Shown: positions 1-38,868 of the stretch, piece after piece
How positions within the stretch are numbered: position 1 is the stretch's first letter
Layout: each line of letters starts with the position of its first letter
Assembly (NCBI GenBank): GCA_013696975.1
Contig: JACCXO010000024.1
Coordinates: forward strand, 1 to 38,868
Origin: Nocardioidaceae bacterium
GTDB lineage: Bacteria > Actinomycetota > Actinomycetes > Propionibacteriales > Nocardioidaceae
DNA length: 38,868 bases
Direction: 5' to 3'
Translations under genes and position numbers: made by a program
The notes under the pieces: model-generated
What the model was told of the DNA's origin: nothing
What the model saw: the letters and a program-made list of their open reading frames with translations, nothing else
The model's database searches: none

Positions 1-1062
1 GGCGGCCACGATGGCCCCGACATCCAGGTTCAGTGTCGACACCAGCTTCGCTGGACCCTTGGGCCACGGGGCGACACCCCACTCGAACTCGTTGTCGACG
101 CCATATGCCTGGAGGTCACAACCGCACATGTCGATGACCGCTATCTTCCCGGACTTCCACGCCGCCAACTGTGGATCGTCGGCTCCAGAGGCAACTCCGG
201 CCGCGAGTTGGTCATTGGCCAGTACGTGATGCACGTTGGCCAGGTCCGCACCGAACTGAGTCCCCTCGATGTTCTCGTCCGAGTCGAGCAGGAGCTTGCG
301 GGACTCCGGGTCGTACTTCACAGCGCCGTACCCCAGCGCCATCAACCCGGTGTCCCAGTGGCCGAGGCCGAACTGCACGATGTCGTCGGGGTTGAACCCG
401 GCATCGGCCGCGTTGCGACCGCTCGAGTCGAGAGTGAGCGCCTTGGTGACTTCGAGGAGGGCGTCGTAGTCCCAGCCGGCCGCGTCCCACTGCTGCGGTG
501 GTTCATCGATCCCGGCTGCGGCGAAGAGGTCCTTGTTGTAGGCGATGGTGTGCGTGAACACCGCCGCCGGTAGACCGATGATGACATCGGAGTCGGGGCC
601 GTAGTAGTTGGGCGCCTTGGCGCCGGCCACCGCCGCATCGATGAACGATCCCAGATCCACGTCGGCGTCGCGCAGATATGTCGCGAGGTCCAGCCAGACC
701 TTTTGATCGAGATAGAGGGAAAGGCCGAATACTCCAGTAGGCAAGATGATGTCGGGCGGCGTGCCTGCAGCGATCAGCACCCCAAGCTGGCGCTGGGCTT
801 CCTCCCCGTCGGGTATCCGGCGGAACGAGATTTGGCTGCCGCCACCTGCCGCCAATGCTTTGGCGAGCTCTTCCTGCGTGGGAATTTGCTCCGGTGCATT
901 ACCGGTGCCGAACCCGACGAGCACGTCGAGGGCGTCGCGACCTTCCGCTCCGCTTTGCTGCTTGGAATCGCTGCAGGCGGCCAGCAGAGCGGGCCCGAGC
1001 GCGACTGTCGGTGTTAGGTAGGCGGCGCGTCGGAGCAGCTCGCGGCGGGTCAGGCCGGTCAA
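1..1062 (-). CDS. ABC transporter solute-binding lipoprotein (sugar type), 3' end outside window
   Basis: Translating the minus strand from a TTG at 1062 gives 354 uninterrupted codons that run off the left edge. A GAGGAG ribosome site lies 8 nt before the TTG. The N-terminus carries paired arginines (TRRELLRRAA), a hydrophobic stretch and a lipobox ending LLAAC, so it should be exported, possibly by Tat, and lipid-anchored at the membrane. The body looks like a family 1 extracellular solute-binding protein, with a typical IAYNKDLFAAAGID segment near the middle. Such proteins capture sugars or oligosaccharides and deliver them to MalF/MalG-type permeases, which are not visible here. It lies 41 nt downstream of hypC on the same strand, but a link to hydrogenase is not evident. 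The substrate is unknown. Confidence 0.85.
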   Translation of the reverse strand, partial: MTGLTRRELLRRAAYLTPTVALGPALLAACSDSKQQSGAEGRDALDVLVGFGTGNAPEQIPTQEELAKALAAGGGSQISFRRIPDGEEAQRQLGVLIAAGTPPDIILPTGVFGLSLYLDQKVWLDLATYLRDADVDLGSFIDAAVAGAKAPNYYGPDSDVIIGLPAAVFTHTIAYNKDLFAAAGIDEPPQQWDAAGWDYDALLEVTKALTLDSSGRNAADAGFNPDDIVQFGLGHWDTGLMALGYGAVKYDPESRKLLLDSDENIEGTQFGADLANVHHVLANDQLAAGVASGADDPQLAAWKSGKIAVIDMCGCDLQAYGVDNEFEWGVAPWPKGPAKLVSTLNLDVGAIVAA

Positions 1063-1103
1063 TTTTTTTTCTCCTCAGTCGAAGCTGCGGTCAGAACGAA
1101 GGT

Positions 1104-1394
1104 CTAGACGCGGTCCGGGCCTCCTCCGGGGGCAGAAACCTCGCGTTTATCGGCGTACATGGCGTTGAGCAGGTCGAGCGAATCCAAAACGGAGCGTGCC
1201 TCGGACTCGTCCATCCGCGATAAGGCGAAACCCATGTGCACCAGCACCCAGTCACCAATCTGTGGCAGACCAGCAGCATCACCGATGAGCATCGCGGCCG
1301 AGACGTGCTGGTGCTGCCCTTGCACGTCGACGAGCATTCTTTGCCGAAGGAGGTCAACGGGTTCGACAACGCTGCCGGGCATTCCTAGGCACAT
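1104..1394 (-). CDS. hypC: Hydrogenase maturation chaperone HypC/HupF
   Basis: This is a 96-residue protein starting MCLGMPG, the HypC signature in which the cysteine after the initiator Met is essential. HypC, with HypD, carries the Fe(CN)2CO unit and delivers it to the immature [NiFe]-hydrogenase large subunit in the cytoplasm. The conserved core GDWVLVHMGFALSRMDESEA follows, and the length is usual for the family. I chose the ATG at 1394 over an in-frame start at 1421 because Cys2 must be near the N-terminus and a GAGAGGG precedes it. It is divergent from the CooC-like pair (99 nt between starts), so the two may share a control region. No other hyp genes are in the window. Confidence 0.93.
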   Translation of the reverse strand: MCLGMPGSVVEPVDLLRQRMLVDVQGQHQHVSAAMLIGDAAGLPQIGDWVLVHMGFALSRMDESEARSVLDSLDLLNAMYADKREVSAPGGGPDRV

Positions 1395-1493
1395 CGCCGG
1401 CCCTCTCAAAATCGCGGTCACACCTATTTAGATGCGGCCTTATCCTAGGGCGAACCAAAGCCGCAGCCACCGTTGGGCGGGTAGGGTCGGCCC

Positions 1494-2252
1494 ATGCGGG
1501 TCGCTTTCGTGGGCAAGGGCGGTGCTGGCAAGTCGTCTCTCGCGGGTACTTTCGCACGTGTGCTGGCGGGCACCGGTGAGCGAGTGCTAGCGCTGGACTC
1601 CGACCCGATGCCGGGCCTGGCCTTCTCTTTGGGGATCGACCGCGTCGACGAAGGTTTGCCGGATGAGACGGTTGAGGAGTACAACGACGACGGCCATCGC
1701 CGATTTCGGCTGAGGCAGGGCCTAACAGGAGTTGGCGCCGTCGAGCGATACGCCGTCCAGGGTCCTGACGGGGTGCACTTCCTTCAACTTGGGAAAGCCC
1801 ACGGTCAGCGGTGGGACAACACTCGCCAGCACTTCGGCTTCCAGCATGTCCTGGACGACCTCCCCGGGGACGGCTGGAGCATCGTCGGGGACCTGCCCGG
1901 GGGAACCAGGCAGCCGTTCATGACCTGGGGGCGGTACGCGGACACGTTCCTCGTTATCGTCGAACCCACCCCCGCCTCATTGCTGACCGGTCGTCGCCTA
2001 GCCCGCTTGGCCGCGACGGCCCAGGCGCCGCGCGTGGTCGTGGTCGCCAACAAGGTCCGGGAATCCGAGGAAGTCGAGCGGGTCGGCGAACGCACCGGGC
2101 TGCGAGTCCTCGGCGCCGTCCCGTTCGACCCCGAACTGGAAACGGCGGATCGGCTAGGCCGGGCCGTGCTCGACCACGACCCTCAAGGTCAGACCGCCAC
2201 GGCGGTACGATCGCTGATGGATGTTCTTCTGACTGGAATGGAGCCCTCATGA
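1494..2252 (+). CDS. CooC/MinD-like P-loop ATPase 1, no CxC motif
   Basis: A 252-residue deviant Walker A ATPase of the ParA/MinD/CooC class: FVGKGGAGKSS at residues 6-15 and LALDSDPMPGL near 33-42. CooC proteins use ATP-driven dimerisation to help load nickel into carbon monoxide dehydrogenase. Where the paralogues in this locus have GCxC followed by D(M/F)EA, this one has no cysteine (LGKAHGQRWDNT at about 99-110) and DLPGGTRQPF. It has therefore lost the usual dimer-interface metal site. It overlaps the next ATPase by ATGA, so the two are probably translated together. A heterodimer with that protein is an inference. Confidence is high for the family and low for the exact role. Confidence 0.85.
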   Translation: MRVAFVGKGGAGKSSLAGTFARVLAGTGERVLALDSDPMPGLAFSLGIDRVDEGLPDETVEEYNDDGHRRFRLRQGLTGVGAVERYAVQGPDGVHFLQLGKAHGQRWDNTRQHFGFQHVLDDLPGDGWSIVGDLPGGTRQPFMTWGRYADTFLVIVEPTPASLLTGRRLARLAATAQAPRVVVVANKVRESEEVERVGERTGLRVLGAVPFDPELETADRLGRAVLDHDPQGQTATAVRSLMDVLLTGMEPS

Positions 2253-2989
2253 AGATCGCTGTCGTTGGCAAGGGTGGATCGGGAAAAACGACCACGTCGG
2301 CCGTTCTGGCTCGTACTTTTGCACGGCAAGGACGGGCGACGTTGGCCCTGGACTGCGACACCAATCCCAACCTCGGCATCTCGCTGGGACTGGGTGAGGA
2401 GGTGACGGAGAGCCTGATCGCGCTGCGCGATGCGGTCGACACCGGCGAGCAGGAACATGCGTCGAGCGCGGACGACCTGGTACGGCGCTTCGGCGTCGAG
2501 GCGCCCGACGGGGTGCATCTGGCGGTCGTCTCCGCGATCCAAAACCCGGAGCCGGGTTGCCCTTGATGCGGTATCTCACCTGAGCAGTTGCTCGGGCAGC
2601 TGGCACGTCCCGGTACCATCGTCGTTGCTGACTTCGAGGCCGGTCTCGGCACCGTCATGCGGCTCGACGGCCGTCCGGTGGACGTCGTCGTCGTGGTCGT
2701 GGAGCCGACCGCGAAGTCACTTGAAGTTGGCCGCCGCGCCGCCGATCTCGTCCGCGAGAGCGGCCTGGGCCGACTGGTCATTTCAGCCAACCGGGTCCGT
2801 GACGAGGACGACGCGGCGCGGGTCGCCGCCGCCTTCCCTGGACTCGACCTGCTCCTTGTGCCGGACGACCCAGCGATCCTCGCGGCCGAGCGAAGCGGCG
2901 TGGCCCCGCTCGACGCTGCACCGGAGGCGCCTGGCGTGCGGGCACTCGTCAGCCTCGCCAAGGGGCTTTTGGGTCCGGCGGGCGCTTGA
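2249..2989 (+). CDS. CooC-like P-loop ATPase 2, candidate selenoprotein (in-frame UGA at codon 106)
   Basis: From the ATG at 2249 the frame encodes a CooC-like ATPase (VVGKGGSGKTTT at 5-16, ALDCDTNPNLG near 34-44). It is interrupted only by TGA at 2564-2566, then continues in the same frame for 140 codons to the stop at 2987-2989. Read through, the protein is 246 residues, the length of its paralogues. The TGA sits in EPGC-P-TGA-CG (Cys104, position 106, Cys107). The paralogues read AGCTCSGH and EGCLCSAH there, and CooC has GCVCPEH. The position of the second metal-binding Cys is thus encoded by UGA. Conserved sequence continues on both sides (VVADFEAGLG, VVVEPTAKSLEVGRR, ISANRVRDEDDA), and a SECIS-like hairpin follows. 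I infer selenocysteine insertion. The alternative is a nonsense mutation Cys to stop. No selA, selB, selD or tRNA-Sec gene is in the window. Confidence 0.8.
2579..2596 (+). promoter_or_regulatory. Candidate bacterial SECIS hairpin
   Basis: Beginning 12 nt after the in-frame TGA, CCTGAGC pairs with GCTCGGG (7 bp, one T-G wobble) around an AGTT loop. Bacterial SECIS elements lie inside the coding region directly after the UGA, have a short apical loop with a G in its first two positions, and sit about 11 nt after the UGA in the E. coli fdhF case. All three properties are met. A 7-bp hairpin in GC-rich DNA can arise by chance, so the strength of the call comes from its position relative to the UGA and the conserved Cys site. 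Confidence 0.65.
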
Positions 2990-3021
2990 CCAGCGGCAAT
3001 CTCAGGCGAGGCCCGCAGTGA

Positions 3022-3054
3022 TCGATAACCTCACGCGTCTGGAAGCTTTATCGA
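3022..3054. repeat. Inverted repeat TCGATAA/TTATCGA between convergent ATPase genes
   Basis: TCGATAA at 3022-3028 and TTATCGA at 3048-3054 are exact inverted copies 19 nt apart in the 68-nt gap between two convergent genes. It could be a weak bidirectional terminator, but there is no T-tract and the spacer is long. Confidence 0.3.
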
Positions 3055-3057
3055 CGA

Positions 3058-3837
3058 CTAGTCTGCGACGGCGAAGTCGACCGCTGCGAGCACGGAGTCC
3101 AGGGCCGCCTGAACCTCCCTCGTCATGGGCGTCATGCCTACCAACCCAGCACGGTCGTCCGCCGCGACTCGCGCGTCGTACGGCAGAACGCCTGCCAACT
3201 CAATGCCCTCGGCCGCCAGTGCGTCTGTGAAGAACTGGACGTCCTCCGGAGTCCGCGCTTTGTTGCCCACCGCAAGTACATGCGGAATGCCCAGCTCGGC
3301 AGCGAGGGCGGATGTCCGTGCGGCCGTCAGGACCGACTTGCGGGTCGGCTCGCAGACGACGACCAGCACGTCAGCGTAGGCAAGCGTGCCGCCTGAGCGG
3401 CTGAGGTGCTCCAGCCCGGCCTCCATGTCGACGAGCGTCACGTCGACCTCGACGAGGGCATCTGCGAGCAGGTTGCGGACTGTTGCATGGCCGCTACAGG
3501 TGCACCCGGCGCCGGCCTCGGTAACCCGGATCGCCGAGAGTAGCGTCGGGCCAGCAGGAGTGGAGCGGCCGTAGTCGCTGACGAGAGCGTCAGCCGACGG
3601 CGCGGGGCCCGAGCCGACGAGGACGGCTCGCGGCAACACTGGCACCGCCTCAGTGTCGGCCAACGACAAGCCGAGTGACAGCCCAAGATTGGGGTTGGAG
3701 TCGGTGTCGATGGCCACGACCCGCTTGCCCCGCTCGCTGTAGGAGCGCGCGAGCAAGCCTGAGACGGTGGTCTTTCCCACGCCGCCCTTGCCGACGACGC
3801 CAAGCTTCAAGCCGACCGACAATGCAGCGGTGCTCAT
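3058..3837 (-). CDS. CooC-like P-loop ATPase 3 (GCTC motif)
   Basis: A 259-residue protein starting MSTAALSVG at the ATG at 3837, with GGAG 8 nt upstream. The Walker A is VVGKGGVGKTTVS (14-26), followed by AIDTDSNPNLGLSLGL (42-57). The CooC metal site is intact: AGAGCTCSGHATV with Cys112 and Cys114, then VDMEAGLEHLSR. This is the closest of the four to authentic CooC, the ATP-dependent nickel-insertion factor of CO dehydrogenase. No CO dehydrogenase gene is present here, so within this locus its target may be the hydrogenase or an Fe-S/Ni insertion step. It is convergent with ATPase 2 and divergent from the small membrane-protein operon at 3941, with a 103-nt gap that must hold both promoters. 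Confidence 0.88.
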   Translation of the reverse strand: MSTAALSVGLKLGVVGKGGVGKTTVSGLLARSYSERGKRVVAIDTDSNPNLGLSLGLSLADTEAVPVLPRAVLVGSGPAPSADALVSDYGRSTPAGPTLLSAIRVTEAGAGCTCSGHATVRNLLADALVEVDVTLVDMEAGLEHLSRSGGTLAYADVLVVVCEPTRKSVLTAARTSALAAELGIPHVLAVGNKARTPEDVQFFTDALAAEGIELAGVLPYDARVAADDRAGLVGMTPMTREVQAALDSVLAAVDFAVAD

Positions 3838-3940
3838 GCCTGCTCCTTCATGGGTTGCGTACGATGGTACTAGCGTGGAGCACCTACCGGGGGCACACTG
3901 TCTCATACGCCGTCGAACCTCGACATGGATGGAGTCGCAG

Positions 3941-4198
3941 ATGGTTATTCTCTGGACCGCTAGCGCCATAGGGCTACTCGTCGTTGCCCCGCTCGTGATC
4001 ATGTTGGCAACCTATGTGATCCGGCCGGCGTTGGAGTGCGCGCGCTACGCCGACGACATCCTCGAGCACGGTGTCGGGATCACCGCCGCATTGGAACCGG
4101 TGCCTGCGCTCGTGACGACGCGCGACCTCGTCGCCGAGGTGACCCAGAATGCCGTTTCCTACGTGGGCGCTCTCCGGCGCCTTGTCGCCCACTCATAG
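3941..4198 (+). CDS. Small one-helix membrane protein, set A1
   Basis: An 85-residue protein: an N-terminal hydrophobic helix (about residues 5-27), then a soluble tail beginning RPALECARYADDIL. The start ATG at 3941 has GGAG 8 nt upstream, and an in-frame ATG at 3929 lacks one. The tail resembles the first small membrane protein of the second set at 12014, with similar placing of an A-x-x-IL motif and a later V-x-T segment, although identity is low. It opens a run with the next three genes. A role as membrane anchor or hydrogenase accessory subunit is inferred from context only; I do not recognise a named family. Confidence 0.7.
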   Translation: MVILWTASAIGLLVVAPLVIMLATYVIRPALECARYADDILEHGVGITAALEPVPALVTTRDLVAEVTQNAVSYVGALRRLVAHS

Positions 4199-4237
4199 CG
4201 TCGAAGTCCTAGCACAAAACACTAAAAGGGAGCGCAC

Positions 4238-4504
4238 TTGTCCGCAGCCGCCATCACCGCAATCGTCGTGACAGGTGTGCTTGTCGCCGCCTTAGCCTTT
4301 TACCTCATTTGGGTCGTGATCATCCTCCGCCGCCTCACCGACACGTTGGGCAAGGTCGTGTTCGGGGTCGGCTCCATCGCCCATCGCGTGCAGCCGATCG
4401 GCCCGCTGGTCGATGAGATCAATGGCGATCTTGGCGGCGTCGCCGATGCGTTGGAGGCGCTCGGACAGGACCTCGATGGGCAGCAGCAGGCCCGCGCATC
4501 ATGA
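4238..4504 (+). CDS. Small one-helix membrane protein, set A2
   Basis: An 88-residue protein from a TTG start at 4238 with AAGGGAG seven nt upstream. One hydrophobic helix (about 5-28) is followed by an amphipathic tail. The segment LRRLTDTLGKVVFGVGSI...IGPLVDEIN.DLGGVADAL matches the protein at 12558 (LRR...LGKVAFGVRAI...IGPSVLSIN.QLTGVAAAL). The two are clear paralogues within the same hydrogenase locus. It overlaps the following DUF1059 gene by ATGA. The function is not known; a membrane-tethering or electron-relay scaffold role for hydrogenase is inferred from conservation in both clusters. It contains no cysteines or histidine pairs suggesting a redox centre. Confidence 0.78.
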   Translation: MSAAAITAIVVTGVLVAALAFYLIWVVIILRRLTDTLGKVVFGVGSIAHRVQPIGPLVDEINGDLGGVADALEALGQDLDGQQQARAS

Positions 4505-4707
4505 CCTCCCGTGGTAGTGACAATGCTGTGCGTCTCGAGTTCCGCTGTCAGGACGTCGGTGTCGCGTGCAAGCAGATCACCCAGGCTGAGACTGCTGACG
4601 ACCTGGTCAAGGCAGTGGCGGCGCACACCAGGGCCGAGCACGGTGTCGAGTTGAACGCAACCCTGATCGACTATGCCCTCACCAAGGTCCGCCCTACCGG
4701 TGGCTGA
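4501..4707 (+). CDS. DUF1059 family small protein
   Basis: A 68-residue protein with the DUF1059 layout: a short beta segment with a conserved pair of cysteines (FRCQDVGVACKQ), an ETADDLV helix and the terminal AVAAHTRAEHG segment. DUF1059 proteins are small cytoplasmic proteins of unknown function, common in actinobacteria and archaea. The CxxxxxxC and the histidines could bind a metal, but that is speculation. It overlaps its upstream neighbour by 4 nt and its downstream neighbour by about 8 nt, so it belongs to the same operon. Confidence 0.8.
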   Translation: MTSRGSDNAVRLEFRCQDVGVACKQITQAETADDLVKAVAAHTRAEHGVELNATLIDYALTKVRPTGG

Positions 4708-5275
4708 GCGTTACGCGACGTCCGATGTTGACCCCATCGACGAGTCAACCGACGCTTCACTCGCCGAGCTCGGCCCCTTGTTGGACCGGCTCGAGGAGAT
4801 CTTAGGCGAGGTCGAGGACCTCGATGAGAGCGTCCGCGACACCGTTTTCGAGCTTCTCGACGGGGTGGACGCGCTGCACCGGCTGGCGATCACGCGCCTC
4901 TCGGAGGTCGTCGGTGACGTCGAGCCGCTGCGCCGGGCGGACCCCGCTGTGGCCTGGCTGCTGGAGGCATACGGCGTTGGGGTGGACGACTCTGCTGCCG
5001 CATCGGCTGCGCTCGATCAGATCCGCCCCTACCTGCACGAGCATGGCGGCGAGGTCGAGGTGCTGAGCGTCGAGCACGGAGTGGTACGGGTCCAGCTCAC
5101 GGGTGCCTGCTCCGGGTGTACCGCAGCCGCGGTGACGCTGCGGGACGGCGTGGAGGAGGCGCTGCGCGAAGGGCTGCCCGGGTTCGTCGCGATGGACGTC
5201 GCCCCCGACGGCGGTGCGCCAGCCCATCCGCCGCCGACCCAGGTGCTGCTCCAGATCACGCCCCGGCCGGTCTGA
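4700..5275 (+). CDS. NifU C-terminal-domain Fe-S scaffold protein
   Basis: The C-terminal half is a NifU-like domain: LDQIRPYLHEHGGEVEVLSVEHG, then GACSGCTAAAVTLRDGVEEAL, with the CxxC that holds a transferable [4Fe-4S] cluster. The N-terminal 100 residues are helical and acidic (LLDRLEEILGEVEDLDESV). Such scaffolds are often found with high-affinity actinobacterial hydrogenases, where they probably feed clusters to the small subunit. I use the GTG at 4700, which overlaps the DUF1059 stop by 8 nt. An ATG at 4673 is in frame but has no ribosome site and would overlap by 35 nt. Its 3' end is convergent with the protease gene (16 nt apart). Confidence 0.87.
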   Translation: MAERYATSDVDPIDESTDASLAELGPLLDRLEEILGEVEDLDESVRDTVFELLDGVDALHRLAITRLSEVVGDVEPLRRADPAVAWLLEAYGVGVDDSAAASAALDQIRPYLHEHGGEVEVLSVEHGVVRVQLTGACSGCTAAAVTLRDGVEEALREGLPGFVAMDVAPDGGAPAHPPPTQVLLQITPRPV

Positions 5276-5291
5276 CCTGCCGATGGCGCAG

Positions 5292-5789
5292 TCAGGTCGC
5301 GGGATCGGCGTGGTCGGCGAGCAGGCGGCGTATCTCCCGAACGGCCACCGGGACTGCCCTGCTCGTCGTCTCCGACAGGCCCTCGCGGGGCTCTTGGGTG
5401 TCAGTCGTCTGAACACCGACGATGAGCGTCGTCTCGGGCAGCACACCCAGGCCGAGGGCCATCATCAATGCGCGAGCAGGAGTTGCGAGGTGCATGTCGG
5501 CCAACTCATCGCGGCGCCGATCGGCGCTGAGCGTCGACACGTCGAGCACGTCGGGCCGCTGCACCAGGACCGCACCGGCTGGACGGCCAAGGTCGACGGC
5601 GTCGACGATCAACAGTATTTTCACGCCACCCGCAAGCAGCTCCTGTACAAGTCTGATCCCTCCGATACCGATCTCGAGCACCCGGGTGCCTGCGGGCAGT
5701 GGCTCGGCCAGCAGTTGCTCGGCGATGACGACGCCGACGCCGTCGTCCGCGCGCAGGACGTTGCCAAAGCAGGCCACGAGCACGGTCAT
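5292..5789 (-). CDS. [NiFe]-hydrogenase maturation endopeptidase (HyaD/HybD family)
   Basis: A 165-residue protein beginning MTVLVACFGNVLRADDGVGV, the family opening. The later IVDAVDLGRPAG and DMHLATPARAL carry the Asp and His that, with the early acidic residue, bind the nickel of the precursor. The enzyme removes the C-terminal tail of the large subunit after nickel insertion. The ATG at 5789 is chosen because homology starts there; upstream codons are unlike the family. It is divergent from the TPR gene with only 19 nt between starts. Its substrate is presumably the large subunit at 8612-10513, the only one in the window. Contrast it with the altered homologue at 7843-8595. Confidence 0.92.
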   Translation of the reverse strand: MTVLVACFGNVLRADDGVGVVIAEQLLAEPLPAGTRVLEIGIGGIRLVQELLAGGVKILLIVDAVDLGRPAGAVLVQRPDVLDVSTLSADRRRDELADMHLATPARALMMALGLGVLPETTLIVGVQTTDTQEPREGLSETTSRAVPVAVREIRRLLADHADPAT

Positions 5790-5808
5790 GGAGGAAGGGT
5801 AGGTCTCG

Positions 5809-7065
5809 GTGTCCGCCGATGAGCAGGAGGGCGCCAGCGTTACCGATGAGGCCACAGCCGCGCTCGAGACCCGACTGGCCAAGCATCCGCCCGGTCGCTA
5901 CCCCGCCCAGCACGCAACGGCAGCCTTCCACCTTGGTACGACGCACCTGCAGCGGGGTCGGGTCGCAGAGGCTCTGCAGGTCCTCCGTGCCGCAGTCGAG
6001 ATCTTCGGGCAGCTGGGGATGCGCCTGGAAGAAGCGAAGGCGCTGACGATGCAGGGAGTCGCCTTCCGCGAAGCCGGGCGCATCGAACTGGCCCGGCAGG
6101 AATTCGAGCGTGCGGCCTCCGCCTTCCATGAGCTGGAACAACCAGTCGAGGAAGCGGCCGCGTCATACGATCTCGGACTTGTGCTTTGGGAACAGGGGGA
6201 TGCAGCCGAGGCACAGGATGCGATGCGGCGTGCCGGTGAGCTGTTCCTGCGGGCCGGTTACCTCGCGCAGGCCGGATCCGCGGCCCGTGAACAGGGCACA
6301 GCCCTGCTCACGTCGGGTGAGGCGGGGTCCGCACTGCCATTACTGCGTGAGGCGGCCAGCCTGGCGGAACGTGCCGGCGACCTGCCGGGCCTGGGCGCTG
6401 CCGCTAACGCCCTCGGTCTGGCACATCTGGCCTCCGACGACAGCGCAGCTGCGGTAGTGGCACTTTCCCGCGCTGTCGGCGCCTTTCCCCGCAGCATGCG
6501 TCCCGCCGAGCACGCGATGGCCAAGTCCAACCTTGCGGTCGCGCATGAGCAGGCCGGCAACCAGGCTCGAGCCCGGCTTACGGCTCGCCAGGCATTGGCA
6601 TTGCCGGGCGCCGACCCACAGGTACACGCGCAGGCGCAGCAGTTGCTGGACCGGTTGTCAGGCGCGACGCAGGGCGATCTGCATATAGTCCTAGATGCGG
6701 AGCCGCGGGAGCGCTGGCCGGCGATCGTGCGTGAGGAGGCCGTGCGTTGGTGCGAGGCGAGTGCAGCCGAGCGATCGCAGGCCGTCTGTGGCTTCGTGGA
6801 TGGACTGCTGAATCGGCCAGCGGCGTCGTACGATCTGGCCGAAAGTCTGCTCGCAGTGCTACTCGAGCTGCCACCAGAGCCCTACGGCGAGCTGGTGACA
6901 GCGATCGTGCAAGCCACCGGAGGGCGAGCCGAAGAAGACAGCGAGCGAGTCCGGACCGTCGTCGGGTCGGCCATGGCTCGGTTCGCGATCCCTCAATGGC
7001 AGCGGCTCGCGAGCAGCCTCAACAGCGCTGCCAACGCGGCGGGACAGCCGGAGGGCTGGCGATGA
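5809..7065 (+). CDS. TPR-repeat protein of the hydrogenase locus
   Basis: 418 residues from a GTG at 5809. Residues about 40-290 are tandem tetratricopeptide-type helix pairs, for example ARQEFERAASAFHEL, AASYDLGLVLWEQGDAAEAQDAM and ALPLLREAASLAERAGDLPG. There is no signal peptide or membrane helix. The C-terminal 120 residues are a separate helical domain rich in E and R. TPR proteins are protein-protein adaptors, and one accompanies several high-affinity hydrogenase operons, so an assembly-platform role is likely but inferred. It overlaps the next gene by ATGA and is divergent from the protease. Confidence 0.8.
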   Translation: MSADEQEGASVTDEATAALETRLAKHPPGRYPAQHATAAFHLGTTHLQRGRVAEALQVLRAAVEIFGQLGMRLEEAKALTMQGVAFREAGRIELARQEFERAASAFHELEQPVEEAAASYDLGLVLWEQGDAAEAQDAMRRAGELFLRAGYLAQAGSAAREQGTALLTSGEAGSALPLLREAASLAERAGDLPGLGAAANALGLAHLASDDSAAAVVALSRAVGAFPRSMRPAEHAMAKSNLAVAHEQAGNQARARLTARQALALPGADPQVHAQAQQLLDRLSGATQGDLHIVLDAEPRERWPAIVREEAVRWCEASAAERSQAVCGFVDGLLNRPAASYDLAESLLAVLLELPPEPYGELVTAIVQATGGRAEEDSERVRTVVGSAMARFAIPQWQRLASSLNSAANAAGQPEGWR

Positions 7066-7832
7066 ACGGAGACCTTGGGGTTACGGAGGTATCGGCGGCG
7101 CTCGGAGACCGTCCAGTACGTGCGTACCTGGCGTTGCTGTCGACCGAAGCCGAGGCGATGGCGTGGGCTCGCACCGGAGCAGCCACCGGGGCGTTGGTGG
7201 TTGCGGACTACCAGGCTTCGCCGCGGGGACGCGGTGGTCTGCCGTGGACCGTACAGCCCGGTCGGGGACTCGGCTTCTCGCTGTTGGCGCGACCCGCCCT
7301 TCCCCCAGAACGCGAGGGATGGCCCTACGTTGCGGCGTCGCTCGCAGTCGCCGAGGTGATCGGTGACCACGCCGCGCTCGACTGGCCCGACACCGTGGTT
7401 GCGCCGGAGGGCGAGCCCGCGCTCGCGCGGCTGGGTTGCTACGTCGAGCTCGGCCCGGACCGAACCGACTGGGCGACCATCACCGTCCTCGTCGTGGACG
7501 CAGCGCCGCCGCGCGCCGCGCTGCTCCGTCAGCTCGTGGACGCGCTGGAGAACCGGCTCGACGCTGCGGCCGACACGGTGCTGTCGGTTTACCGTTCCCG
7601 CTGCATCACGCTCGGCCGTCAGGTGCGAGCTCGGATGATCCCGATGGGGTCCGGAGGTCACGAGATCAACGGCGAGGCCGTCGACGTGCTCGCCGACGGC
7701 GCACTGGTCGTGCTCACCGCCCAAGGAAACCGGGTGGCCGTTCCCCCACAGAACCTCGGGTTGCTCGAGGCGCCAACGGCACCGCCCGAACTACCCCGAG
7801 ACATCCGGAGGCGGCTCGAAGACCTGCATTAG
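7062..7832 (+). CDS. Biotin/lipoate-ligase-fold protein, active site altered
   Basis: A 256-residue protein. Residues 47-76 (VADYQASPRGRGGLPW ... GRGLGFSLLARP) match the biotin protein ligase core, where a GRGR-x-G-R-x-W loop binds biotinyl-AMP. The KWPND motif, whose Lys is catalytic in BirA, is DWPDTVV here (about 107-113), so the Lys is absent. The C-terminal part (GEAVDVLADGALVVLTAQGNRVAV) resembles the small SH3-like domain of BirA. There is no HTH. It may be a ligase for another substrate or a non-catalytic binder working with the TPR partner that overlaps it by 4 nt. The family call is good; a biotin ligase function is doubtful. Confidence 0.75.
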   Translation: MNGDLGVTEVSAALGDRPVRAYLALLSTEAEAMAWARTGAATGALVVADYQASPRGRGGLPWTVQPGRGLGFSLLARPALPPEREGWPYVAASLAVAEVIGDHAALDWPDTVVAPEGEPALARLGCYVELGPDRTDWATITVLVVDAAPPRAALLRQLVDALENRLDAAADTVLSVYRSRCITLGRQVRARMIPMGSGGHEINGEAVDVLADGALVVLTAQGNRVAVPPQNLGLLEAPTAPPELPRDIRRRLEDLH

Positions 7833-7842
7833 CGTGACGCCG

Positions 7843-8595
7843 TCAGCCTGGGACCGCCTCTACCGCCTGCAACCGGTCCAGCTCCTCGATCAAGCCCCAC
7901 CACAGCGCCCAGTCCCGATGATCCATCCCCTCGCTGCTCACGTCGCTGGCGATACGACTGCGCAGCCGATCACGGAAGGTGAAGGTTCGACCCCACCGCC
8001 CCTCCCGGTCCAGGTGCGACAGCTCGCCGAGTAGCTGGCACATGGCGGCCCGCGAAGTCGACGGCTGTAAGCGATCCCCCCCGACGAGCGGGCCGAGGTC
8101 GTTGACCAGACGCAACAACGGCGCCCGACGCAGCTCTGTGCGGACGAGGTCCAGGGCCACCCCGAGGCCAGCCTGCGCTGACTCAGTCAGCCCCTCGCCT
8201 GAGCTCGTCTTTTCCGGCTCTACCTCCACTGCGATCGTCCGACGCGGAAGCGCACCGAGGCCTGTCGCCACATCGACGATGAGGTCCAGATGGACATAAC
8301 CGGTGACGGCGTCCCCTACGGCAGCTTGCAGTTGCGGTGCGGTCAGCTGCGGTGGGTCGATACGTCGGCGCTCCACAGTGCCGGGGCGGCGGTCTCGTCG
8401 TACGGCACTGATGAGCACCAGCGTGTCGGGCCGGACATCCTGCAGCCGCTGGACCACGGCCACGGCGCCGTAGTGCAGCTCTTCTACGAGGACGTCTCTG
8501 CCGAGATCTTCAGGCTGCAGGCGCTCGATGGCGAGCCGACCGAGATCGAGGTCACTTTGAAAAAGCTCGCTGACGCCGCCCACCAAGACCGTCAT
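7843..8595 (-). CDS. Hydrogenase-maturation-protease-like protein with altered metal site
   Basis: 250 residues from the ATG at 8595, 16 nt after the large-subunit stop, so it is the third gene of the structural operon. The first about 160 residues follow the HyaD/HybD fold: MTVLVGG, then DTLVLISAVRRDRRPGTV and VHLDLIVDVATGLGALPRRTIAVEVEP. Relative to the canonical protease at 5292-5789, GN is GG, the DD-G-V-G segment becomes SDLDLG, and the Asp of VDAVD is Ser (ISAVR), while the His may remain. The 90-residue C-terminal extension is Trp- and Arg-rich and unique. It may be a pseudo-protease used as a chaperone or a structural partner of the large subunit. This is inference. Confidence 0.75.
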   Translation of the reverse strand: MTVLVGGVSELFQSDLDLGRLAIERLQPEDLGRDVLVEELHYGAVAVVQRLQDVRPDTLVLISAVRRDRRPGTVERRRIDPPQLTAPQLQAAVGDAVTGYVHLDLIVDVATGLGALPRRTIAVEVEPEKTSSGEGLTESAQAGLGVALDLVRTELRRAPLLRLVNDLGPLVGGDRLQPSTSRAAMCQLLGELSHLDREGRWGRTFTFRDRLRSRIASDVSSEGMDHRDWALWWGLIEELDRLQAVEAVPG

Positions 8596-8611
8596 TTGAC
8601 GCCTCGGCGGG

Positions 8612-10513
8612 TCAGTCGCCGCCACATGAGCAGGTGTTGACCTCGCGGGTGACCTCGCCGTCGCCGGTGTGCGCGTGCGTCGTGCATGGCATGCAGGGGT
8701 CGAAGCTGCGGATGGCCCGCAGCATGTCGATGCTGGTGAACTTCGCCGGGTCGGACAGATCTTCAATAATGGGGGTGTTCATCACGGCCTCCTCGTACGG
8801 GCCCGGCTGGCCCCACGGATCGCGGGGAGAGGCGTTGATCGTCGAGGGGGTGACGATCTGATAGTTCGTGATCTTGCCCTTGTCCATGACGAGGTGGTGC
8901 GTGAGCCAGCCGCGACCGGCTCCCCACCAGCCGACGCTGCGACGCTCATCTTGCGGGATCGCCTTCTCGATTTCCGTGGGTGTGAGAGTCGCGACCCGTC
9001 GCTCACCTTGTTGGAACAGCTTGTAGGCCTCGAACAGGCTCTCCAGGCCGACTAGCTGGCTGAACAGGTAGTGGTAGGCGCGACCCCGGTTGCGTTCGAA
9101 GGCGTTCCAACGCTCGGGCACGCGCCACTCGACCTCACGTTCGCCGATCTCCCCTTTGGGAATCAGGAAACGCATGCCGGACCCGTCGGCGGAGATGAAT
9201 TCGCTGGTCGGCATCTTCTGAGCTTTCGCCGTCATCAGCAGCCGTGAATAACAGCCAGCCTCGACGACCTGCCGGTCCCACCTCGGTGCGGTCGCCCAGG
9301 TGTATTTTTCCTTCCAGTCACGACTGCCGGGCTTTGGCAGGGTTCGCTTGTTCCAAGGGTGGTACGGCGAGATGGGGTTGCCGAGAGGATCGTTCGGATA
9401 GCGGCTCGTCTTCGACTCCTCGTAGTAGGAGTGCTCGATGAACTCCTCGAGGCCGATGTTCAAATCGGTGAGGCGAGTCGTGACAAGCTCCCCGTCCAAG
9501 ACAACTCCGGGCGTCGACCAGCGCTTCTCTCCCCAGGCGTTGCAGTTCTCATAGGTGGCGTCATAGGCGTAGGGGTCGTCCCAGTAGCCGGGGTCGATGT
9601 GGCTCGACGGCCGGTAGCCGACGAACTGGTAGCGCTCGTCGGCTTCGTAGAAGAAGGCGGGGATGTCGTCCCACACGGCCATCATCCGTTGGGCGTAGTC
9701 GAAGATTTGCCCCAGGCGGGAGTGGTACTCGTTGAGCGTCTGCAGGGTGAGTGTCGTAGAAACACCGCCGGGCACGACGTTTTGGGGGTGCGGGTACTTC
9801 CCCGTCAAGATCACCACCATCTCCCGCGACAGGCGGGTGAAATCCAATCCCTCACGGTAGAGGGCTCCCGTCAGCGGGTTGAGTGCCGTCATCAGGTCAG
9901 CCATGGTCTTGAAGCCATGAATGTGCTCACTCGGGCACTTCCACTGCTCGGCCTTCGGCCAAAGCTCGGGGTTGGAGGACTTGATGACCGATTCGGAGTA
10001 GTCCGGCCCCGCGAGCAGGTAGAGGTGCAAGGGGTTGTCGTAGCCCATCTCTGCGGCCTCGGTCATGTTCCGTACGACGGTGCCTAGCGGCGGTGGCTTG
10101 ATACCCATGGCTTGCTCGATGGCGTACGCCGCGCAGTGCGCGTGGACGCCTCCGCAGACGCCGCAAGCCCGCGACGAGACGAAGATGGCGTCGCGCGGGT
10201 CCCGACCCATGAGGATGACCTCGTAGCCGCGAAACAGCGTCGCCTGGGAGTGCGAGTCGAGGTAGGCCCCCTTTTCGAGGTCGGCGGTCACATGGACCGC
10301 GAGCGCGCCCGCAATGCGGGTCACCGGGTCCATGTTGAGGTCCTTGATGTGGCCGTTGCGGGCCACCAGCCGCTCGATTCGAGCGGTGCGTTCATCCTCG
10401 GTCATCCCGATGTCGGGCATCGCGACGGTGACGTCGTACGGGTTGGGGATGCCCCCGCGAAGGTTGGCGTTGCCTTGGGCGTCGAACTCGACCGGAAGGG
10501 TCTTGAAGCACAT
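8612..10513 (-). CDS. [NiFe]-hydrogenase large (catalytic) subunit
   Basis: 633 residues. The N-terminal Ni-Fe ligand motif is RACGVCGGVH (Cys117, Cys120) and the C-terminal motif DPCMPCTTH (Cys607, Cys610, His613), so all four cysteine ligands are Cys, not Sec. A 20-residue tail ending CSCGGD would be cleaved after His613 by the maturation protease. The layout (RGYEVILMGRDPRDA; HGFKTMADLMTALNPLTG) is most like group 1h and allied actinobacterial uptake hydrogenases, not the group 2a Huc type. Subgroup placement needs a tree. GAGGAG lies 8 nt before the ATG. It catalyses H2 oxidation with the adjacent small subunit, probably feeding electrons to the respiratory chain. Confidence 0.95.
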   Translation of the reverse strand: MCFKTLPVEFDAQGNANLRGGIPNPYDVTVAMPDIGMTEDERTARIERLVARNGHIKDLNMDPVTRIAGALAVHVTADLEKGAYLDSHSQATLFRGYEVILMGRDPRDAIFVSSRACGVCGGVHAHCAAYAIEQAMGIKPPPLGTVVRNMTEAAEMGYDNPLHLYLLAGPDYSESVIKSSNPELWPKAEQWKCPSEHIHGFKTMADLMTALNPLTGALYREGLDFTRLSREMVVILTGKYPHPQNVVPGGVSTTLTLQTLNEYHSRLGQIFDYAQRMMAVWDDIPAFFYEADERYQFVGYRPSSHIDPGYWDDPYAYDATYENCNAWGEKRWSTPGVVLDGELVTTRLTDLNIGLEEFIEHSYYEESKTSRYPNDPLGNPISPYHPWNKRTLPKPGSRDWKEKYTWATAPRWDRQVVEAGCYSRLLMTAKAQKMPTSEFISADGSGMRFLIPKGEIGEREVEWRVPERWNAFERNRGRAYHYLFSQLVGLESLFEAYKLFQQGERRVATLTPTEIEKAIPQDERRSVGWWGAGRGWLTHHLVMDKGKITNYQIVTPSTINASPRDPWGQPGPYEEAVMNTPIIEDLSDPAKFTSIDMLRAIRSFDPCMPCTTHAHTGDGEVTREVNTCSCGGD

Positions 10514-10535
10514 TGCGAATACTCCTCAGGTCAGG

Positions 10536-11900
10536 TCAGACGTTGGCACGGTCGCCGCGTGGGCTACCGCCGCTGGGACTCTCATCCGGCCGCTTACCCC
10601 AGACATCGGCGTCATGGCGGGCGGTGTCTCCGTGGCGACGGAGACGGTCGTAGAACTTGTGACCGACGTTGGACAGCCCGGACGGCTCGCTCCTTTCGCG
10701 TGAGTAGGCGCTGGGCGTCGCGCCCTGCTTGTCCCATCGCACCTCACGGTTGAGGTTGTTGTTGCTGAACTTGCGCAGCGGCCGGATCACGCTGCCGACC
10801 ATCCGCGAGACCGTCGTCGATGCCAGCGAGCCCGGTGGGCGGGAGTAGAACGGCGTGAACTTGTCAGGGAAGCCGGGCATGGTGCAGCCGATGCAGGCGC
10901 CGCCTGCGTTCATGCAGCCGCCGAGGCCCGCGATCGCGCCACGCGACGTGATGTTGCAGTTGACGACCGGCCCCCAGCAGCCGATCTCGACGAGGCACTC
11001 CGGGTCGCCGAACTCTTCGGCGAACGTTCCCTCCTCGTAGTAGGCCCCACGTACGCACCGACGGTGCACTGTCTCCCCGAACAACCACGCGGGACGGCCG
11101 AGCTCGTCGAACTCCGGCAGTGGACCGAAACCCTGCAGGAAGTACAGGACCGCCGCAACGGTCTCGGTGAAGTTGTCGCCGATCGGCGGGCAGCCGGGGA
11201 CGTTGACGACCGGCACACCGAGCACCGAGCGGTAATCCTTGCCGAGGAAGTCCATCAGGCTCATCGCACCTGTGGGGTTGCCCTCCGCCGAGGGAATGCC
11301 GCCCCACGTCGCGCACGTCCCAATGGCGATCATCGCTGCCGCGTTCGGGGCGAGCCTGGCTATCCACTCCGTCGAGCTGACCGGGCGTAGCTCACCGTCA
11401 GGACCCCACGGCTCCTCACCCGTCGACGACCAATAGCCACCCTGAAGGTGGGCGATCGTCTCGTCGGCGATCGAACCCTCGAGGATCACGACGTATGGCG
11501 CGTCCAACTTGCCGGCGACTGCCTGCTCGGCCGGCTGAAGATAGTACGGCCCGGACTCCATATTGATGACAGGGTGATGCAGAACCACCCGCGGCACCCC
11601 CGGGTGCGCCCCGAGCATCAGACTCTCCACCGAAGGAAGCGTCGCGCCGGTCACCGCCACGCTGCAGCCGTCGCAGCTCATCCCAGCGAACCAGAATGCG
11701 TGCACCTTCTCGAGCGGGCCGAAGCGCGTCGCACCGGTGGCGGTAGCTACCGGCGACAGCATGTCCTCGGTCATCGCGCCCGACGGCATCCCGAAGGCGC
11801 CCAGATGCGAGGTGTCGTGATATGTGTCGACCGGACCCAGCAGGCTGAGCAGCTGCTGCGCCGGGGTTTGTCGCTGCGACGTGCTCTGTCGATCGGCCAT
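10536..11900 (-). CDS. [NiFe]-hydrogenase small (Fe-S) subunit
   Basis: 454 residues from the ATG at 11900 (AGGAG upstream). The three-cluster ligand set is complete: MSCDGCSV (Cys76, Cys79), GTCATWGG and PGCPPIGDN for the proximal cluster; ETVHRRC, PEC and IGCWGP for the distal; and VVNC, GGCMNAGGACIGC for the medial and nearby cysteines. Group 1h proteins carry Asp in the first motif (LSCDGDSV), whereas this has Cys, so it is related to but distinct from 1h. There is no twin-arginine signal at the N-terminus, so the enzyme should face the cytoplasm. The C-terminal tail after IGC is long, basic and low in hydrophobic residues. It is 22 nt upstream of the large subunit. Confidence 0.94.
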   Translation of the reverse strand: MADRQSTSQRQTPAQQLLSLLGPVDTYHDTSHLGAFGMPSGAMTEDMLSPVATATGATRFGPLEKVHAFWFAGMSCDGCSVAVTGATLPSVESLMLGAHPGVPRVVLHHPVINMESGPYYLQPAEQAVAGKLDAPYVVILEGSIADETIAHLQGGYWSSTGEEPWGPDGELRPVSSTEWIARLAPNAAAMIAIGTCATWGGIPSAEGNPTGAMSLMDFLGKDYRSVLGVPVVNVPGCPPIGDNFTETVAAVLYFLQGFGPLPEFDELGRPAWLFGETVHRRCVRGAYYEEGTFAEEFGDPECLVEIGCWGPVVNCNITSRGAIAGLGGCMNAGGACIGCTMPGFPDKFTPFYSRPPGSLASTTVSRMVGSVIRPLRKFSNNNLNREVRWDKQGATPSAYSRERSEPSGLSNVGHKFYDRLRRHGDTARHDADVWGKRPDESPSGGSPRGDRANV

Positions 11901-11931
11901 CTGAACTCCTGTGGCATAATCCAAACACTTC

Positions 11932-11948
11932 TGTATGTGCACCATACA
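11932..11948. promoter_or_regulatory. Inverted repeat in the hydrogenase divergent control region
   Basis: TGTATG-TGCAC-CATACA is a perfect 6-bp inverted repeat with a 5-nt centre in the 113-nt gap between the small subunit (minus) and the operon at 12014 (plus). On the reverse strand it reads TGTATGGTGCACA, and a related direct copy TGTACGGTGCGGA occurs at 11967-11979. It fits an operator for a dimeric regulator such as the PadR encoded at 13234. This is inferred from position only. Confidence 0.45.
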
Positions 11949-12013
11949 CATAGCATCGAATCCAGGTGTACGGTGCGGACTGGAGCTCAGCACACACACA
12001 TCTTGGAGGGCCA

Positions 12014-12265
12014 GTGAACGGCTGGATACTCGGCTACCTGATCGGATTGACCCTCGTCGCCGTCGTCGTCATCGTCCTGGTCCTGATGATCGTGGGGGCC
12101 AGGCACACCGCCGAGAAGGCCGAGGCAATTCTCGGCGGCTTGAACGACGCCCGCGACGGCACAGCCCCGCTTTGGGAGCTCCGTCCCACCGTGATGACGG
12201 CGGAGCGCATTGTTGCCGCCGCGGCGGCAGCCCGGACCAGTCTCACCCCGGGAGACTCTGCATGA
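12014..12265 (+). CDS. Small one-helix membrane protein, set B1
   Basis: 83 residues from a GTG at 12014, GGAGG six nt upstream. A long hydrophobic helix (about 4-27, WILGYLIGLTLVAVVVIVLV) precedes a tail with HTAEKAEAILGGL and VMTAERIVAAAAAA. It is the first gene of the operon divergent from the structural hydrogenase genes and a likely counterpart of set A1 at 3941. It overlaps the next gene by ATGA. No enzymatic motif is seen; a membrane-tethering role for the signal-peptide-less hydrogenase is a reasonable inference. Confidence 0.72.
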   Translation: MNGWILGYLIGLTLVAVVVIVLVLMIVGARHTAEKAEAILGGLNDARDGTAPLWELRPTVMTAERIVAAAAAARTSLTPGDSA

Positions 12266-12561
12266 GCGACAACGGATACTGGTTCGTGGCACTCGGTCTC
12301 GGACTTGTCGTGGCGATCGTGGCCGTGGTACTGCTCGAGGTCTTCCTTCGACAGGTGTATCGGATCGAGCGCGGGGCCGGTCTGGTGTGGACCGCCGGCA
12401 AACAGGTCGCCGGAAACACCGCGACGACCTGGTTACTCGGTGAGACCTCCGACCGGCTGACAAAGCTCACCGATGAGGCCGGCCTGCACGCGCAGCTCCT
12501 GAGTCCTCAGCCTGCGCCGCAGCAGCGGGTACACCGCGTCGTGCAGGCGGATCCACAATGA
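12262..12561 (+). CDS. Small one-helix membrane protein, set B middle
   Basis: 99 residues. An N-terminal helix (about 7-28, VALGLGLVVAIVAVVLLEVFL) is followed by a cytoplasmic tail LRQVYRIERGAGLVWTAGKQVAGNTATTWLLGETSDRL. It has 4-nt overlaps with both neighbours. Unlike its neighbours it has no counterpart in set A near 3941-4504. I do not recognise a family; the amphipathic tail might contact the hydrogenase or quinone-side partners. Confidence 0.72.
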   Translation: MSDNGYWFVALGLGLVVAIVAVVLLEVFLRQVYRIERGAGLVWTAGKQVAGNTATTWLLGETSDRLTKLTDEAGLHAQLLSPQPAPQQRVHRVVQADPQ

Positions 12562-12845
12562 CTGCTCTGCTGATTACGCTCACCCTCCTCGAGGTCGTCC
12601 TCGTCGCCGCCGTGCTGGTGTACTACCTCCTTCGCATCGCCGCCTCGTTGCGGCGTACGGCTGTGCTGCTCGGCAAGGTGGCCTTCGGCGTGCGGGCGAT
12701 CGAGACCCAGTGCTCATCGATCGGTCCCTCGGTGCTGAGCATCAACGACCAACTGACGGGCGTCGCAGCAGCCCTTTGCGATCTCACCCAGCTGGCGGAC
12801 CCCCAAGCGCCCCGTGGCGGTTCCACCGCTGTGGGAAGTCGATGA
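12558..12845 (+). CDS. Small one-helix membrane protein, set B2
   Basis: 95 residues. The helix at about 3-27 (LLITLTLLEVVLVAAVLVYYLL) is followed by the conserved tail LRRTAVLLGKVAFGVRAIETQCSSIGP, then INDQLTGVAAALCDLTQ. It is a clear paralogue of set A2 at 4238 (shared LRR-x4-LGKV-x-FGV, IGP-x-V and GVA-x-AL). The tail is amphipathic, a pattern reminiscent of DUF948-type membrane proteins but not proven to belong to that family. It overlaps the following winged-helix-like gene by 4 nt. Confidence 0.77.
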   Translation: MTALLITLTLLEVVLVAAVLVYYLLRIAASLRRTAVLLGKVAFGVRAIETQCSSIGPSVLSINDQLTGVAAALCDLTQLADPQAPRGGSTAVGSR

Positions 12846-13237
12846 CCATGGACGAGCTGCACCCGCCCAAGTCGGAGGCGCTGCGCACCCTGTACTGGCG
12901 CAGCGAGATTCTGCAGGTCATGTACTGGCTGAAGGGCGAGGGACTCGGCGACGTCGTCGACGCCCCGCTGCTCGAGCGCTTCCTGGGCGTGGAGGCTCAG
13001 CTCGGGGTTGGCTATCTCGACCGGCTGGTGCTCGACGGCTACCTTGAGCTGTCCGACGGCGGCTACGTGCTTTCTGAGGTCGGGCTGGCAGAGGGCAAGA
13101 CGGAGTTCGCGCTCAGTTTCGCTGACCTGACCCGCCCCGCCCACGGCGAGTGCAGCGCTGACTGCTGGTGCCACAACTCCGTTGCCGAGGCCCTCGCCTG
13201 CGCCGCTGAACGTGCTCATCCGGGGGCTCGCGGATGA
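12842..13237 (+). CDS. Winged-helix-like protein with C-terminal Cys/His motif
   Basis: 131 residues. The N-terminal and central part (LRTLYWRSEILQVMYWLKGEGLGDVV ... LERFLGVEAQLGVGYLDRLVLDGYLEL) looks like a winged helix-turn-helix. The C-terminus contains HGECSADCWCHNS, a CxxxCxCH cluster suited to binding a metal or Fe-S cluster. It sits between the membrane proteins and the padR gene with 4-nt overlaps on both sides. It may be a metal- or redox-sensing regulator or a hydrogenase cluster-assembly factor. I do not recognise a named family. Confidence 0.72.
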   Translation: MTMDELHPPKSEALRTLYWRSEILQVMYWLKGEGLGDVVDAPLLERFLGVEAQLGVGYLDRLVLDGYLELSDGGYVLSEVGLAEGKTEFALSFADLTRPAHGECSADCWCHNSVAEALACAAERAHPGARG

Positions 13238-13608
13238 GCACCAACCCCGTCGAGGAGTTCTCGGTCGGGATGCCACGCAACTACCTCCGGCCGTGTCTGC
13301 TGCTCCTACTGGCTGAGGGGACGTCTCACGGTTACGAGCTGCTCGACCAAGTCACCGCGCTGGGTTTGGACCGGGCGGACCCGGGGAGCCTCTACCGCTG
13401 CCTGCGAGCGATGGACGAGGAAGCCCTGGTCCACTCGTTCTGGGAGCCGTCCACCTCTGGTCCGGCCCGCCGTACCTATGCGTTGACCGACGAAGGACGA
13501 GAGTGGCTGCACGCTATCGCCGGGTCACTGGCGGAGGTTTCCCGCGCACTCGATGCTTACCACCGGCGCTATCAGAAGCTTGTCGAGCAGGATGAGCACG
13601 CCCGGTGA
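13234..13608 (+). CDS. PadR-family transcriptional regulator
   Basis: 124 residues. The winged-helix core LLLLAEGTSHGYELLDQV, DPGSLYRCLRAMDEEALV and RRTYALTDEGREWL is the PadR signature. A C-terminal helix (SRALDAYHRRYQKLVEQ) should make the dimer. PadR proteins usually repress a neighbouring operon until a small molecule binds, and here the likely target is the control region at 11901-12013. It has 4-nt overlaps with both flanking genes, so it would be autoregulated as part of the hydrogenase accessory operon. Confidence 0.88.
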   Translation: MSTNPVEEFSVGMPRNYLRPCLLLLLAEGTSHGYELLDQVTALGLDRADPGSLYRCLRAMDEEALVHSFWEPSTSGPARRTYALTDEGREWLHAIAGSLAEVSRALDAYHRRYQKLVEQDEHAR

Positions 13609-14429
13609 GGCTAGCCGTCGCGGGGAAGGGCGGTGCGGGCAAGACGACGATCAGCGCCACGTTCGCCCGGCTGGCCGCTCGTGCGGGGAACCCCGTCGTC
13701 GCGATTGACGCCGACGCCAACCCGAACCTGTCCACCGCGCTGGGTGTCCCGCCTGCAGTCGCCACGCGCCTCGGACCCGTGCCGCCGTCGCTGATCTCAC
13801 GTCGTCTCGGGGGTACGGGACTCACTGAACCTATCGACGCGGTGTTGGACCGTTATGCGCTCAGCGCGCCCGACGGTATCCGGCTGCTCGGGATGGGAGC
13901 ACCCGCCCACGCTGACGAGGGCTGTCTTTGTTCCGCACACGCGGTCGTGGCCTCGCTACTCGAGGATCTGGGCGGGGAGGACGACCGGCTGGTCATCGTT
14001 GACATGGAGGCCTCCCCCGAGCACTTCAGCCGTGGAACGGTCCGGCACGTCGACACCGTCTGTCTCGTCGCCGAGCCCTACTACCGCTCGCTCGAAACCG
14101 TCTGGCGCATGGGCGCGCTCGTCGCGGAGCTACCTGTCGGCCGAGTCGTCGTGGTCGCCAACAAGGTGCGCTCGGCGGAAGACCAGGAGGCCATCACGGA
14201 ATTCTGTGACCGTCATGCCTTCGAGCTCGCGGGGAGCGTCCCGTGGAGTGAGGAGGTGGTCGCCGCCGACCGGCAACGCGTCCCCCTGGTTGACTGGCCC
14301 GGCGCCACGCCCGTCGTCGCAGCTGTCGCGGAGCTGGTCGCCGTGCTCGCCGCCGCAGGCCCACTCCGGCAGGCCCACGCAGCCTCTAACAAGGCGAGCA
14401 CTGGCCCCACTTGCCAATCGCCGCGCTGA
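13605..14429 (+). CDS. CooC-like P-loop ATPase 4 (GCLC motif)
   Basis: 274 residues from a GTG at 13605 overlapping the padR stop. The Walker A is AVAGKGGAGKTTIS (4-17), then AIDADANPNLSTALG (33-47). The metal site is ADEGCLCSAHAVV with Cys107 and Cys109, followed by VDMEASPEHFSRG. It is a canonical CooC-type dimer-interface CxC protein, so probably a metallochaperone ATPase. The last 20 residues are an Ala/Ser/Thr-rich tail absent in the other three. It is the last gene of the plus-strand accessory operon beginning at 12014. Nickel or Fe-S delivery to hydrogenase is inferred. Confidence 0.88.
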   Translation: MRLAVAGKGGAGKTTISATFARLAARAGNPVVAIDADANPNLSTALGVPPAVATRLGPVPPSLISRRLGGTGLTEPIDAVLDRYALSAPDGIRLLGMGAPAHADEGCLCSAHAVVASLLEDLGGEDDRLVIVDMEASPEHFSRGTVRHVDTVCLVAEPYYRSLETVWRMGALVAELPVGRVVVVANKVRSAEDQEAITEFCDRHAFELAGSVPWSEEVVAADRQRVPLVDWPGATPVVAAVAELVAVLAAAGPLRQAHAASNKASTGPTCQSPR

Positions 14430-14545
14430 GAGTGACGATCGCCTTACCCGCACCACCCGATTGATCGCAGCACAACTCCGCGAGGAGGCCCGCATCGTCC
14501 GTTCGCAGGCATCAGGTCACGCGAAGGTCGTAGGGGGCTCGTGGG

Positions 14546-15895
14546 CTACCGCTGTCCAGAGGGACATTGAGCGACAATGCAGCCGTGGCGGATGTCCGCA
14601 GTGTCATGCTCTGGCCTTAGGACGACAACAATCTGACAGCCTGACTTCAAGCCAAGCGACTGGGCCGCTGCCCGCAAACTTGACACCGCCAGAGTGCCGG
14701 TGGTGCGGCGCAGAACGACGTCACCGGCCAGTTCGCGGAGCGCGAAGTGCTTCTCTGAAGGAACTTGGCGGAGACCTAGCCGCCAGGTCAGCCATTTGCT
14801 GACCGTTATGCTGCTGCCCCGTAACAACTCGGAGCCGACACGGAGCCGCACCGCAATCATCTGACCGCTTGGCGATTCGACGATGTTGTCTGGCTTTCTT
14901 GGTTCTCTGTCCTCGCTCGCGAGAGCCCCTCGTTCGACGAGGTCGTACATCCCCTCCTCAGTGCGACCCACGCGCTTACTCGACAGACACTCGTTGATCC
15001 ACGACCTACTGACCGGATAACGGCCGATAGTCTCCTCAGCAAGTTGGTCAAACGTCAGCGGACCGCGTTCGCGAAGCACCTCTACTAACGCCTCGAAAGC
15101 CGAACTGTATTGACGCCTGTCCCCGAAGGTCTCCCATTCGGAGAGCACCCAGGTACCCATGGGCCGAAGTTGAGCGAAACGGCCGTCGCGCCTCAGCGCC
15201 TCGTGCAGCGAGCGCTTGGACGGCCATCCAGCAGCCTCAGCGATCTTGTCGGACGACCTTGGGTGATTCTCATTCGCGAGCCACAGGAAGGCCGCGTCTG
15301 TGCCCTTAGTCGACCGTCGAACCCATCCTGCGGCTGGGCCGGGCATCAAGGGTGATTGCCTGCAGGTGAATAACTCTTGGAATGGCAGATCTTCAGGGAG
15401 TCCAACTGACTTAGCGCGCTCATGCAACTTGGCCGCAGAGAAGGGGGCCTGTGCGGCAAGGTTCCTCAGTTGGACGTCGAGCGCATTCTGTCTCCTCGTC
15501 CACCACCCTTCGAGATCTCCTGCCCAGGTCCGGGGCCGTACGATTCCCAGACCACGGAGTAGTGCGATTGATGCGGTCGTGGAGGTCGTGCGAAACGTTT
15601 CTTGGAGCGTGTGGTCCGGGACCGCCGCCTCGGCTCCGACAGTTGCTAAAAGTTCCTCTCCAAGTTCTGGGAGCTGAGCCTCGACTGCCTCGAGGAAGGC
15701 GCTCTCGGCTCTGAGCTGGACTTGGCGGACACGCTCTCTAGTCACTCCCAAGCTGGCACCGACTTGCTCAAGGGTCTCTCCAGCGATCCTCAGTTCCAGG
15801 ACGGTTCGATACCGCTGCCCAAGCTGCTGCCATGCACTGCGAATGCGGTCCTCGTGGTGGTCGCGTTCAGCGACCTCCGTCTCAAGATGTCCCAT
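14546..15895 (-). CDS. Sigma-region-4-like and winged-helix protein, unknown function
   Basis: 449 residues. The start (LGQRYRTVLELRIAGETLEQVGASLGVTRERVRQVQLRA) is a sigma-70 region 4 type helix-turn-helix, but there is no region 2, so it is not a complete sigma factor. The middle holds winged-helix-like modules (DKIAEAAGWPSKRSLHEALRRDGRFAQL and FDQLAEETIGRYPVSRSWINECL), as in HARE-HTH-type proteins. The C-terminus is a mixed domain of unknown fold. The coding sequence is visibly less GC-rich than its neighbours, it stands alone, and it separates the hydrogenase and sugar loci. It could be an acquired island gene or an element-control protein. Confidence 0.7.
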   Translation of the reverse strand: MGHLETEVAERDHHEDRIRSAWQQLGQRYRTVLELRIAGETLEQVGASLGVTRERVRQVQLRAESAFLEAVEAQLPELGEELLATVGAEAAVPDHTLQETFRTTSTTASIALLRGLGIVRPRTWAGDLEGWWTRRQNALDVQLRNLAAQAPFSAAKLHERAKSVGLPEDLPFQELFTCRQSPLMPGPAAGWVRRSTKGTDAAFLWLANENHPRSSDKIAEAAGWPSKRSLHEALRRDGRFAQLRPMGTWVLSEWETFGDRRQYSSAFEALVEVLRERGPLTFDQLAEETIGRYPVSRSWINECLSSKRVGRTEEGMYDLVERGALASEDREPRKPDNIVESPSGQMIAVRLRVGSELLRGSSITVSKWLTWRLGLRQVPSEKHFALRELAGDVVLRRTTGTLAVSSLRAAAQSLGLKSGCQIVVVLRPEHDTADIRHGCIVAQCPSGQR

Positions 15896-15995
15896 GCACG
15901 ATTCGTAATCCGCCGCGACTCATCAGCCGCACTGACTGCATGGACGGGTTCGTGATTCTGTCTGCGTCATTGGCACCGGGACCGCCTTGTCTAGC

Positions 15996-16016
15996 CTAGA
16001 TGATACTTGCATCTAG
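15996..16016. repeat. Inverted repeat CTAGATG/CATCTAG
   Basis: CTAGATG (15996-16002) and CATCTAG (16010-16016) are exact inverted copies flanking a 7-nt centre. They lie in the 216-nt gap between the isomerase gene and the sigma-4-like gene, about 100 nt before the start of the latter. It could be an operator for that gene or a remnant structure; no T-tract follows. I see nothing else convincing in this gap. Confidence 0.35.
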
Positions 16017-16111
16017 TGGCTGCGCCTCTACTGTAACCCGCCTCTCCCCCATTGGAAATGCCCTCCTTGAGATGACCCACTCGGCAGACGCGGAGCTGGA
16101 CCTTCGTCGGC

Positions 16112-17338
16112 CTATGCCAGCATTCCTTGCCGCAGTGCGGTTGCCAACATGGGGCTAAGAGGTAGCCGGGGGATCAGCGTCGCCTGAAGGATGTGATAGC
16201 TGTCGGGTTTCCCATTCCAGATGACGCCGCTAGGCCGGTTCTGGGGATCCAACTCGTGCCACCAGGAACCCAACTCACGATCGAGGAATGAAGTAGCGAT
16301 GGAATCCCACCAGCGTTGGTACCAGTCTTCATACATGCTCTCTCCGGTCACGGACCACAAGGCCGCGGCGGTCGCGGTAGCCTCGGCTGCCGCCCAGTGC
16401 ATCCGCTCACGCACCACTGGTTGCCCCTCCCAGTCGACGGTGTACACAAACCCTTCCGTGCCGTCAACGGCCCATCCCTCGCGGACAGCCGCGTCGAACA
16501 GGTTGCGGGCATCGTCGAGCAGCCATGACGGAGCCTCGTCGTCGCCCAGAGCGGCCCGGAGGTGCAGGGTCAGTCTGGCCCACTCGAGCCAGTGGCCGAT
16601 CGTTGCACCGAACGGCCGGAAGGGGTGCGCGGGGGCGTCGACGTTGTAGTCCGGTAGGAAATTCCAGTCGCGGTCGAAGTGCTCGGGGAGTCGCCACTTG
16701 TTGGATCGGGCGAAGTCGTGCACAACGTGCGTGACGATGGTGAGCGCCCGATCGACAAGGCTGCGGTCGCCCCTGACATCCGCCGCCGAGAGCAGCGCCT
16801 CGACCGTGTGCATGTTCGCGTTGACGCCCCGGTAGTCGTCCAGCGTGGAGAAGCTCTCGTCCCACTGCTCTACTACCAGCCCTTTGTCGTCGTCCCAAAA
16901 CCTGTTGAGCAGCACATCGAGTGCCTCATCAAGCAGCGCCGACGCTCCGGTGACGCCAGCAGCCACGGCCGAGGATGCAGCGAGTACGACGAATGCGTGC
17001 TCGTACGCAGTCTTGTCGCGCGAGACCGGCCCGGAAGCGTCCACCGAGGCGTACCAGCCCGAGTACTCGGGGTCGCGGAAGCGCTTCTGGAGGGCATGGA
17101 CTCCATGGTCCGCCAAGCTCCCGCAGCCTGGTCGCCCCATCAGGTGCCCGAGTGCGAAGACGTGGGTCATCCGGCAGGTGATCCAGAGCTCGACAGGACG
17201 GTCCAGTTGGGGCCGGCCGGCCACGTCCAACCAGGCGAACCCACCGGCCGGGTGGCGAGCGGCCCGGCTGAACTCCAGCAGCCGGTCACCCTCGGCCTCG
17301 AGCCATCGCAGATGTGATGGGGTGGACAGCCAAGGCAT
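16112..17338 (-). CDS. YihS-like aldose-ketose isomerase (AGE superfamily)
   Basis: 408 residues matching E. coli YihS along its length: SHLRWLEAEGDRLLEF, ELWITCRMTHVFALGHLMGRPG, YRGVNANMHTVEALL, PDYNVDAPAHPFRPFGATIGHW, FVYTVDWEGQPVVRERMHW and a final DSYHILQATLIPRLPLSP. This (alpha/alpha)6 family interconverts mannose and fructose, or sulfoquinovose and sulfofructose in YihS, using conserved His residues. Here it overlaps the GH130 gene by ATGA and belongs to an ABC sugar operon, so conversion of released mannose to fructose is the simplest role. No sulfoquinovosidase or sulfo-sugar kinase is in the window. Confidence 0.85.
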   Translation of the reverse strand: MPWLSTPSHLRWLEAEGDRLLEFSRAARHPAGGFAWLDVAGRPQLDRPVELWITCRMTHVFALGHLMGRPGCGSLADHGVHALQKRFRDPEYSGWYASVDASGPVSRDKTAYEHAFVVLAASSAVAAGVTGASALLDEALDVLLNRFWDDDKGLVVEQWDESFSTLDDYRGVNANMHTVEALLSAADVRGDRSLVDRALTIVTHVVHDFARSNKWRLPEHFDRDWNFLPDYNVDAPAHPFRPFGATIGHWLEWARLTLHLRAALGDDEAPSWLLDDARNLFDAAVREGWAVDGTEGFVYTVDWEGQPVVRERMHWAAAEATATAAALWSVTGESMYEDWYQRWWDSIATSFLDRELGSWWHELDPQNRPSGVIWNGKPDSYHILQATLIPRLPLSPMLATALRQGMLA

Positions 17339-18312
17339 CAGGCGATGCCGAGCGACGAGTACCTGTCGCCGAGCGTGTAGGTGGCCACCCCGATGGTCGA
17401 GTCACTTTGGCCGTAGTAGGCGAACCAGGTGTCGCGGAAGAACACCAGACCCTCGACGAAGGTGACATGGGACACCAGCCCGTGGTTGTCCTCATACGTC
17501 TGCGGCTCCAACCACGGACGGTTCATCTGGGCGAGGATCCTGGTGGGGTCATCGGGGGCGAACAACAGCTGGCCGCAGGTGTAGCGGACCGATCCGTCAG
17601 CGTTCTTCACCGCCGCATTGTGCAGCAAGAGAATGAGCCCATTGTTGGTGAGGATGGGCTGGGGGCCCACCTCGACCAGAAACGAGCCGAAGGTTCCCGG
17701 AGGGGTCGGGGTCATGATCGGGTCGTCGTTCGAGCATGGGGTCCAATGGATCAGGTCGTCTGACCACGCATACCAGATGGAACCCTCTCCGAAGTACATG
17801 AGATAACGCCCGTCGACAGGCACCGGCAGAATGCCTCCGGCCTTGCTCCACGGCACAGCCGACTCGTGGCCTTGAGGCAGGAAGGTGTTGAACTGCGGGA
17901 AGAGCGGTCCGTGCTTGGTCCAGTCGAACAGGTCGGTCGACGTGGCCAGGCACAACTGGGCCGACACGTGGTTCCAACCGGTGTAGGTGAGGTAGTAGGT
18001 GCCGTCGATCTCCGTGACGCGAGGGTCCTCGGCACCGAACTGCTCGTAGTCCTCGGTTGGAACGAGCACCGGCTCAGGATGCCGTTCGAAGTGAATCCCG
18101 TCCTCGCTCGTGGCCAGACCTATATGGGACACGATGTCGTCGGCGTGGGCGCGGTAGAGAAGGACAACCTTGTCGTCCTTGACTACCGCCGCCGGGTTGT
18201 AGACGCTTGCGGATTCCCAGCCGTCGCCCTGTGGTCGCATGATCGGGTTCTGCGCGTACGGCTTGAAAGGGCCGAGCGGGAACTCTGCATGCGCGTTGCC
18301 GGGTGCCGACAT
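17338..18312 (-). CDS. GH130-family mannoside phosphorylase or hydrolase
   Basis: 324 residues with the five-bladed beta-propeller pattern of GH130: NPIMRPQGDGWESASVYNPAAVV, LLYRAHADD, LATSEDGIHFERH, then the catalytic segment FGAEDPRVTEIDGTYYLTYTG with the proton-donating Asp of the EDPR motif. GH130 enzymes act on beta-mannosides, mostly by phosphorolysis to mannose-1-phosphate; some are beta-1,2-mannosidases. It has no signal peptide, so it is cytoplasmic and acts after ABC import. GAGGAG precedes the ATG at 18312. It overlaps the isomerase gene by 4 nt. The exact linkage cannot be told from the sequence. Confidence 0.82.
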   Translation of the reverse strand: MSAPGNAHAEFPLGPFKPYAQNPIMRPQGDGWESASVYNPAAVVKDDKVVLLYRAHADDIVSHIGLATSEDGIHFERHPEPVLVPTEDYEQFGAEDPRVTEIDGTYYLTYTGWNHVSAQLCLATSTDLFDWTKHGPLFPQFNTFLPQGHESAVPWSKAGGILPVPVDGRYLMYFGEGSIWYAWSDDLIHWTPCSNDDPIMTPTPPGTFGSFLVEVGPQPILTNNGLILLLHNAAVKNADGSVRYTCGQLLFAPDDPTRILAQMNRPWLEPQTYEDNHGLVSHVTFVEGLVFFRDTWFAYYGQSDSTIGVATYTLGDRYSSLGIA

Positions 18313-18347
18313 GTCTCCTCGTTCACTGGGGGTGGTGACCTCATTGC

Positions 18348-20414
18348 CTACCTGCGGATAAAGGTGAAGCCGCCTGCCGGCACAGTCACCGAGATGGTTT
18401 CGGCTCGGCTGAAGTGAACACGCACGAGGCGGCCGTTCCCGTTGTACGACGCAACGCGGGCGCGGCCGTGGCCGGCGACACTCACCTGGGTGCCTTGGGG
18501 ATGGTCGACGGCGCTGGACAGCAGAGCGGTCCCGTGGCCTCGGCCACTGAGCACAAGCCGGGAGACGCGAGGCTCGAGGAGGACTGCATCCAGGATGGCC
18601 GGATCGGCTTTTGCGTGCCTGGCCGTCGCCGTCAGGCTGGTCGTGCCCATGGGCAGCGTCTCTGGAAGGGTCCTCGGCAGCAGCGCGCCTGGAGCAGGCG
18701 AGTCGCCCTGGGGGCCGATGTTGCCGGAGCGCACTCGTCCGAGAAAGCGGTGCTGGGCGTGGAACGCGGTGACCGCATTGCTGCCCGGTTCGAGGTTGAG
18801 CACGGGCATGACCAGACGTCGTCGGGTGGGTGGCAGGTCAAAGGACACGGAGCCTCCGGAACCCAGCTCAACATAGCCAGATCCGCTGTACAGGGATTCG
18901 CCGGTCCACAGGTCCGCCGGGTTGACGACCTGCGCGTCGCCACTCAGGGTGGCGTCCTCAGCCTGCAGCGTCCTGCTGCCGAGACGCCTGTCGACCACCG
19001 CCGTACGCGCTGATGCAGCGATCCTGGGATTCTCGTCGAGCGCGATCATCGAAAGCAGGCCGTGGATGGTCGACTCGGCGCCGGAGTTGCGGTTGATTTC
19101 GCCCTCCGCCGAGATGCCGTCGAAGGTCCGTCCAGTCGTCGGGTCGTACATCGCCTCACCGGCTGCGTTCGCGCCGAAGTACCAGGCGGCGAACATCCCT
19201 GCTATCCGTCGACCGGCGTTTCGTCCGGTGGCCGCTGAGGTGGCGAGCAGTGACTGGATCCGGGAATCCACCCCGTAGGCGATCTGCGAAGCATCGCCCC
19301 GGGTGGGAAGCCGCCCCTGGTCGGGTCCCCCTGACGTGAGCAGCCACGGGTCGAAAGTGAACGAGTCAGTGACCGCTGGGCGCGCCAGCTGCGGTTTCTC
19401 TAGTACGACGGATGCTTCCGCCAGCGCGGCGGGCATCTGAGAGCCCCACGTGTGCCAAACAGACCGGGACAGGGCCCAAGGTCGAACCGCTCCGAATGGC
19501 CATGTCCGCGCGTCGCCATGGCCCAGTGCGGCGACTCCTTTGGCGAGCTTGAACAAGACGGTCCTTGCCTGCCGGGGGCCACCCGCGGAGACGTACGCGG
19601 ACAGTCCCAGGATGGCTTCGGCTGTGGCGTCGGCTCCGTCCACGATCAGCCAGGCGGGTGTGCGCTGGCCGTCGATGTTGAGGTACTCGCCGTACCGATC
19701 CAGCACCTGCCGGTCAACCGCGTCGACCGCGAGCTTCAGCCGCTTGGCCAAGAAGGACGCGAAGGCCGGGTCCTCGTCACGGAACGCGGCATAACCCTCG
19801 CCCAGCGCCCAGATCGTCCGGGCGAGCCAGTAGGATTCGGCGCTGTCAGACGGGTCTGGCAGTTCGACCGGTTCTGCGCTTGGGTTGAGCGTCCCATCTG
19901 GCTGCATCCACAGCACGACGTTGCCCGCATCCGGGCCAGAGGCGGTCTGGAGGTAGGCCACCCCACGCAACATTTCGTAGGCGGAGTCCCTGCTCGACAG
20001 GGCGCCTGTGGCCCGCCAGTGCCGCAGGTAGACCACGGCGGCGCGCGTCATGTCATCGGCGTTGAAGGCGCCCTGGCTCCACGTGTTCGTGGCGGGGTCG
20101 TACTCACCGCCACCGACATGGCGGTAACCGCCGCTCTCATCGGGTTCTGCGTAGGTCCACAGCGTGCCGATGCTGGGCTCCACGCCGAGGCGGTACGTGG
20201 TGTGCTTAGCCTGTGTTGGTGGGTTGACCTTCACGCCCAACCAGTCGAGGTGTGCCAAATTGGTGAGTGGCGCGTTGCTGCGTGGCGTGGTCGCGGAGCC
20301 GGCTGTCTGGGCCACCCCCGAATCCGCGGTGACAGCGAGGGACGGAGAGGCCAAACCGGTAGCAAGAGCAGCCGCAGTGGCGACCATACAGCGGGCAGTG
20401 ACAGAAAAGCGCAT
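18348..20414 (-). CDS. Secreted carbohydrate-active protein with C-terminal CBM-like domain
   Basis: 688 residues from the ATG at 20414 (GAGG upstream). A cleavable signal peptide is evident (MRFSVTARCMVATAAALATG, ending near ASPSLA). Residues about 60-480 are helix-rich with repeated tryptophans (WTYAEPDESGGYRHV, ESYWLARTIWALGEGYAAF, AWLIVDGADATAEAILGLSAYV), suggesting an (alpha/alpha) toroid as in polysaccharide lyases and glucoamylase-like enzymes. Residues about 495-620 (LQAEDATLSGDAQVV, SGSGYVELGSGGSVSFDL) resemble a CBM6/35-type carbohydrate-binding module. It lies between the permease and GH130 genes in the same operon, so it likely degrades or binds the glycan outside the cell. I cannot assign a GH or PL family. 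Confidence 0.7.
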   Translation of the reverse strand: MRFSVTARCMVATAAALATGLASPSLAVTADSGVAQTAGSATTPRSNAPLTNLAHLDWLGVKVNPPTQAKHTTYRLGVEPSIGTLWTYAEPDESGGYRHVGGGEYDPATNTWSQGAFNADDMTRAAVVYLRHWRATGALSSRDSAYEMLRGVAYLQTASGPDAGNVVLWMQPDGTLNPSAEPVELPDPSDSAESYWLARTIWALGEGYAAFRDEDPAFASFLAKRLKLAVDAVDRQVLDRYGEYLNIDGQRTPAWLIVDGADATAEAILGLSAYVSAGGPRQARTVLFKLAKGVAALGHGDARTWPFGAVRPWALSRSVWHTWGSQMPAALAEASVVLEKPQLARPAVTDSFTFDPWLLTSGGPDQGRLPTRGDASQIAYGVDSRIQSLLATSAATGRNAGRRIAGMFAAWYFGANAAGEAMYDPTTGRTFDGISAEGEINRNSGAESTIHGLLSMIALDENPRIAASARTAVVDRRLGSRTLQAEDATLSGDAQVVNPADLWTGESLYSGSGYVELGSGGSVSFDLPPTRRRLVMPVLNLEPGSNAVTAFHAQHRFLGRVRSGNIGPQGDSPAPGALLPRTLPETLPMGTTSLTATARHAKADPAILDAVLLEPRVSRLVLSGRGHGTALLSSAVDHPQGTQVSVAGHGRARVASYNGNGRLVRVHFSRAETISVTVPAGGFTFIRR

Positions 20415-20484
20415 GAGATTCCTCATTCGTCGTAGGTTTTCGGTAGCTGTTCTTTGGCGGTTGACCGTCGAGCTGCACATGCGA

Positions 20485-21378
20485 TCAACCCTTGACGCCT
20501 GATCCGAGGTCGGAGGAGGTGAAGTGCTTCTGGAAGGCGACGAACAGAACGACCGCTGGGATGGCCAGGACGACGGCTCCAGCGAGGATCGCGCCATAAG
20601 GGTTCGCGGCCCGTCCCGCGATGTTGCTGATGTAGTTGGCCAGTGACACCGCCAGTGGTTGCATGTCAGCCTCTTTGGTGACGAGGAACGGCCAGAGGAA
20701 CTCGTTCCATGGCCCGATGAAGGTGAGCAACAAGGCGGTGACCAGCGCCGGTCGCACTAGCGGCAGAGCGATTGACCACAGGATGCGGAACTCTCCTGCG
20801 CCATCAATGCGAGCAGCGGAGAAGAGATCCTCGGGCAGCTGCATGAAGAACTGGCGGAAGATGAACACGGCCGTGGAGTTGATCGCAAACGGCAGAATCA
20901 TTCCCGCGTACGTGTCCGCGAGGCCGTAAGTACGCACAACCATCACGTAGATCGGGATGACCAGTAGCTGGAACGGCACGATCTGGACGAGCAACATAAC
21001 GGCGAACAAAGTGCCCTGCCCGCGGAAGTGCAGCCGGGCCAGGGCATAGCCAGCCAGCACCCCGAAGACAACGGTGAACAGGAGAACCCCTCCGGTGAAG
21101 ATGCCGGAGTTGGCCAGCGCCTGGACGAGGTTCAGTCGGTCATTGATCTGACTGTAGTTGTCCAGGGTCAAACCACCTGTGGGCACTGCACCAGCGAGTG
21201 ACGTGTCCGGCTCCTTCTGCAGAGAGCCGATCAGCATGTAATAGAAGGGGAACACGAAGATCAGCGCCCCGAGCGCGAGCACGAGGTAGCGCGGCCAGAG
21301 GCGTCCCTTCGACCGGTCGACCATCTGCTCCGGTGGGGTCGACTCTTCGGTCGTCTCGAGCTGCTGAGCGGTGGCCAT
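20485..21378 (-). CDS. ABC sugar transporter permease, MalG type
   Basis: 297 residues with six hydrophobic segments and the EAA-loop region FSAARIDGAGEFRILWSIALPLVRPAL, where the ATPase docks. The N-terminus is cytoplasmic and the first helix is about 29-50 (RYLVLALGALIFVFPFYYML). It pairs with the MalF-type permease whose gene ends 2 nt upstream. The ATP-binding subunit is not encoded in this operon and is probably a shared MsmK-type protein. The C-terminal KHFTSSDLGSGVKG ending is typical for sugar permeases. Confidence 0.92.
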   Translation of the reverse strand: MATAQQLETTEESTPPEQMVDRSKGRLWPRYLVLALGALIFVFPFYYMLIGSLQKEPDTSLAGAVPTGGLTLDNYSQINDRLNLVQALANSGIFTGGVLLFTVVFGVLAGYALARLHFRGQGTLFAVMLLVQIVPFQLLVIPIYVMVVRTYGLADTYAGMILPFAINSTAVFIFRQFFMQLPEDLFSAARIDGAGEFRILWSIALPLVRPALVTALLLTFIGPWNEFLWPFLVTKEADMQPLAVSLANYISNIAGRAANPYGAILAGAVVLAIPAVVLFVAFQKHFTSSDLGSGVKG

Positions 21379-21379
21379 G

Positions 21380-22312
21380 TCAGTCCCGTTCCAAGAGTTT
21401 CCGGTTGACCAGCGAGATCAGCAGTACTCCGATCACAAGGATGACTCCGATAGCCGATGCGGTGTCCGGGTTCCCCTGCTCGATGCCCTTTTGATACATC
21501 ACCAGGACGGGAGAACTGGAGGCTCCGTCGGGGCCACCTCCGTTAGTGAGCAGGTACGGCTCGGTGAAGAGATTCGCTCCGGTTATGGTCGCCAGAATGA
21601 CCACCAGCACGGTCGCCGGACGTACCCCCGGAACCGTGATGTTCGTGAAAGACCGGAAGCGACGCGCGCCATCGACAGCCGCCGCTTCGTACAGCTCCTT
21701 CGGCACATTTTGCAGAGCGGCCAGATAAAGCAAGATGAAGAATCCGAGCTGTTTCCAGGTGACGAAGATGGCGATCACCGGCATGGCGAGCGCGCTGTTG
21801 ACCAACCACGAGGGATCCGGGGCGAGCGGCCCGAGCAGCTGGTTGACCATGCCGCCGCTGCTGAACAGGAACAGCCACACCGCCACCAGTGCGACGCTGG
21901 CTGTGACGTACGGGATGTAGTAGGCGACCCGGAGCGCGGCCCGTCCACGGATTGCGCCGTTGAGGGCGCTTGCCAAGACGAGAGAGAGGACGACGGTGAG
22001 GGGAACGTTGATGAGAAGGAATTGGATCACGTTGAGAAACGACCGCCGTACGGCGGGATCCCCCAGCACCGTCTTGTAGTTCTCCAGACCGACGAACGGG
22101 CGATCGACCTGCGCCCCGGGGGCGGCGAAGAAATAGTCCTGGAAGCTGATCCACACCGCCAGCCCGAGCGGGTAGGCGAACACAGCAGCGAGGAACACCG
22201 CATAAGGCGCTGCGAACACAAGACCCAGCGGCTGACGCCCCAAGATGGCCGTCCGCCGCGAGCGTGAGCTAGAAGGTTTATCGGTGCTGGCCGTCTCGGC
22301 CTCCGCCTTCAT
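21380..22312 (-). CDS. ABC sugar transporter permease, MalF type
   Basis: 310 residues with six membrane segments, starting APYAVFLAAVFAYPLGLAVW after a basic, Ser-rich N-terminus. The EAA loop is LYEAAAVDGARRFRSFTNITVPGVRPA. It is the larger permease partner of the MalG-type protein; together they form the channel for the sugar taken up by the binding protein encoded 15 nt upstream. The context of GH130 and an isomerase suggests short mannosides as cargo, but no residue in the permease shows this. Confidence 0.92.
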   Translation of the reverse strand: MKAEAETASTDKPSSSRSRRTAILGRQPLGLVFAAPYAVFLAAVFAYPLGLAVWISFQDYFFAAPGAQVDRPFVGLENYKTVLGDPAVRRSFLNVIQFLLINVPLTVVLSLVLASALNGAIRGRAALRVAYYIPYVTASVALVAVWLFLFSSGGMVNQLLGPLAPDPSWLVNSALAMPVIAIFVTWKQLGFFILLYLAALQNVPKELYEAAAVDGARRFRSFTNITVPGVRPATVLVVILATITGANLFTEPYLLTNGGGPDGASSSPVLVMYQKGIEQGNPDTASAIGVILVIGVLLISLVNRKLLERD

Positions 22313-22326
22313 CTGGATTCAACTCG

Positions 22327-23610
22327 TCAGGACTGGCCGGCGAGCTCGGTGGCTTCAGCTGCTGCCGCTGCCAGGGCTTCGCTGACGGAGCCTTTACCGA
22401 AGATGACGGACGCGGAGTACTCGTCGCGGAACGCTTGCCAGATGGCGATGGAGTTGGGGACGTTGGGAACCTCGACGGTTCGAGAGCCCTGGTCGGCGAA
22501 CGTCTCGTACTCCGGGTTCTTGTCGAAGTAGTCGGCGTACGTCGACTGCAGATCCGCTCGCAGCGGCATCTGGCCGGTCATTTCCAGGAGCTCGCCGTCC
22601 TGCTCCTCGCTGGTAGCGAACTTCAGCACCTCGAACGCCGTGCCCTGGTTCTCACACGCGGAGAAAAGGCCGATGTTCTTGGCGTCAGAGAAGGTGTAGA
22701 TCTCCTCAGGACTCATGCCGCTCGACGTGGGGACGGGCGCGACACCCCAGTTGACGGCATCCCCGTACACAGCGACCGCCCAGGGGCCGACCACCGACAT
22801 GGCTGCCTTCTTGTCCGCGAACGAGTCGCCGTTGTACGCCTCCTTCTGTGAGAGTCCTTCGGCGTACAACGTCGCCCAGAAGTTCGCGACGCTCTCTCCG
22901 GCCTCGGAGTCGAAGGTCGCCTTTCCGTCCTCGACCAGTTGCTGTCCACCGCTCTCTGCCGCGAAGAGGGGGTAGAAGTCGAACCAGGACTGGAAGAACT
23001 CGCTCGTTGGGGCTGGCCAGATTGCAGCTTCGGCCGCGCCACTGTCGACGACCTTCTGGCTGGTGGCCAGGAACTCGTCGTAGGTAGCCAACGGCGGATT
23101 CTCCGGATCGACACCAGCCTCCTTCATGATGTCCTTGTTGTAGAAGATCATCACCGGATTCGATTTCCACGGGATCTGGTAGTACTGCCCGTCCGGCGAT
23201 TGGTACTGCTGCGCCGAGTCGCCACTGCGGGACTCGACATAGTCAGCCCCGCCCTCGAAACTGTCCAGGGCGACCAGGCCACCCTGCTTCTGGAACTGCG
23301 GGACGGCGGCCGGAGAGGTGTTGAACACCAGGCAGGGAGCGTTGCCGGCGGTGATGGCCGCACCGATGACCTCCTCAGAGGTTTGGCCAGCGGGGATCTC
23401 CTGCGCGGTGACCTCCTCGTTGGGGTTCTCGGCGTTCCAGGCCTTCACCATGGCCTCGCCCCAGGCGATCTCCTCCGGGTTGTTCGAGAGCCAGATCTTT
23501 ATCGGCCCTGTCGTGGTTTGCGCGTCAGGGGAACCGCCTGAGTCACCGCCGCAGGCCGCAGTCACCCCGAGAGTCAGCATCAACGTCACTGCTAGGACAT
23601 TCTTCTTCAT
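22327..23610 (-). CDS. ABC transporter sugar-binding lipoprotein
   Basis: 427 residues from the ATG at 23610, GGAG upstream; GTG codons just before it are less likely starts. The signal peptide ends in the lipobox GVTAACGGD, so the mature protein is tethered by a lipidated cysteine. The body is a family 1 solute-binding fold (IKIWLSNNPEEIAWGEAMVKAWNAENP; VMIFYNKDIMKEAGVDPENP). It is the first gene of the six-gene minus-strand operon, read from the promoter at 23720-23748 and probably repressed by the divergent LacI protein. Confidence 0.93.
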   Translation of the reverse strand: MKKNVLAVTLMLTLGVTAACGGDSGGSPDAQTTTGPIKIWLSNNPEEIAWGEAMVKAWNAENPNEEVTAQEIPAGQTSEEVIGAAITAGNAPCLVFNTSPAAVPQFQKQGGLVALDSFEGGADYVESRSGDSAQQYQSPDGQYYQIPWKSNPVMIFYNKDIMKEAGVDPENPPLATYDEFLATSQKVVDSGAAEAAIWPAPTSEFFQSWFDFYPLFAAESGGQQLVEDGKATFDSEAGESVANFWATLYAEGLSQKEAYNGDSFADKKAAMSVVGPWAVAVYGDAVNWGVAPVPTSSGMSPEEIYTFSDAKNIGLFSACENQGTAFEVLKFATSEEQDGELLEMTGQMPLRADLQSTYADYFDKNPEYETFADQGSRTVEVPNVPNSIAIWQAFRDEYSASVIFGKGSVSEALAAAAAEATELAGQS

Positions 23611-23719
23611 CACCACTCCGATCGGGGGGCGACCTCGAATAAGGACGTCCTCGGTTCTGTTGATCGTTCTTCACCTTTGAGCTATCCCGCCGACATCTGT
23701 GCATGTCAGCCGTAGAGTG

Positions 23720-23748
23720 ACTATACAAACGAGTGACATCGATGACAA
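23720..23748 (-). promoter_or_regulatory. Sigma-70-type promoter of the sugar operon
   Basis: On the minus strand TTGTCA (23748-23743) and TATAGT (23725-23720) are separated by exactly 17 nt, close to the ideal housekeeping promoter. The leader to the first ATG is about 100 nt. The operator at 23734-23747 lies over the -35 box and spacer, so bound LacI protein would block polymerase. Confidence 0.75.
23734..23748. promoter_or_regulatory. LacI-family operator O1
   Basis: TGACATCGATGACA fits the LacI/GalR consensus TGnnAnCGnTnnCA at every fixed position, with the CG centre. It overlaps the -35 region of the sugar-operon promoter. The 15-mer, including the following A, recurs exactly at 23822. 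Confidence 0.75.
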
Positions 23749-23821
23749 TAGCTGCCATTGTTTCCCCGAAGTTTGAGACATCAGCCCAGGTAAAACGGCT
23801 AGATGAACCGATTCTTGACCA

Positions 23822-23836
23822 TGACATCGATGACAA
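23822..23836. promoter_or_regulatory. LacI-family operator O2
   Basis: An exact second copy of TGACATCGATGACAA, 88 bp from O1 and 59 bp before the lacI start codon. It is directly downstream of a TTGACC at 23815-23820 that could be a -35 element, though no good -10 is seen at the right distance. It is suited to autorepression, or to looping with O1. Confidence 0.7.
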
Positions 23837-23894
23837 ATCGGTTGATATTTCTAACCGGATGGCGGCCATCAAGGGCGGACGAAGGAGGAGACGG

Positions 23895-25295
23895 ATGCCG
23901 AGACTCCACGAAGACAGCACCCCACCTGGTCGGGCAACGCTGCGAGACGTGGCACGCCTGTCCGGTGTCAGCCCGAAGACCGCCGCTCGAGCCATCAATG
24001 GTGAGGCGAACGTCCGTGCGGAAACACGGGAGAAGGTGCTCACCGCCGCGGCGTCGCTGAGGTTCCGCCCCAACCGAATGGCCCGCGAGCTTCGCCAAGG
24101 AGCTCAGTCCAGCGCCGTAGGTCTGGTCGTCGGAGGCTTGGAGAACCCCTTCTACTCGAATGTTGCCGCCGGGCTGGCCCACGCTCTACGAGGGCACGGT
24201 CTGGAACTCATCATCGCCACGACGGCCGACGATCCAGAACATGAGCGCGCCGTGGTCCAGACGATGCTCGAGCGACGGGTCAGGGCACTGATCATGCTTC
24301 CTGCCTCGACGGAGCATGCCTACCTCGACGGTGAGCGGCAACAGGGCACGTCCATCGTGTTCGTCGACCGCCCGTCACCCGCGGTCGCCACCGACACCGT
24401 CCTCATCGACAACAGGGGCGGCGTCCGGCAGGCTCTCCGCTCCCTGCTAGCCCATGGGCACCAACGCATCGCTGCCGTCGCCGACATCCAAGACCTGTAT
24501 ACGGCGCGAGAGCGCGTGCTCGCCTTCTCCGAGATGATGGAGGATGTCCGGACCTCCGGCGTCACCGGTCTCGTTCGCACTGGCGTTCACGATGTACAGG
24601 CTGCCTACGAGGCGACGCTCGACCTGCTGCGGGGTCCGTCCCCACCCACGGCGATCCTGAGCTTGAACAACCGGATCAGCCTAGGGGCGCTGAAGGCCAT
24701 GTACGAGCTGCGATCGCAGAACGCCCTGATCGGATTCGATGATTTCGACCTCGCTGACGTCCTCGGGGTCAGCGTCGTGGCATACGACTCGGCGGAGCTC
24801 GGACGGCGTGCCGCCGAGATAGCGCTGTCACGAATGGCTCTTGGCCCAGGCACACCAAAACGAATCATCATCCCCACCGAGCTCGTGCTGCGTGGATCCG
24901 GCGAACGCCCTCCAGTGACGACCCTTGAGGACCACGAGTCGAACCCATACGGCGCACGGCCGGCCGGCCGGCGAGAAAACCGTTCCGGCAGCCCTGCTCT
25001 GAGCGGGTGCTACCCGGAGTCCCTGAGTTTGGGGTTAAGTGGCTGGGGTACGGCGAGGACGACCTCGAACCGTCCCCTAGCCAAGGAGATTGCCATGACC
25101 ACGACTCCCGACCAGCCGCTGCGCGATGAGGATATGGAAACCACCGGTGTCAGCGGAGGTGTGAGCGGTATCGACGCGGACGGAACCGACGCCGACGGGA
25201 CCGACGCTAACGGAACCGATGGCGACGCCACCGACACGGTCGACGGGGACGCCTCCGACGCCGACGGGACGGACAGCAACGCCACCGACGGCTGA
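23895..25295 (+). CDS. LacI-family transcriptional regulator, open reading frame runs into the repeat peptide
   Basis: The start ATG at 23895 has a strong AAGGAGG. Residues about 14-65 are the LacI helix-turn-helix and hinge (ATLRDVARLSGVSPKTAARAINGE; ...FRPNRMARELR). The periplasmic-binding-like effector domain follows (VGLVVGGLENPFYSNVAAGL; TAILSLNNRISLGALKAM; ALIGFDDFDLADVLGVSVVAYD) and ends near residue 340 (IPTELVLRGSGERPP). There is no stop there: the frame continues through about 55 non-family residues into the Asp-rich repeat peptide that has its own start at 25095. Either the regulator carries an unusual tail, or a stop has been lost. It controls the divergent sugar operon through O1 and O2. 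Confidence 0.82.
   Translation: MPRLHEDSTPPGRATLRDVARLSGVSPKTAARAINGEANVRAETREKVLTAAASLRFRPNRMARELRQGAQSSAVGLVVGGLENPFYSNVAAGLAHALRGHGLELIIATTADDPEHERAVVQTMLERRVRALIMLPASTEHAYLDGERQQGTSIVFVDRPSPAVATDTVLIDNRGGVRQALRSLLAHGHQRIAAVADIQDLYTARERVLAFSEMMEDVRTSGVTGLVRTGVHDVQAAYEATLDLLRGPSPPTAILSLNNRISLGALKAMYELRSQNALIGFDDFDLADVLGVSVVAYDSAELGRRAAEIALSRMALGPGTPKRIIIPTELVLRGSGERPPVTTLEDHESNPYGARPAGRRENRSGSPALSGCYPESLSLGLSGWGTARTTSNRPLAKEIAMTTTPDQPLRDEDMETTGVSGGVSGIDADGTDADGTDANGTDGDATDTVDGDASDADGTDSNATDG
25083..25088 (+). promoter_or_regulatory. Strong internal ribosome binding site (AAGGAG)
   Basis: AAGGAG lies 6 nt before the ATG at 25095, ideal spacing. Because the lacI frame is open here, this site decides that the repeat peptide is translated on its own. 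Confidence 0.75.
25095..25295 (+). CDS. 66-residue Asp/Gly/Thr-repeat peptide, candidate RiPP precursor
   Basis: This peptide starts MTTTPDQPLRDEDMETTG. Residues 1-25 could be a leader, ending GVSGGVSG. Residues 26-66 are imperfect five-residue repeats of the D-A-D-G-T type (DADGT, DADGT, DANGT, DGDAT and later variants), almost only Asp, Gly, Ala, Thr, Ser and Asn, without Cys, Lys or aromatics. A JmjC oxygenase gene begins 3 nt after its stop and a [2Fe-2S] protein gene follows. This is the arrangement of a precursor with tailoring enzymes, and hydroxylation of the many Asp or Asn residues would be the obvious chemistry, but no such product is known to me. It might instead be a simple acidic protein or a LacI tail. 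Confidence 0.65.
   Translation: MTTTPDQPLRDEDMETTGVSGGVSGIDADGTDADGTDANGTDGDATDTVDGDASDADGTDSNATDG
25173..25292 (+). repeat. 15-nt coding repeat tract (Asp-rich pentads)
   Basis: About eight imperfect 15-nt units of the GACGCsGACGGsACC kind, starting with the GAC of the first DADGT unit at 25176, with changes mainly at third codon positions in the first three units and more changes later. Third-position differences suggest selection for the peptide and not recent slippage. Confidence 0.7.
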
Positions 25296-25298
25296 GCC

Positions 25299-26426
25299 TT
25301 GGACGCTCTGCAGTTACTGAGCGGAGACGCCCAGACCTTCATCGACAAGGTGTGGGCGGCGCGCGTCCATGTGCACAAGGCTTCGCCCGACGACTTCGCC
25401 CGCATCCTCGGCCTCGACGACGTAGACCATCTCCTCACCAGTACGGCGATGCGAACGCCTGCCCTGCGCATCGCTCAGAACGGGAGGGTGCTGCCCAGCA
25501 GCCAGTTCACCCGATCGGCGACGCTGGCCGGCGCCTCCCTCACCGGACTTGTCGATGCCCGCAAGGTGCTGGATCTCGTCGACGGCGGAGCGACCCTTGT
25601 CCTGCAGGGGTTGCACCGGTACTGGCCTGCGTTGACCGAACTGGTCCGGAGTCTTGAGTTCGCGCTCGGCCATCCATGCCAGGCCAACGCTTATCTGACA
25701 CCTCCGGGCTCGCAGGGCTTCGCCTTGCATAGCGACACTCACGACGTCTTCGTGTTTCAGACCCACGGCAAGAAGCTGTGGGAGATCCACGACGACGATG
25801 GTGAGCGCGAGGTCATGCTCGGGCCCGGCATCAGCATGTACCTGCCCACCGGCACCTCGCACGCCGCCCGTACGCAAAGCGAGGCATCCCTGCATGTCAC
25901 CATCGGGATCAACCAGATCACCTGGCGGCATGTTCTCGAACGGGTCGCCGCCGGCGCGATGGCCGGAAGCAGCCTCGATGAGGCCATCCCTGCGGGATAC
26001 CTCGACGACCCGGGTTCCCTGACCGATGGGCTCACCAGCAGGCTGGCTGAACTCGCCGACGCCATCGCATCCGTGGACGCCGACACCACAGCCACCGATG
26101 AGGCCGACCGGTTCCTCACCAGAAGCGGGTCGCACCTGCCCGGCGGTCTGCGCGACCGTCTCTCGATCGACGGAATCGAAGACGGCACCCTCTTGCGCCG
26201 TCGCCCTGGCAGCGTTTGCGTGACGCGGCCAGCAGCGGACCGTCTGCATGTGCTGTTGGGAGACCGGGAGTTGCGCCTGCCGCTCCGACTGGCCGAACCG
26301 ATGGAGTACATGCAGAGGCACCAGTCCCTACGGCCATCGGATCTGTCGGCCTGGCTCGACCCGGAGAGCCGGCTCGTATTGACCCGCAGGTTCGTGCGGG
26401 AAGGACTCTTGCAGGTGCAAGGTTGA
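25299..26426 (+). CDS. JmjC/cupin_8-type 2-oxoglutarate and Fe(II) oxygenase
   Basis: 375 residues from a TTG at 25299. The cupin core NAYLTPPGSQGFALHSDTHDVFVFQTHGKKLWEI carries the HxD iron ligands, and PTGTSHAA gives the third His. The order and surroundings are those of the YcfD/NO66 group, which hydroxylates ribosomal proteins. A C-terminal winged-helix segment (about 300-375, ending TRRFVREGLLQVQG) is also typical of that group. Tight coupling to the Asp-rich peptide upstream and a 4-nt overlap with the ferredoxin-like gene downstream argue that its substrate is the peptide, not a ribosomal protein. That is inference. Confidence 0.85.
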   Translation: MDALQLLSGDAQTFIDKVWAARVHVHKASPDDFARILGLDDVDHLLTSTAMRTPALRIAQNGRVLPSSQFTRSATLAGASLTGLVDARKVLDLVDGGATLVLQGLHRYWPALTELVRSLEFALGHPCQANAYLTPPGSQGFALHSDTHDVFVFQTHGKKLWEIHDDDGEREVMLGPGISMYLPTGTSHAARTQSEASLHVTIGINQITWRHVLERVAAGAMAGSSLDEAIPAGYLDDPGSLTDGLTSRLAELADAIASVDADTTATDEADRFLTRSGSHLPGGLRDRLSIDGIEDGTLLRRRPGSVCVTRPAADRLHVLLGDRELRLPLRLAEPMEYMQRHQSLRPSDLSAWLDPESRLVLTRRFVREGLLQVQG

Positions 26427-27337
26427 CCCAGCAGTTCCGCTGTTCGGCCAGCAGCATGCAGCGATCGGAACCTCTGCTCGGTACGGCGTCCACGATCTTG
26501 GCGTTCCTCCTCATCGAGGTGCCGGGGCCCTGGGGTGTTGACGCCGTACGCGACTGCCGACTCCCCCAGCAGCTGACGGAGAACCTGCTCGGAAAGGTCC
26601 ACCCGCTCGGCATCCGCCCATTACTCATCCGACGACATGGGCGGTCGAATCCCCCCTCCACGCGGGTCTTCGCGGCGTACGCCGATCCGCACCTGCCGTG
26701 GATGCAGACCGCCGAGCTGGACAGTCCACAACAGATCCTCGACCTCGACCTCGACGGCCTGGCCGCCGGACGCTCGGCCGGGCTGGCTGTCACAGACGAT
26801 CCCATTTTCCTTACCTGCACCCATGGGAGGCACGACCCGTGCTGCGCCGAGCAAGGCCGCCCCGTGGCCCGAACGCTCGCCGCATCGCACCCTGCCGAAT
26901 CGTGGGAGGTCTCCCACATCGGGGGCGACCGCTTCGCAGGCAACGTTCTGGTGTTGCCCGAAGGCCTCTACTACGGCCACCTGCAGCCCGACGTGGCATC
27001 GAAGCTCGCGACCGAGCATCGCCGGGGCCACCTCAGTCTCAACGAGCTGCGAGGGCGCAGCGGCTTTGGCTTCGCCATCCAGGCGGCGGAAGTCTACCTT
27101 CGCCGGCACCTTGCTTTGACGGAGCTGAGAGCCATCCGCCTCGAATCTCAGTCGCTCCGGCTGGGCATCACCGAGGCGGTCTTCCTGCACGGCACTCAGC
27201 GATGGAGAGTCCGACTTCGCCGGGCCCAGGCGGATGCACACCTGCTCACCTGCGGCGCGCGCCTTAGTAATCCGACGTTCGTGCATGAACTCATCGCGAT
27301 CGAGCCGGATGCGACCGGCCTCGCGGTCAGCCCCTAG
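26423..27337 (+). CDS. Sucrase/ferredoxin-like [2Fe-2S] protein
   Basis: 304 residues from a TTG at 26423 that overlaps the oxygenase stop (TTGA). The N-terminus FRCSASSMQRSEPLLGTAS, then LLIEVPGPWG, and the central CTHGRHDPCCAEQGRPVA are the sucrase/ferredoxin-like family marks; its thioredoxin-fold ferredoxin part binds a [2Fe-2S] cluster by cysteines. HIGGDRFAGNVLVLPEGLYYG follows. It may supply electrons or bind a cofactor for the oxygenase partner. The family name is historical and says nothing about sucrose. The gene context is the only functional hint. Confidence 0.82.
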   Translation: MTQQFRCSASSMQRSEPLLGTASTILAFLLIEVPGPWGVDAVRDCRLPQQLTENLLGKVHPLGIRPLLIRRHGRSNPPSTRVFAAYADPHLPWMQTAELDSPQQILDLDLDGLAAGRSAGLAVTDDPIFLTCTHGRHDPCCAEQGRPVARTLAASHPAESWEVSHIGGDRFAGNVLVLPEGLYYGHLQPDVASKLATEHRRGHLSLNELRGRSGFGFAIQAAEVYLRRHLALTELRAIRLESQSLRLGITEAVFLHGTQRWRVRLRRAQADAHLLTCGARLSNPTFVHELIAIEPDATGLAVSP

Positions 27338-27437
27338 CGACCCTTGGCTTGAGCCGCGATCCACCGTCCCACCCGGTACTGGAAGCAGCAGAAGGCCGCA
27401 CCTGCGCGCCCCTTCGCGGGACTGTCACGATGGACCT

Positions 27438-27842
27438 ATGCGCTCCGACACTCACACCTACCACACAGGCAATGCCGACGTGGTCCTTGATCTGACCCGT
27501 GACTGTGCACAGTTCGTGGCCGGGCAAGGAGACGGCCTGTTGCATCTCTTTGTCCCCCACGCAACCGCTGGGCTAGCGATCCTCGAGACGGGCGCAGGCA
27601 GTGACGACGACGTTATTGCTGCACTTCGCGACCTGCTACCAGGCGACGACCGTTGGAAGCACCGACACGGAAGCCCCGGTCATGGACGCTCACACGTCCT
27701 GCCCGCCTTGATCCCGCCGTACGCATCCGTCCCCGTGCTAGACGGCCAACTCGCTCTCGGCACCTGGCAGAGCATTTGCTTGGTCGACATCAACGTCGAC
27801 AACTCCGAGCGCGCCGTGCGATTCTCGTTTCTCGCTGGCTGA
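27438..27842 (+). CDS. YjbQ/UPF0047 family protein
   Basis: 134 residues. HLFVPHATAGLAILETGAGSDDDVIAALRDLLP, RHGSPGHGRSHVLPALIPP and LGTWQSICLVDINV are the conserved segments of UPF0047. Members make trimers with clustered His residues, and E. coli YjbQ has thiamine-phosphate synthase side activity; the main cellular role is unclear. It stands alone, with about 100 nt to the [2Fe-2S] gene upstream and a 114-nt gap to the membrane-protein gene downstream. Confidence 0.9.
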   Translation: MRSDTHTYHTGNADVVLDLTRDCAQFVAGQGDGLLHLFVPHATAGLAILETGAGSDDDVIAALRDLLPGDDRWKHRHGSPGHGRSHVLPALIPPYASVPVLDGQLALGTWQSICLVDINVDNSERAVRFSFLAG

Positions 27843-27956
27843 CGCCGCTCTCGCTGTGGCTTTGAACCAATTCTTCGGGTGTCCCTGCAGGCATGTCCTC
27901 GGCGCCACCGACCGAGTGAACCGTAGGTTAACAGTCGTGGTGGAGACCGAAGATCT

Positions 27957-30032
27957 GTGGAGTGGGGGGCGCAGGTGACGCGTACGCTACTGAGCCCCCC
28001 GGTTGCGTTCACCCAACGCGAGGGGCGGCTAGGTCTGGCCCGGCTGATCCGCGGCTGCGAGACCGTGCTGGATCTGGCCGTCGTCGTGCTGGCCACGTGG
28101 ACAGTCGTTTACCACATCTGCCTGCTGATGAGACTCGGCGTGCCGTGGGCCGTGGGCCTCGAGGTGTTTGCGTTGGCAGGCTGGGGCTCGCTGTCGTGGC
28201 GGAGGCATCAACGGTTCGGCGACGCCCCCCGAGGGCCGGAGCTGATCTCGACCTCGAGCGCCAGCACGGCGCGCACTGACCCGTTGACCGCCGAGCGCAT
28301 CCTTGTCGCTGTCGCAGTGGCGTCCGGAGCGGCCGCAGCGGTGCTGGTCGCAGTCAACGCGATATGGCCGGCGGTCGCAGGGCTCTGGCTGACAGCGGCG
28401 GTCGCGGGCACGGTCTGGGCGCTGCTGCGCCTCCGCCGAGCGGGCATCGCCGAGCCAACTCAGCAGGGAGTCGAGCACAACCCTCGAACGGAGCAGTCGA
28501 CGGGTGCGGTGGTGGTGGCGCTGGCGTGGGCCACCGCGCTGGCGGTGCTGTCGCTGTTCACCCTGTGGCCCAATCCGGACGACCTTTACTACGTCAATCT
28601 GTCGCAGTGGGTGGTGGATCACGGCACCTTCCCTCTGCGTGACACGATCTTCTCCGATCTCGTGTTTCCGATGTCCACCTGGCCGCCGATGGCTTCGTAC
28701 GACGCGTTTGCGGGGACGCTGGCTCGGCTGAGCGGGGTTCACGCGGCGACAGTGGTGTACATCTTCGTGCCCCCGGTAGCGACATTCCTGTCCGTGCTGG
28801 CGCTGTGGCGGCTCTTACGGGCGTGGCGGGTTAAAGAGATCGGGGTAGCCCTGTCTTTAAGCCTGGTGTTCCTGCTCTTCGACGGCGGGCCGGGCTATGC
28901 GGCGCCAGGGAACCTGTTCTTGATCCGGATATGGCAGGGCAAGGTCATCTTGTTGTGCCTGATGGTGCCCATTCTGTTGGTCTACGCGTTGCGCTACGTC
29001 GAGCGGCCGACCAGGAGTCATGCGGGATGGCTGTTCGCCGGCGGGGTGGCGGCAGTCGGATTGAGCACCACAGCGATGTTCTTGGTGCCGCTGATCGCCT
29101 TAGCCGGTGCGGCACCGTTGTGCTTGCGCAGACCGGGTCAGGCGCTGCAAGGGTTCCTCGCGATGTCGGCCTATCCGCTTGCGGCGGGGGTGGTGACCGT
29201 GGCAGTGGGCGGTCGTTCAGCGGACCTCTTCGAGTCGCGCTTCCTCTTTCGGTTCGATCCGGCCTGGTTCGGTCATCAGATCTTCCGTGACGGTCCGCTG
29301 GCAGCGATTGCCGTGGTAGCCGTGCTCGCGGGCGCGTTGCTCGTCCCACACCGCGCCGCGCGGGTGACCACCGGCGTGCTGACCATCATCACCGGCCTGA
29401 CCTTCGTGCCCGGAGTCACGCACCTGTCGTACGACCTCGTAGGGCTCGGCCCGACGTTGTGGCGGGTATCCTGGGTCGCTTCGATCGCCGCCCTCGTGGG
29501 CGTGTTCGGTGCACAAATCGCCACGTACACGCCCCGACGTCGCCTCAAGTTAGCCGGGCCACTGGCTCTGACGGTCGTGCTCGTCCTCTCCGGAATGCCG
29601 ATTTGGTCAGAGAGCAACGGGGTAACGGTCAAAGCCCCTCCGCACTGGCAGCGCGGACCGGAGTCCGTGGTGTCCGCACAGCGAGCCATCGACGCAGCGC
29701 ATCCCGGCGACGTGATCCTGGCGCCTCAAGAACTCTCCATCACCATCGACGTCTTGACCACTAAGGTCAAGACCGTCGCGCCCCGCGACTACTTCATGGA
29801 CTACCTGCGCGACGACCCGGACTTCCACTACACCGAGCGCCTGACCCTGGTCAACTTCGCCAACCGGCTGATCGACAGGGCGAACAAGCCCGAGGTCGTT
29901 CGCGCCCTGACACTGTTGGACGTGGACGAGGTCTGCCTGCCGATCGCGGCGCGAGAGCGGATCCGCTTCGTGCGTGCTCAGGGCTACCGACCTGCCACGC
30001 GGTCGGCGTGGGACGTCTGCCTCACGCGGTAA
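27957..30032 (+). CDS. Polytopic membrane protein, possible GT-C-type glycosyltransferase
   Basis: About 691 residues. The start is uncertain: GTG at 27957 or GTG at 27975, the latter with a G-run just upstream. It has 12 or more hydrophobic segments (for example VVVLATWTVVYHICLLM, ALAWATALAVLSLFTLW, VGLSTTAMFLVPLIALAG). After the first loop comes NPDDLYYVNLSQWVVDHG; an Asp-rich first loop is typical of GT-C lipid-linked sugar transferases. The last 120 residues are soluble, outside the membrane, starting near APPHWQRGPESVV. It opens the glycan locus that continues with UDP-sulfoquinovose synthase. I cannot name the enzyme. Confidence 0.7.
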   Translation: MEWGAQVTRTLLSPPVAFTQREGRLGLARLIRGCETVLDLAVVVLATWTVVYHICLLMRLGVPWAVGLEVFALAGWGSLSWRRHQRFGDAPRGPELISTSSASTARTDPLTAERILVAVAVASGAAAAVLVAVNAIWPAVAGLWLTAAVAGTVWALLRLRRAGIAEPTQQGVEHNPRTEQSTGAVVVALAWATALAVLSLFTLWPNPDDLYYVNLSQWVVDHGTFPLRDTIFSDLVFPMSTWPPMASYDAFAGTLARLSGVHAATVVYIFVPPVATFLSVLALWRLLRAWRVKEIGVALSLSLVFLLFDGGPGYAAPGNLFLIRIWQGKVILLCLMVPILLVYALRYVERPTRSHAGWLFAGGVAAVGLSTTAMFLVPLIALAGAAPLCLRRPGQALQGFLAMSAYPLAAGVVTVAVGGRSADLFESRFLFRFDPAWFGHQIFRDGPLAAIAVVAVLAGALLVPHRAARVTTGVLTIITGLTFVPGVTHLSYDLVGLGPTLWRVSWVASIAALVGVFGAQIATYTPRRRLKLAGPLALTVVLVLSGMPIWSESNGVTVKAPPHWQRGPESVVSAQRAIDAAHPGDVILAPQELSITIDVLTTKVKTVAPRDYFMDYLRDDPDFHYTERLTLVNFANRLIDRANKPEVVRALTLLDVDEVCLPIAARERIRFVRAQGYRPATRSAWDVCLTR

Positions 30033-30214
30033 CGCCGCACCCGCAGCTCTCGCCGTCGTCGGTCCCCGATTTGAGCGCGAGTCAGAAATCCAGCTATGGT
30101 CAGACAGGTTCCTGCGGCGTTGTGCTGTGTCGTCACCGCGCAAGATATCCTTCCCGCCTACGATGGGCGCCGGGCACTCGGCACACCGCCACACAGTCGA
30201 AAGGCGTTCTTTCA

Positions 30215-31384
30215 ATGCGAATCCTCGTCCTGGGCGGCGACGGCTACCTAGGGTGGCCAACGGCGATCTACCTGTCCGGTCAAGGACATGACGTCGGCGT
30301 TCTCGACAATGCCGTGCGAAGGCAGTACGACCACGAACTCGGATCCGGCAGCCTGGTTCCGATCGAGACAATGCACAACCGCGTGCGCGCGTGGCGCGAC
30401 GTCAGCGGCAAGATCATCACTGCCTACCACGGTGACCTCATGGACGCCGACTTCACCTACGAGACCATCCGCGGGTTCGCCCCCGACGCGATCGTTCACT
30501 TCGCCGAACAGCGGTCGGCGCCATACTCCATGATCGACCGCAAGCATGCGGTCTACACCCAGACCAACAACGTGGTCGGCACGCTCAACGTGATGTTCGC
30601 GATCGGCGAAATCGATCGGGACATCCATCTGGTCAAACTCGGAACGATGGGTGAATACGGCACGCCCAACATCGACATCGAGGAGGGGTGGCTGGACGTC
30701 ACCCACAAGGGCCGCAGCGACCGAATGCTCTTTCCGAAGCGACCCGGCTCGTTCTATCACCTGTCGAAGGTGCATGACAGCCACAACCTGGAGTTCGGCT
30801 GCCGTATCTGGGATCTGCGGGTCACCGACCTCAACCAGGGCATCGTTTATGGCCAGGAGACCACCGAGACAGCGCTGGACGCTCGGTTGGCTACCCGTTT
30901 CGACTACGACTCCGTGTTCGGCACCGTGCTCAACCGTTTCGCCATCCAGGCCGTTCTCGGACTCCCGATGTCGGTGTATGGCGGCGGCACCCAAAGTCGC
31001 GCGGTCATCGACATCCGCGACACTGTGGAATGCATCCGGCTGGCTTGCGAGACCCCCGCCGCGGCTGGTGAGTTTCGGGTCTTCAACCAGGCGACCGAGA
31101 GCTTCTCCCTAGCTGAGATGGCCAAGATCGTGGCTAACACCTACCCCGGCCAGGTCGACGTGGAGTACATCGACAACCCGCGGGTAGAGGCGGAGAACCA
31201 CCACTTCACGTTCGTGCACACCGCGTTGGAGAGCCTTGGTCTGCGGCCGCACCTGCTTTCCGACACGCTGCTCACCTCGATGTTCGGCATTATCAAACAG
31301 CATCAAAACCGCGTTGACCTCGACGTGCTTCAGCCGACCATCAACTGGCGTCAGACGAGCAATCCGCCCGGCATCCGGTCGTGA
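30215..31384 (+). CDS. sqdB: UDP-sulfoquinovose synthase (SQD1/SqdB family)
   Basis: 389 residues, a near-perfect SQD1-type extended SDR. MRILVLGGDGYLGWPTA is the NAD-binding start. VHFAEQRSAPYSMIDRKHAVYTQTNN, LVKLGTMGEYGTPNIDIEEGW (active Thr and Glu), the catalytic pair in FYHLSKVHDSHN, and VTDLNQGIVYG are hallmark segments shared with plant SQD1 and archaeal Agl3. It turns UDP-glucose and sulfite into UDP-sulfoquinovose, the sugar donor for sulfolipid or sulfo-glycans. The ATG at 30215 follows AAAGG. It is coupled to the next epimerase by a GTGA overlap. No sulfolipid glycerol transferase is seen, so the sugar may go to a cell-surface glycan. Confidence 0.93.
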   Translation: MRILVLGGDGYLGWPTAIYLSGQGHDVGVLDNAVRRQYDHELGSGSLVPIETMHNRVRAWRDVSGKIITAYHGDLMDADFTYETIRGFAPDAIVHFAEQRSAPYSMIDRKHAVYTQTNNVVGTLNVMFAIGEIDRDIHLVKLGTMGEYGTPNIDIEEGWLDVTHKGRSDRMLFPKRPGSFYHLSKVHDSHNLEFGCRIWDLRVTDLNQGIVYGQETTETALDARLATRFDYDSVFGTVLNRFAIQAVLGLPMSVYGGGTQSRAVIDIRDTVECIRLACETPAAAGEFRVFNQATESFSLAEMAKIVANTYPGQVDVEYIDNPRVEAENHHFTFVHTALESLGLRPHLLSDTLLTSMFGIIKQHQNRVDLDVLQPTINWRQTSNPPGIRS

Positions 31385-32343
31385 GCCGGGGACCGGCCGA
31401 CGTGCATGCCCCGGCCGCTCTACAGGTCCTGATCACCGGCGGGTCCGGGTTCATCGGCCGACACGTCGTCGCCCTGCTGAAGGCCGCCGGTCATCACGTC
31501 AGGGTGGCCGACCTGGACGGCTTTCCCGACAAGTCCGTGGACAGTGTCACCGGCGACCTGTGCGACCGCCACGTGCGTGAGGACGCAGTGACATCGGACA
31601 TCGACGCAGTCGTGCACCTGGCCGCCGCAACCTCGGTGCTCGGCTCGATCGAGCGGCCGACTCACGTGCACCGCACCAACGTCGAGATGACCGCCGGATT
31701 GTTAGAACTGGCTCGCGAGCACGATGTCAGCGCATTCGCGCTCGCCTCGACCAACGCCGTGGTCGGCGACATCGGACAGCGCACGATCACCGAAGACCTG
31801 CCGCTGGCACCGCTCACGCCATACGGCGGGACCAAGGCCGCAGCAGAGATGCTCCTGTACGGGTATGCCGGTGCCTTCGGGCTGCGCACGCCGGTCGTCC
31901 GGCTGACAAACGTCTACGGGCCCGGAATGGCGCACAAGGACAGCTTCGTGCCCCGACTGATGCGGGCGGCTGCTTGCGGAGGCGGGGTCCAGATCTACGG
32001 CGACGGCGAGCAACGTCGCGACCTCGTCCACGTCGGTGACGCCGCCCGGGCCATGGTTCTCGCCGTGCTCAGCTGGCCAACCGGTCCGGTGATCATCGGT
32101 GGCAGCCGCTCGTACACGGTCAACGAGATCGCGCAGGTCGCCAGAGACACCACCGGGCGGGCCATTGCGGCGGAACGGGTCGCGCCCAAGCCCGGCGAGA
32201 TGCCAGCCGTGGTCGTCGATATCGCCCGTGCTCGCAGCCGCGGCTTTCAGCCCAGCGTCTCGCTGGTCGACGGCATGCGCAGCGCATGGGCCGACTTCGC
32301 TCCTTCTCCCGACGGGCACGGATCGGTCGATGCCCGGGACTAG
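31381..32343 (+). CDS. NAD-dependent sugar-nucleotide epimerase/dehydratase
   Basis: 320 residues from a GTG at 31381 overlapping the preceding stop. It has the Rossmann motif LITGGSGFIGRHV (about residues 17-29), the active YxxxK in PYGGTKAAAEM, and NVYGPGMAHKDSFVPRL followed by IYGDGEQRRDLVHVGD, the family pattern of UDP-glucose 4-epimerases and 4,6-dehydratases. Substrate specificity cannot be read from the sequence. As the partner of UDP-sulfoquinovose synthase in the same operon it probably makes a second activated sugar for the same glycan. Confidence 0.88.
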   Translation: MSRGPADVHAPAALQVLITGGSGFIGRHVVALLKAAGHHVRVADLDGFPDKSVDSVTGDLCDRHVREDAVTSDIDAVVHLAAATSVLGSIERPTHVHRTNVEMTAGLLELAREHDVSAFALASTNAVVGDIGQRTITEDLPLAPLTPYGGTKAAAEMLLYGYAGAFGLRTPVVRLTNVYGPGMAHKDSFVPRLMRAAACGGGVQIYGDGEQRRDLVHVGDAARAMVLAVLSWPTGPVIIGGSRSYTVNEIAQVARDTTGRAIAAERVAPKPGEMPAVVVDIARARSRGFQPSVSLVDGMRSAWADFAPSPDGHGSVDARD

Positions 32344-34534
32344 CAGCTCCCCCACCCCTGCCGTGTCGTCTTCGCAGCACCCCGGACCCGCTGGGGATCG
32401 GGCCGGTTCCACCACCACGATCCCCCGCGGGTCCCAGCACCATGGCACCACGGCAGCCTCAGGCGGCCTGGCCACCCGTTCCGACCTCCGGTCCGGCCTG
32501 GCGCTCGCGTGGTGCCGTCGACACGCGGTGTTCCTCATGGTCCTGCTTGCCGGCGTGGCCTGCCGCATCCTTGCCTGGCTGGCGTTCAGCCCGGCGATGG
32601 TCGTCAGTGAGTCCGCCTCCCACCTGTCATTCGTCACCACCTGGACTCCCAGCGCCGCCCACCCAGTCGGTTATGGAGTGCTCGAACTCACGCCACTTTC
32701 ATGGTTCACCGATGCGCTGGCCCCCGTTGTGGCAGTGCAACACCTGTTGGGTCTGGCCACCGGGATCGTCGTCTACATCTTGCTGCTGCGTTGGGGCGTC
32801 TGGCGCTGGCTTGCTGCCCTCGCTACGGTGCCGGTGCTCTTGGACGCCTACCAACTGGCGAGCGAGCACCTGGTGCTGCCTGACACGCTGTTCGTCTTCG
32901 TCGTGGCCGTGGCGCTGCTGCTGCTGTGTTGGCGGGCGCGACCGGGCGTCGTGGCAGCTCTCTTCGGCGGGGTGTTGCTCGGAGCGGCGACCACCGTTCG
33001 GCTGATGGGCGAGTCGCTCGTGCTGGCCGCGCTGATCTTCATACTGCTCGCCGGTTCGACCTGGCGGAGCCGGATCGCCGGTGCCCTGGTCGTCACGGTC
33101 GGTTTCGCCATACCGGTCGTGCCGTCTGTCGCGTGGTATCACCACACGCATGGTGAGTATGCGTTCGCGCAAGGTCGGGCCCACTCCGACTCCGGAGTCG
33201 ATGCGCCACCCAGCCGTGGGGAGGACTACGTCCCGGATGGCTTCGCGATGTTGTTCGACTGGTCGCGAACCGACCGGTATGCCGACGACGACATCGACAC
33301 GTGGCGGTTCGGCAACTATGTGGCGCCCGAGGCATCCCCCACGAGCGACGTGCTCTACGTCCGCCACGGGCGCGAGCAGCTGCAGGCGCATCAACCTGGC
33401 GCGGACGCGCTGGTCACCTACCAGAGGTTCGGGTACCTACCCGGCCCCTTCCTGCTCGGCGCCTTGATTCTTGGGTTGCTGGCCGCCGCGGGCGTGGGAC
33501 GGGCACGCCTCTCGGGGATGCGCGCGGTCTGCCTGCTGACCTCCCTCGTCCCTGCCGGGATGCTGCTCGGCGCGGCCAGCGCCGGAGAGCTCTCCTGGCG
33601 TTACCAGCTGCCAGGTCTCGTGCTGTTGCCCGCTGCGGGTGCGCTGGGGCTGACCGCGCTGCTCCGTGGGAGACGCTCTCCGGCTGCAGGTCGGTCCCAG
33701 ATCGACGAGGTGGACCGCGCCTCGCTGGCTGACTTCCGGGAAAGTTACGGCGAGTTGACGCTCGCGCCGGTGGTCGTCGTCATCGCGGCGTACAACGAAG
33801 CCGTCGGGCTTCCCCGCGTGCTATCCAGTATGCCGGCGGTGGTCTGCGGATTGGCGGTCGACGTCGTCGTCGTCGATGACGGCAGCACCGACGAGACCGC
33901 CGCTGCGGTGAAGGCACACGGTGGCGCCTACCTGGTGAGCTGCACCGTCAACCGTGGACAGGGTGCGGCGATGCGGCTTGGCTACCGCGTCGCGCGCGAC
34001 CACGCTGCGCGTTACATCGTCACCACGGATGCCGATGCCCAATACGACACAGCCGACTTCCCGACTGTGCTCGCTCCTCTGCTCGAGGGATCCGCCGACT
34101 TCGTCACCGGCTCGCGCCGGCTCGGGCGCCAACACACCAACGACCGATTTCGCCGCACCGGGGTGTACGTGTTCGCGTGGATCGTGAGCGCACTCACCGG
34201 GGAAAGGCTGACCGACACCTCCTTCGGTCTGCGTGCGATGCGGGCCGAGATCACCGCGGCGGTGACCCTCAACCAGCCGCAGTATCAGTCGGCCGAGCTG
34301 CTCATCGGGGCGCACTCGCACGGCTACCGTATCGCTGAGGTGCCGGGCACCATGCATGTGCGCGCGGCTGGCAGCACCAAGAAGGGTGGCAACCTGGTCT
34401 ACGGCATGCGTTACGCGCGCGTCGTGCTGGGAACCTGGTGGCGTGAGGGATGTCCGGCCCCGGCCGGAGATCGCGCACCGGCGATACCGGGACATCGAGG
34501 TCCCACCGGAGCACCTATCGATCCGGGCCCGTGA
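32330..34534 (+). CDS. Fusion of GT-C-like membrane domain and GT2 glycosyltransferase
   Basis: 734 residues from the ATG at 32330, overlapping the epimerase by 14 nt. The first about 460 residues are membrane-spanning (VFLMVLLAGVACRILAWLAF, LATVPVLLDAYQLASEHLVLPDTLF, VTVGFAIPVVPSVAWYHH) and resemble PMT/ArnT-type proteins. The last 250 are a soluble GT2 domain: VVVVIAAYNEAVGLPRVL, VVVDDGSTDETAAA, TTDADAQYD and a DTSFGLRAM helix, as in dolichol-phosphate mannose synthase. One polypeptide may load a sugar on polyprenyl phosphate and pass it on. The final 30 residues are compositionally odd (APAGDRAPAIPGHRGPTG) and the next gene is open in another frame there. Confidence 0.82.
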   Translation: MPGTSSSPTPAVSSSQHPGPAGDRAGSTTTIPRGSQHHGTTAASGGLATRSDLRSGLALAWCRRHAVFLMVLLAGVACRILAWLAFSPAMVVSESASHLSFVTTWTPSAAHPVGYGVLELTPLSWFTDALAPVVAVQHLLGLATGIVVYILLLRWGVWRWLAALATVPVLLDAYQLASEHLVLPDTLFVFVVAVALLLLCWRARPGVVAALFGGVLLGAATTVRLMGESLVLAALIFILLAGSTWRSRIAGALVVTVGFAIPVVPSVAWYHHTHGEYAFAQGRAHSDSGVDAPPSRGEDYVPDGFAMLFDWSRTDRYADDDIDTWRFGNYVAPEASPTSDVLYVRHGREQLQAHQPGADALVTYQRFGYLPGPFLLGALILGLLAAAGVGRARLSGMRAVCLLTSLVPAGMLLGAASAGELSWRYQLPGLVLLPAAGALGLTALLRGRRSPAAGRSQIDEVDRASLADFRESYGELTLAPVVVVIAAYNEAVGLPRVLSSMPAVVCGLAVDVVVVDDGSTDETAAAVKAHGGAYLVSCTVNRGQGAAMRLGYRVARDHAARYIVTTDADAQYDTADFPTVLAPLLEGSADFVTGSRRLGRQHTNDRFRRTGVYVFAWIVSALTGERLTDTSFGLRAMRAEITAAVTLNQPQYQSAELLIGAHSHGYRIAEVPGTMHVRAAGSTKKGGNLVYGMRYARVVLGTWWREGCPAPAGDRAPAIPGHRGPTGAPIDPGP

Positions 34535-35996
34535 AATGCTGACATCGATCCGGACAGCTATCCACGACACCCTCCGAATCGATGGGCGGCACCACCGGTG
34601 GCTCTCTGAGCACCGTCCATTCCTGATCGCGCTGACAACTGGTGTGGCATTGCGTGTCGTCGTACAGCTGGCCTTCACCCCGGCGCTGATATTCAGTGAC
34701 GGGCCGTTGTACCTGTCCTTTCTGGACACGTTCGAGCCTAGGGACGATCGACCCGCCGGGTACGGTCTGCTGCTGCTCTATCCGCTTTCGTGGATCACCG
34801 ACAATGTGCTCGCGGTCGTTGTGACCCAGCACCTGATGGGACTGACGACAGCGGTATTGATGTACTCGCTGTTGCGCCGCTGGGGAGTGGGTCGATGGCC
34901 GGCGACGTTGGCGACGATGCCGGTCCTGTTCGATGCCTTGCAGCTTCTCTTGGAACACTCGGCGCACAGCGACACGCTGTTTGAGCTGCTGCTGATGCTG
35001 GCCATGTTGGTGCTCGGTTGGCGCCGCCGACCGACTCCCGGCCTCGCCCTCGCAGCGGGGCTGCTCCTCGGAGCGTCGGCAACCGTCCGGCTGGTCGGCG
35101 AGGCCCTCGTGTTGGCGGGAGTGGCCTACTGCCTGTTCGTCGGGGATGGCTGGCGAAGACGTCTGGCGGCGACGGCGGCACTCGCCTTGGGCTTCGCGCT
35201 GCCGGTCGGCGCATACGCGACGTGGTATCACTCAGAGCGCGGCAGCTACGCTCTCGCCGAGTTCGGGGGCAAATCGCTGTACCTTCGCACGACGACTTTC
35301 GTGGACTGCTCCCGGCTGTCGGTGCCGGACTACCAACGGGTGCTCTGCCCGGTCGAACCGCTCGGGCAACGGCTCGAGCCGACGTACTACGTGTGGCATG
35401 ACGAAAGGACTCTGCCGCGCCTGAAGCCGCCGCCCGGCACGAAGCCAGACCAGGCGATGCGCGAATTCGCAGTCGGGGCGATCCGCGAGCAGCCCGCTGA
35501 CTACGCGCTCATTGTGCTACGCGACTTCGCGCTCAACTTCGACCCGTGGCGGACCGACCGGTTCGAGTACGACACCGCAGACAAGTGGAAGTTCAGCCGT
35601 TACCTCGACGTCGAGGCGAGCGAGCTGACCATCGACGCCTACGACGAGCATGGCGGTGAACAGCTGGCGGCGCATCAGCCCTACGCGAACGCGCTGATCG
35701 CCTACCAAGGGGTCGGCTACCTACCGGGGCCGCTGCTGCTGGGGTGCTTGGCGCTGGGGCTTGCCGGCGGGCTCGGGATCGGCCAGGCCCGTAAATCAGG
35801 TCTGCGGTCGATATGCCTGCTGATGACACTCACTGGGACCGGTCTGCTCCTGGTGCCGGACTTCACAGCGGAGTTCACCTGGCGCTACCAGCTGCCGGCG
35901 CTGCTCCTACTACCGGCCGGTGCCGCGCTCGGCTACACCGCACTGCGCGGAGGTCAACTCGACGCAGGGACTCCCGCGACCGCGAGAACTGACTGA
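34443..35996 (+). CDS. GT-C-like membrane protein, paralogue of the preceding membrane domain
   Basis: Up to 517 residues from a GTG at 34443, or about 486 from the ATG at 34536. It parallels the membrane part of 32330-34534: TPALIFSDGPLYLSFLDTFEPR versus SPAMVVSESASHLSFVTTW, and shared AGYGLL-x-L-PLSW, HxDTLFE, and AHQPYANALIAYQGVGYLPGP against AHQPGADALVTYQRFGYLPGP. Duplication is clear. Between 34443 and 34535 GC at third positions favours this frame over the upstream one, so the reading-frame boundary may have moved. It is probably a lipid-linked sugar transferase. It overlaps the methyltransferase 3' end by 43 nt, tail to tail. Confidence 0.75.
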   Translation: MRDVRPRPEIAHRRYRDIEVPPEHLSIRAREMLTSIRTAIHDTLRIDGRHHRWLSEHRPFLIALTTGVALRVVVQLAFTPALIFSDGPLYLSFLDTFEPRDDRPAGYGLLLLYPLSWITDNVLAVVVTQHLMGLTTAVLMYSLLRRWGVGRWPATLATMPVLFDALQLLLEHSAHSDTLFELLLMLAMLVLGWRRRPTPGLALAAGLLLGASATVRLVGEALVLAGVAYCLFVGDGWRRRLAATAALALGFALPVGAYATWYHSERGSYALAEFGGKSLYLRTTTFVDCSRLSVPDYQRVLCPVEPLGQRLEPTYYVWHDERTLPRLKPPPGTKPDQAMREFAVGAIREQPADYALIVLRDFALNFDPWRTDRFEYDTADKWKFSRYLDVEASELTIDAYDEHGGEQLAAHQPYANALIAYQGVGYLPGPLLLGCLALGLAGGLGIGQARKSGLRSICLLMTLTGTGLLLVPDFTAEFTWRYQLPALLLLPAGAALGYTALRGGQLDAGTPATARTD

Positions 35997-36691
35997 CCGA
36001 ACGGCGGAGTGAACCGACTCTCCAGAGCCCTCGTGACCGGCACGATGACGCGGTCATAGATCCGCAGCAGCTCCGGTCGCGGGCTGCCCACACCGCCGCG
36101 GCGTACCGCGAGCCACCAGGCGGCTCCGCCGAGCAGGTTGACCGGACGGATGTCACCGGGCACCAGGCCCGCGCCCACAATCGCCGCACGGAGCGTGGCG
36201 GGAGTGTAGCGGCGGACATGGCCGACGCGCCGGTCGAAGTCGCCATACAGCTGCATGTAACCAGGGACCCAAAGGACGACCTTCCCGCCTGGCTCGACCA
36301 GCCGGGCCAAGGACCGCAAGGCCGCGCTGTCTTGCTCGATGTGCTCGAGCACGTTGATCGCGACGACGGTGGACACCTGCGGGCCGGTCTCGGGCGGTGT
36401 GCCCTCCAGGTCAAACTGGCGTGCCTCCACCTCGTGACGGTCGGCGAACCGACGCCCCATGTGCGCGACGCACCCAGGGTCTACGTCGGTCACCACGAGC
36501 CGACGCAGACCGGTGAACTGGCTGGCGAACTCGCCCAGCCCCGCACCCACCTCGAGCACAGACGGGCCGCAGTGACGCGAGATCAACTCGAACTGGTAGG
36601 CCCGGTACCGCTGTTGGTGCTGCCCCGACCCGCCCTCGAGACTCCGCCCAGTGGCCTGGGTGAACGCCCCGGCGCCGATCTCGTCACTCAT
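35954..36691 (-). CDS. Class I SAM-dependent methyltransferase
   Basis: 245 residues. Motif I is VLEVGAGLGEF (about 45-55), the acidic partner is VTDVDPGC, and the motif around VAINVLEHIEQDSAALRSLARLVEPGGKVVLWVPG is typical of UbiE/Methyltransf_11 proteins. The C-terminal part (FDRRVGHVRRYTPATL) is like methyltransferases that sit with GtrA and GT2 genes in surface-sugar loci. It overlaps the GtrA-like gene by ATGA. The substrate is not evident; a lipid-linked or sugar intermediate is plausible. Confidence 0.88.
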   Translation of the reverse strand: MSDEIGAGAFTQATGRSLEGGSGQHQQRYRAYQFELISRHCGPSVLEVGAGLGEFASQFTGLRRLVVTDVDPGCVAHMGRRFADRHEVEARQFDLEGTPPETGPQVSTVVAINVLEHIEQDSAALRSLARLVEPGGKVVLWVPGYMQLYGDFDRRVGHVRRYTPATLRAAIVGAGLVPGDIRPVNLLGGAAWWLAVRRGGVGSPRPELLRIYDRVIVPVTRALESRFTPPFGQSVLAVAGVPASS

Positions 36692-37206
36692 ACGCTCTTC
36701 TTGGCCGACACGGAATCGACGCTACCCGATGGCGGAGAGTCCGGGGCGCGGCGAAACAGCTGGTCGAGCAGGAAGAATCGCAGCAGAAAGACCCCGCCGT
36801 AGACTGCCAAGAACGTGCCCCCCACCAGTCCCACCCGCACGCCGTCGGAGACCCGACCACCAGCCAGGGCGGCGTCGGCGGCGCTGGTCGCCACGACGGC
36901 GATGAGCAGGGTGCCGAGCACGATCGCGACATAGGGCAGCAGCTCGCGGGTCAGGCTCGGCCTGCCGCGACGCCGCCAGGTCCAGGTGCGGTTCAGCCAG
37001 TAGTTGGGGACCGCTCCGGCGAGCCAGCCGATGCCCGAGGCGACCGCTGGAGTCGCCTGAAATGCGCCGTACAGAAGCAGGAACGTCGCCTCGCTGCACA
37101 CCGCCGCAAGCACCGAACCGGCAGCGTAACGAAAGATCTTGCTCCCCAGCTCCCTTCGGGAGCCAGAGTGGTGCCTGGCCGCCGTGGGCGACGGGTGACC
37201 ACGCAT
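36688..37206 (-). CDS. GtrA-family membrane protein
   Basis: 172 residues with four hydrophobic helices after a basic N-terminus: FRYAAGSVLAAVCSEATFLLLYGAF, GIGWLAGAVPNYWLNRTWTW (the conserved NYxxNRxWTW motif), LLPYVAIVLGTLLIAVVA and VGLVGGTFLAVYGGVFLLRFFLLD. GtrA proteins are thought to flip polyprenyl-phosphate-linked sugars across the membrane. Its place beside GT genes fits such a role in this glycan locus. The start at 37206 has only AAGG 2 nt away; a later start cannot be excluded. Confidence 0.85.
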   Translation of the reverse strand: MRGHPSPTAARHHSGSRRELGSKIFRYAAGSVLAAVCSEATFLLLYGAFQATPAVASGIGWLAGAVPNYWLNRTWTWRRRGRPSLTRELLPYVAIVLGTLLIAVVATSAADAALAGGRVSDGVRVGLVGGTFLAVYGGVFLLRFFLLDQLFRRAPDSPPSGSVDSVSAKKSV

Positions 37207-37215
37207 GACCTTGAT

Positions 37216-37235
37216 CTTACGGCTGCAGCCGTAAG
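37216..37235. repeat. Perfect 20-bp palindrome CTTACGGCTGCAGCCGTAAG
   Basis: Each strand reads the same for 20 bp, 9 nt upstream of the GtrA-like start and 96 nt past the stop of the DUF1906 gene, both on the minus strand. No T-run follows, so it suits an operator or an mRNA leader hairpin at least as well as a terminator. Confidence 0.5.
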
Positions 37236-37331
37236 CATGACCCAGTCTTCAGGATGCGCTACGGGCGCTGGCAGTGACAGGCGACCAGGTCGACGCCTTT
37301 GCCCTGGGGCGCCGGTGAGGGAGCGGACGGG

Positions 37332-38708
37332 TCAGCGGTTGCCCACCTGCAGTTCGGCCCAGGTGTCGGTGGCGACGACACTGGTCCGTGGCAGGCCGCG
37401 ATCCGCTTGGTACATACCGACGGCCGCAGCCGTGCTGGCGTCGTAGACACCGGTGATCGGGAGATGCGCATCGACTGCCGCGTTCAACGCTCGCTGCACC
37501 CGACTTACGCCGTACTTGGCCGAGCCGTACTTCAGGACCGGTTCCGGGCCCGCTGACAGGATCGCCGTCCAAGTTCTCAGGGACACCACGCCGGTGACCT
37601 CGATGCCGTGCGTCGCCTGGTAATCAACTACAGCTCGGTAAGTCCTGCGGTCGAAGGAGCCGTGCACGTCGCCGTCGTAGGTCCCTTTCCGCTTGAGCAG
37701 ACACTGCGCAGCCTTCACCTCGTCGCCCGTGTCGCCTTGGTGAAGCCGGTGGTAGTCGCGGAAGTCGATTCCCACCCCGCATGACAAGCGTGACCTCGGC
37801 GCGACCGAGCCGCGGCCGAGGCTCATGTAGTTGCTGTCCACGTTGATCGTCACGCCGCCGTACGTCTCGTTGTGGTCGCCGAGGTACTGATGAACCCGCT
37901 TGTGTGGCATCCAGCTGGTGGAGCGCACGTAGGGCGAGTGGATGTCGGCCTTACCGTTCCAGTCCGCGATCCAGACCTGGTCTGGCATCGCGTGCTTGCC
38001 GGGTGTGTAGGCGTTGGCGTCATCGAGCATCTTGATCCCGGAGGCGGCGCTCGAGTAGACCCCCGACACGTACCCGAGCGCATGCAGCCTGTTGGTCCAC
38101 GCGGAGAGGAAACCGATGGCCGATGCGCGGCATTGGGTCCGGCTGATGTCGAAGGCCTCGATGTCGTACCACAGCGTGCTGCCCGCCGAGATGCCGAGGA
38201 CTTGCGCCGCAGTGACCGTCTTGGCCGCCTCCTCGCGGCCCTGCTCGCGCGCCTCCGCGTAGTTCGTCGTGGGGTCCGGCCTGATCCGGACCTGTTGTAG
38301 GTACCTCTCTCTCGTTGTGCACCAGGCTTGTGGGCCGACGGTCAAGGGCAACAACCGCCAGCCGTTGCCCAGCTGGGTGGACACCCAGGCCGGTGTGAGG
38401 TTCGGCTGGGTGGGGCAGCCCCGCGAGTCGCCGGAGATGTAGATGCCCACGGCCCAGTACGGCGACGATGTCAGCCAGCTGTCCATCGCCGTCTGCGTCG
38501 GCGCAACGCACTGATCGAAGCCGTAGCCGGTGAAGTTGCCAGGCGTCACCCTGTTCTCGGCCTGCGCGGGGGTCGCGAGCACGAGTGCGCCGGTCGCTAC
38601 AGTCACGAGTGACACGAGAGTGGCGCTCAACCTGAGGAGCCATGACACGGCGCGCCAGTTGGACTGCCGCCACGAGCGATTACGTTTAGTCAGTGAATGA
38701 GTGCGCAC
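37332..38708 (-). CDS. Secreted DUF1906-type protein with two peptidoglycan-binding domains
   Basis: 458 residues from a GTG at 38708. A long N-region and hydrophobic stretch ends ATPAQA-ENR, a signal peptide cleavage pattern. Residues about 55-300 form a DUF1906 (Rv2525c-like, GH25-like TIM barrel) domain: YGFDQCVAPTQTAMDSWL, AVGIYISGDSRGC, STLWYDIEAF and DQVWIADWNG. Two PG_binding_1-type repeats follow (VKAAQCLLKRKGTYDGDVHGSFD and VSRVQRALNAAVDAHLPITGVYD). It is probably cell-wall attached and may act on or bind peptidoglycan. It stands alone. Confidence 0.87.
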   Translation of the reverse strand: MRTHSLTKRNRSWRQSNWRAVSWLLRLSATLVSLVTVATGALVLATPAQAENRVTPGNFTGYGFDQCVAPTQTAMDSWLTSSPYWAVGIYISGDSRGCPTQPNLTPAWVSTQLGNGWRLLPLTVGPQAWCTTRERYLQQVRIRPDPTTNYAEAREQGREEAAKTVTAAQVLGISAGSTLWYDIEAFDISRTQCRASAIGFLSAWTNRLHALGYVSGVYSSAASGIKMLDDANAYTPGKHAMPDQVWIADWNGKADIHSPYVRSTSWMPHKRVHQYLGDHNETYGGVTINVDSNYMSLGRGSVAPRSRLSCGVGIDFRDYHRLHQGDTGDEVKAAQCLLKRKGTYDGDVHGSFDRRTYRAVVDYQATHGIEVTGVVSLRTWTAILSAGPEPVLKYGSAKYGVSRVQRALNAAVDAHLPITGVYDASTAAAVGMYQADRGLPRTSVVATDTWAELQVGNR

Positions 38709-38819
38709 AGTGCTGAACTTTACCGGTCGAGTACCACCTCCATAGCGGTAATCCGCAGCTTGCTCTCCAGGCTCGGCGGGTCACCGCACTCCCCCCTGGC
38801 AAGCGGCCGGGTGGAACTC

Positions 38820-38868
38820 TCAGGCCAGATGGGTGGCTTCGAAGTACCACTCGGGACCGTCGTCCGGG
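38820..38868 (-). CDS. C-terminal 15 codons of a gene entering from the right
   Basis: On the minus strand a frame enters the window and ends PDDGPEWYFEATHLA then TGA at 38822-38820. Codons are GC-rich at third positions, consistent with coding. It is too short to identify. Between it and the DUF1906 gene (38709-38819) I see no further gene. Confidence 0.4.
   Translation of the reverse strand, partial: PDDGPEWYFEATHLA

Follow-up and report, generated by a model that had tools for sequence, protein, structure and literature searches.

What does a single in-frame TGA codon mean when it falls at a predicted metal-site cysteine of an ATPase gene? The question is raised by a forward-strand gene at 2249–2989 of the 38,868-nt stretch of DNA analysed here (the window), which is contig C31 of a 1.88-Mb MAG that is 82.5% complete. 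The frame opens with ATG at 2249 and terminates at TGA 2987–2989, and its sole interruption is the TGA of codon 106 (2564–2566); read through, it encodes a 246-residue SIMIBI ATPase of the CooC type with the peptide NPEPGCP-U-CGISPEQLLG around that codon (motif GCPUCG). The intact frame around one TGA that was originally claimed is thus borne out, as are the motifs given for two CooC-like paralogues in the window (GCTC in the gene at 3058, GCLC in that at 13605). The lengths of these paralogues, which had been put at the same 246 residues, are 259 and 274 residues and hence only similar.

Codon 106 in homologues and selection around it

The in-frame TGA is aligned with a cysteine conserved in homologues, and other homologues carry TGA as well. 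A first homologue scan of genome contigs yielded 46 loci; within the close family, codon 106 was TGA in seven (the window, L014, L018, L019, L024, L025 and L028), TAG in four, all from Geodermatophilaceae (L016 from Geodermatophilus, L022 from Modestobacter, L023 and L045 from Blastococcus), and a cysteine codon in six (L015, L017, L020, L021, L043 and L044). TGA stood at both codon 104 and codon 106 in 16 loci (L026, L027 and L029–L042; motif GUPUCG, GUPUC or DUPUC), almost all of which carry the label Acidimicrobiia or that of one of its subgroups. TGA in the codon-106 column recurs across independent assemblies, and the homologues with UGA at this position, which the original prediction had led us to look for, are joined by others with UAG. 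C107, the third cysteine directly after Sec, is invariant in a 23-sequence alignment. The double-Sec form U-P-U-C was also seen in L091, L096, L100 and L101, and the two Sec codons (104 and 106) are apparently served by a single downstream hairpin. One divergent member, L114 (G177:C115:11207-11920), has a TGA within a shortened motif, PGUGG, and is possibly a decaying copy.

Purifying selection acts alike on both sides of the codon, with no relaxation 3′ of the TGA: Nei–Gojobori pn/ps was 0.16 before and 0.17 after codon 106 between the window and L014, and 0.16 before and 0.13 after it between L016 and L045. Conservation in many assemblies, together with constraint on both sides, led us to reject a pseudogene or an assembly error.

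A bSECIS hairpin and matching tRNA-Sec anticodons

A bSECIS hairpin at 2579–2596 (forward strand), composed of a 7-bp stem (CCTGAGC/GCTCGGG) and an AGTT loop, begins 12 nt 3′ of the TGA codon and presents its loop 19 nt after it. Its folding energy is −14.6 kcal/mol over 45 nt, and it agrees with all four published bSECIS criteria (as given in PMC13188914). Base pairing is kept in 99.4% of pair cells across 24 Sec forms, and two hairpin pairs change on both sides (G-C/C-G and C-G/U-A), amounting to 16 both-side changed cells against 4.8 in shuffles (matched in 0 of 500). The Leu codon within the hairpin is TTG in every aligned Sec form, as compared to 8% TTG elsewhere in these genes, and synonymous recoding of the same peptide yields the hairpin in 0.4–9% of draws per sequence. 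One Sec form, L024, misses the outermost pair. Five of the six Cys forms (L017, L020, L021, L043 and L044) have a broken hairpin, but in L015, with TGC at codon 106, it is still intact (L015:2635-2680); this locus looks like a recent Sec-to-Cys reversion, and neither a clear tRNA-Sec nor SelB was found in its genome. Scanning the window against Rfam, with gathering scores as the cut-off, returned no match; this was expected, since bSECIS elements vary and can fall outside any Rfam family.

Does the host genome have the means to insert selenocysteine? On contig C13 of the window's genome, selD, tRNA-Sec (76.6 bits, anticodon UCA), selA and selB lie adjacent in one cassette (selB and the tRNA named by family match, selD and selA from their own sequences), so that the full machinery anticipated by the original prediction is in place. 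When tRNA-Sec was sought in the genomes that gave the homologue loci, its anticodon matched the codon: CUA in each of the four genomes with TAG, and UCA in each of the 19 with TGA where it was detected. Counting tRNA-Sec, SelA or SelB, machinery was present in 34 of 36 Sec-form genomes versus one of seven Cys-form genomes (Fisher p = 3e-5, which is only indicative, since the genomes are related and phylogeny is uncorrected). No counted match to any of the three came from the Sec-form genomes G015 (occurring again as G430) and G237, both fragmented assemblies (G015/G430 is 78% complete; the SelB search left out G237). Weak tRNA-Sec matches of 44–48 bits (L156–L167), among which those of G177 and G418 lie just above the family cut-off, were not counted. 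In G031, the ATPase (L044) is of the Cys form (GCMCCG) despite the presence of tRNA-Sec and SelB in the genome. The use of UAG for Sec in Geodermatophilaceae is already known, with FDH, UGSC and AhpC as the selenoproteins named in PMC5330540 (citing Mukai et al. 2016); the TAG forms described here share this code via tRNA-Sec(CUA), and that source names no CooC-like ATPase.

Could the codon be something other than selenocysteine? A lone in-frame TGA in one MAG could also be a genuine stop, mark a pseudogene or stem from an error in sequencing, but TGA or TAG in the same column of many independent assemblies, constraint 3′ of the codon, a bSECIS with compensatory changes and the matching tRNA-Sec anticodons make this reading hardly credible. 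Just as little can be said for a suppressor tRNA (opal or amber) that puts another residue, e.g., Cys, at the stop codon: Cys is indeed what homologues have here instead, but the codon comes together with SelB-type machinery and bSECIS hairpins, and the genomes that use UAG have tRNA-Sec(CUA). Selenocysteine, by comparison, is almost certainly what UGA-106 encodes, judging from sequence, and selenium is predicted in the mature protein, its insertion as Sec being near-certain.

Relation to CooC1 and other ATPases

The best solved match of the family profile is CooC1 (PDB 3kje and relatives; E 1.3e-24 over 214 positions), with MinD next (1.2e-13) and NifH far lower (3.2e-8). In this profile C104 and U106 align with the two cysteines of the CooC1 CxC, C112 and C114, in agreement with the earlier placement of codon 106 at the second Cys of the CooC CxC; Cys112 and Cys114 of two CooC1 monomers bind Zn/Ni (PMC6006190). 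An AlphaFold2 monomer with Cys substituted for Sec (pLDDT 89.3, pTM 0.89) was searched with Foldseek, where FleN/MinD, CooC1 and NifH scored alike. As the fold search does not separate CooC1 from MinD/NifH, it is sequence and motif that carry the assignment to CooC. The protein has a deviant Walker A and a MinD/Mrp fold as well as a weak Pfam match to Fer4_NifH, and NCBIfam 20.0 holds no specific model for the selenoprotein family. The CooC-like identity suggested at the outset is thus supported by the sequence profile and, less specifically, by the fold, and we predict a CooC-like metal-site ATPase with high confidence. No CODH gene was seen in the annotated parts, and the cluster is that of a [NiFe]-hydrogenase; the protein is therefore filed as CooC-like, not as CooC.

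With CooC1 of Carboxydothermus hydrogenoformans (3kje, 3kjg, 3kjh and 3kji), the nickel ATPase of CO dehydrogenase, the selenoprotein has in common the deviant Walker A GKGGxGKTT and a CxC at the same place as C104-P-U106. It differs in its Sec at the second predicted ligand position (at both positions in most Acidimicrobiia), in the third Cys that comes directly after it, and in the location of its gene, which resides in a [NiFe]-hydrogenase cluster, whereas CooC1 belongs to CODH maturation. The MinD/FlhG/NifH family has the same fold, although MinD and FlhG are, to our knowledge, without such a metal site. HypB is another SIMIBI-class NTPase, and the selenoprotein would act at the same step as HypB (with HypA), namely nucleotide-driven nickel insertion after HypCDEF; it is, however, not a HypB homologue by family scan, in which TIGR00073 gave no match. 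A further point of comparison is NF041053, which we take to be a CobW GTPase, of a family different from the CooC-like ATPase. This CobW-related protein is likewise a metal-handling P-loop NTPase and a predicted selenoprotein (PMC13188914), but its UxxC differs from the Sec motif found here.

The hydrogenase cluster and the distribution of HypA and HypB

In which genomic context does the selenoprotein occur? Its start is overlapped (ATGA) by the stop of a CooC-like paralogue without CxC (1494–2252, forward strand), a gene absent from the original prediction, and hypC (1104–1394, reverse strand; MCLGMPG N-terminus read by eye, homologue in L150 identified by family-library scan) is divergent from this ATPase pair. 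Further along the window lie the 259-residue paralogue with GCTC, a Cys form (3058–3837, reverse), a NifU-domain protein (PF01106; 4673–5275, forward), a TPR protein conserved in the cluster (5809–7065, forward), a weak biotin-protein-ligase-like ORF conserved in G118 (6747–7832, forward), a hydrogenase maturation protease (7843–8766, reverse; true start probably nearer 8600), the [NiFe]-hydrogenase large subunit HydL (8612–10513, reverse; DPCMPC ending, without Sec) and the small subunit HydS (10536–11999, reverse). A PadR-like regulator (13234–13608, forward; homologue L151:6417-6797 scanned) is conserved beside the 274-residue GCLC paralogue (13605–14429, forward), whose subfamily has a first-Cys Sec in other genomes. 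Sugar ABC transporter-like genes (binding proteins and permeases, read by eye) flank the cluster at 1–1000 and 20485–23616, both on the reverse strand.

All Sec loci of the 46-locus scan have the CxC-less gene, conserved as the upstream partner of the selenoprotein gene, and genes of the 3058 type, NifU and TPR genes are present in many of them. The G118 cluster runs hypF, the ATPase pair (on the opposite strand), hypC, hypD, hypE, a gmhA-like gene, hydS and hydL. Tight hydrogenase linkage is not universal: in G326, about 40 kb separate the ATPase pair from the closest hydrogenase. The nearest solved relative of HydL is Ralstonia HofG (5aa5), which places HydL toward the 1h side of group 1 (1h or 1l). 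A [NiFeSe] hydrogenase is ruled out, as the window's large subunit ends DPCMPCTTH with Cys. Divergent large-subunit homologues (39–42% identity) with one in-frame TAG were seen at G273:C110:3906-5576 and G177:C48:132028-133674, and others with an in-frame TGA on G418:C102, G151:C19, G031:C120 and G016:C102; some of these codons may be no more than the genes' own terminal stops caught within the alignment.

In standard maturation, HypB serves as the nickel NTPase (PMC12134894). Among the 20 genomes that hold this hydrogenase, the 16 without HypB are also the 16 without HypA; they include G113 (3 contigs, 99% complete), G148 and G326 as well as the isolates G003, G010 and G032; no HypB was found in the window's genome (G000, the 82.5% complete MAG). 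Both proteins are present in four of the 20 (G009, G011, G016 and G418), each of which holds a second, divergent hydrogenase (39–40% identity), and in G009, G016 and G418 this second hydrogenase shares one contig with hypA/hypB. The pairing is not strict, since G273 has an extra, 42%-identical hydrogenase, yet neither HypA nor HypB. Synteny and this HypA/HypB distribution both support the originally proposed connection with [NiFe]-hydrogenase maturation.

A second Sec subfamily

A phylum-wide scan of 397 genomes found the family in 23. In a second subfamily, TGA occupies the first Cys of the CxC (GULC or GUMC) and is accompanied by its own bSECIS-like hairpin at the matching place; its members are L102–L112, L115, L116, L118 and, from Thermoleophilaceae, L047. 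The two Sec groups fall into separate supported clades of the tree (98/93 and 98/90), and the second Sec clade also contains a Cys-only GCLC clade that includes the window's 13605 gene. The simplest reading is that selenium entered the motif twice independently; a double-Sec ancestor with later losses is a possible alternative. A GULC gene sits directly before hydS in G113 (3 contigs), and first-Cys Sec genes adjoin hydrogenase genes in G113 and G118.

A candidate route for nickel insertion

Taken as a whole, the best explanation is probably a Sec-containing CooC-type nickel-insertion chaperone that replaces HypA/HypB. In such a scheme, SelB and Sec-tRNA(UCA), guided by the bSECIS hairpin, would read UGA-106 as selenocysteine, giving a deviant-Walker CooC-type ATPase whose homology predicts a Cys-Pro-Sec-Cys metal site at the dimer interface. 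The selenoprotein would most likely work with its translationally coupled, CxC-less partner (1494–2252), bind Ni(II) via Cys104/Sec106 at that interface and, upon ATP binding or hydrolysis, hand it to the Fe(CN)2CO-loaded large subunit. Sec may be the softer Ni(II) ligand, and the site may be re-reduced more easily in aerobic soil bacteria. That CooC-like ATPases insert nickel in place of HypAB appears likely; with four CooC-like paralogues in the window, the nickel role may belong to another one.

Two other functions have to be weighed against this one. Some features would suit a NifH/BchL-like selenoprotein whose Cys/Sec hold an inter-protomer Fe–S cluster and which uses ATP to pass electrons to the hydrogenase or to the proximal cluster of that enzyme: NifH and BchL are among the fold matches, Pfam gives a weak match to Fer4_NifH, and a NifU-domain gene lies within the gene cluster. 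We consider such a function unlikely: CooC1 ranks far above any NifH in the profile (1.3e-24 versus 3.2e-8), the conserved Cys/Sec form a single C-x-U-C whereas the cluster cysteines of NifH sit in two separate loops, and the missing HypA/HypB would be left unexplained. Similarly doubtful is a role of Sec as a redox switch or reductase (a selenenylsulfide within C-P-U-C) instead of a metal ligand. Motifs in which Sec neighbours Cys are characteristic of redox selenoproteins (PMC13188914) and the invariance of C107 would fit, but, depending on lineage, Sec takes the place of one CooC metal ligand, of the other or of both, which points to a metal site, as does the comparison with CooC1.

Returning to the nickel-insertion chaperone, we lean slightly towards its broader form: in hydrogen-oxidising actinobacteria, several CooC-like ATPases would have taken over from HypA/HypB, selenium would have been introduced into the nickel site on two or more occasions (at the second Cys, or at both in one clade, and at the first Cys in another), and nickel insertion into a selenium-free [NiFe]-hydrogenase would depend on Sec.

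Implications

Has such a selenoprotein been described before? A May 2026 inventory of 119 prokaryotic selenoprotein (sub)families (PMC13188914) contains no ATPase of the CooC, MinD or ParA type, and no CooC-type selenoprotein was found in the literature searched, including PMC13188914, PMC12013277, PMC9312934 and PMC2398784, which agrees with the original claim of novelty; a prior annotation is possible in subscription literature and GenBank product names, which lay outside the search.

The family adds selenoproteins in which Sec belongs to the predicted metal site of a chaperone ATPase, rather than to an enzyme's own catalytic centre, and offers double-Sec forms. Beside FDH, UGSC and AhpC, it provides a further line of evidence for UAG as a Sec codon in Geodermatophilaceae. 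A gene finder to which UGA and UAG are nothing but stops will break each of these genes into two pieces. For the biology of these bacteria, the finding makes two matters testable, namely how nickel is supplied to the [NiFe]-hydrogenases of soil actinobacteria without HypA/HypB, and whether their oxidation of hydrogen depends on the supply of selenium.

Follow-up and report, generated by a model that had tools for sequence, protein, structure and literature searches.

The four CooC-like ATPases (ATP1 to ATP4) described here are encoded in a conserved [NiFe]-hydrogenase locus of Nocardioidaceae bacterium (GCA_013696975.1, contig JACCXO010000024.1), and one of them, ATP2, is near-certainly a selenoprotein, judging by its sequence and those of its relatives, with UGA read as selenocysteine in a C-P-U-C-G motif. 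HypA and HypB are the usual nickel inserters of [NiFe]-hydrogenases, and both are rare in genomes carrying this hydrogenase type. We lean towards a [NiFe]-hydrogenase with its own CooC-type metal delivery replacing HypA/HypB, in which ATP2 would supply a selenocysteine metal site. The sequences show paralogy of the ATPases, conservation of the locus, selenocysteine, a SECIS-like element and the rarity of HypA/HypB.

Organization of the hydrogenase locus

The window, meaning the whole stretch of DNA analysed, comprises positions 1 to 38,868 of the forward strand, and the ATPase and hydrogenase region extends from 1494 to 14429. The following features were assigned:

1104..1394, minus strand: HypC (MCLGMPG...), Pfam HupF_HypC 1.3e-17
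1494..2252, plus strand: ATP1, CooC-like ATPase without any cysteine; 4-nt overlap with ATP2; clade support 100
2249..2989, plus strand: ATP2, CooC-like selenoprotein ATPase, C104-P-U106-C107-G; model pLDDT 90.4
2564..2566, plus strand: in-frame TGA read as selenocysteine, U106 of ATP2, from the codons of relatives and the tRNA-Sec anticodon
2579..2596, plus strand: SECIS-like hairpin CCTGAGC-AGTT-GCTCGGG, beginning 12 nt past the TGA
3058..3837, minus strand: ATP3, CooC-like ATPase, C-T-C motif; clade support 100
3941..4198, plus strand: sm1, small protein with a hydrophobic stretch, conserved in the locus; membrane nature judged by eye
4238..4504, plus strand: sm2, small protein with a hydrophobic stretch, conserved in the locus; membrane nature judged by eye
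4673..5275, plus strand: Nfu/NifU C-terminal domain Fe-S protein, Pfam NifU 6.6e-22
5292..5789, minus strand: HycI/HybD-type hydrogenase maturation protease, Pfam HycI 6.7e-08; TIGR00072 above cut-off
5809..7065, plus strand: TPR protein, Pfam TPR families
7062..7832, plus strand: BirA (biotin ligase)-like protein, conserved; TIGR00121 1.8e-14, 53.9 bits, below the cut-off of 83.1; no match in the Pfam search
7843..8595, minus strand: conserved protein adjoining the large subunit, protease-like by eye; no Pfam match
8612..10513, minus strand: [NiFe]-hydrogenase large subunit, Pfam NiFeSe_Hases 1.9e-74; nearest solved structure 5aa5 (HofG)
10536..11999, minus strand: [NiFe]-hydrogenase small subunit, start uncertain, adjoining the large subunit; Pfam NiFe_hyd_SSU_C and Oxidored_q6
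12014..12265, plus strand: sm3, small protein with a hydrophobic stretch, conserved
12262..12561, plus strand: sm4, small protein with a hydrophobic stretch, conserved
12558..12845, plus strand: sm5, small protein with a hydrophobic stretch, conserved
12848..13237, plus strand: conserved protein with a CSADCWC stretch; no Pfam match
13234..13608, plus strand: PadR/PhaQ-like regulator, TIGR02719 2.7e-24, below cut-off
13605..14429, plus strand: ATP4, CooC-like ATPase, C-L-C motif (U-L-C in other lineages)

For ATP3, the listed start (4002) probably lies upstream of the true one. HypD was considered at the left edge of the window and rejected; the gene after HypC encodes, on a reading by eye, an ABC sugar-binding protein. 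Positions 1-15000 of the window contain no tandem repeats. Two related loci, L019 and L030, contain ABC transporter genes of a class that imports nickel or peptides, which speaks for the nickel route. In L019, frame changes or N interrupt the ATP2 and ATP4 genes, and parts of each entered the analysis.

Four CooC-like ATPases with distinct probable metal sites

All four open reading frames listed in the preliminary description exist, at 1494 (no Cys), 2249 (CPUC), 3058 (CTC) and 13605 (CLC), and their common P-loop was borne out: the deviant Walker A motif G7-K8-G9-G10-x-G12-K13, signature lysine included, is invariant in the alignment, and CbiA is the best Pfam match of each. The description had the proteins differing exactly at the metal motif, which proved too narrow, as differences run along the whole length and the other three are 29-35% identical to ATP1. 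A profile built from the four recovers all of them from their own genome, with the remaining matches weaker, mostly partial and at most 38.1 bits; ATP1 to ATP4 are the only strong family members in this genome, which is 82.5% complete.

Among solved structures, the best relative of the four-ATPase profile is CooC1 (3kje, E = 1.8e-36), the sole match with E < 1e-15, while the ATP2 profile places CooC (3kje) at 7.7e-24 and 87.8 bits, with the next family at 51.3 bits. At the level of fold, MinD, NifH/BchL and CooC are equally close to the ATP2 model (VIA Z 20-23 for all), a comparison that does not thereby exclude families missing from the VIA list, Mrp-type among them. The NCBIfam scan of the ATPases gave no model above its cut-off, with MrpORP scoring far below, and the PADLOC scan gave weak matches only.

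The C-x-C motifs of ATP3 and ATP4 align with the C-x-C of CooC1 (Cys112/Cys114). By sequence, the two-cysteine C-x-C pattern at the CooC interface site is thus present in ATP3 and ATP4, takes the form C-P-U-C in ATP2, and is absent from ATP1, whose metal site is cysteine-free in 26 of the 27 rows covering it (28 rows, with L106 dropped because its start lies past the site). In the alignment, ATP1 carries a D-L-P-G-G stretch where ATP2-ATP4 have D-x-E-A.

In the tree, ATP1, ATP2 and ATP3 form separate clades, all distinct from the CooC of CO dehydrogenase (CODH); the sampled actinobacterial paralogues located in CODH clusters group as a clade of their own. Rows shorter than 190 residues, L106, L107, L162, L166, the CODH rows L146-L149 and the motif-less ATP4-class rows except L165 were left out. 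The worry that such ATPases might mostly accompany CODH was therefore not borne out in the form stated. Because the genes are linked to a [NiFe]-hydrogenase and CODH-linked CooC falls in a separate clade, the proteins are named CooC-like or CooC-type, not CooC. The 4-nt overlap of ATP1 and ATP2, noted earlier as a hint of a heterodimer, is present and is exactly 4 nt in 20 of 24 pairs, the non-adjacent L115 pair being excluded. This overlap, together with the absence of cysteine ligands from ATP1, makes ATP1 the probable dimer partner of ATP2.

Selenocysteine in ATP2 and ATP4

Selenocysteine had been implied in the preliminary description only by the letters CPUC. In relatives, codon 106 of ATP2 is UGA, UGU/UGC or UAG, and TGA is confined to the motif codon or codons. 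Twenty Sec forms and nine Cys forms were distinguished, with the recoded stop aligned with the Cys of homologues, and the ATP2 tree (29 rows representing 28 genes, one G568 gene being present as two rows; L107 excluded) requires at least four Sec/Cys changes. The TGA is not a chance occurrence, because relatives have it in the same place.

The tRNA-Sec anticodons follow the codons. Across the 15 contig-searched genomes with a readable ATP2, tRNA-Sec(UCA) was found in 6/6 with the UGA form and tRNA-Sec(CUA) in 4/4 with the UAG form; UAG at the motif occurs in exactly these four genomes, all Geodermatophilaceae. Among those with the Cys form, tRNA-Sec was undetected in four of five. In the genome studied here, selD, tRNA-Sec, selA and selB lie side by side, and the three proteins score above NCBIfam cut-offs. 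ATP4 likewise has Sec forms (U-L-C) in other lineages, represented by 16 rows; L029 and L032 have UGA in ATP4, yet tRNA-Sec was undetected there.

Additionally, the SECIS-like hairpin is kept in the Sec forms of ATP2 and not in the Cys forms. Across the 20 Sec forms, 97.9% of 140 cells are paired, and a TTG codon occurs in 19/19 Sec forms, a comparison in which the same G568 gene counts twice among the nine Cys rows. The single-sequence folding energy is not unusual (z -0.55 to -1.38), so the argument relies on comparison across relatives. Because the ATP2 stem hardly varies, its covariation is weak, a level reached by 44 of 500 shuffles. For ATP4, the hairpin covaries in the 11 of 16 Sec rows used for the count; five 1l-like Sec forms (L116, L118-L121) are without the hairpin counted in the other 11.

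An assembly error is possible in any single metagenome-assembled genome, and the TGA or TAG might in principle mark a truncation, making ATP2 a pseudogene or two proteins. This reading has a negligible probability: a stop-type codon stands at the same site in 20 distinct Sec-form genes, the frame is intact beyond it, the hairpin is conserved, and codon and tRNA-Sec anticodon match in 10/10 genomes read. A pseudogene or sequencing error was rejected on these grounds. Gene callers that halt at UGA or UAG split ATP2, which probably appears in annotations as a broken gene. A Sec-containing hydrogenase was considered separately, as the large subunits of G568, G601 and G351 were each reported with one TGA; in G568 and G601, the two examined, this TGA lies directly past C-x-x-C-A-T-H and is therefore a normal stop.

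Distribution of the ATPases and of HypA/HypB

At most three candidates per genome were scored in one search and at most seven in another, so that second copies may be missed, and this scope applies to the counts of the next three sentences. Where the large subunit is at least 53% identical, a family member is found in 19 of 21 sampled genomes and ATP2 in 12 of 21; none of the 32 genomes sampled whose sole large-subunit type is canonical 1h has a family match. HypA was found in 4/32 and HypB in 2/32 genomes in which only this locus's hydrogenase type was detected. The corresponding figures for genomes with only the canonical-1h type are 30/32 and 24/32.

Duplicate genomes with identical coordinates (G224=G318, G234=G440, G235=G492) were counted once; the counts are not independent, owing to kinship, and many genomes are incomplete metagenome assemblies. 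The expectation that a set of CooC paralogues travels with this hydrogenase type is supported. The full set of four is not universal, since the flanks of L026, L027, L029, L031 and L032 show no ATP3, and some genomes show ATP4 alone. An order-wide search for ATP2 relatives returned one of 196 genomes, the source genome itself. Homologous hydrogenase loci devoid of the ATPases, which the preliminary description held to be telling, did not turn up as it had worded them, although canonical-1h-type genomes have no family match.

Neither hypA nor hypB was detected in the source genome at its 82.5% completeness. G449 and G493 have both HypA and HypB, with a canonical-1h copy undetected. The suggestion of a different nickel route gains from the general scarcity of both proteins, but loss of HypB alone is not specific, because the eight of 32 canonical-1h-type genomes without HypB also have none of these ATPases.

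Proposed metal delivery and alternative explanations

With the usual HypA/HypB helpers mostly missing, the ATPases probably load nickel. By analogy with CooC, a metal would be held at the ATPase dimer interface by thiolate or selenolate ligands, ATP binding would rearrange the dimer and release it, and it would pass to the large subunit ahead of cleavage by the HycI-type protease. We infer nickel as the metal, its delivery, a division of labour among the paralogues and a role for selenium, which would make nickel binding tighter or more tolerant of oxidation; Cys takes its place in lineages that lack the Sec machinery. Whether this amounts to a complete HypA/HypB-independent nickel pathway of aerobic high-affinity [NiFe]-hydrogenases, with an ATP1-ATP2 heterodimer presenting nickel at the selenolate C-P-U-C, is evenly balanced.

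The ATPases could instead be Fe-S cluster carriers or ATP-driven reductases of the Mrp/Nbp35 or NifH/BchL kind, with nickel arriving by another route. The locus also encodes an Nfu-type Fe-S protein, NifH/BchL structures and CooC fit the ATP2 model equally well, ATP1 has D-L-P-G-G where the others have D-x-E-A, and the cluster motif of Mrp/Nbp35 resembles the C-P-x-C-G of ATP2. However, CooC ranks above the other solved families by sequence, the cysteine motif sits at CooC's site, and the scarcity of HypA/HypB would leave nickel insertion without a known agent, so we regard this explanation as possible but distinctly less probable. Less probable still, and improbable in our estimate, is an accessory role in metal storage, sensing or regulation, with nickel entering without a dedicated inserter. 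It would suit the PadR-type regulator and the Cys-containing small protein adjoining ATP4 and the absence of HypB from 8/32 canonical-1h-type genomes, but co-occurrence across many actinobacterial lineages, conserved paralogues and the continued use of selenocysteine despite its cost point to a dedicated function.

With CooC-type delivery as the preferred reading, the locus supplies candidate genes for nickel loading of such hydrogenases without HypA/HypB. If a P-loop ATPase has selenocysteine at its metal site, the 21st amino acid would serve there in an unusual role that is not redox catalysis. If the proposal is true, these proteins would be the first family of selenocysteine metallochaperone ATPases, kept despite the switch of the Sec codon from UGA to UAG.

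Comparison with known systems

Mukai et al. 2016 is reportedly the key paper on UAG-encoded selenocysteine. The Geodermatophilaceae code, as presented in the consulted portions of PMC5330540, shares the tRNA-Sec anticodon CUA and UAG as Sec; the selenoproteins named in those portions are FDH, a UGSC-motif protein and AhpC, with no such ATPase among them. The top-20 selenoprotein table of PMC5029168, the portion of that source used, includes no MinD/CooC-type ATPase, and the titles and abstract openings of the open-licence literature searched do not name a selenocysteine CooC-type ATPase. As far as searched, selenocysteine in ATP2, the clade split and the rarity of HypA/HypB are new.

The gene content and the adjacent small- and large-subunit genes match the published group 1m cluster (Ray et al. 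2022, PMC9561532, in the portions consulted), which has in common a HybD peptidase, an Fe-S assembly protein, a CooC-type ATPase, TPR protein, BirA homologue and small membrane proteins. A CooC-type ATPase in such a cluster is therefore already in print. Section 6 of that paper mentions one, and not four paralogues, selenocysteine or missing HypA/HypB; 'hypB' has no occurrence in its main text. No DUF1059 gene was seen in our locus, and its large subunit is about 40% identical to canonical-1h-type sequences. Hydrogenases of the same type are inferred there to be high-affinity enzymes that draw on trace H2 from the atmosphere in the soils of cold deserts.

Mrp/ApbC/Nbp35 Fe-S carriers resemble ATP2 in having a C-P-x-C-G-like motif in a MinD-family ATPase, but the motif position agrees with CooC and the MrpORP score is far below its cut-off. 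The HypA/HypB system, in which HypB is a G3E GTPase (PMC9164220, in the part consulted), would by analogy share the role expected here, nickel supply to the large subunit, and differs in being mostly absent alongside this hydrogenase type. Excerpts of a review, which count against the preferred reading, say that R. rubrum matures its Coo hydrogenase without the involvement of CooC. The closest counterpart is CooC1 of Carboxydothermus hydrogenoformans (3kje/3kjg/3kjh/3kji), the nickel ATPase for CODH, with the same GKGGxGKT Walker A, MinD-type fold and C-x-C place. In contrast to CooC1, the partner here is a [NiFe]-hydrogenase rather than CODH, and there are several paralogues, one without cysteine and one or two with selenocysteine, separate in the tree from the sampled actinobacterial CODH CooC.

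A hydrogenase locus with four CooC-like ATPases

The preliminary description had reported four CooC-like ATPases with differing metal motifs in the window, and their existence is borne out by the open reading frames and by Pfam CbiA, the top match for all four:

1494-2252, forward strand: ATP1
2249-2989, forward strand: ATP2
3058-3837, reverse strand: ATP3
13605-14429, forward strand: ATP4

They share one locus with the large and small subunits of a [NiFe]-hydrogenase and HypC. Also encoded there are an Fe-S protein of the Nfu type, a HycI-type protease, a PadR-type regulator, a TPR protein, a BirA-like protein scoring below its family cut-off, and several small proteins that contain a hydrophobic stretch. 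As contig C31, the window belongs to a metagenome-type genome of 1.88 Mb in 150 contigs, in which, at 82.5% completeness, a profile of the four ATPases detected no further strong family member.

By sequence, the solved structure closest to the ATPases is that of CooC1; its Cys112 and Cys114, metal ligands at the dimer interface according to PMC6006190, align with the C-x-C of ATP3 and ATP4. ATP1 has no cysteine at the metal-site position in 26 of 27 covering rows. Its overlap with ATP2 measures exactly 4 nt in 20 of 24 pairs, the remainder comprising two 1-nt overlaps, a 7-nt gap (L110) and an 857-nt gap (L026). For the predicted structure of ATP2 (mean pLDDT 90.4), Foldseek and VIA score MinD, NifH/BchL and CooC folds about equally; this modelled fold does not tell function.

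Two side features touch on metal handling. The product of 12848-13237, small, conserved and without a Pfam match, contains a CSADCWCH stretch; its gene adjoins those of the PadR-type regulator and ATP4, and the protein is possibly a metal sensor. Within the related hydrogenase loci L019 (12977-16426; Pfam SBP_bac_5 and BPD_transp_1) and L030 (14214-17742; assigned by eye) lie ABC transporter genes for a family 5 binding protein and two permeases. ABC transporters of this class import nickel or peptides, and those encoded here are possibly nickel importers.

Selenocysteine in the probable metal motif

Codon 106 of the window's ATP2 is TGA, within C-P-U-C-G (U, selenocysteine). Among the 15 contig-search genomes with a readable ATP2 (the window and 14 loci), the motif carries a single TGA in three (window, L023, L039), a double TGA, as U-P-U-C or U-T-U-C, in three (L026, L031, L036), TAG in four (L018, L020, L021 and L022, from Modestobacter, Geodermatophilus and two Blastococcus), and cysteine at the Sec position in five (L019, L025, L028, L030, L035). 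The minimum number of Sec/Cys changes on the ATP2 tree is four. The ATP4 motif is C-x-C within the window's clade, but 16 rows of other loci show U-x-C (TGA); one of these 16, L144 with U-A-C, sits beside the ATP3 clade in the tree.

The search for tRNA-Sec covered 26 genomes, of which 16 gave a match of at least 65 bits and ten nothing above 51 bits; the gathering score of 47 was passed by 17, the seventeenth being a tRNA-Ser by ARAGORN. The tRNA-Sec anticodon is UCA in all six TGA genomes and CUA in all four TAG genomes (RF01852, 65-67 bits), where ARAGORN labels the tRNAs tRNA-Pyl by anticodon; the tRNA-Sec(CUA) of Geodermatophilaceae is already known, as PMC5330540 reports. No tRNA-Sec was detected in four of the five Cys-form genomes, where absence from a metagenome-assembled genome may be a gap, the exception being L030; nor was one detected in this search for L029 and L032, which have a U-x-C ATP4. 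The window's own genome encodes selD, tRNA-Sec, selA and selB consecutively, and the three proteins exceed NCBIfam cut-offs.

A SECIS-like hairpin, CC[CT]GAGC-AGTT-GCTCGGG or a near variant, begins 12 nt past the Sec codon in all 19 ATP2 Sec forms first examined; Cys forms are without this sequence, a weaker hairpin still being foldable in L028 and L030. The hairpin's Leu codon is TTG in 19/19 Sec forms versus 1/9 Cys rows (eight distinct genes), and TTG stands at 15 of 428 other Leu positions of Sec-form genes, Fisher tests on this usage being uncorrected for kinship. Across 20 ATP2 Sec sequences, 97.9% of the stem cells are paired, and one pair is switched from C-G to G-C. One group of ATP4 Sec forms (11 of 16 rows, ten distinct) carries a different hairpin, similarly spaced from the codon and 100% paired; five of ten show a C-G/U-A switch, and none of 500 shuffles reaches its covariation. 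Taken alone, the folding energy of the window's own hairpin stretch is not unusual. As firmly as sequence comparison allows, ATP2 is a selenoprotein, and ATP4 likewise in other lineages.

Hydrogenase type and distribution of the ATPases

The window's large subunit shares 38-42% identity with canonical-1h-type sequences (16 large same-class genomes among these). Identity is mostly 53-58% with a sister group and at least 69% within its own group. Its closest solved relative is HofG (5aa5), likewise the nearest solved large subunit in PMC9561532. That paper also describes small and large subunit genes parted by genes for small hydrophobic proteins as a group 1l feature, an arrangement seen in one sister locus (L160); by its gene content and adjacent subunit genes, the window locus fits group 1m as portrayed there. 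Separately, a second large subunit in L141 (6450-8117; genome G568) and its counterpart in L143 (G601) stop directly after C-x-x-C-A-T-H, without a C-terminal tail for protease removal.

In 25 loci collected by large-subunit search, ATP4 is present in 20, ATP2 in 14, ATP1 in 13 and ATP3 in 12; the complete set is found in 11. Five loci have none, four being contigs under 7.5 kb and the fifth, L024 (18 kb), being free of the ATPases in its flanks. Of 396 Actinomycetota genomes, 21 have a large subunit with 53% identity or more, at most three candidates being scored per genome. With up to seven ATPase candidates scored per genome, a family member is present in 19 of these 21 and ATP2 in 12, G446 and G493 having no family member; none of 32 canonical-1h-only genomes has a match at E <= 1e-30. 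Two further ATP2 genomes, G586 and G436, have hydrogenase genes on the contig of an ATP2, and G256 has an ATP4-type match with no large subunit passing the cut-off. In all 85 genomes match, and the other 63 each hold a single weaker paralogue (107-135 bits) with no internal stop. Of the four neighbourhoods of such paralogues that were viewed (L146 to L149), three could be assigned to CODH/ACS clusters, by Pfam for L147 and L149 and by eye for L146.

A quick tree built from 118 rows gives one clade each for ATP1, ATP2 and ATP3 (SH-aLRT 100, 99 and 100) and a separate one for CODH CooC (100); the ATP4 rows need three changes, two paralogues being strays and one of these sitting on a long branch. 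Another divergent paralogue, with a CLCCG motif, lies beside a partial ATPase in L165 (G426), the two ORFs being near the contig start and the partial one at a contig end.

HypA, HypB and the proposed nickel route

HypA and HypB were sought through 21 and 54 genome handles (72 distinct genomes), with HypB cut-offs (1e-25 and 1e-30) and large-subunit cut-offs (1e-120 and 1e-90) that differed between searches.

HypB and HypA by hydrogenase type detected
Window/sister type only (32 genomes): HypB 2 (G449, G493); HypA 4 (G235, G449, G493, partial match in G226)
Canonical-1h type only (32 genomes): HypB 24; HypA 30
Both types (6 genomes): HypB 4; HypA 6 (partial in G377)

The first two groups differ strongly, with a Fisher p of 2e-8 for HypB and of 2e-11 for HypA, but the genomes are related and the cut-offs varied. 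In G216 and G230, hypA/hypB lie a few kb from the canonical-1h gene. Neither protein was found in G436 or G586, where the large subunit was also unmatched at the cut-off, and both are absent from Geodermatophilus chilensis, Blastococcus saxobsidens and Blastococcus mobilis, which have all four ATPases.

HypD (TIGR00075, E <= 1e-30) was not found in nine of the 21 contig-set genomes, namely the window's own (G000), G216 (L018), G217 (L019), G219 (L021), G221 (L023), G223 (L025), G226 (L028), G233 (L035) and G235 (L037), which include Modestobacter sp. DSM 44400 and Blastococcus saxobsidens; HypC is visible in eight of their nine loci. The missing HypD bears on how the Fe(CN)2CO group is made in these genomes.

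The best-supported reading, though not a proven one, is that nickel delivery falls to the CooC-like ATPases rather than to HypA/HypB.

As a separate observation, canonical-1h hydrogenases without HypB occur in G252, G281, G296, G307, G323, G517, G530 and G556; six of these eight genomes have HypA, and none has a CooC-like ATPase match.

Comparison with known systems

In the parts of the open-licence literature consulted, no mention was met of selenocysteine, a set of four paralogues or a lack of HypA/HypB. The association of CooC with group 1m hydrogenases is already published.

Follow-up and report, generated by a model that had tools for sequence, protein, structure and literature searches.

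The gene at positions 2249..2989 on the plus strand of the window (the whole stretch of 38,868 nt from a Nocardioidaceae bacterium that was analysed) very probably encodes a selenoprotein. From sequence comparison we assign a probability of about 0.92 to the view that its in-frame UGA (2564-2566) is read as selenocysteine (Sec) by means of a hairpin of the bacterial SECIS (bSECIS) type, and that the product is likely to be a metal chaperone acting together with a partner ATPase.

An in-frame stop codon shared by homologous genes

The reading frame of the gene runs from ATG 2249, which overlaps the stop codon of the gene upstream (ATGA), to TGA 2987-2989, and TGA 2564-2566 lies in this frame. 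With the UGA read through, the product is a CooC-type P-loop ATPase of 246 aa with the motif PGCP-U-CG. The UGA (plus strand) would be the codon for Sec at residue 106, and the codons TGC CCT TGA TGC (2558..2569, plus strand) would specify a C-x-U metal site that comprises C104 and U106, plus C107.

A scan of 84,980 species genomes yielded 46 loci, and more homologues were collected by family and class searches. The aligned codons give CxU by TGA in 8 genes (including the window gene), CxU by TAG in 5, UxU with two TGAs in 20 and Cys in 7. A stop codon is present at the Sec site in 33 homologues, 28 with TGA and 5 with TAG. The TAG genes (loci L017, L023, L024, L046 and L101) are from Geodermatophilus, Modestobacter, Blastococcus (two) and one further Geodermatophilaceae genome. 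In the Cys homologues the frame is open straight through the aligned stop position, and the Sec codon of the window gene aligns with a Cys (CPUCG versus CPCCG and CMCCG).

Comparison of the window gene with seven relatives gave dN/dS values of 0.11-0.19 for the region 3′ of the stop codon, at an amino acid identity of 72-81%. By this measure the region past the UGA is under purifying selection, so that the downstream half of the protein appears to be translated and selected. Such selection argues against a true stop codon or a sequencing error, which would leave a pseudogene, or a 105-aa fragment followed by re-initiation at TTG 2588. Translation table 11 does list UGA as a stop, the downstream ORF (2588-2989) begins with TTG, and the assembly of the window is an incomplete draft (1.88 Mb in 150 contigs, 82.5% complete). 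However, the stop occurs at the same codon in 33 genes from several orders, isolate genomes included, and the identity of this codon follows the anticodon of tRNA-Sec, as shown below. Re-initiation would also lose the metal motif, and the TTG itself is located within loop and stem of the hairpin. We consider a true stop or a sequencing error extremely improbable.

In the genome of the window, a tRNA-Sec with anticodon tca scores 76.6 bits, SelA 390 bits and SelB 269 bits. All three are above the curated cut-offs, and selD, selC, selA and selB are arranged in a row on contig 13. SelD of this genome (L001:337-1353) is of the Cys type (GGGCACK) and is no selenoprotein. At least one of SelA and tRNA-Sec could be located in 32 of the 33 Sec genomes, versus 2 of the 7 Cys genomes (Fisher p 2e-4). 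Neither was found in the genomes of L029 (1.6 Mb MAG) and L048 (1.8 Mb MAG), probably due to incomplete assemblies. The anticodon of tRNA-Sec was CUA in all five TAG genomes (tRNA loci L096, L091, L094, L090 and L105) and UCA in each of the 23 TGA genomes where this tRNA was found (Fisher p 1e-5; all five TAG genomes are of one family). Stop codon and anticodon hence agree in 28 of 28 genomes where the tRNA was found. The p-values are only indicative and overstate independence, since the counts come from related sequences. The CUA tRNA was assigned to tRNA-Pyl by ARAGORN and to tRNA-Sec by Rfam (four submitted sequences, and the search that found the fifth).

Hairpins are able to stimulate readthrough, and the hairpin described below could act merely in this way, with the stop codon read as another residue (Cys, Trp or a near-cognate one). 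Cys in the homologues would be compatible with insertion of Cys. Nevertheless, TAG is in every case accompanied by a UAG-reading tRNA-Sec in the genome (5/5), and the genomes of most Cys homologues lack both SelA and tRNA-Sec, which makes insertion of another residue very improbable. Considering the codon, the machinery and the anticodon, we conclude from these comparisons that the in-frame UGA is almost certainly decoded as Sec.

The CUA tRNA-Sec of the Geodermatophilaceae is already known (Mukai et al. 2016, as cited in PMC5330540). In PMC5330540, an FDH, a UGSC-motif protein and AhpC are reported as UAG-Sec genes of this family. Our TAG genes resemble them in the use of UAG for Sec and in coming from the same family. 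The CooC-type ATPase would be an additional UAG-Sec gene that is not named there.

The hairpin 3′ of the UGA

The initial annotation had placed a SECIS-like hairpin at 2579-2596, and we found it there as described: on the plus strand the stem strands CCTGAGC (2579-2585) and GCTCGGG (2590-2596) form 7 bp, of which one is U-G, and enclose the loop AGTT (2586-2589). The stem starts 12 nt and the loop 19 nt after the UGA. The agreement with the rules for bacterial SECIS elements was also confirmed, with a loop of 4 nt, G as second loop base and 19 nt between UGA and loop; bSECISearch limits the loop to 3-14 nt and the distance to 16-37 nt. Like the bSECIS of E. coli fdhF, the hairpin is part of the coding region just past the UGA and has a short apical loop with G-U within the usual reach. 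With the U of the UGA numbered as 1, its loop reads A23 G24 U25 U26; G and U are thus at 24-25, whereas the loop G and U of fdhF are at 23-24.

Folding of 2564-2606 resulted in an MFE of −13.7 kcal/mol with a z value of −0.59, and 53 of 200 shuffles folded equally well. Hairpins that obey the rules and have at least the same stability were within reach of 28 of the 227 codons of the gene, and of 29 of the 502 TGAs on the plus strand of the window. According to the initial annotation, equal hairpins at random places in the gene would speak against a SECIS. Literally, such hairpins do occur (28/227 codons), yet since the gene is GC-rich their occurrence has no power to decide. Considering the z value and the many equal hairpins, we rejected the folding of one sequence as proof of a SECIS. 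Thermodynamics alone is insufficient for this reading, and the comparison of homologues decides.

Inner stem and loop (GAGC-AGTT-GCTC, the inner 4 bp) are unchanged in 33 of 33 stop-codon genes, TAG genes included, versus 2 of 7 Cys genes. The codons GAG CAG TTG CTC are invariant among the first 27 Sec genes collected; outside the hairpin site, TTG makes up 42 of the 563 Leu codons of these genes (about 7%). The compensatory changes that the initial annotation suggested looking for are present in two pairs of the outer stem. Among 30 distinct sequences, the outer pair 16-33 is GC in 15, CG in 11 and other in 4, and the third pair from outside, 18-31, is CG in 12, UG in 10 and UA in 8. The five stem pairs that never vary are uninformative by themselves. 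In the same 30 sequences 98.1% of the stem cells are paired, versus 21-50% in register-slid controls, and the covariation score of the stem was reached by no shuffle. As judged from these alignments, the conservation of the hairpin across homologues is far beyond chance. Loss of the stem in Cys homologues was observed in part: it is broken in 5 of 7 and kept in 2 of 7 (L016 and L110). These two may represent recent changes from Sec to Cys. No Sec machinery was found in the L016 genome, and SelA is present in the L110 genome.

In the UxU genes of the Acidimicrobiia two UGAs are located one codon apart, with a single hairpin 3′ of both (L027, L028, L030-L043, L107-L109 and L111). The UGAs are 25 and 19 nt from the loop, both inside the usual reach. 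Unlike in known bSECIS elements, a single hairpin would here serve two UGAs.

The compensatory changes, the mostly broken stem in Cys genes, the presence of Sec machinery and the match of TAG with CUA support the SECIS interpretation. We infer that SelB, with GTP and Sec-tRNA, would bind to the hairpin 2579-2596 and direct the insertion of Sec at UGA 2564.

The predicted metal site and its gene neighbourhood

The top PDB sequence match of the selenoprotein is CooC1 (E 2.6e-11). Its AF2 model (pLDDT 88.9) aligned to 3kje with a Z of 21.1 and 24% identity over 230 residues, and MinD, FlhG and NifH score as high. A scan against NCBIfam (June 2026) returned only MinD/ParA-like matches below the cut-offs. 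The deviant Walker A motif GKGGxGKTT is present as GKGGSGKTT, with G7, K8, G9, G10, G12, K13 and T14 invariant. C104 and C106 (Sec in the window gene) do not vary among 29 diverse CooC-type proteins. They align with C112 and C114 of CooC1; at the interface of the CooC1 dimer these two residues hold Zn, and they compete for Ni (PMC6006190). By its sequence the selenoprotein is a CooC-type P-loop ATPase, with the UGA at the second Cys of the invariant CxC.

It thus shares the deviant Walker A, the fold and the place of CxC with CooC1 of Carboxydothermus hydrogenoformans (PDB 3KJE/3KJG/3KJH/3KJI). Unlike CooC1 it has Sec at the second Cys, and Sec occupies both positions in Acidimicrobiia and the first one in a paralogue of Thermoleophilia. 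Further differences are an extra Cys next to Sec, a partner gene without CxC directly upstream, and a neighbourhood that in actinomycetes contains a hydrogenase and not CODH.

The partner ATPase (1494..2252, plus strand), also a P-loop protein of this superfamily, lacks CxC, and its gene overlaps the selenoprotein gene. A match to it was found in most loci, 31 of those examined, and nearly always directly upstream of the Sec or Cys ATPase. HypC (1104..1421, minus strand) precedes this pair, and a paralogous CooC-type ATPase with an ordinary CxC (GCTCS; 3058..3834, minus strand) follows. Further downstream are genes for a DUF1059 protein (4501..4707, plus strand), a NifU-domain protein (4673..5275, plus strand), a HycI/HybD hydrogenase maturation protease (5292..5882, minus strand) and a TPR protein (5809..7065, plus strand). 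The large subunit of a [NiFe]-hydrogenase (8612..10513, minus strand; best PDB match 5AA5, actinobacterial-type) adjoins the small subunit (10536..11999, minus strand). The cluster also contains two small proteins, and no BirA homologue was seen among the window ORFs scanned.

For the cluster of group 1m [NiFe]-hydrogenases a peptidase, an FeS assembly protein, a CooC-type ATPase, TPR and DUF1059 proteins and small membrane proteins are described, with 5AA5 as best model for the hydrogenase (PMC9561532). The gene content of 1104-11999 is nearly the same, and the subunits are likewise adjacent with 5AA5 as best match. From gene content and the 5AA5 match we infer a group 1m-like hydrogenase. 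PMC9561532 mentions neither a UGA nor Sec for the CooC-type ATPase, and no word beginning with "selen" occurs there.

In Acidimicrobiia (L151) the ATPase pair is located 3′ of an ABC transporter of the Opp/Dpp/Nik family, with DUF1059 downstream. Its assignment as a nickel importer is unsupported, as the nickel cut-offs were not reached. Within the 19 kb examined no hydrogenase subunits were found at L151 or at L150, and a tie to hydrogenase for every member of the family is not supported. At L150 (Thermoleophilia), UxC genes are within about 15 kb of genes for the RuBisCO large subunit, a CbbX-like AAA ATPase and other Calvin-cycle proteins.

Sec may also be real in a protein that is no nickel chaperone. 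CxU(C) could then be a site for redox reactions or selenide handling, or it could bind a metal other than nickel or, as NifH-like relatives do, an Fe-S cluster. We regard this as a real, though lesser, possibility. The equal structural scores of NifH, MinD and ApbC, which have the same fold, the third thiol (C107) next to Sec, and the Acidimicrobiia locus lacking a hydrogenase nearby (19 kb examined, L151) are in agreement with it, and known selenoproteins are mostly redox proteins (PMC13188914). On the other hand, CooC1 is the best match in CxC position and sequence, and the actinomycete genes are situated within a hydrogenase maturation cluster. The transporter upstream in Acidimicrobiia also belongs to the Opp/Dpp/Nik family, though below the nickel cut-offs.

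By analogy to CooC1, the protein would form a dimer with a selenolate-thiolate metal site between its subunits, to which each subunit contributes Sec106 and C104. Binding and hydrolysis of ATP would switch between capture and release of the metal, which is probably nickel for the hydrogenase. Most likely, selenoprotein and partner ATPase would act as an ATP-switched chaperone for nickel (or another metal) in maturation of the group 1m-like [NiFe]-hydrogenase; that the neighbouring hydrogenase is the client appears fairly probable.

A second, probably Sec-containing line and the relation to known selenoproteins

The window encodes a fourth CooC-type ATPase (13605..14429, plus strand) with Cys in its motif GCLCS. 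Members of this paralogue line in Thermoleophilia have TGA at the first Cys of CxC (GULCS). A hairpin GCYAC-(5 nt)-GTRGC begins 15 nt past this TGA and is kept in 19 of 19 Sec members; its inner 5 bp are kept in 0 of 10 Cys members. These UxC genes were found in Thermoleophilia and in one Acidimicrobiia genome (L048, L119, L121-L130, L134-L136, L138, L142, L147 and L148; L119 is on the minus strand, with the motif near 2873 of the reverse strand). In genome G778 (L119) the UxC gene adjoins a UxU gene.

A tree of 96 ATPases requires no fewer than 14 changes of motif state (CxC, CxU, CxO (TAG), UxC or UxU), and in it UxC falls into a different well-supported clade from UxU/CxU. The separate clades and the number of changes therefore favour more than one gain of Sec at the shared metal site, in a tree that does not separate gain from loss. 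We propose, with somewhat less than an even chance of being right, that CxU, UxU and UxC reflect repeated recruitment of Sec, with up to four selenolates at the UxU dimer site, two UGAs served by one hairpin, and a role in nickel handling instead of redox chemistry.

Like the CobW-related and other metal-binding selenoproteins (PMC13188914), the CooC-type ATPase would have Sec in a proposed metal-handling NTPase or metal-binding protein, and it differs from the CobW-related selenoprotein (NF041053, UxxC) in its family. A CooC/MinD/ParA-type family and a UxU motif are absent from the 119 families in Table 1 of this review of May 2026. We did not find a CooC-type selenoprotein in the openly readable Sec literature. 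SECIS and Sec insertion are thus known in kind, while the family and the double-Sec metal motif appear to be new.

Our data would add to the 2026 inventory of 119 a selenoprotein family that is a metal-chaperone ATPase and not a thiol oxidoreductase. Standard annotation would truncate such genes at UGA or UAG. The switch from UGA to UAG together with the tRNA-Sec anticodon is a natural experiment on Sec decoding, and the UxU genes allow testing whether one SECIS serves two close UGAs. In soil actinobacteria, selenium would be tied to the gene cluster for maturation of a hydrogenase that presumably acts on atmospheric H2. If the repeated recruitment of Sec is true, selenium would tune nickel handling, and not redox catalysis, in bacteria with relatives that scavenge H2 from air.
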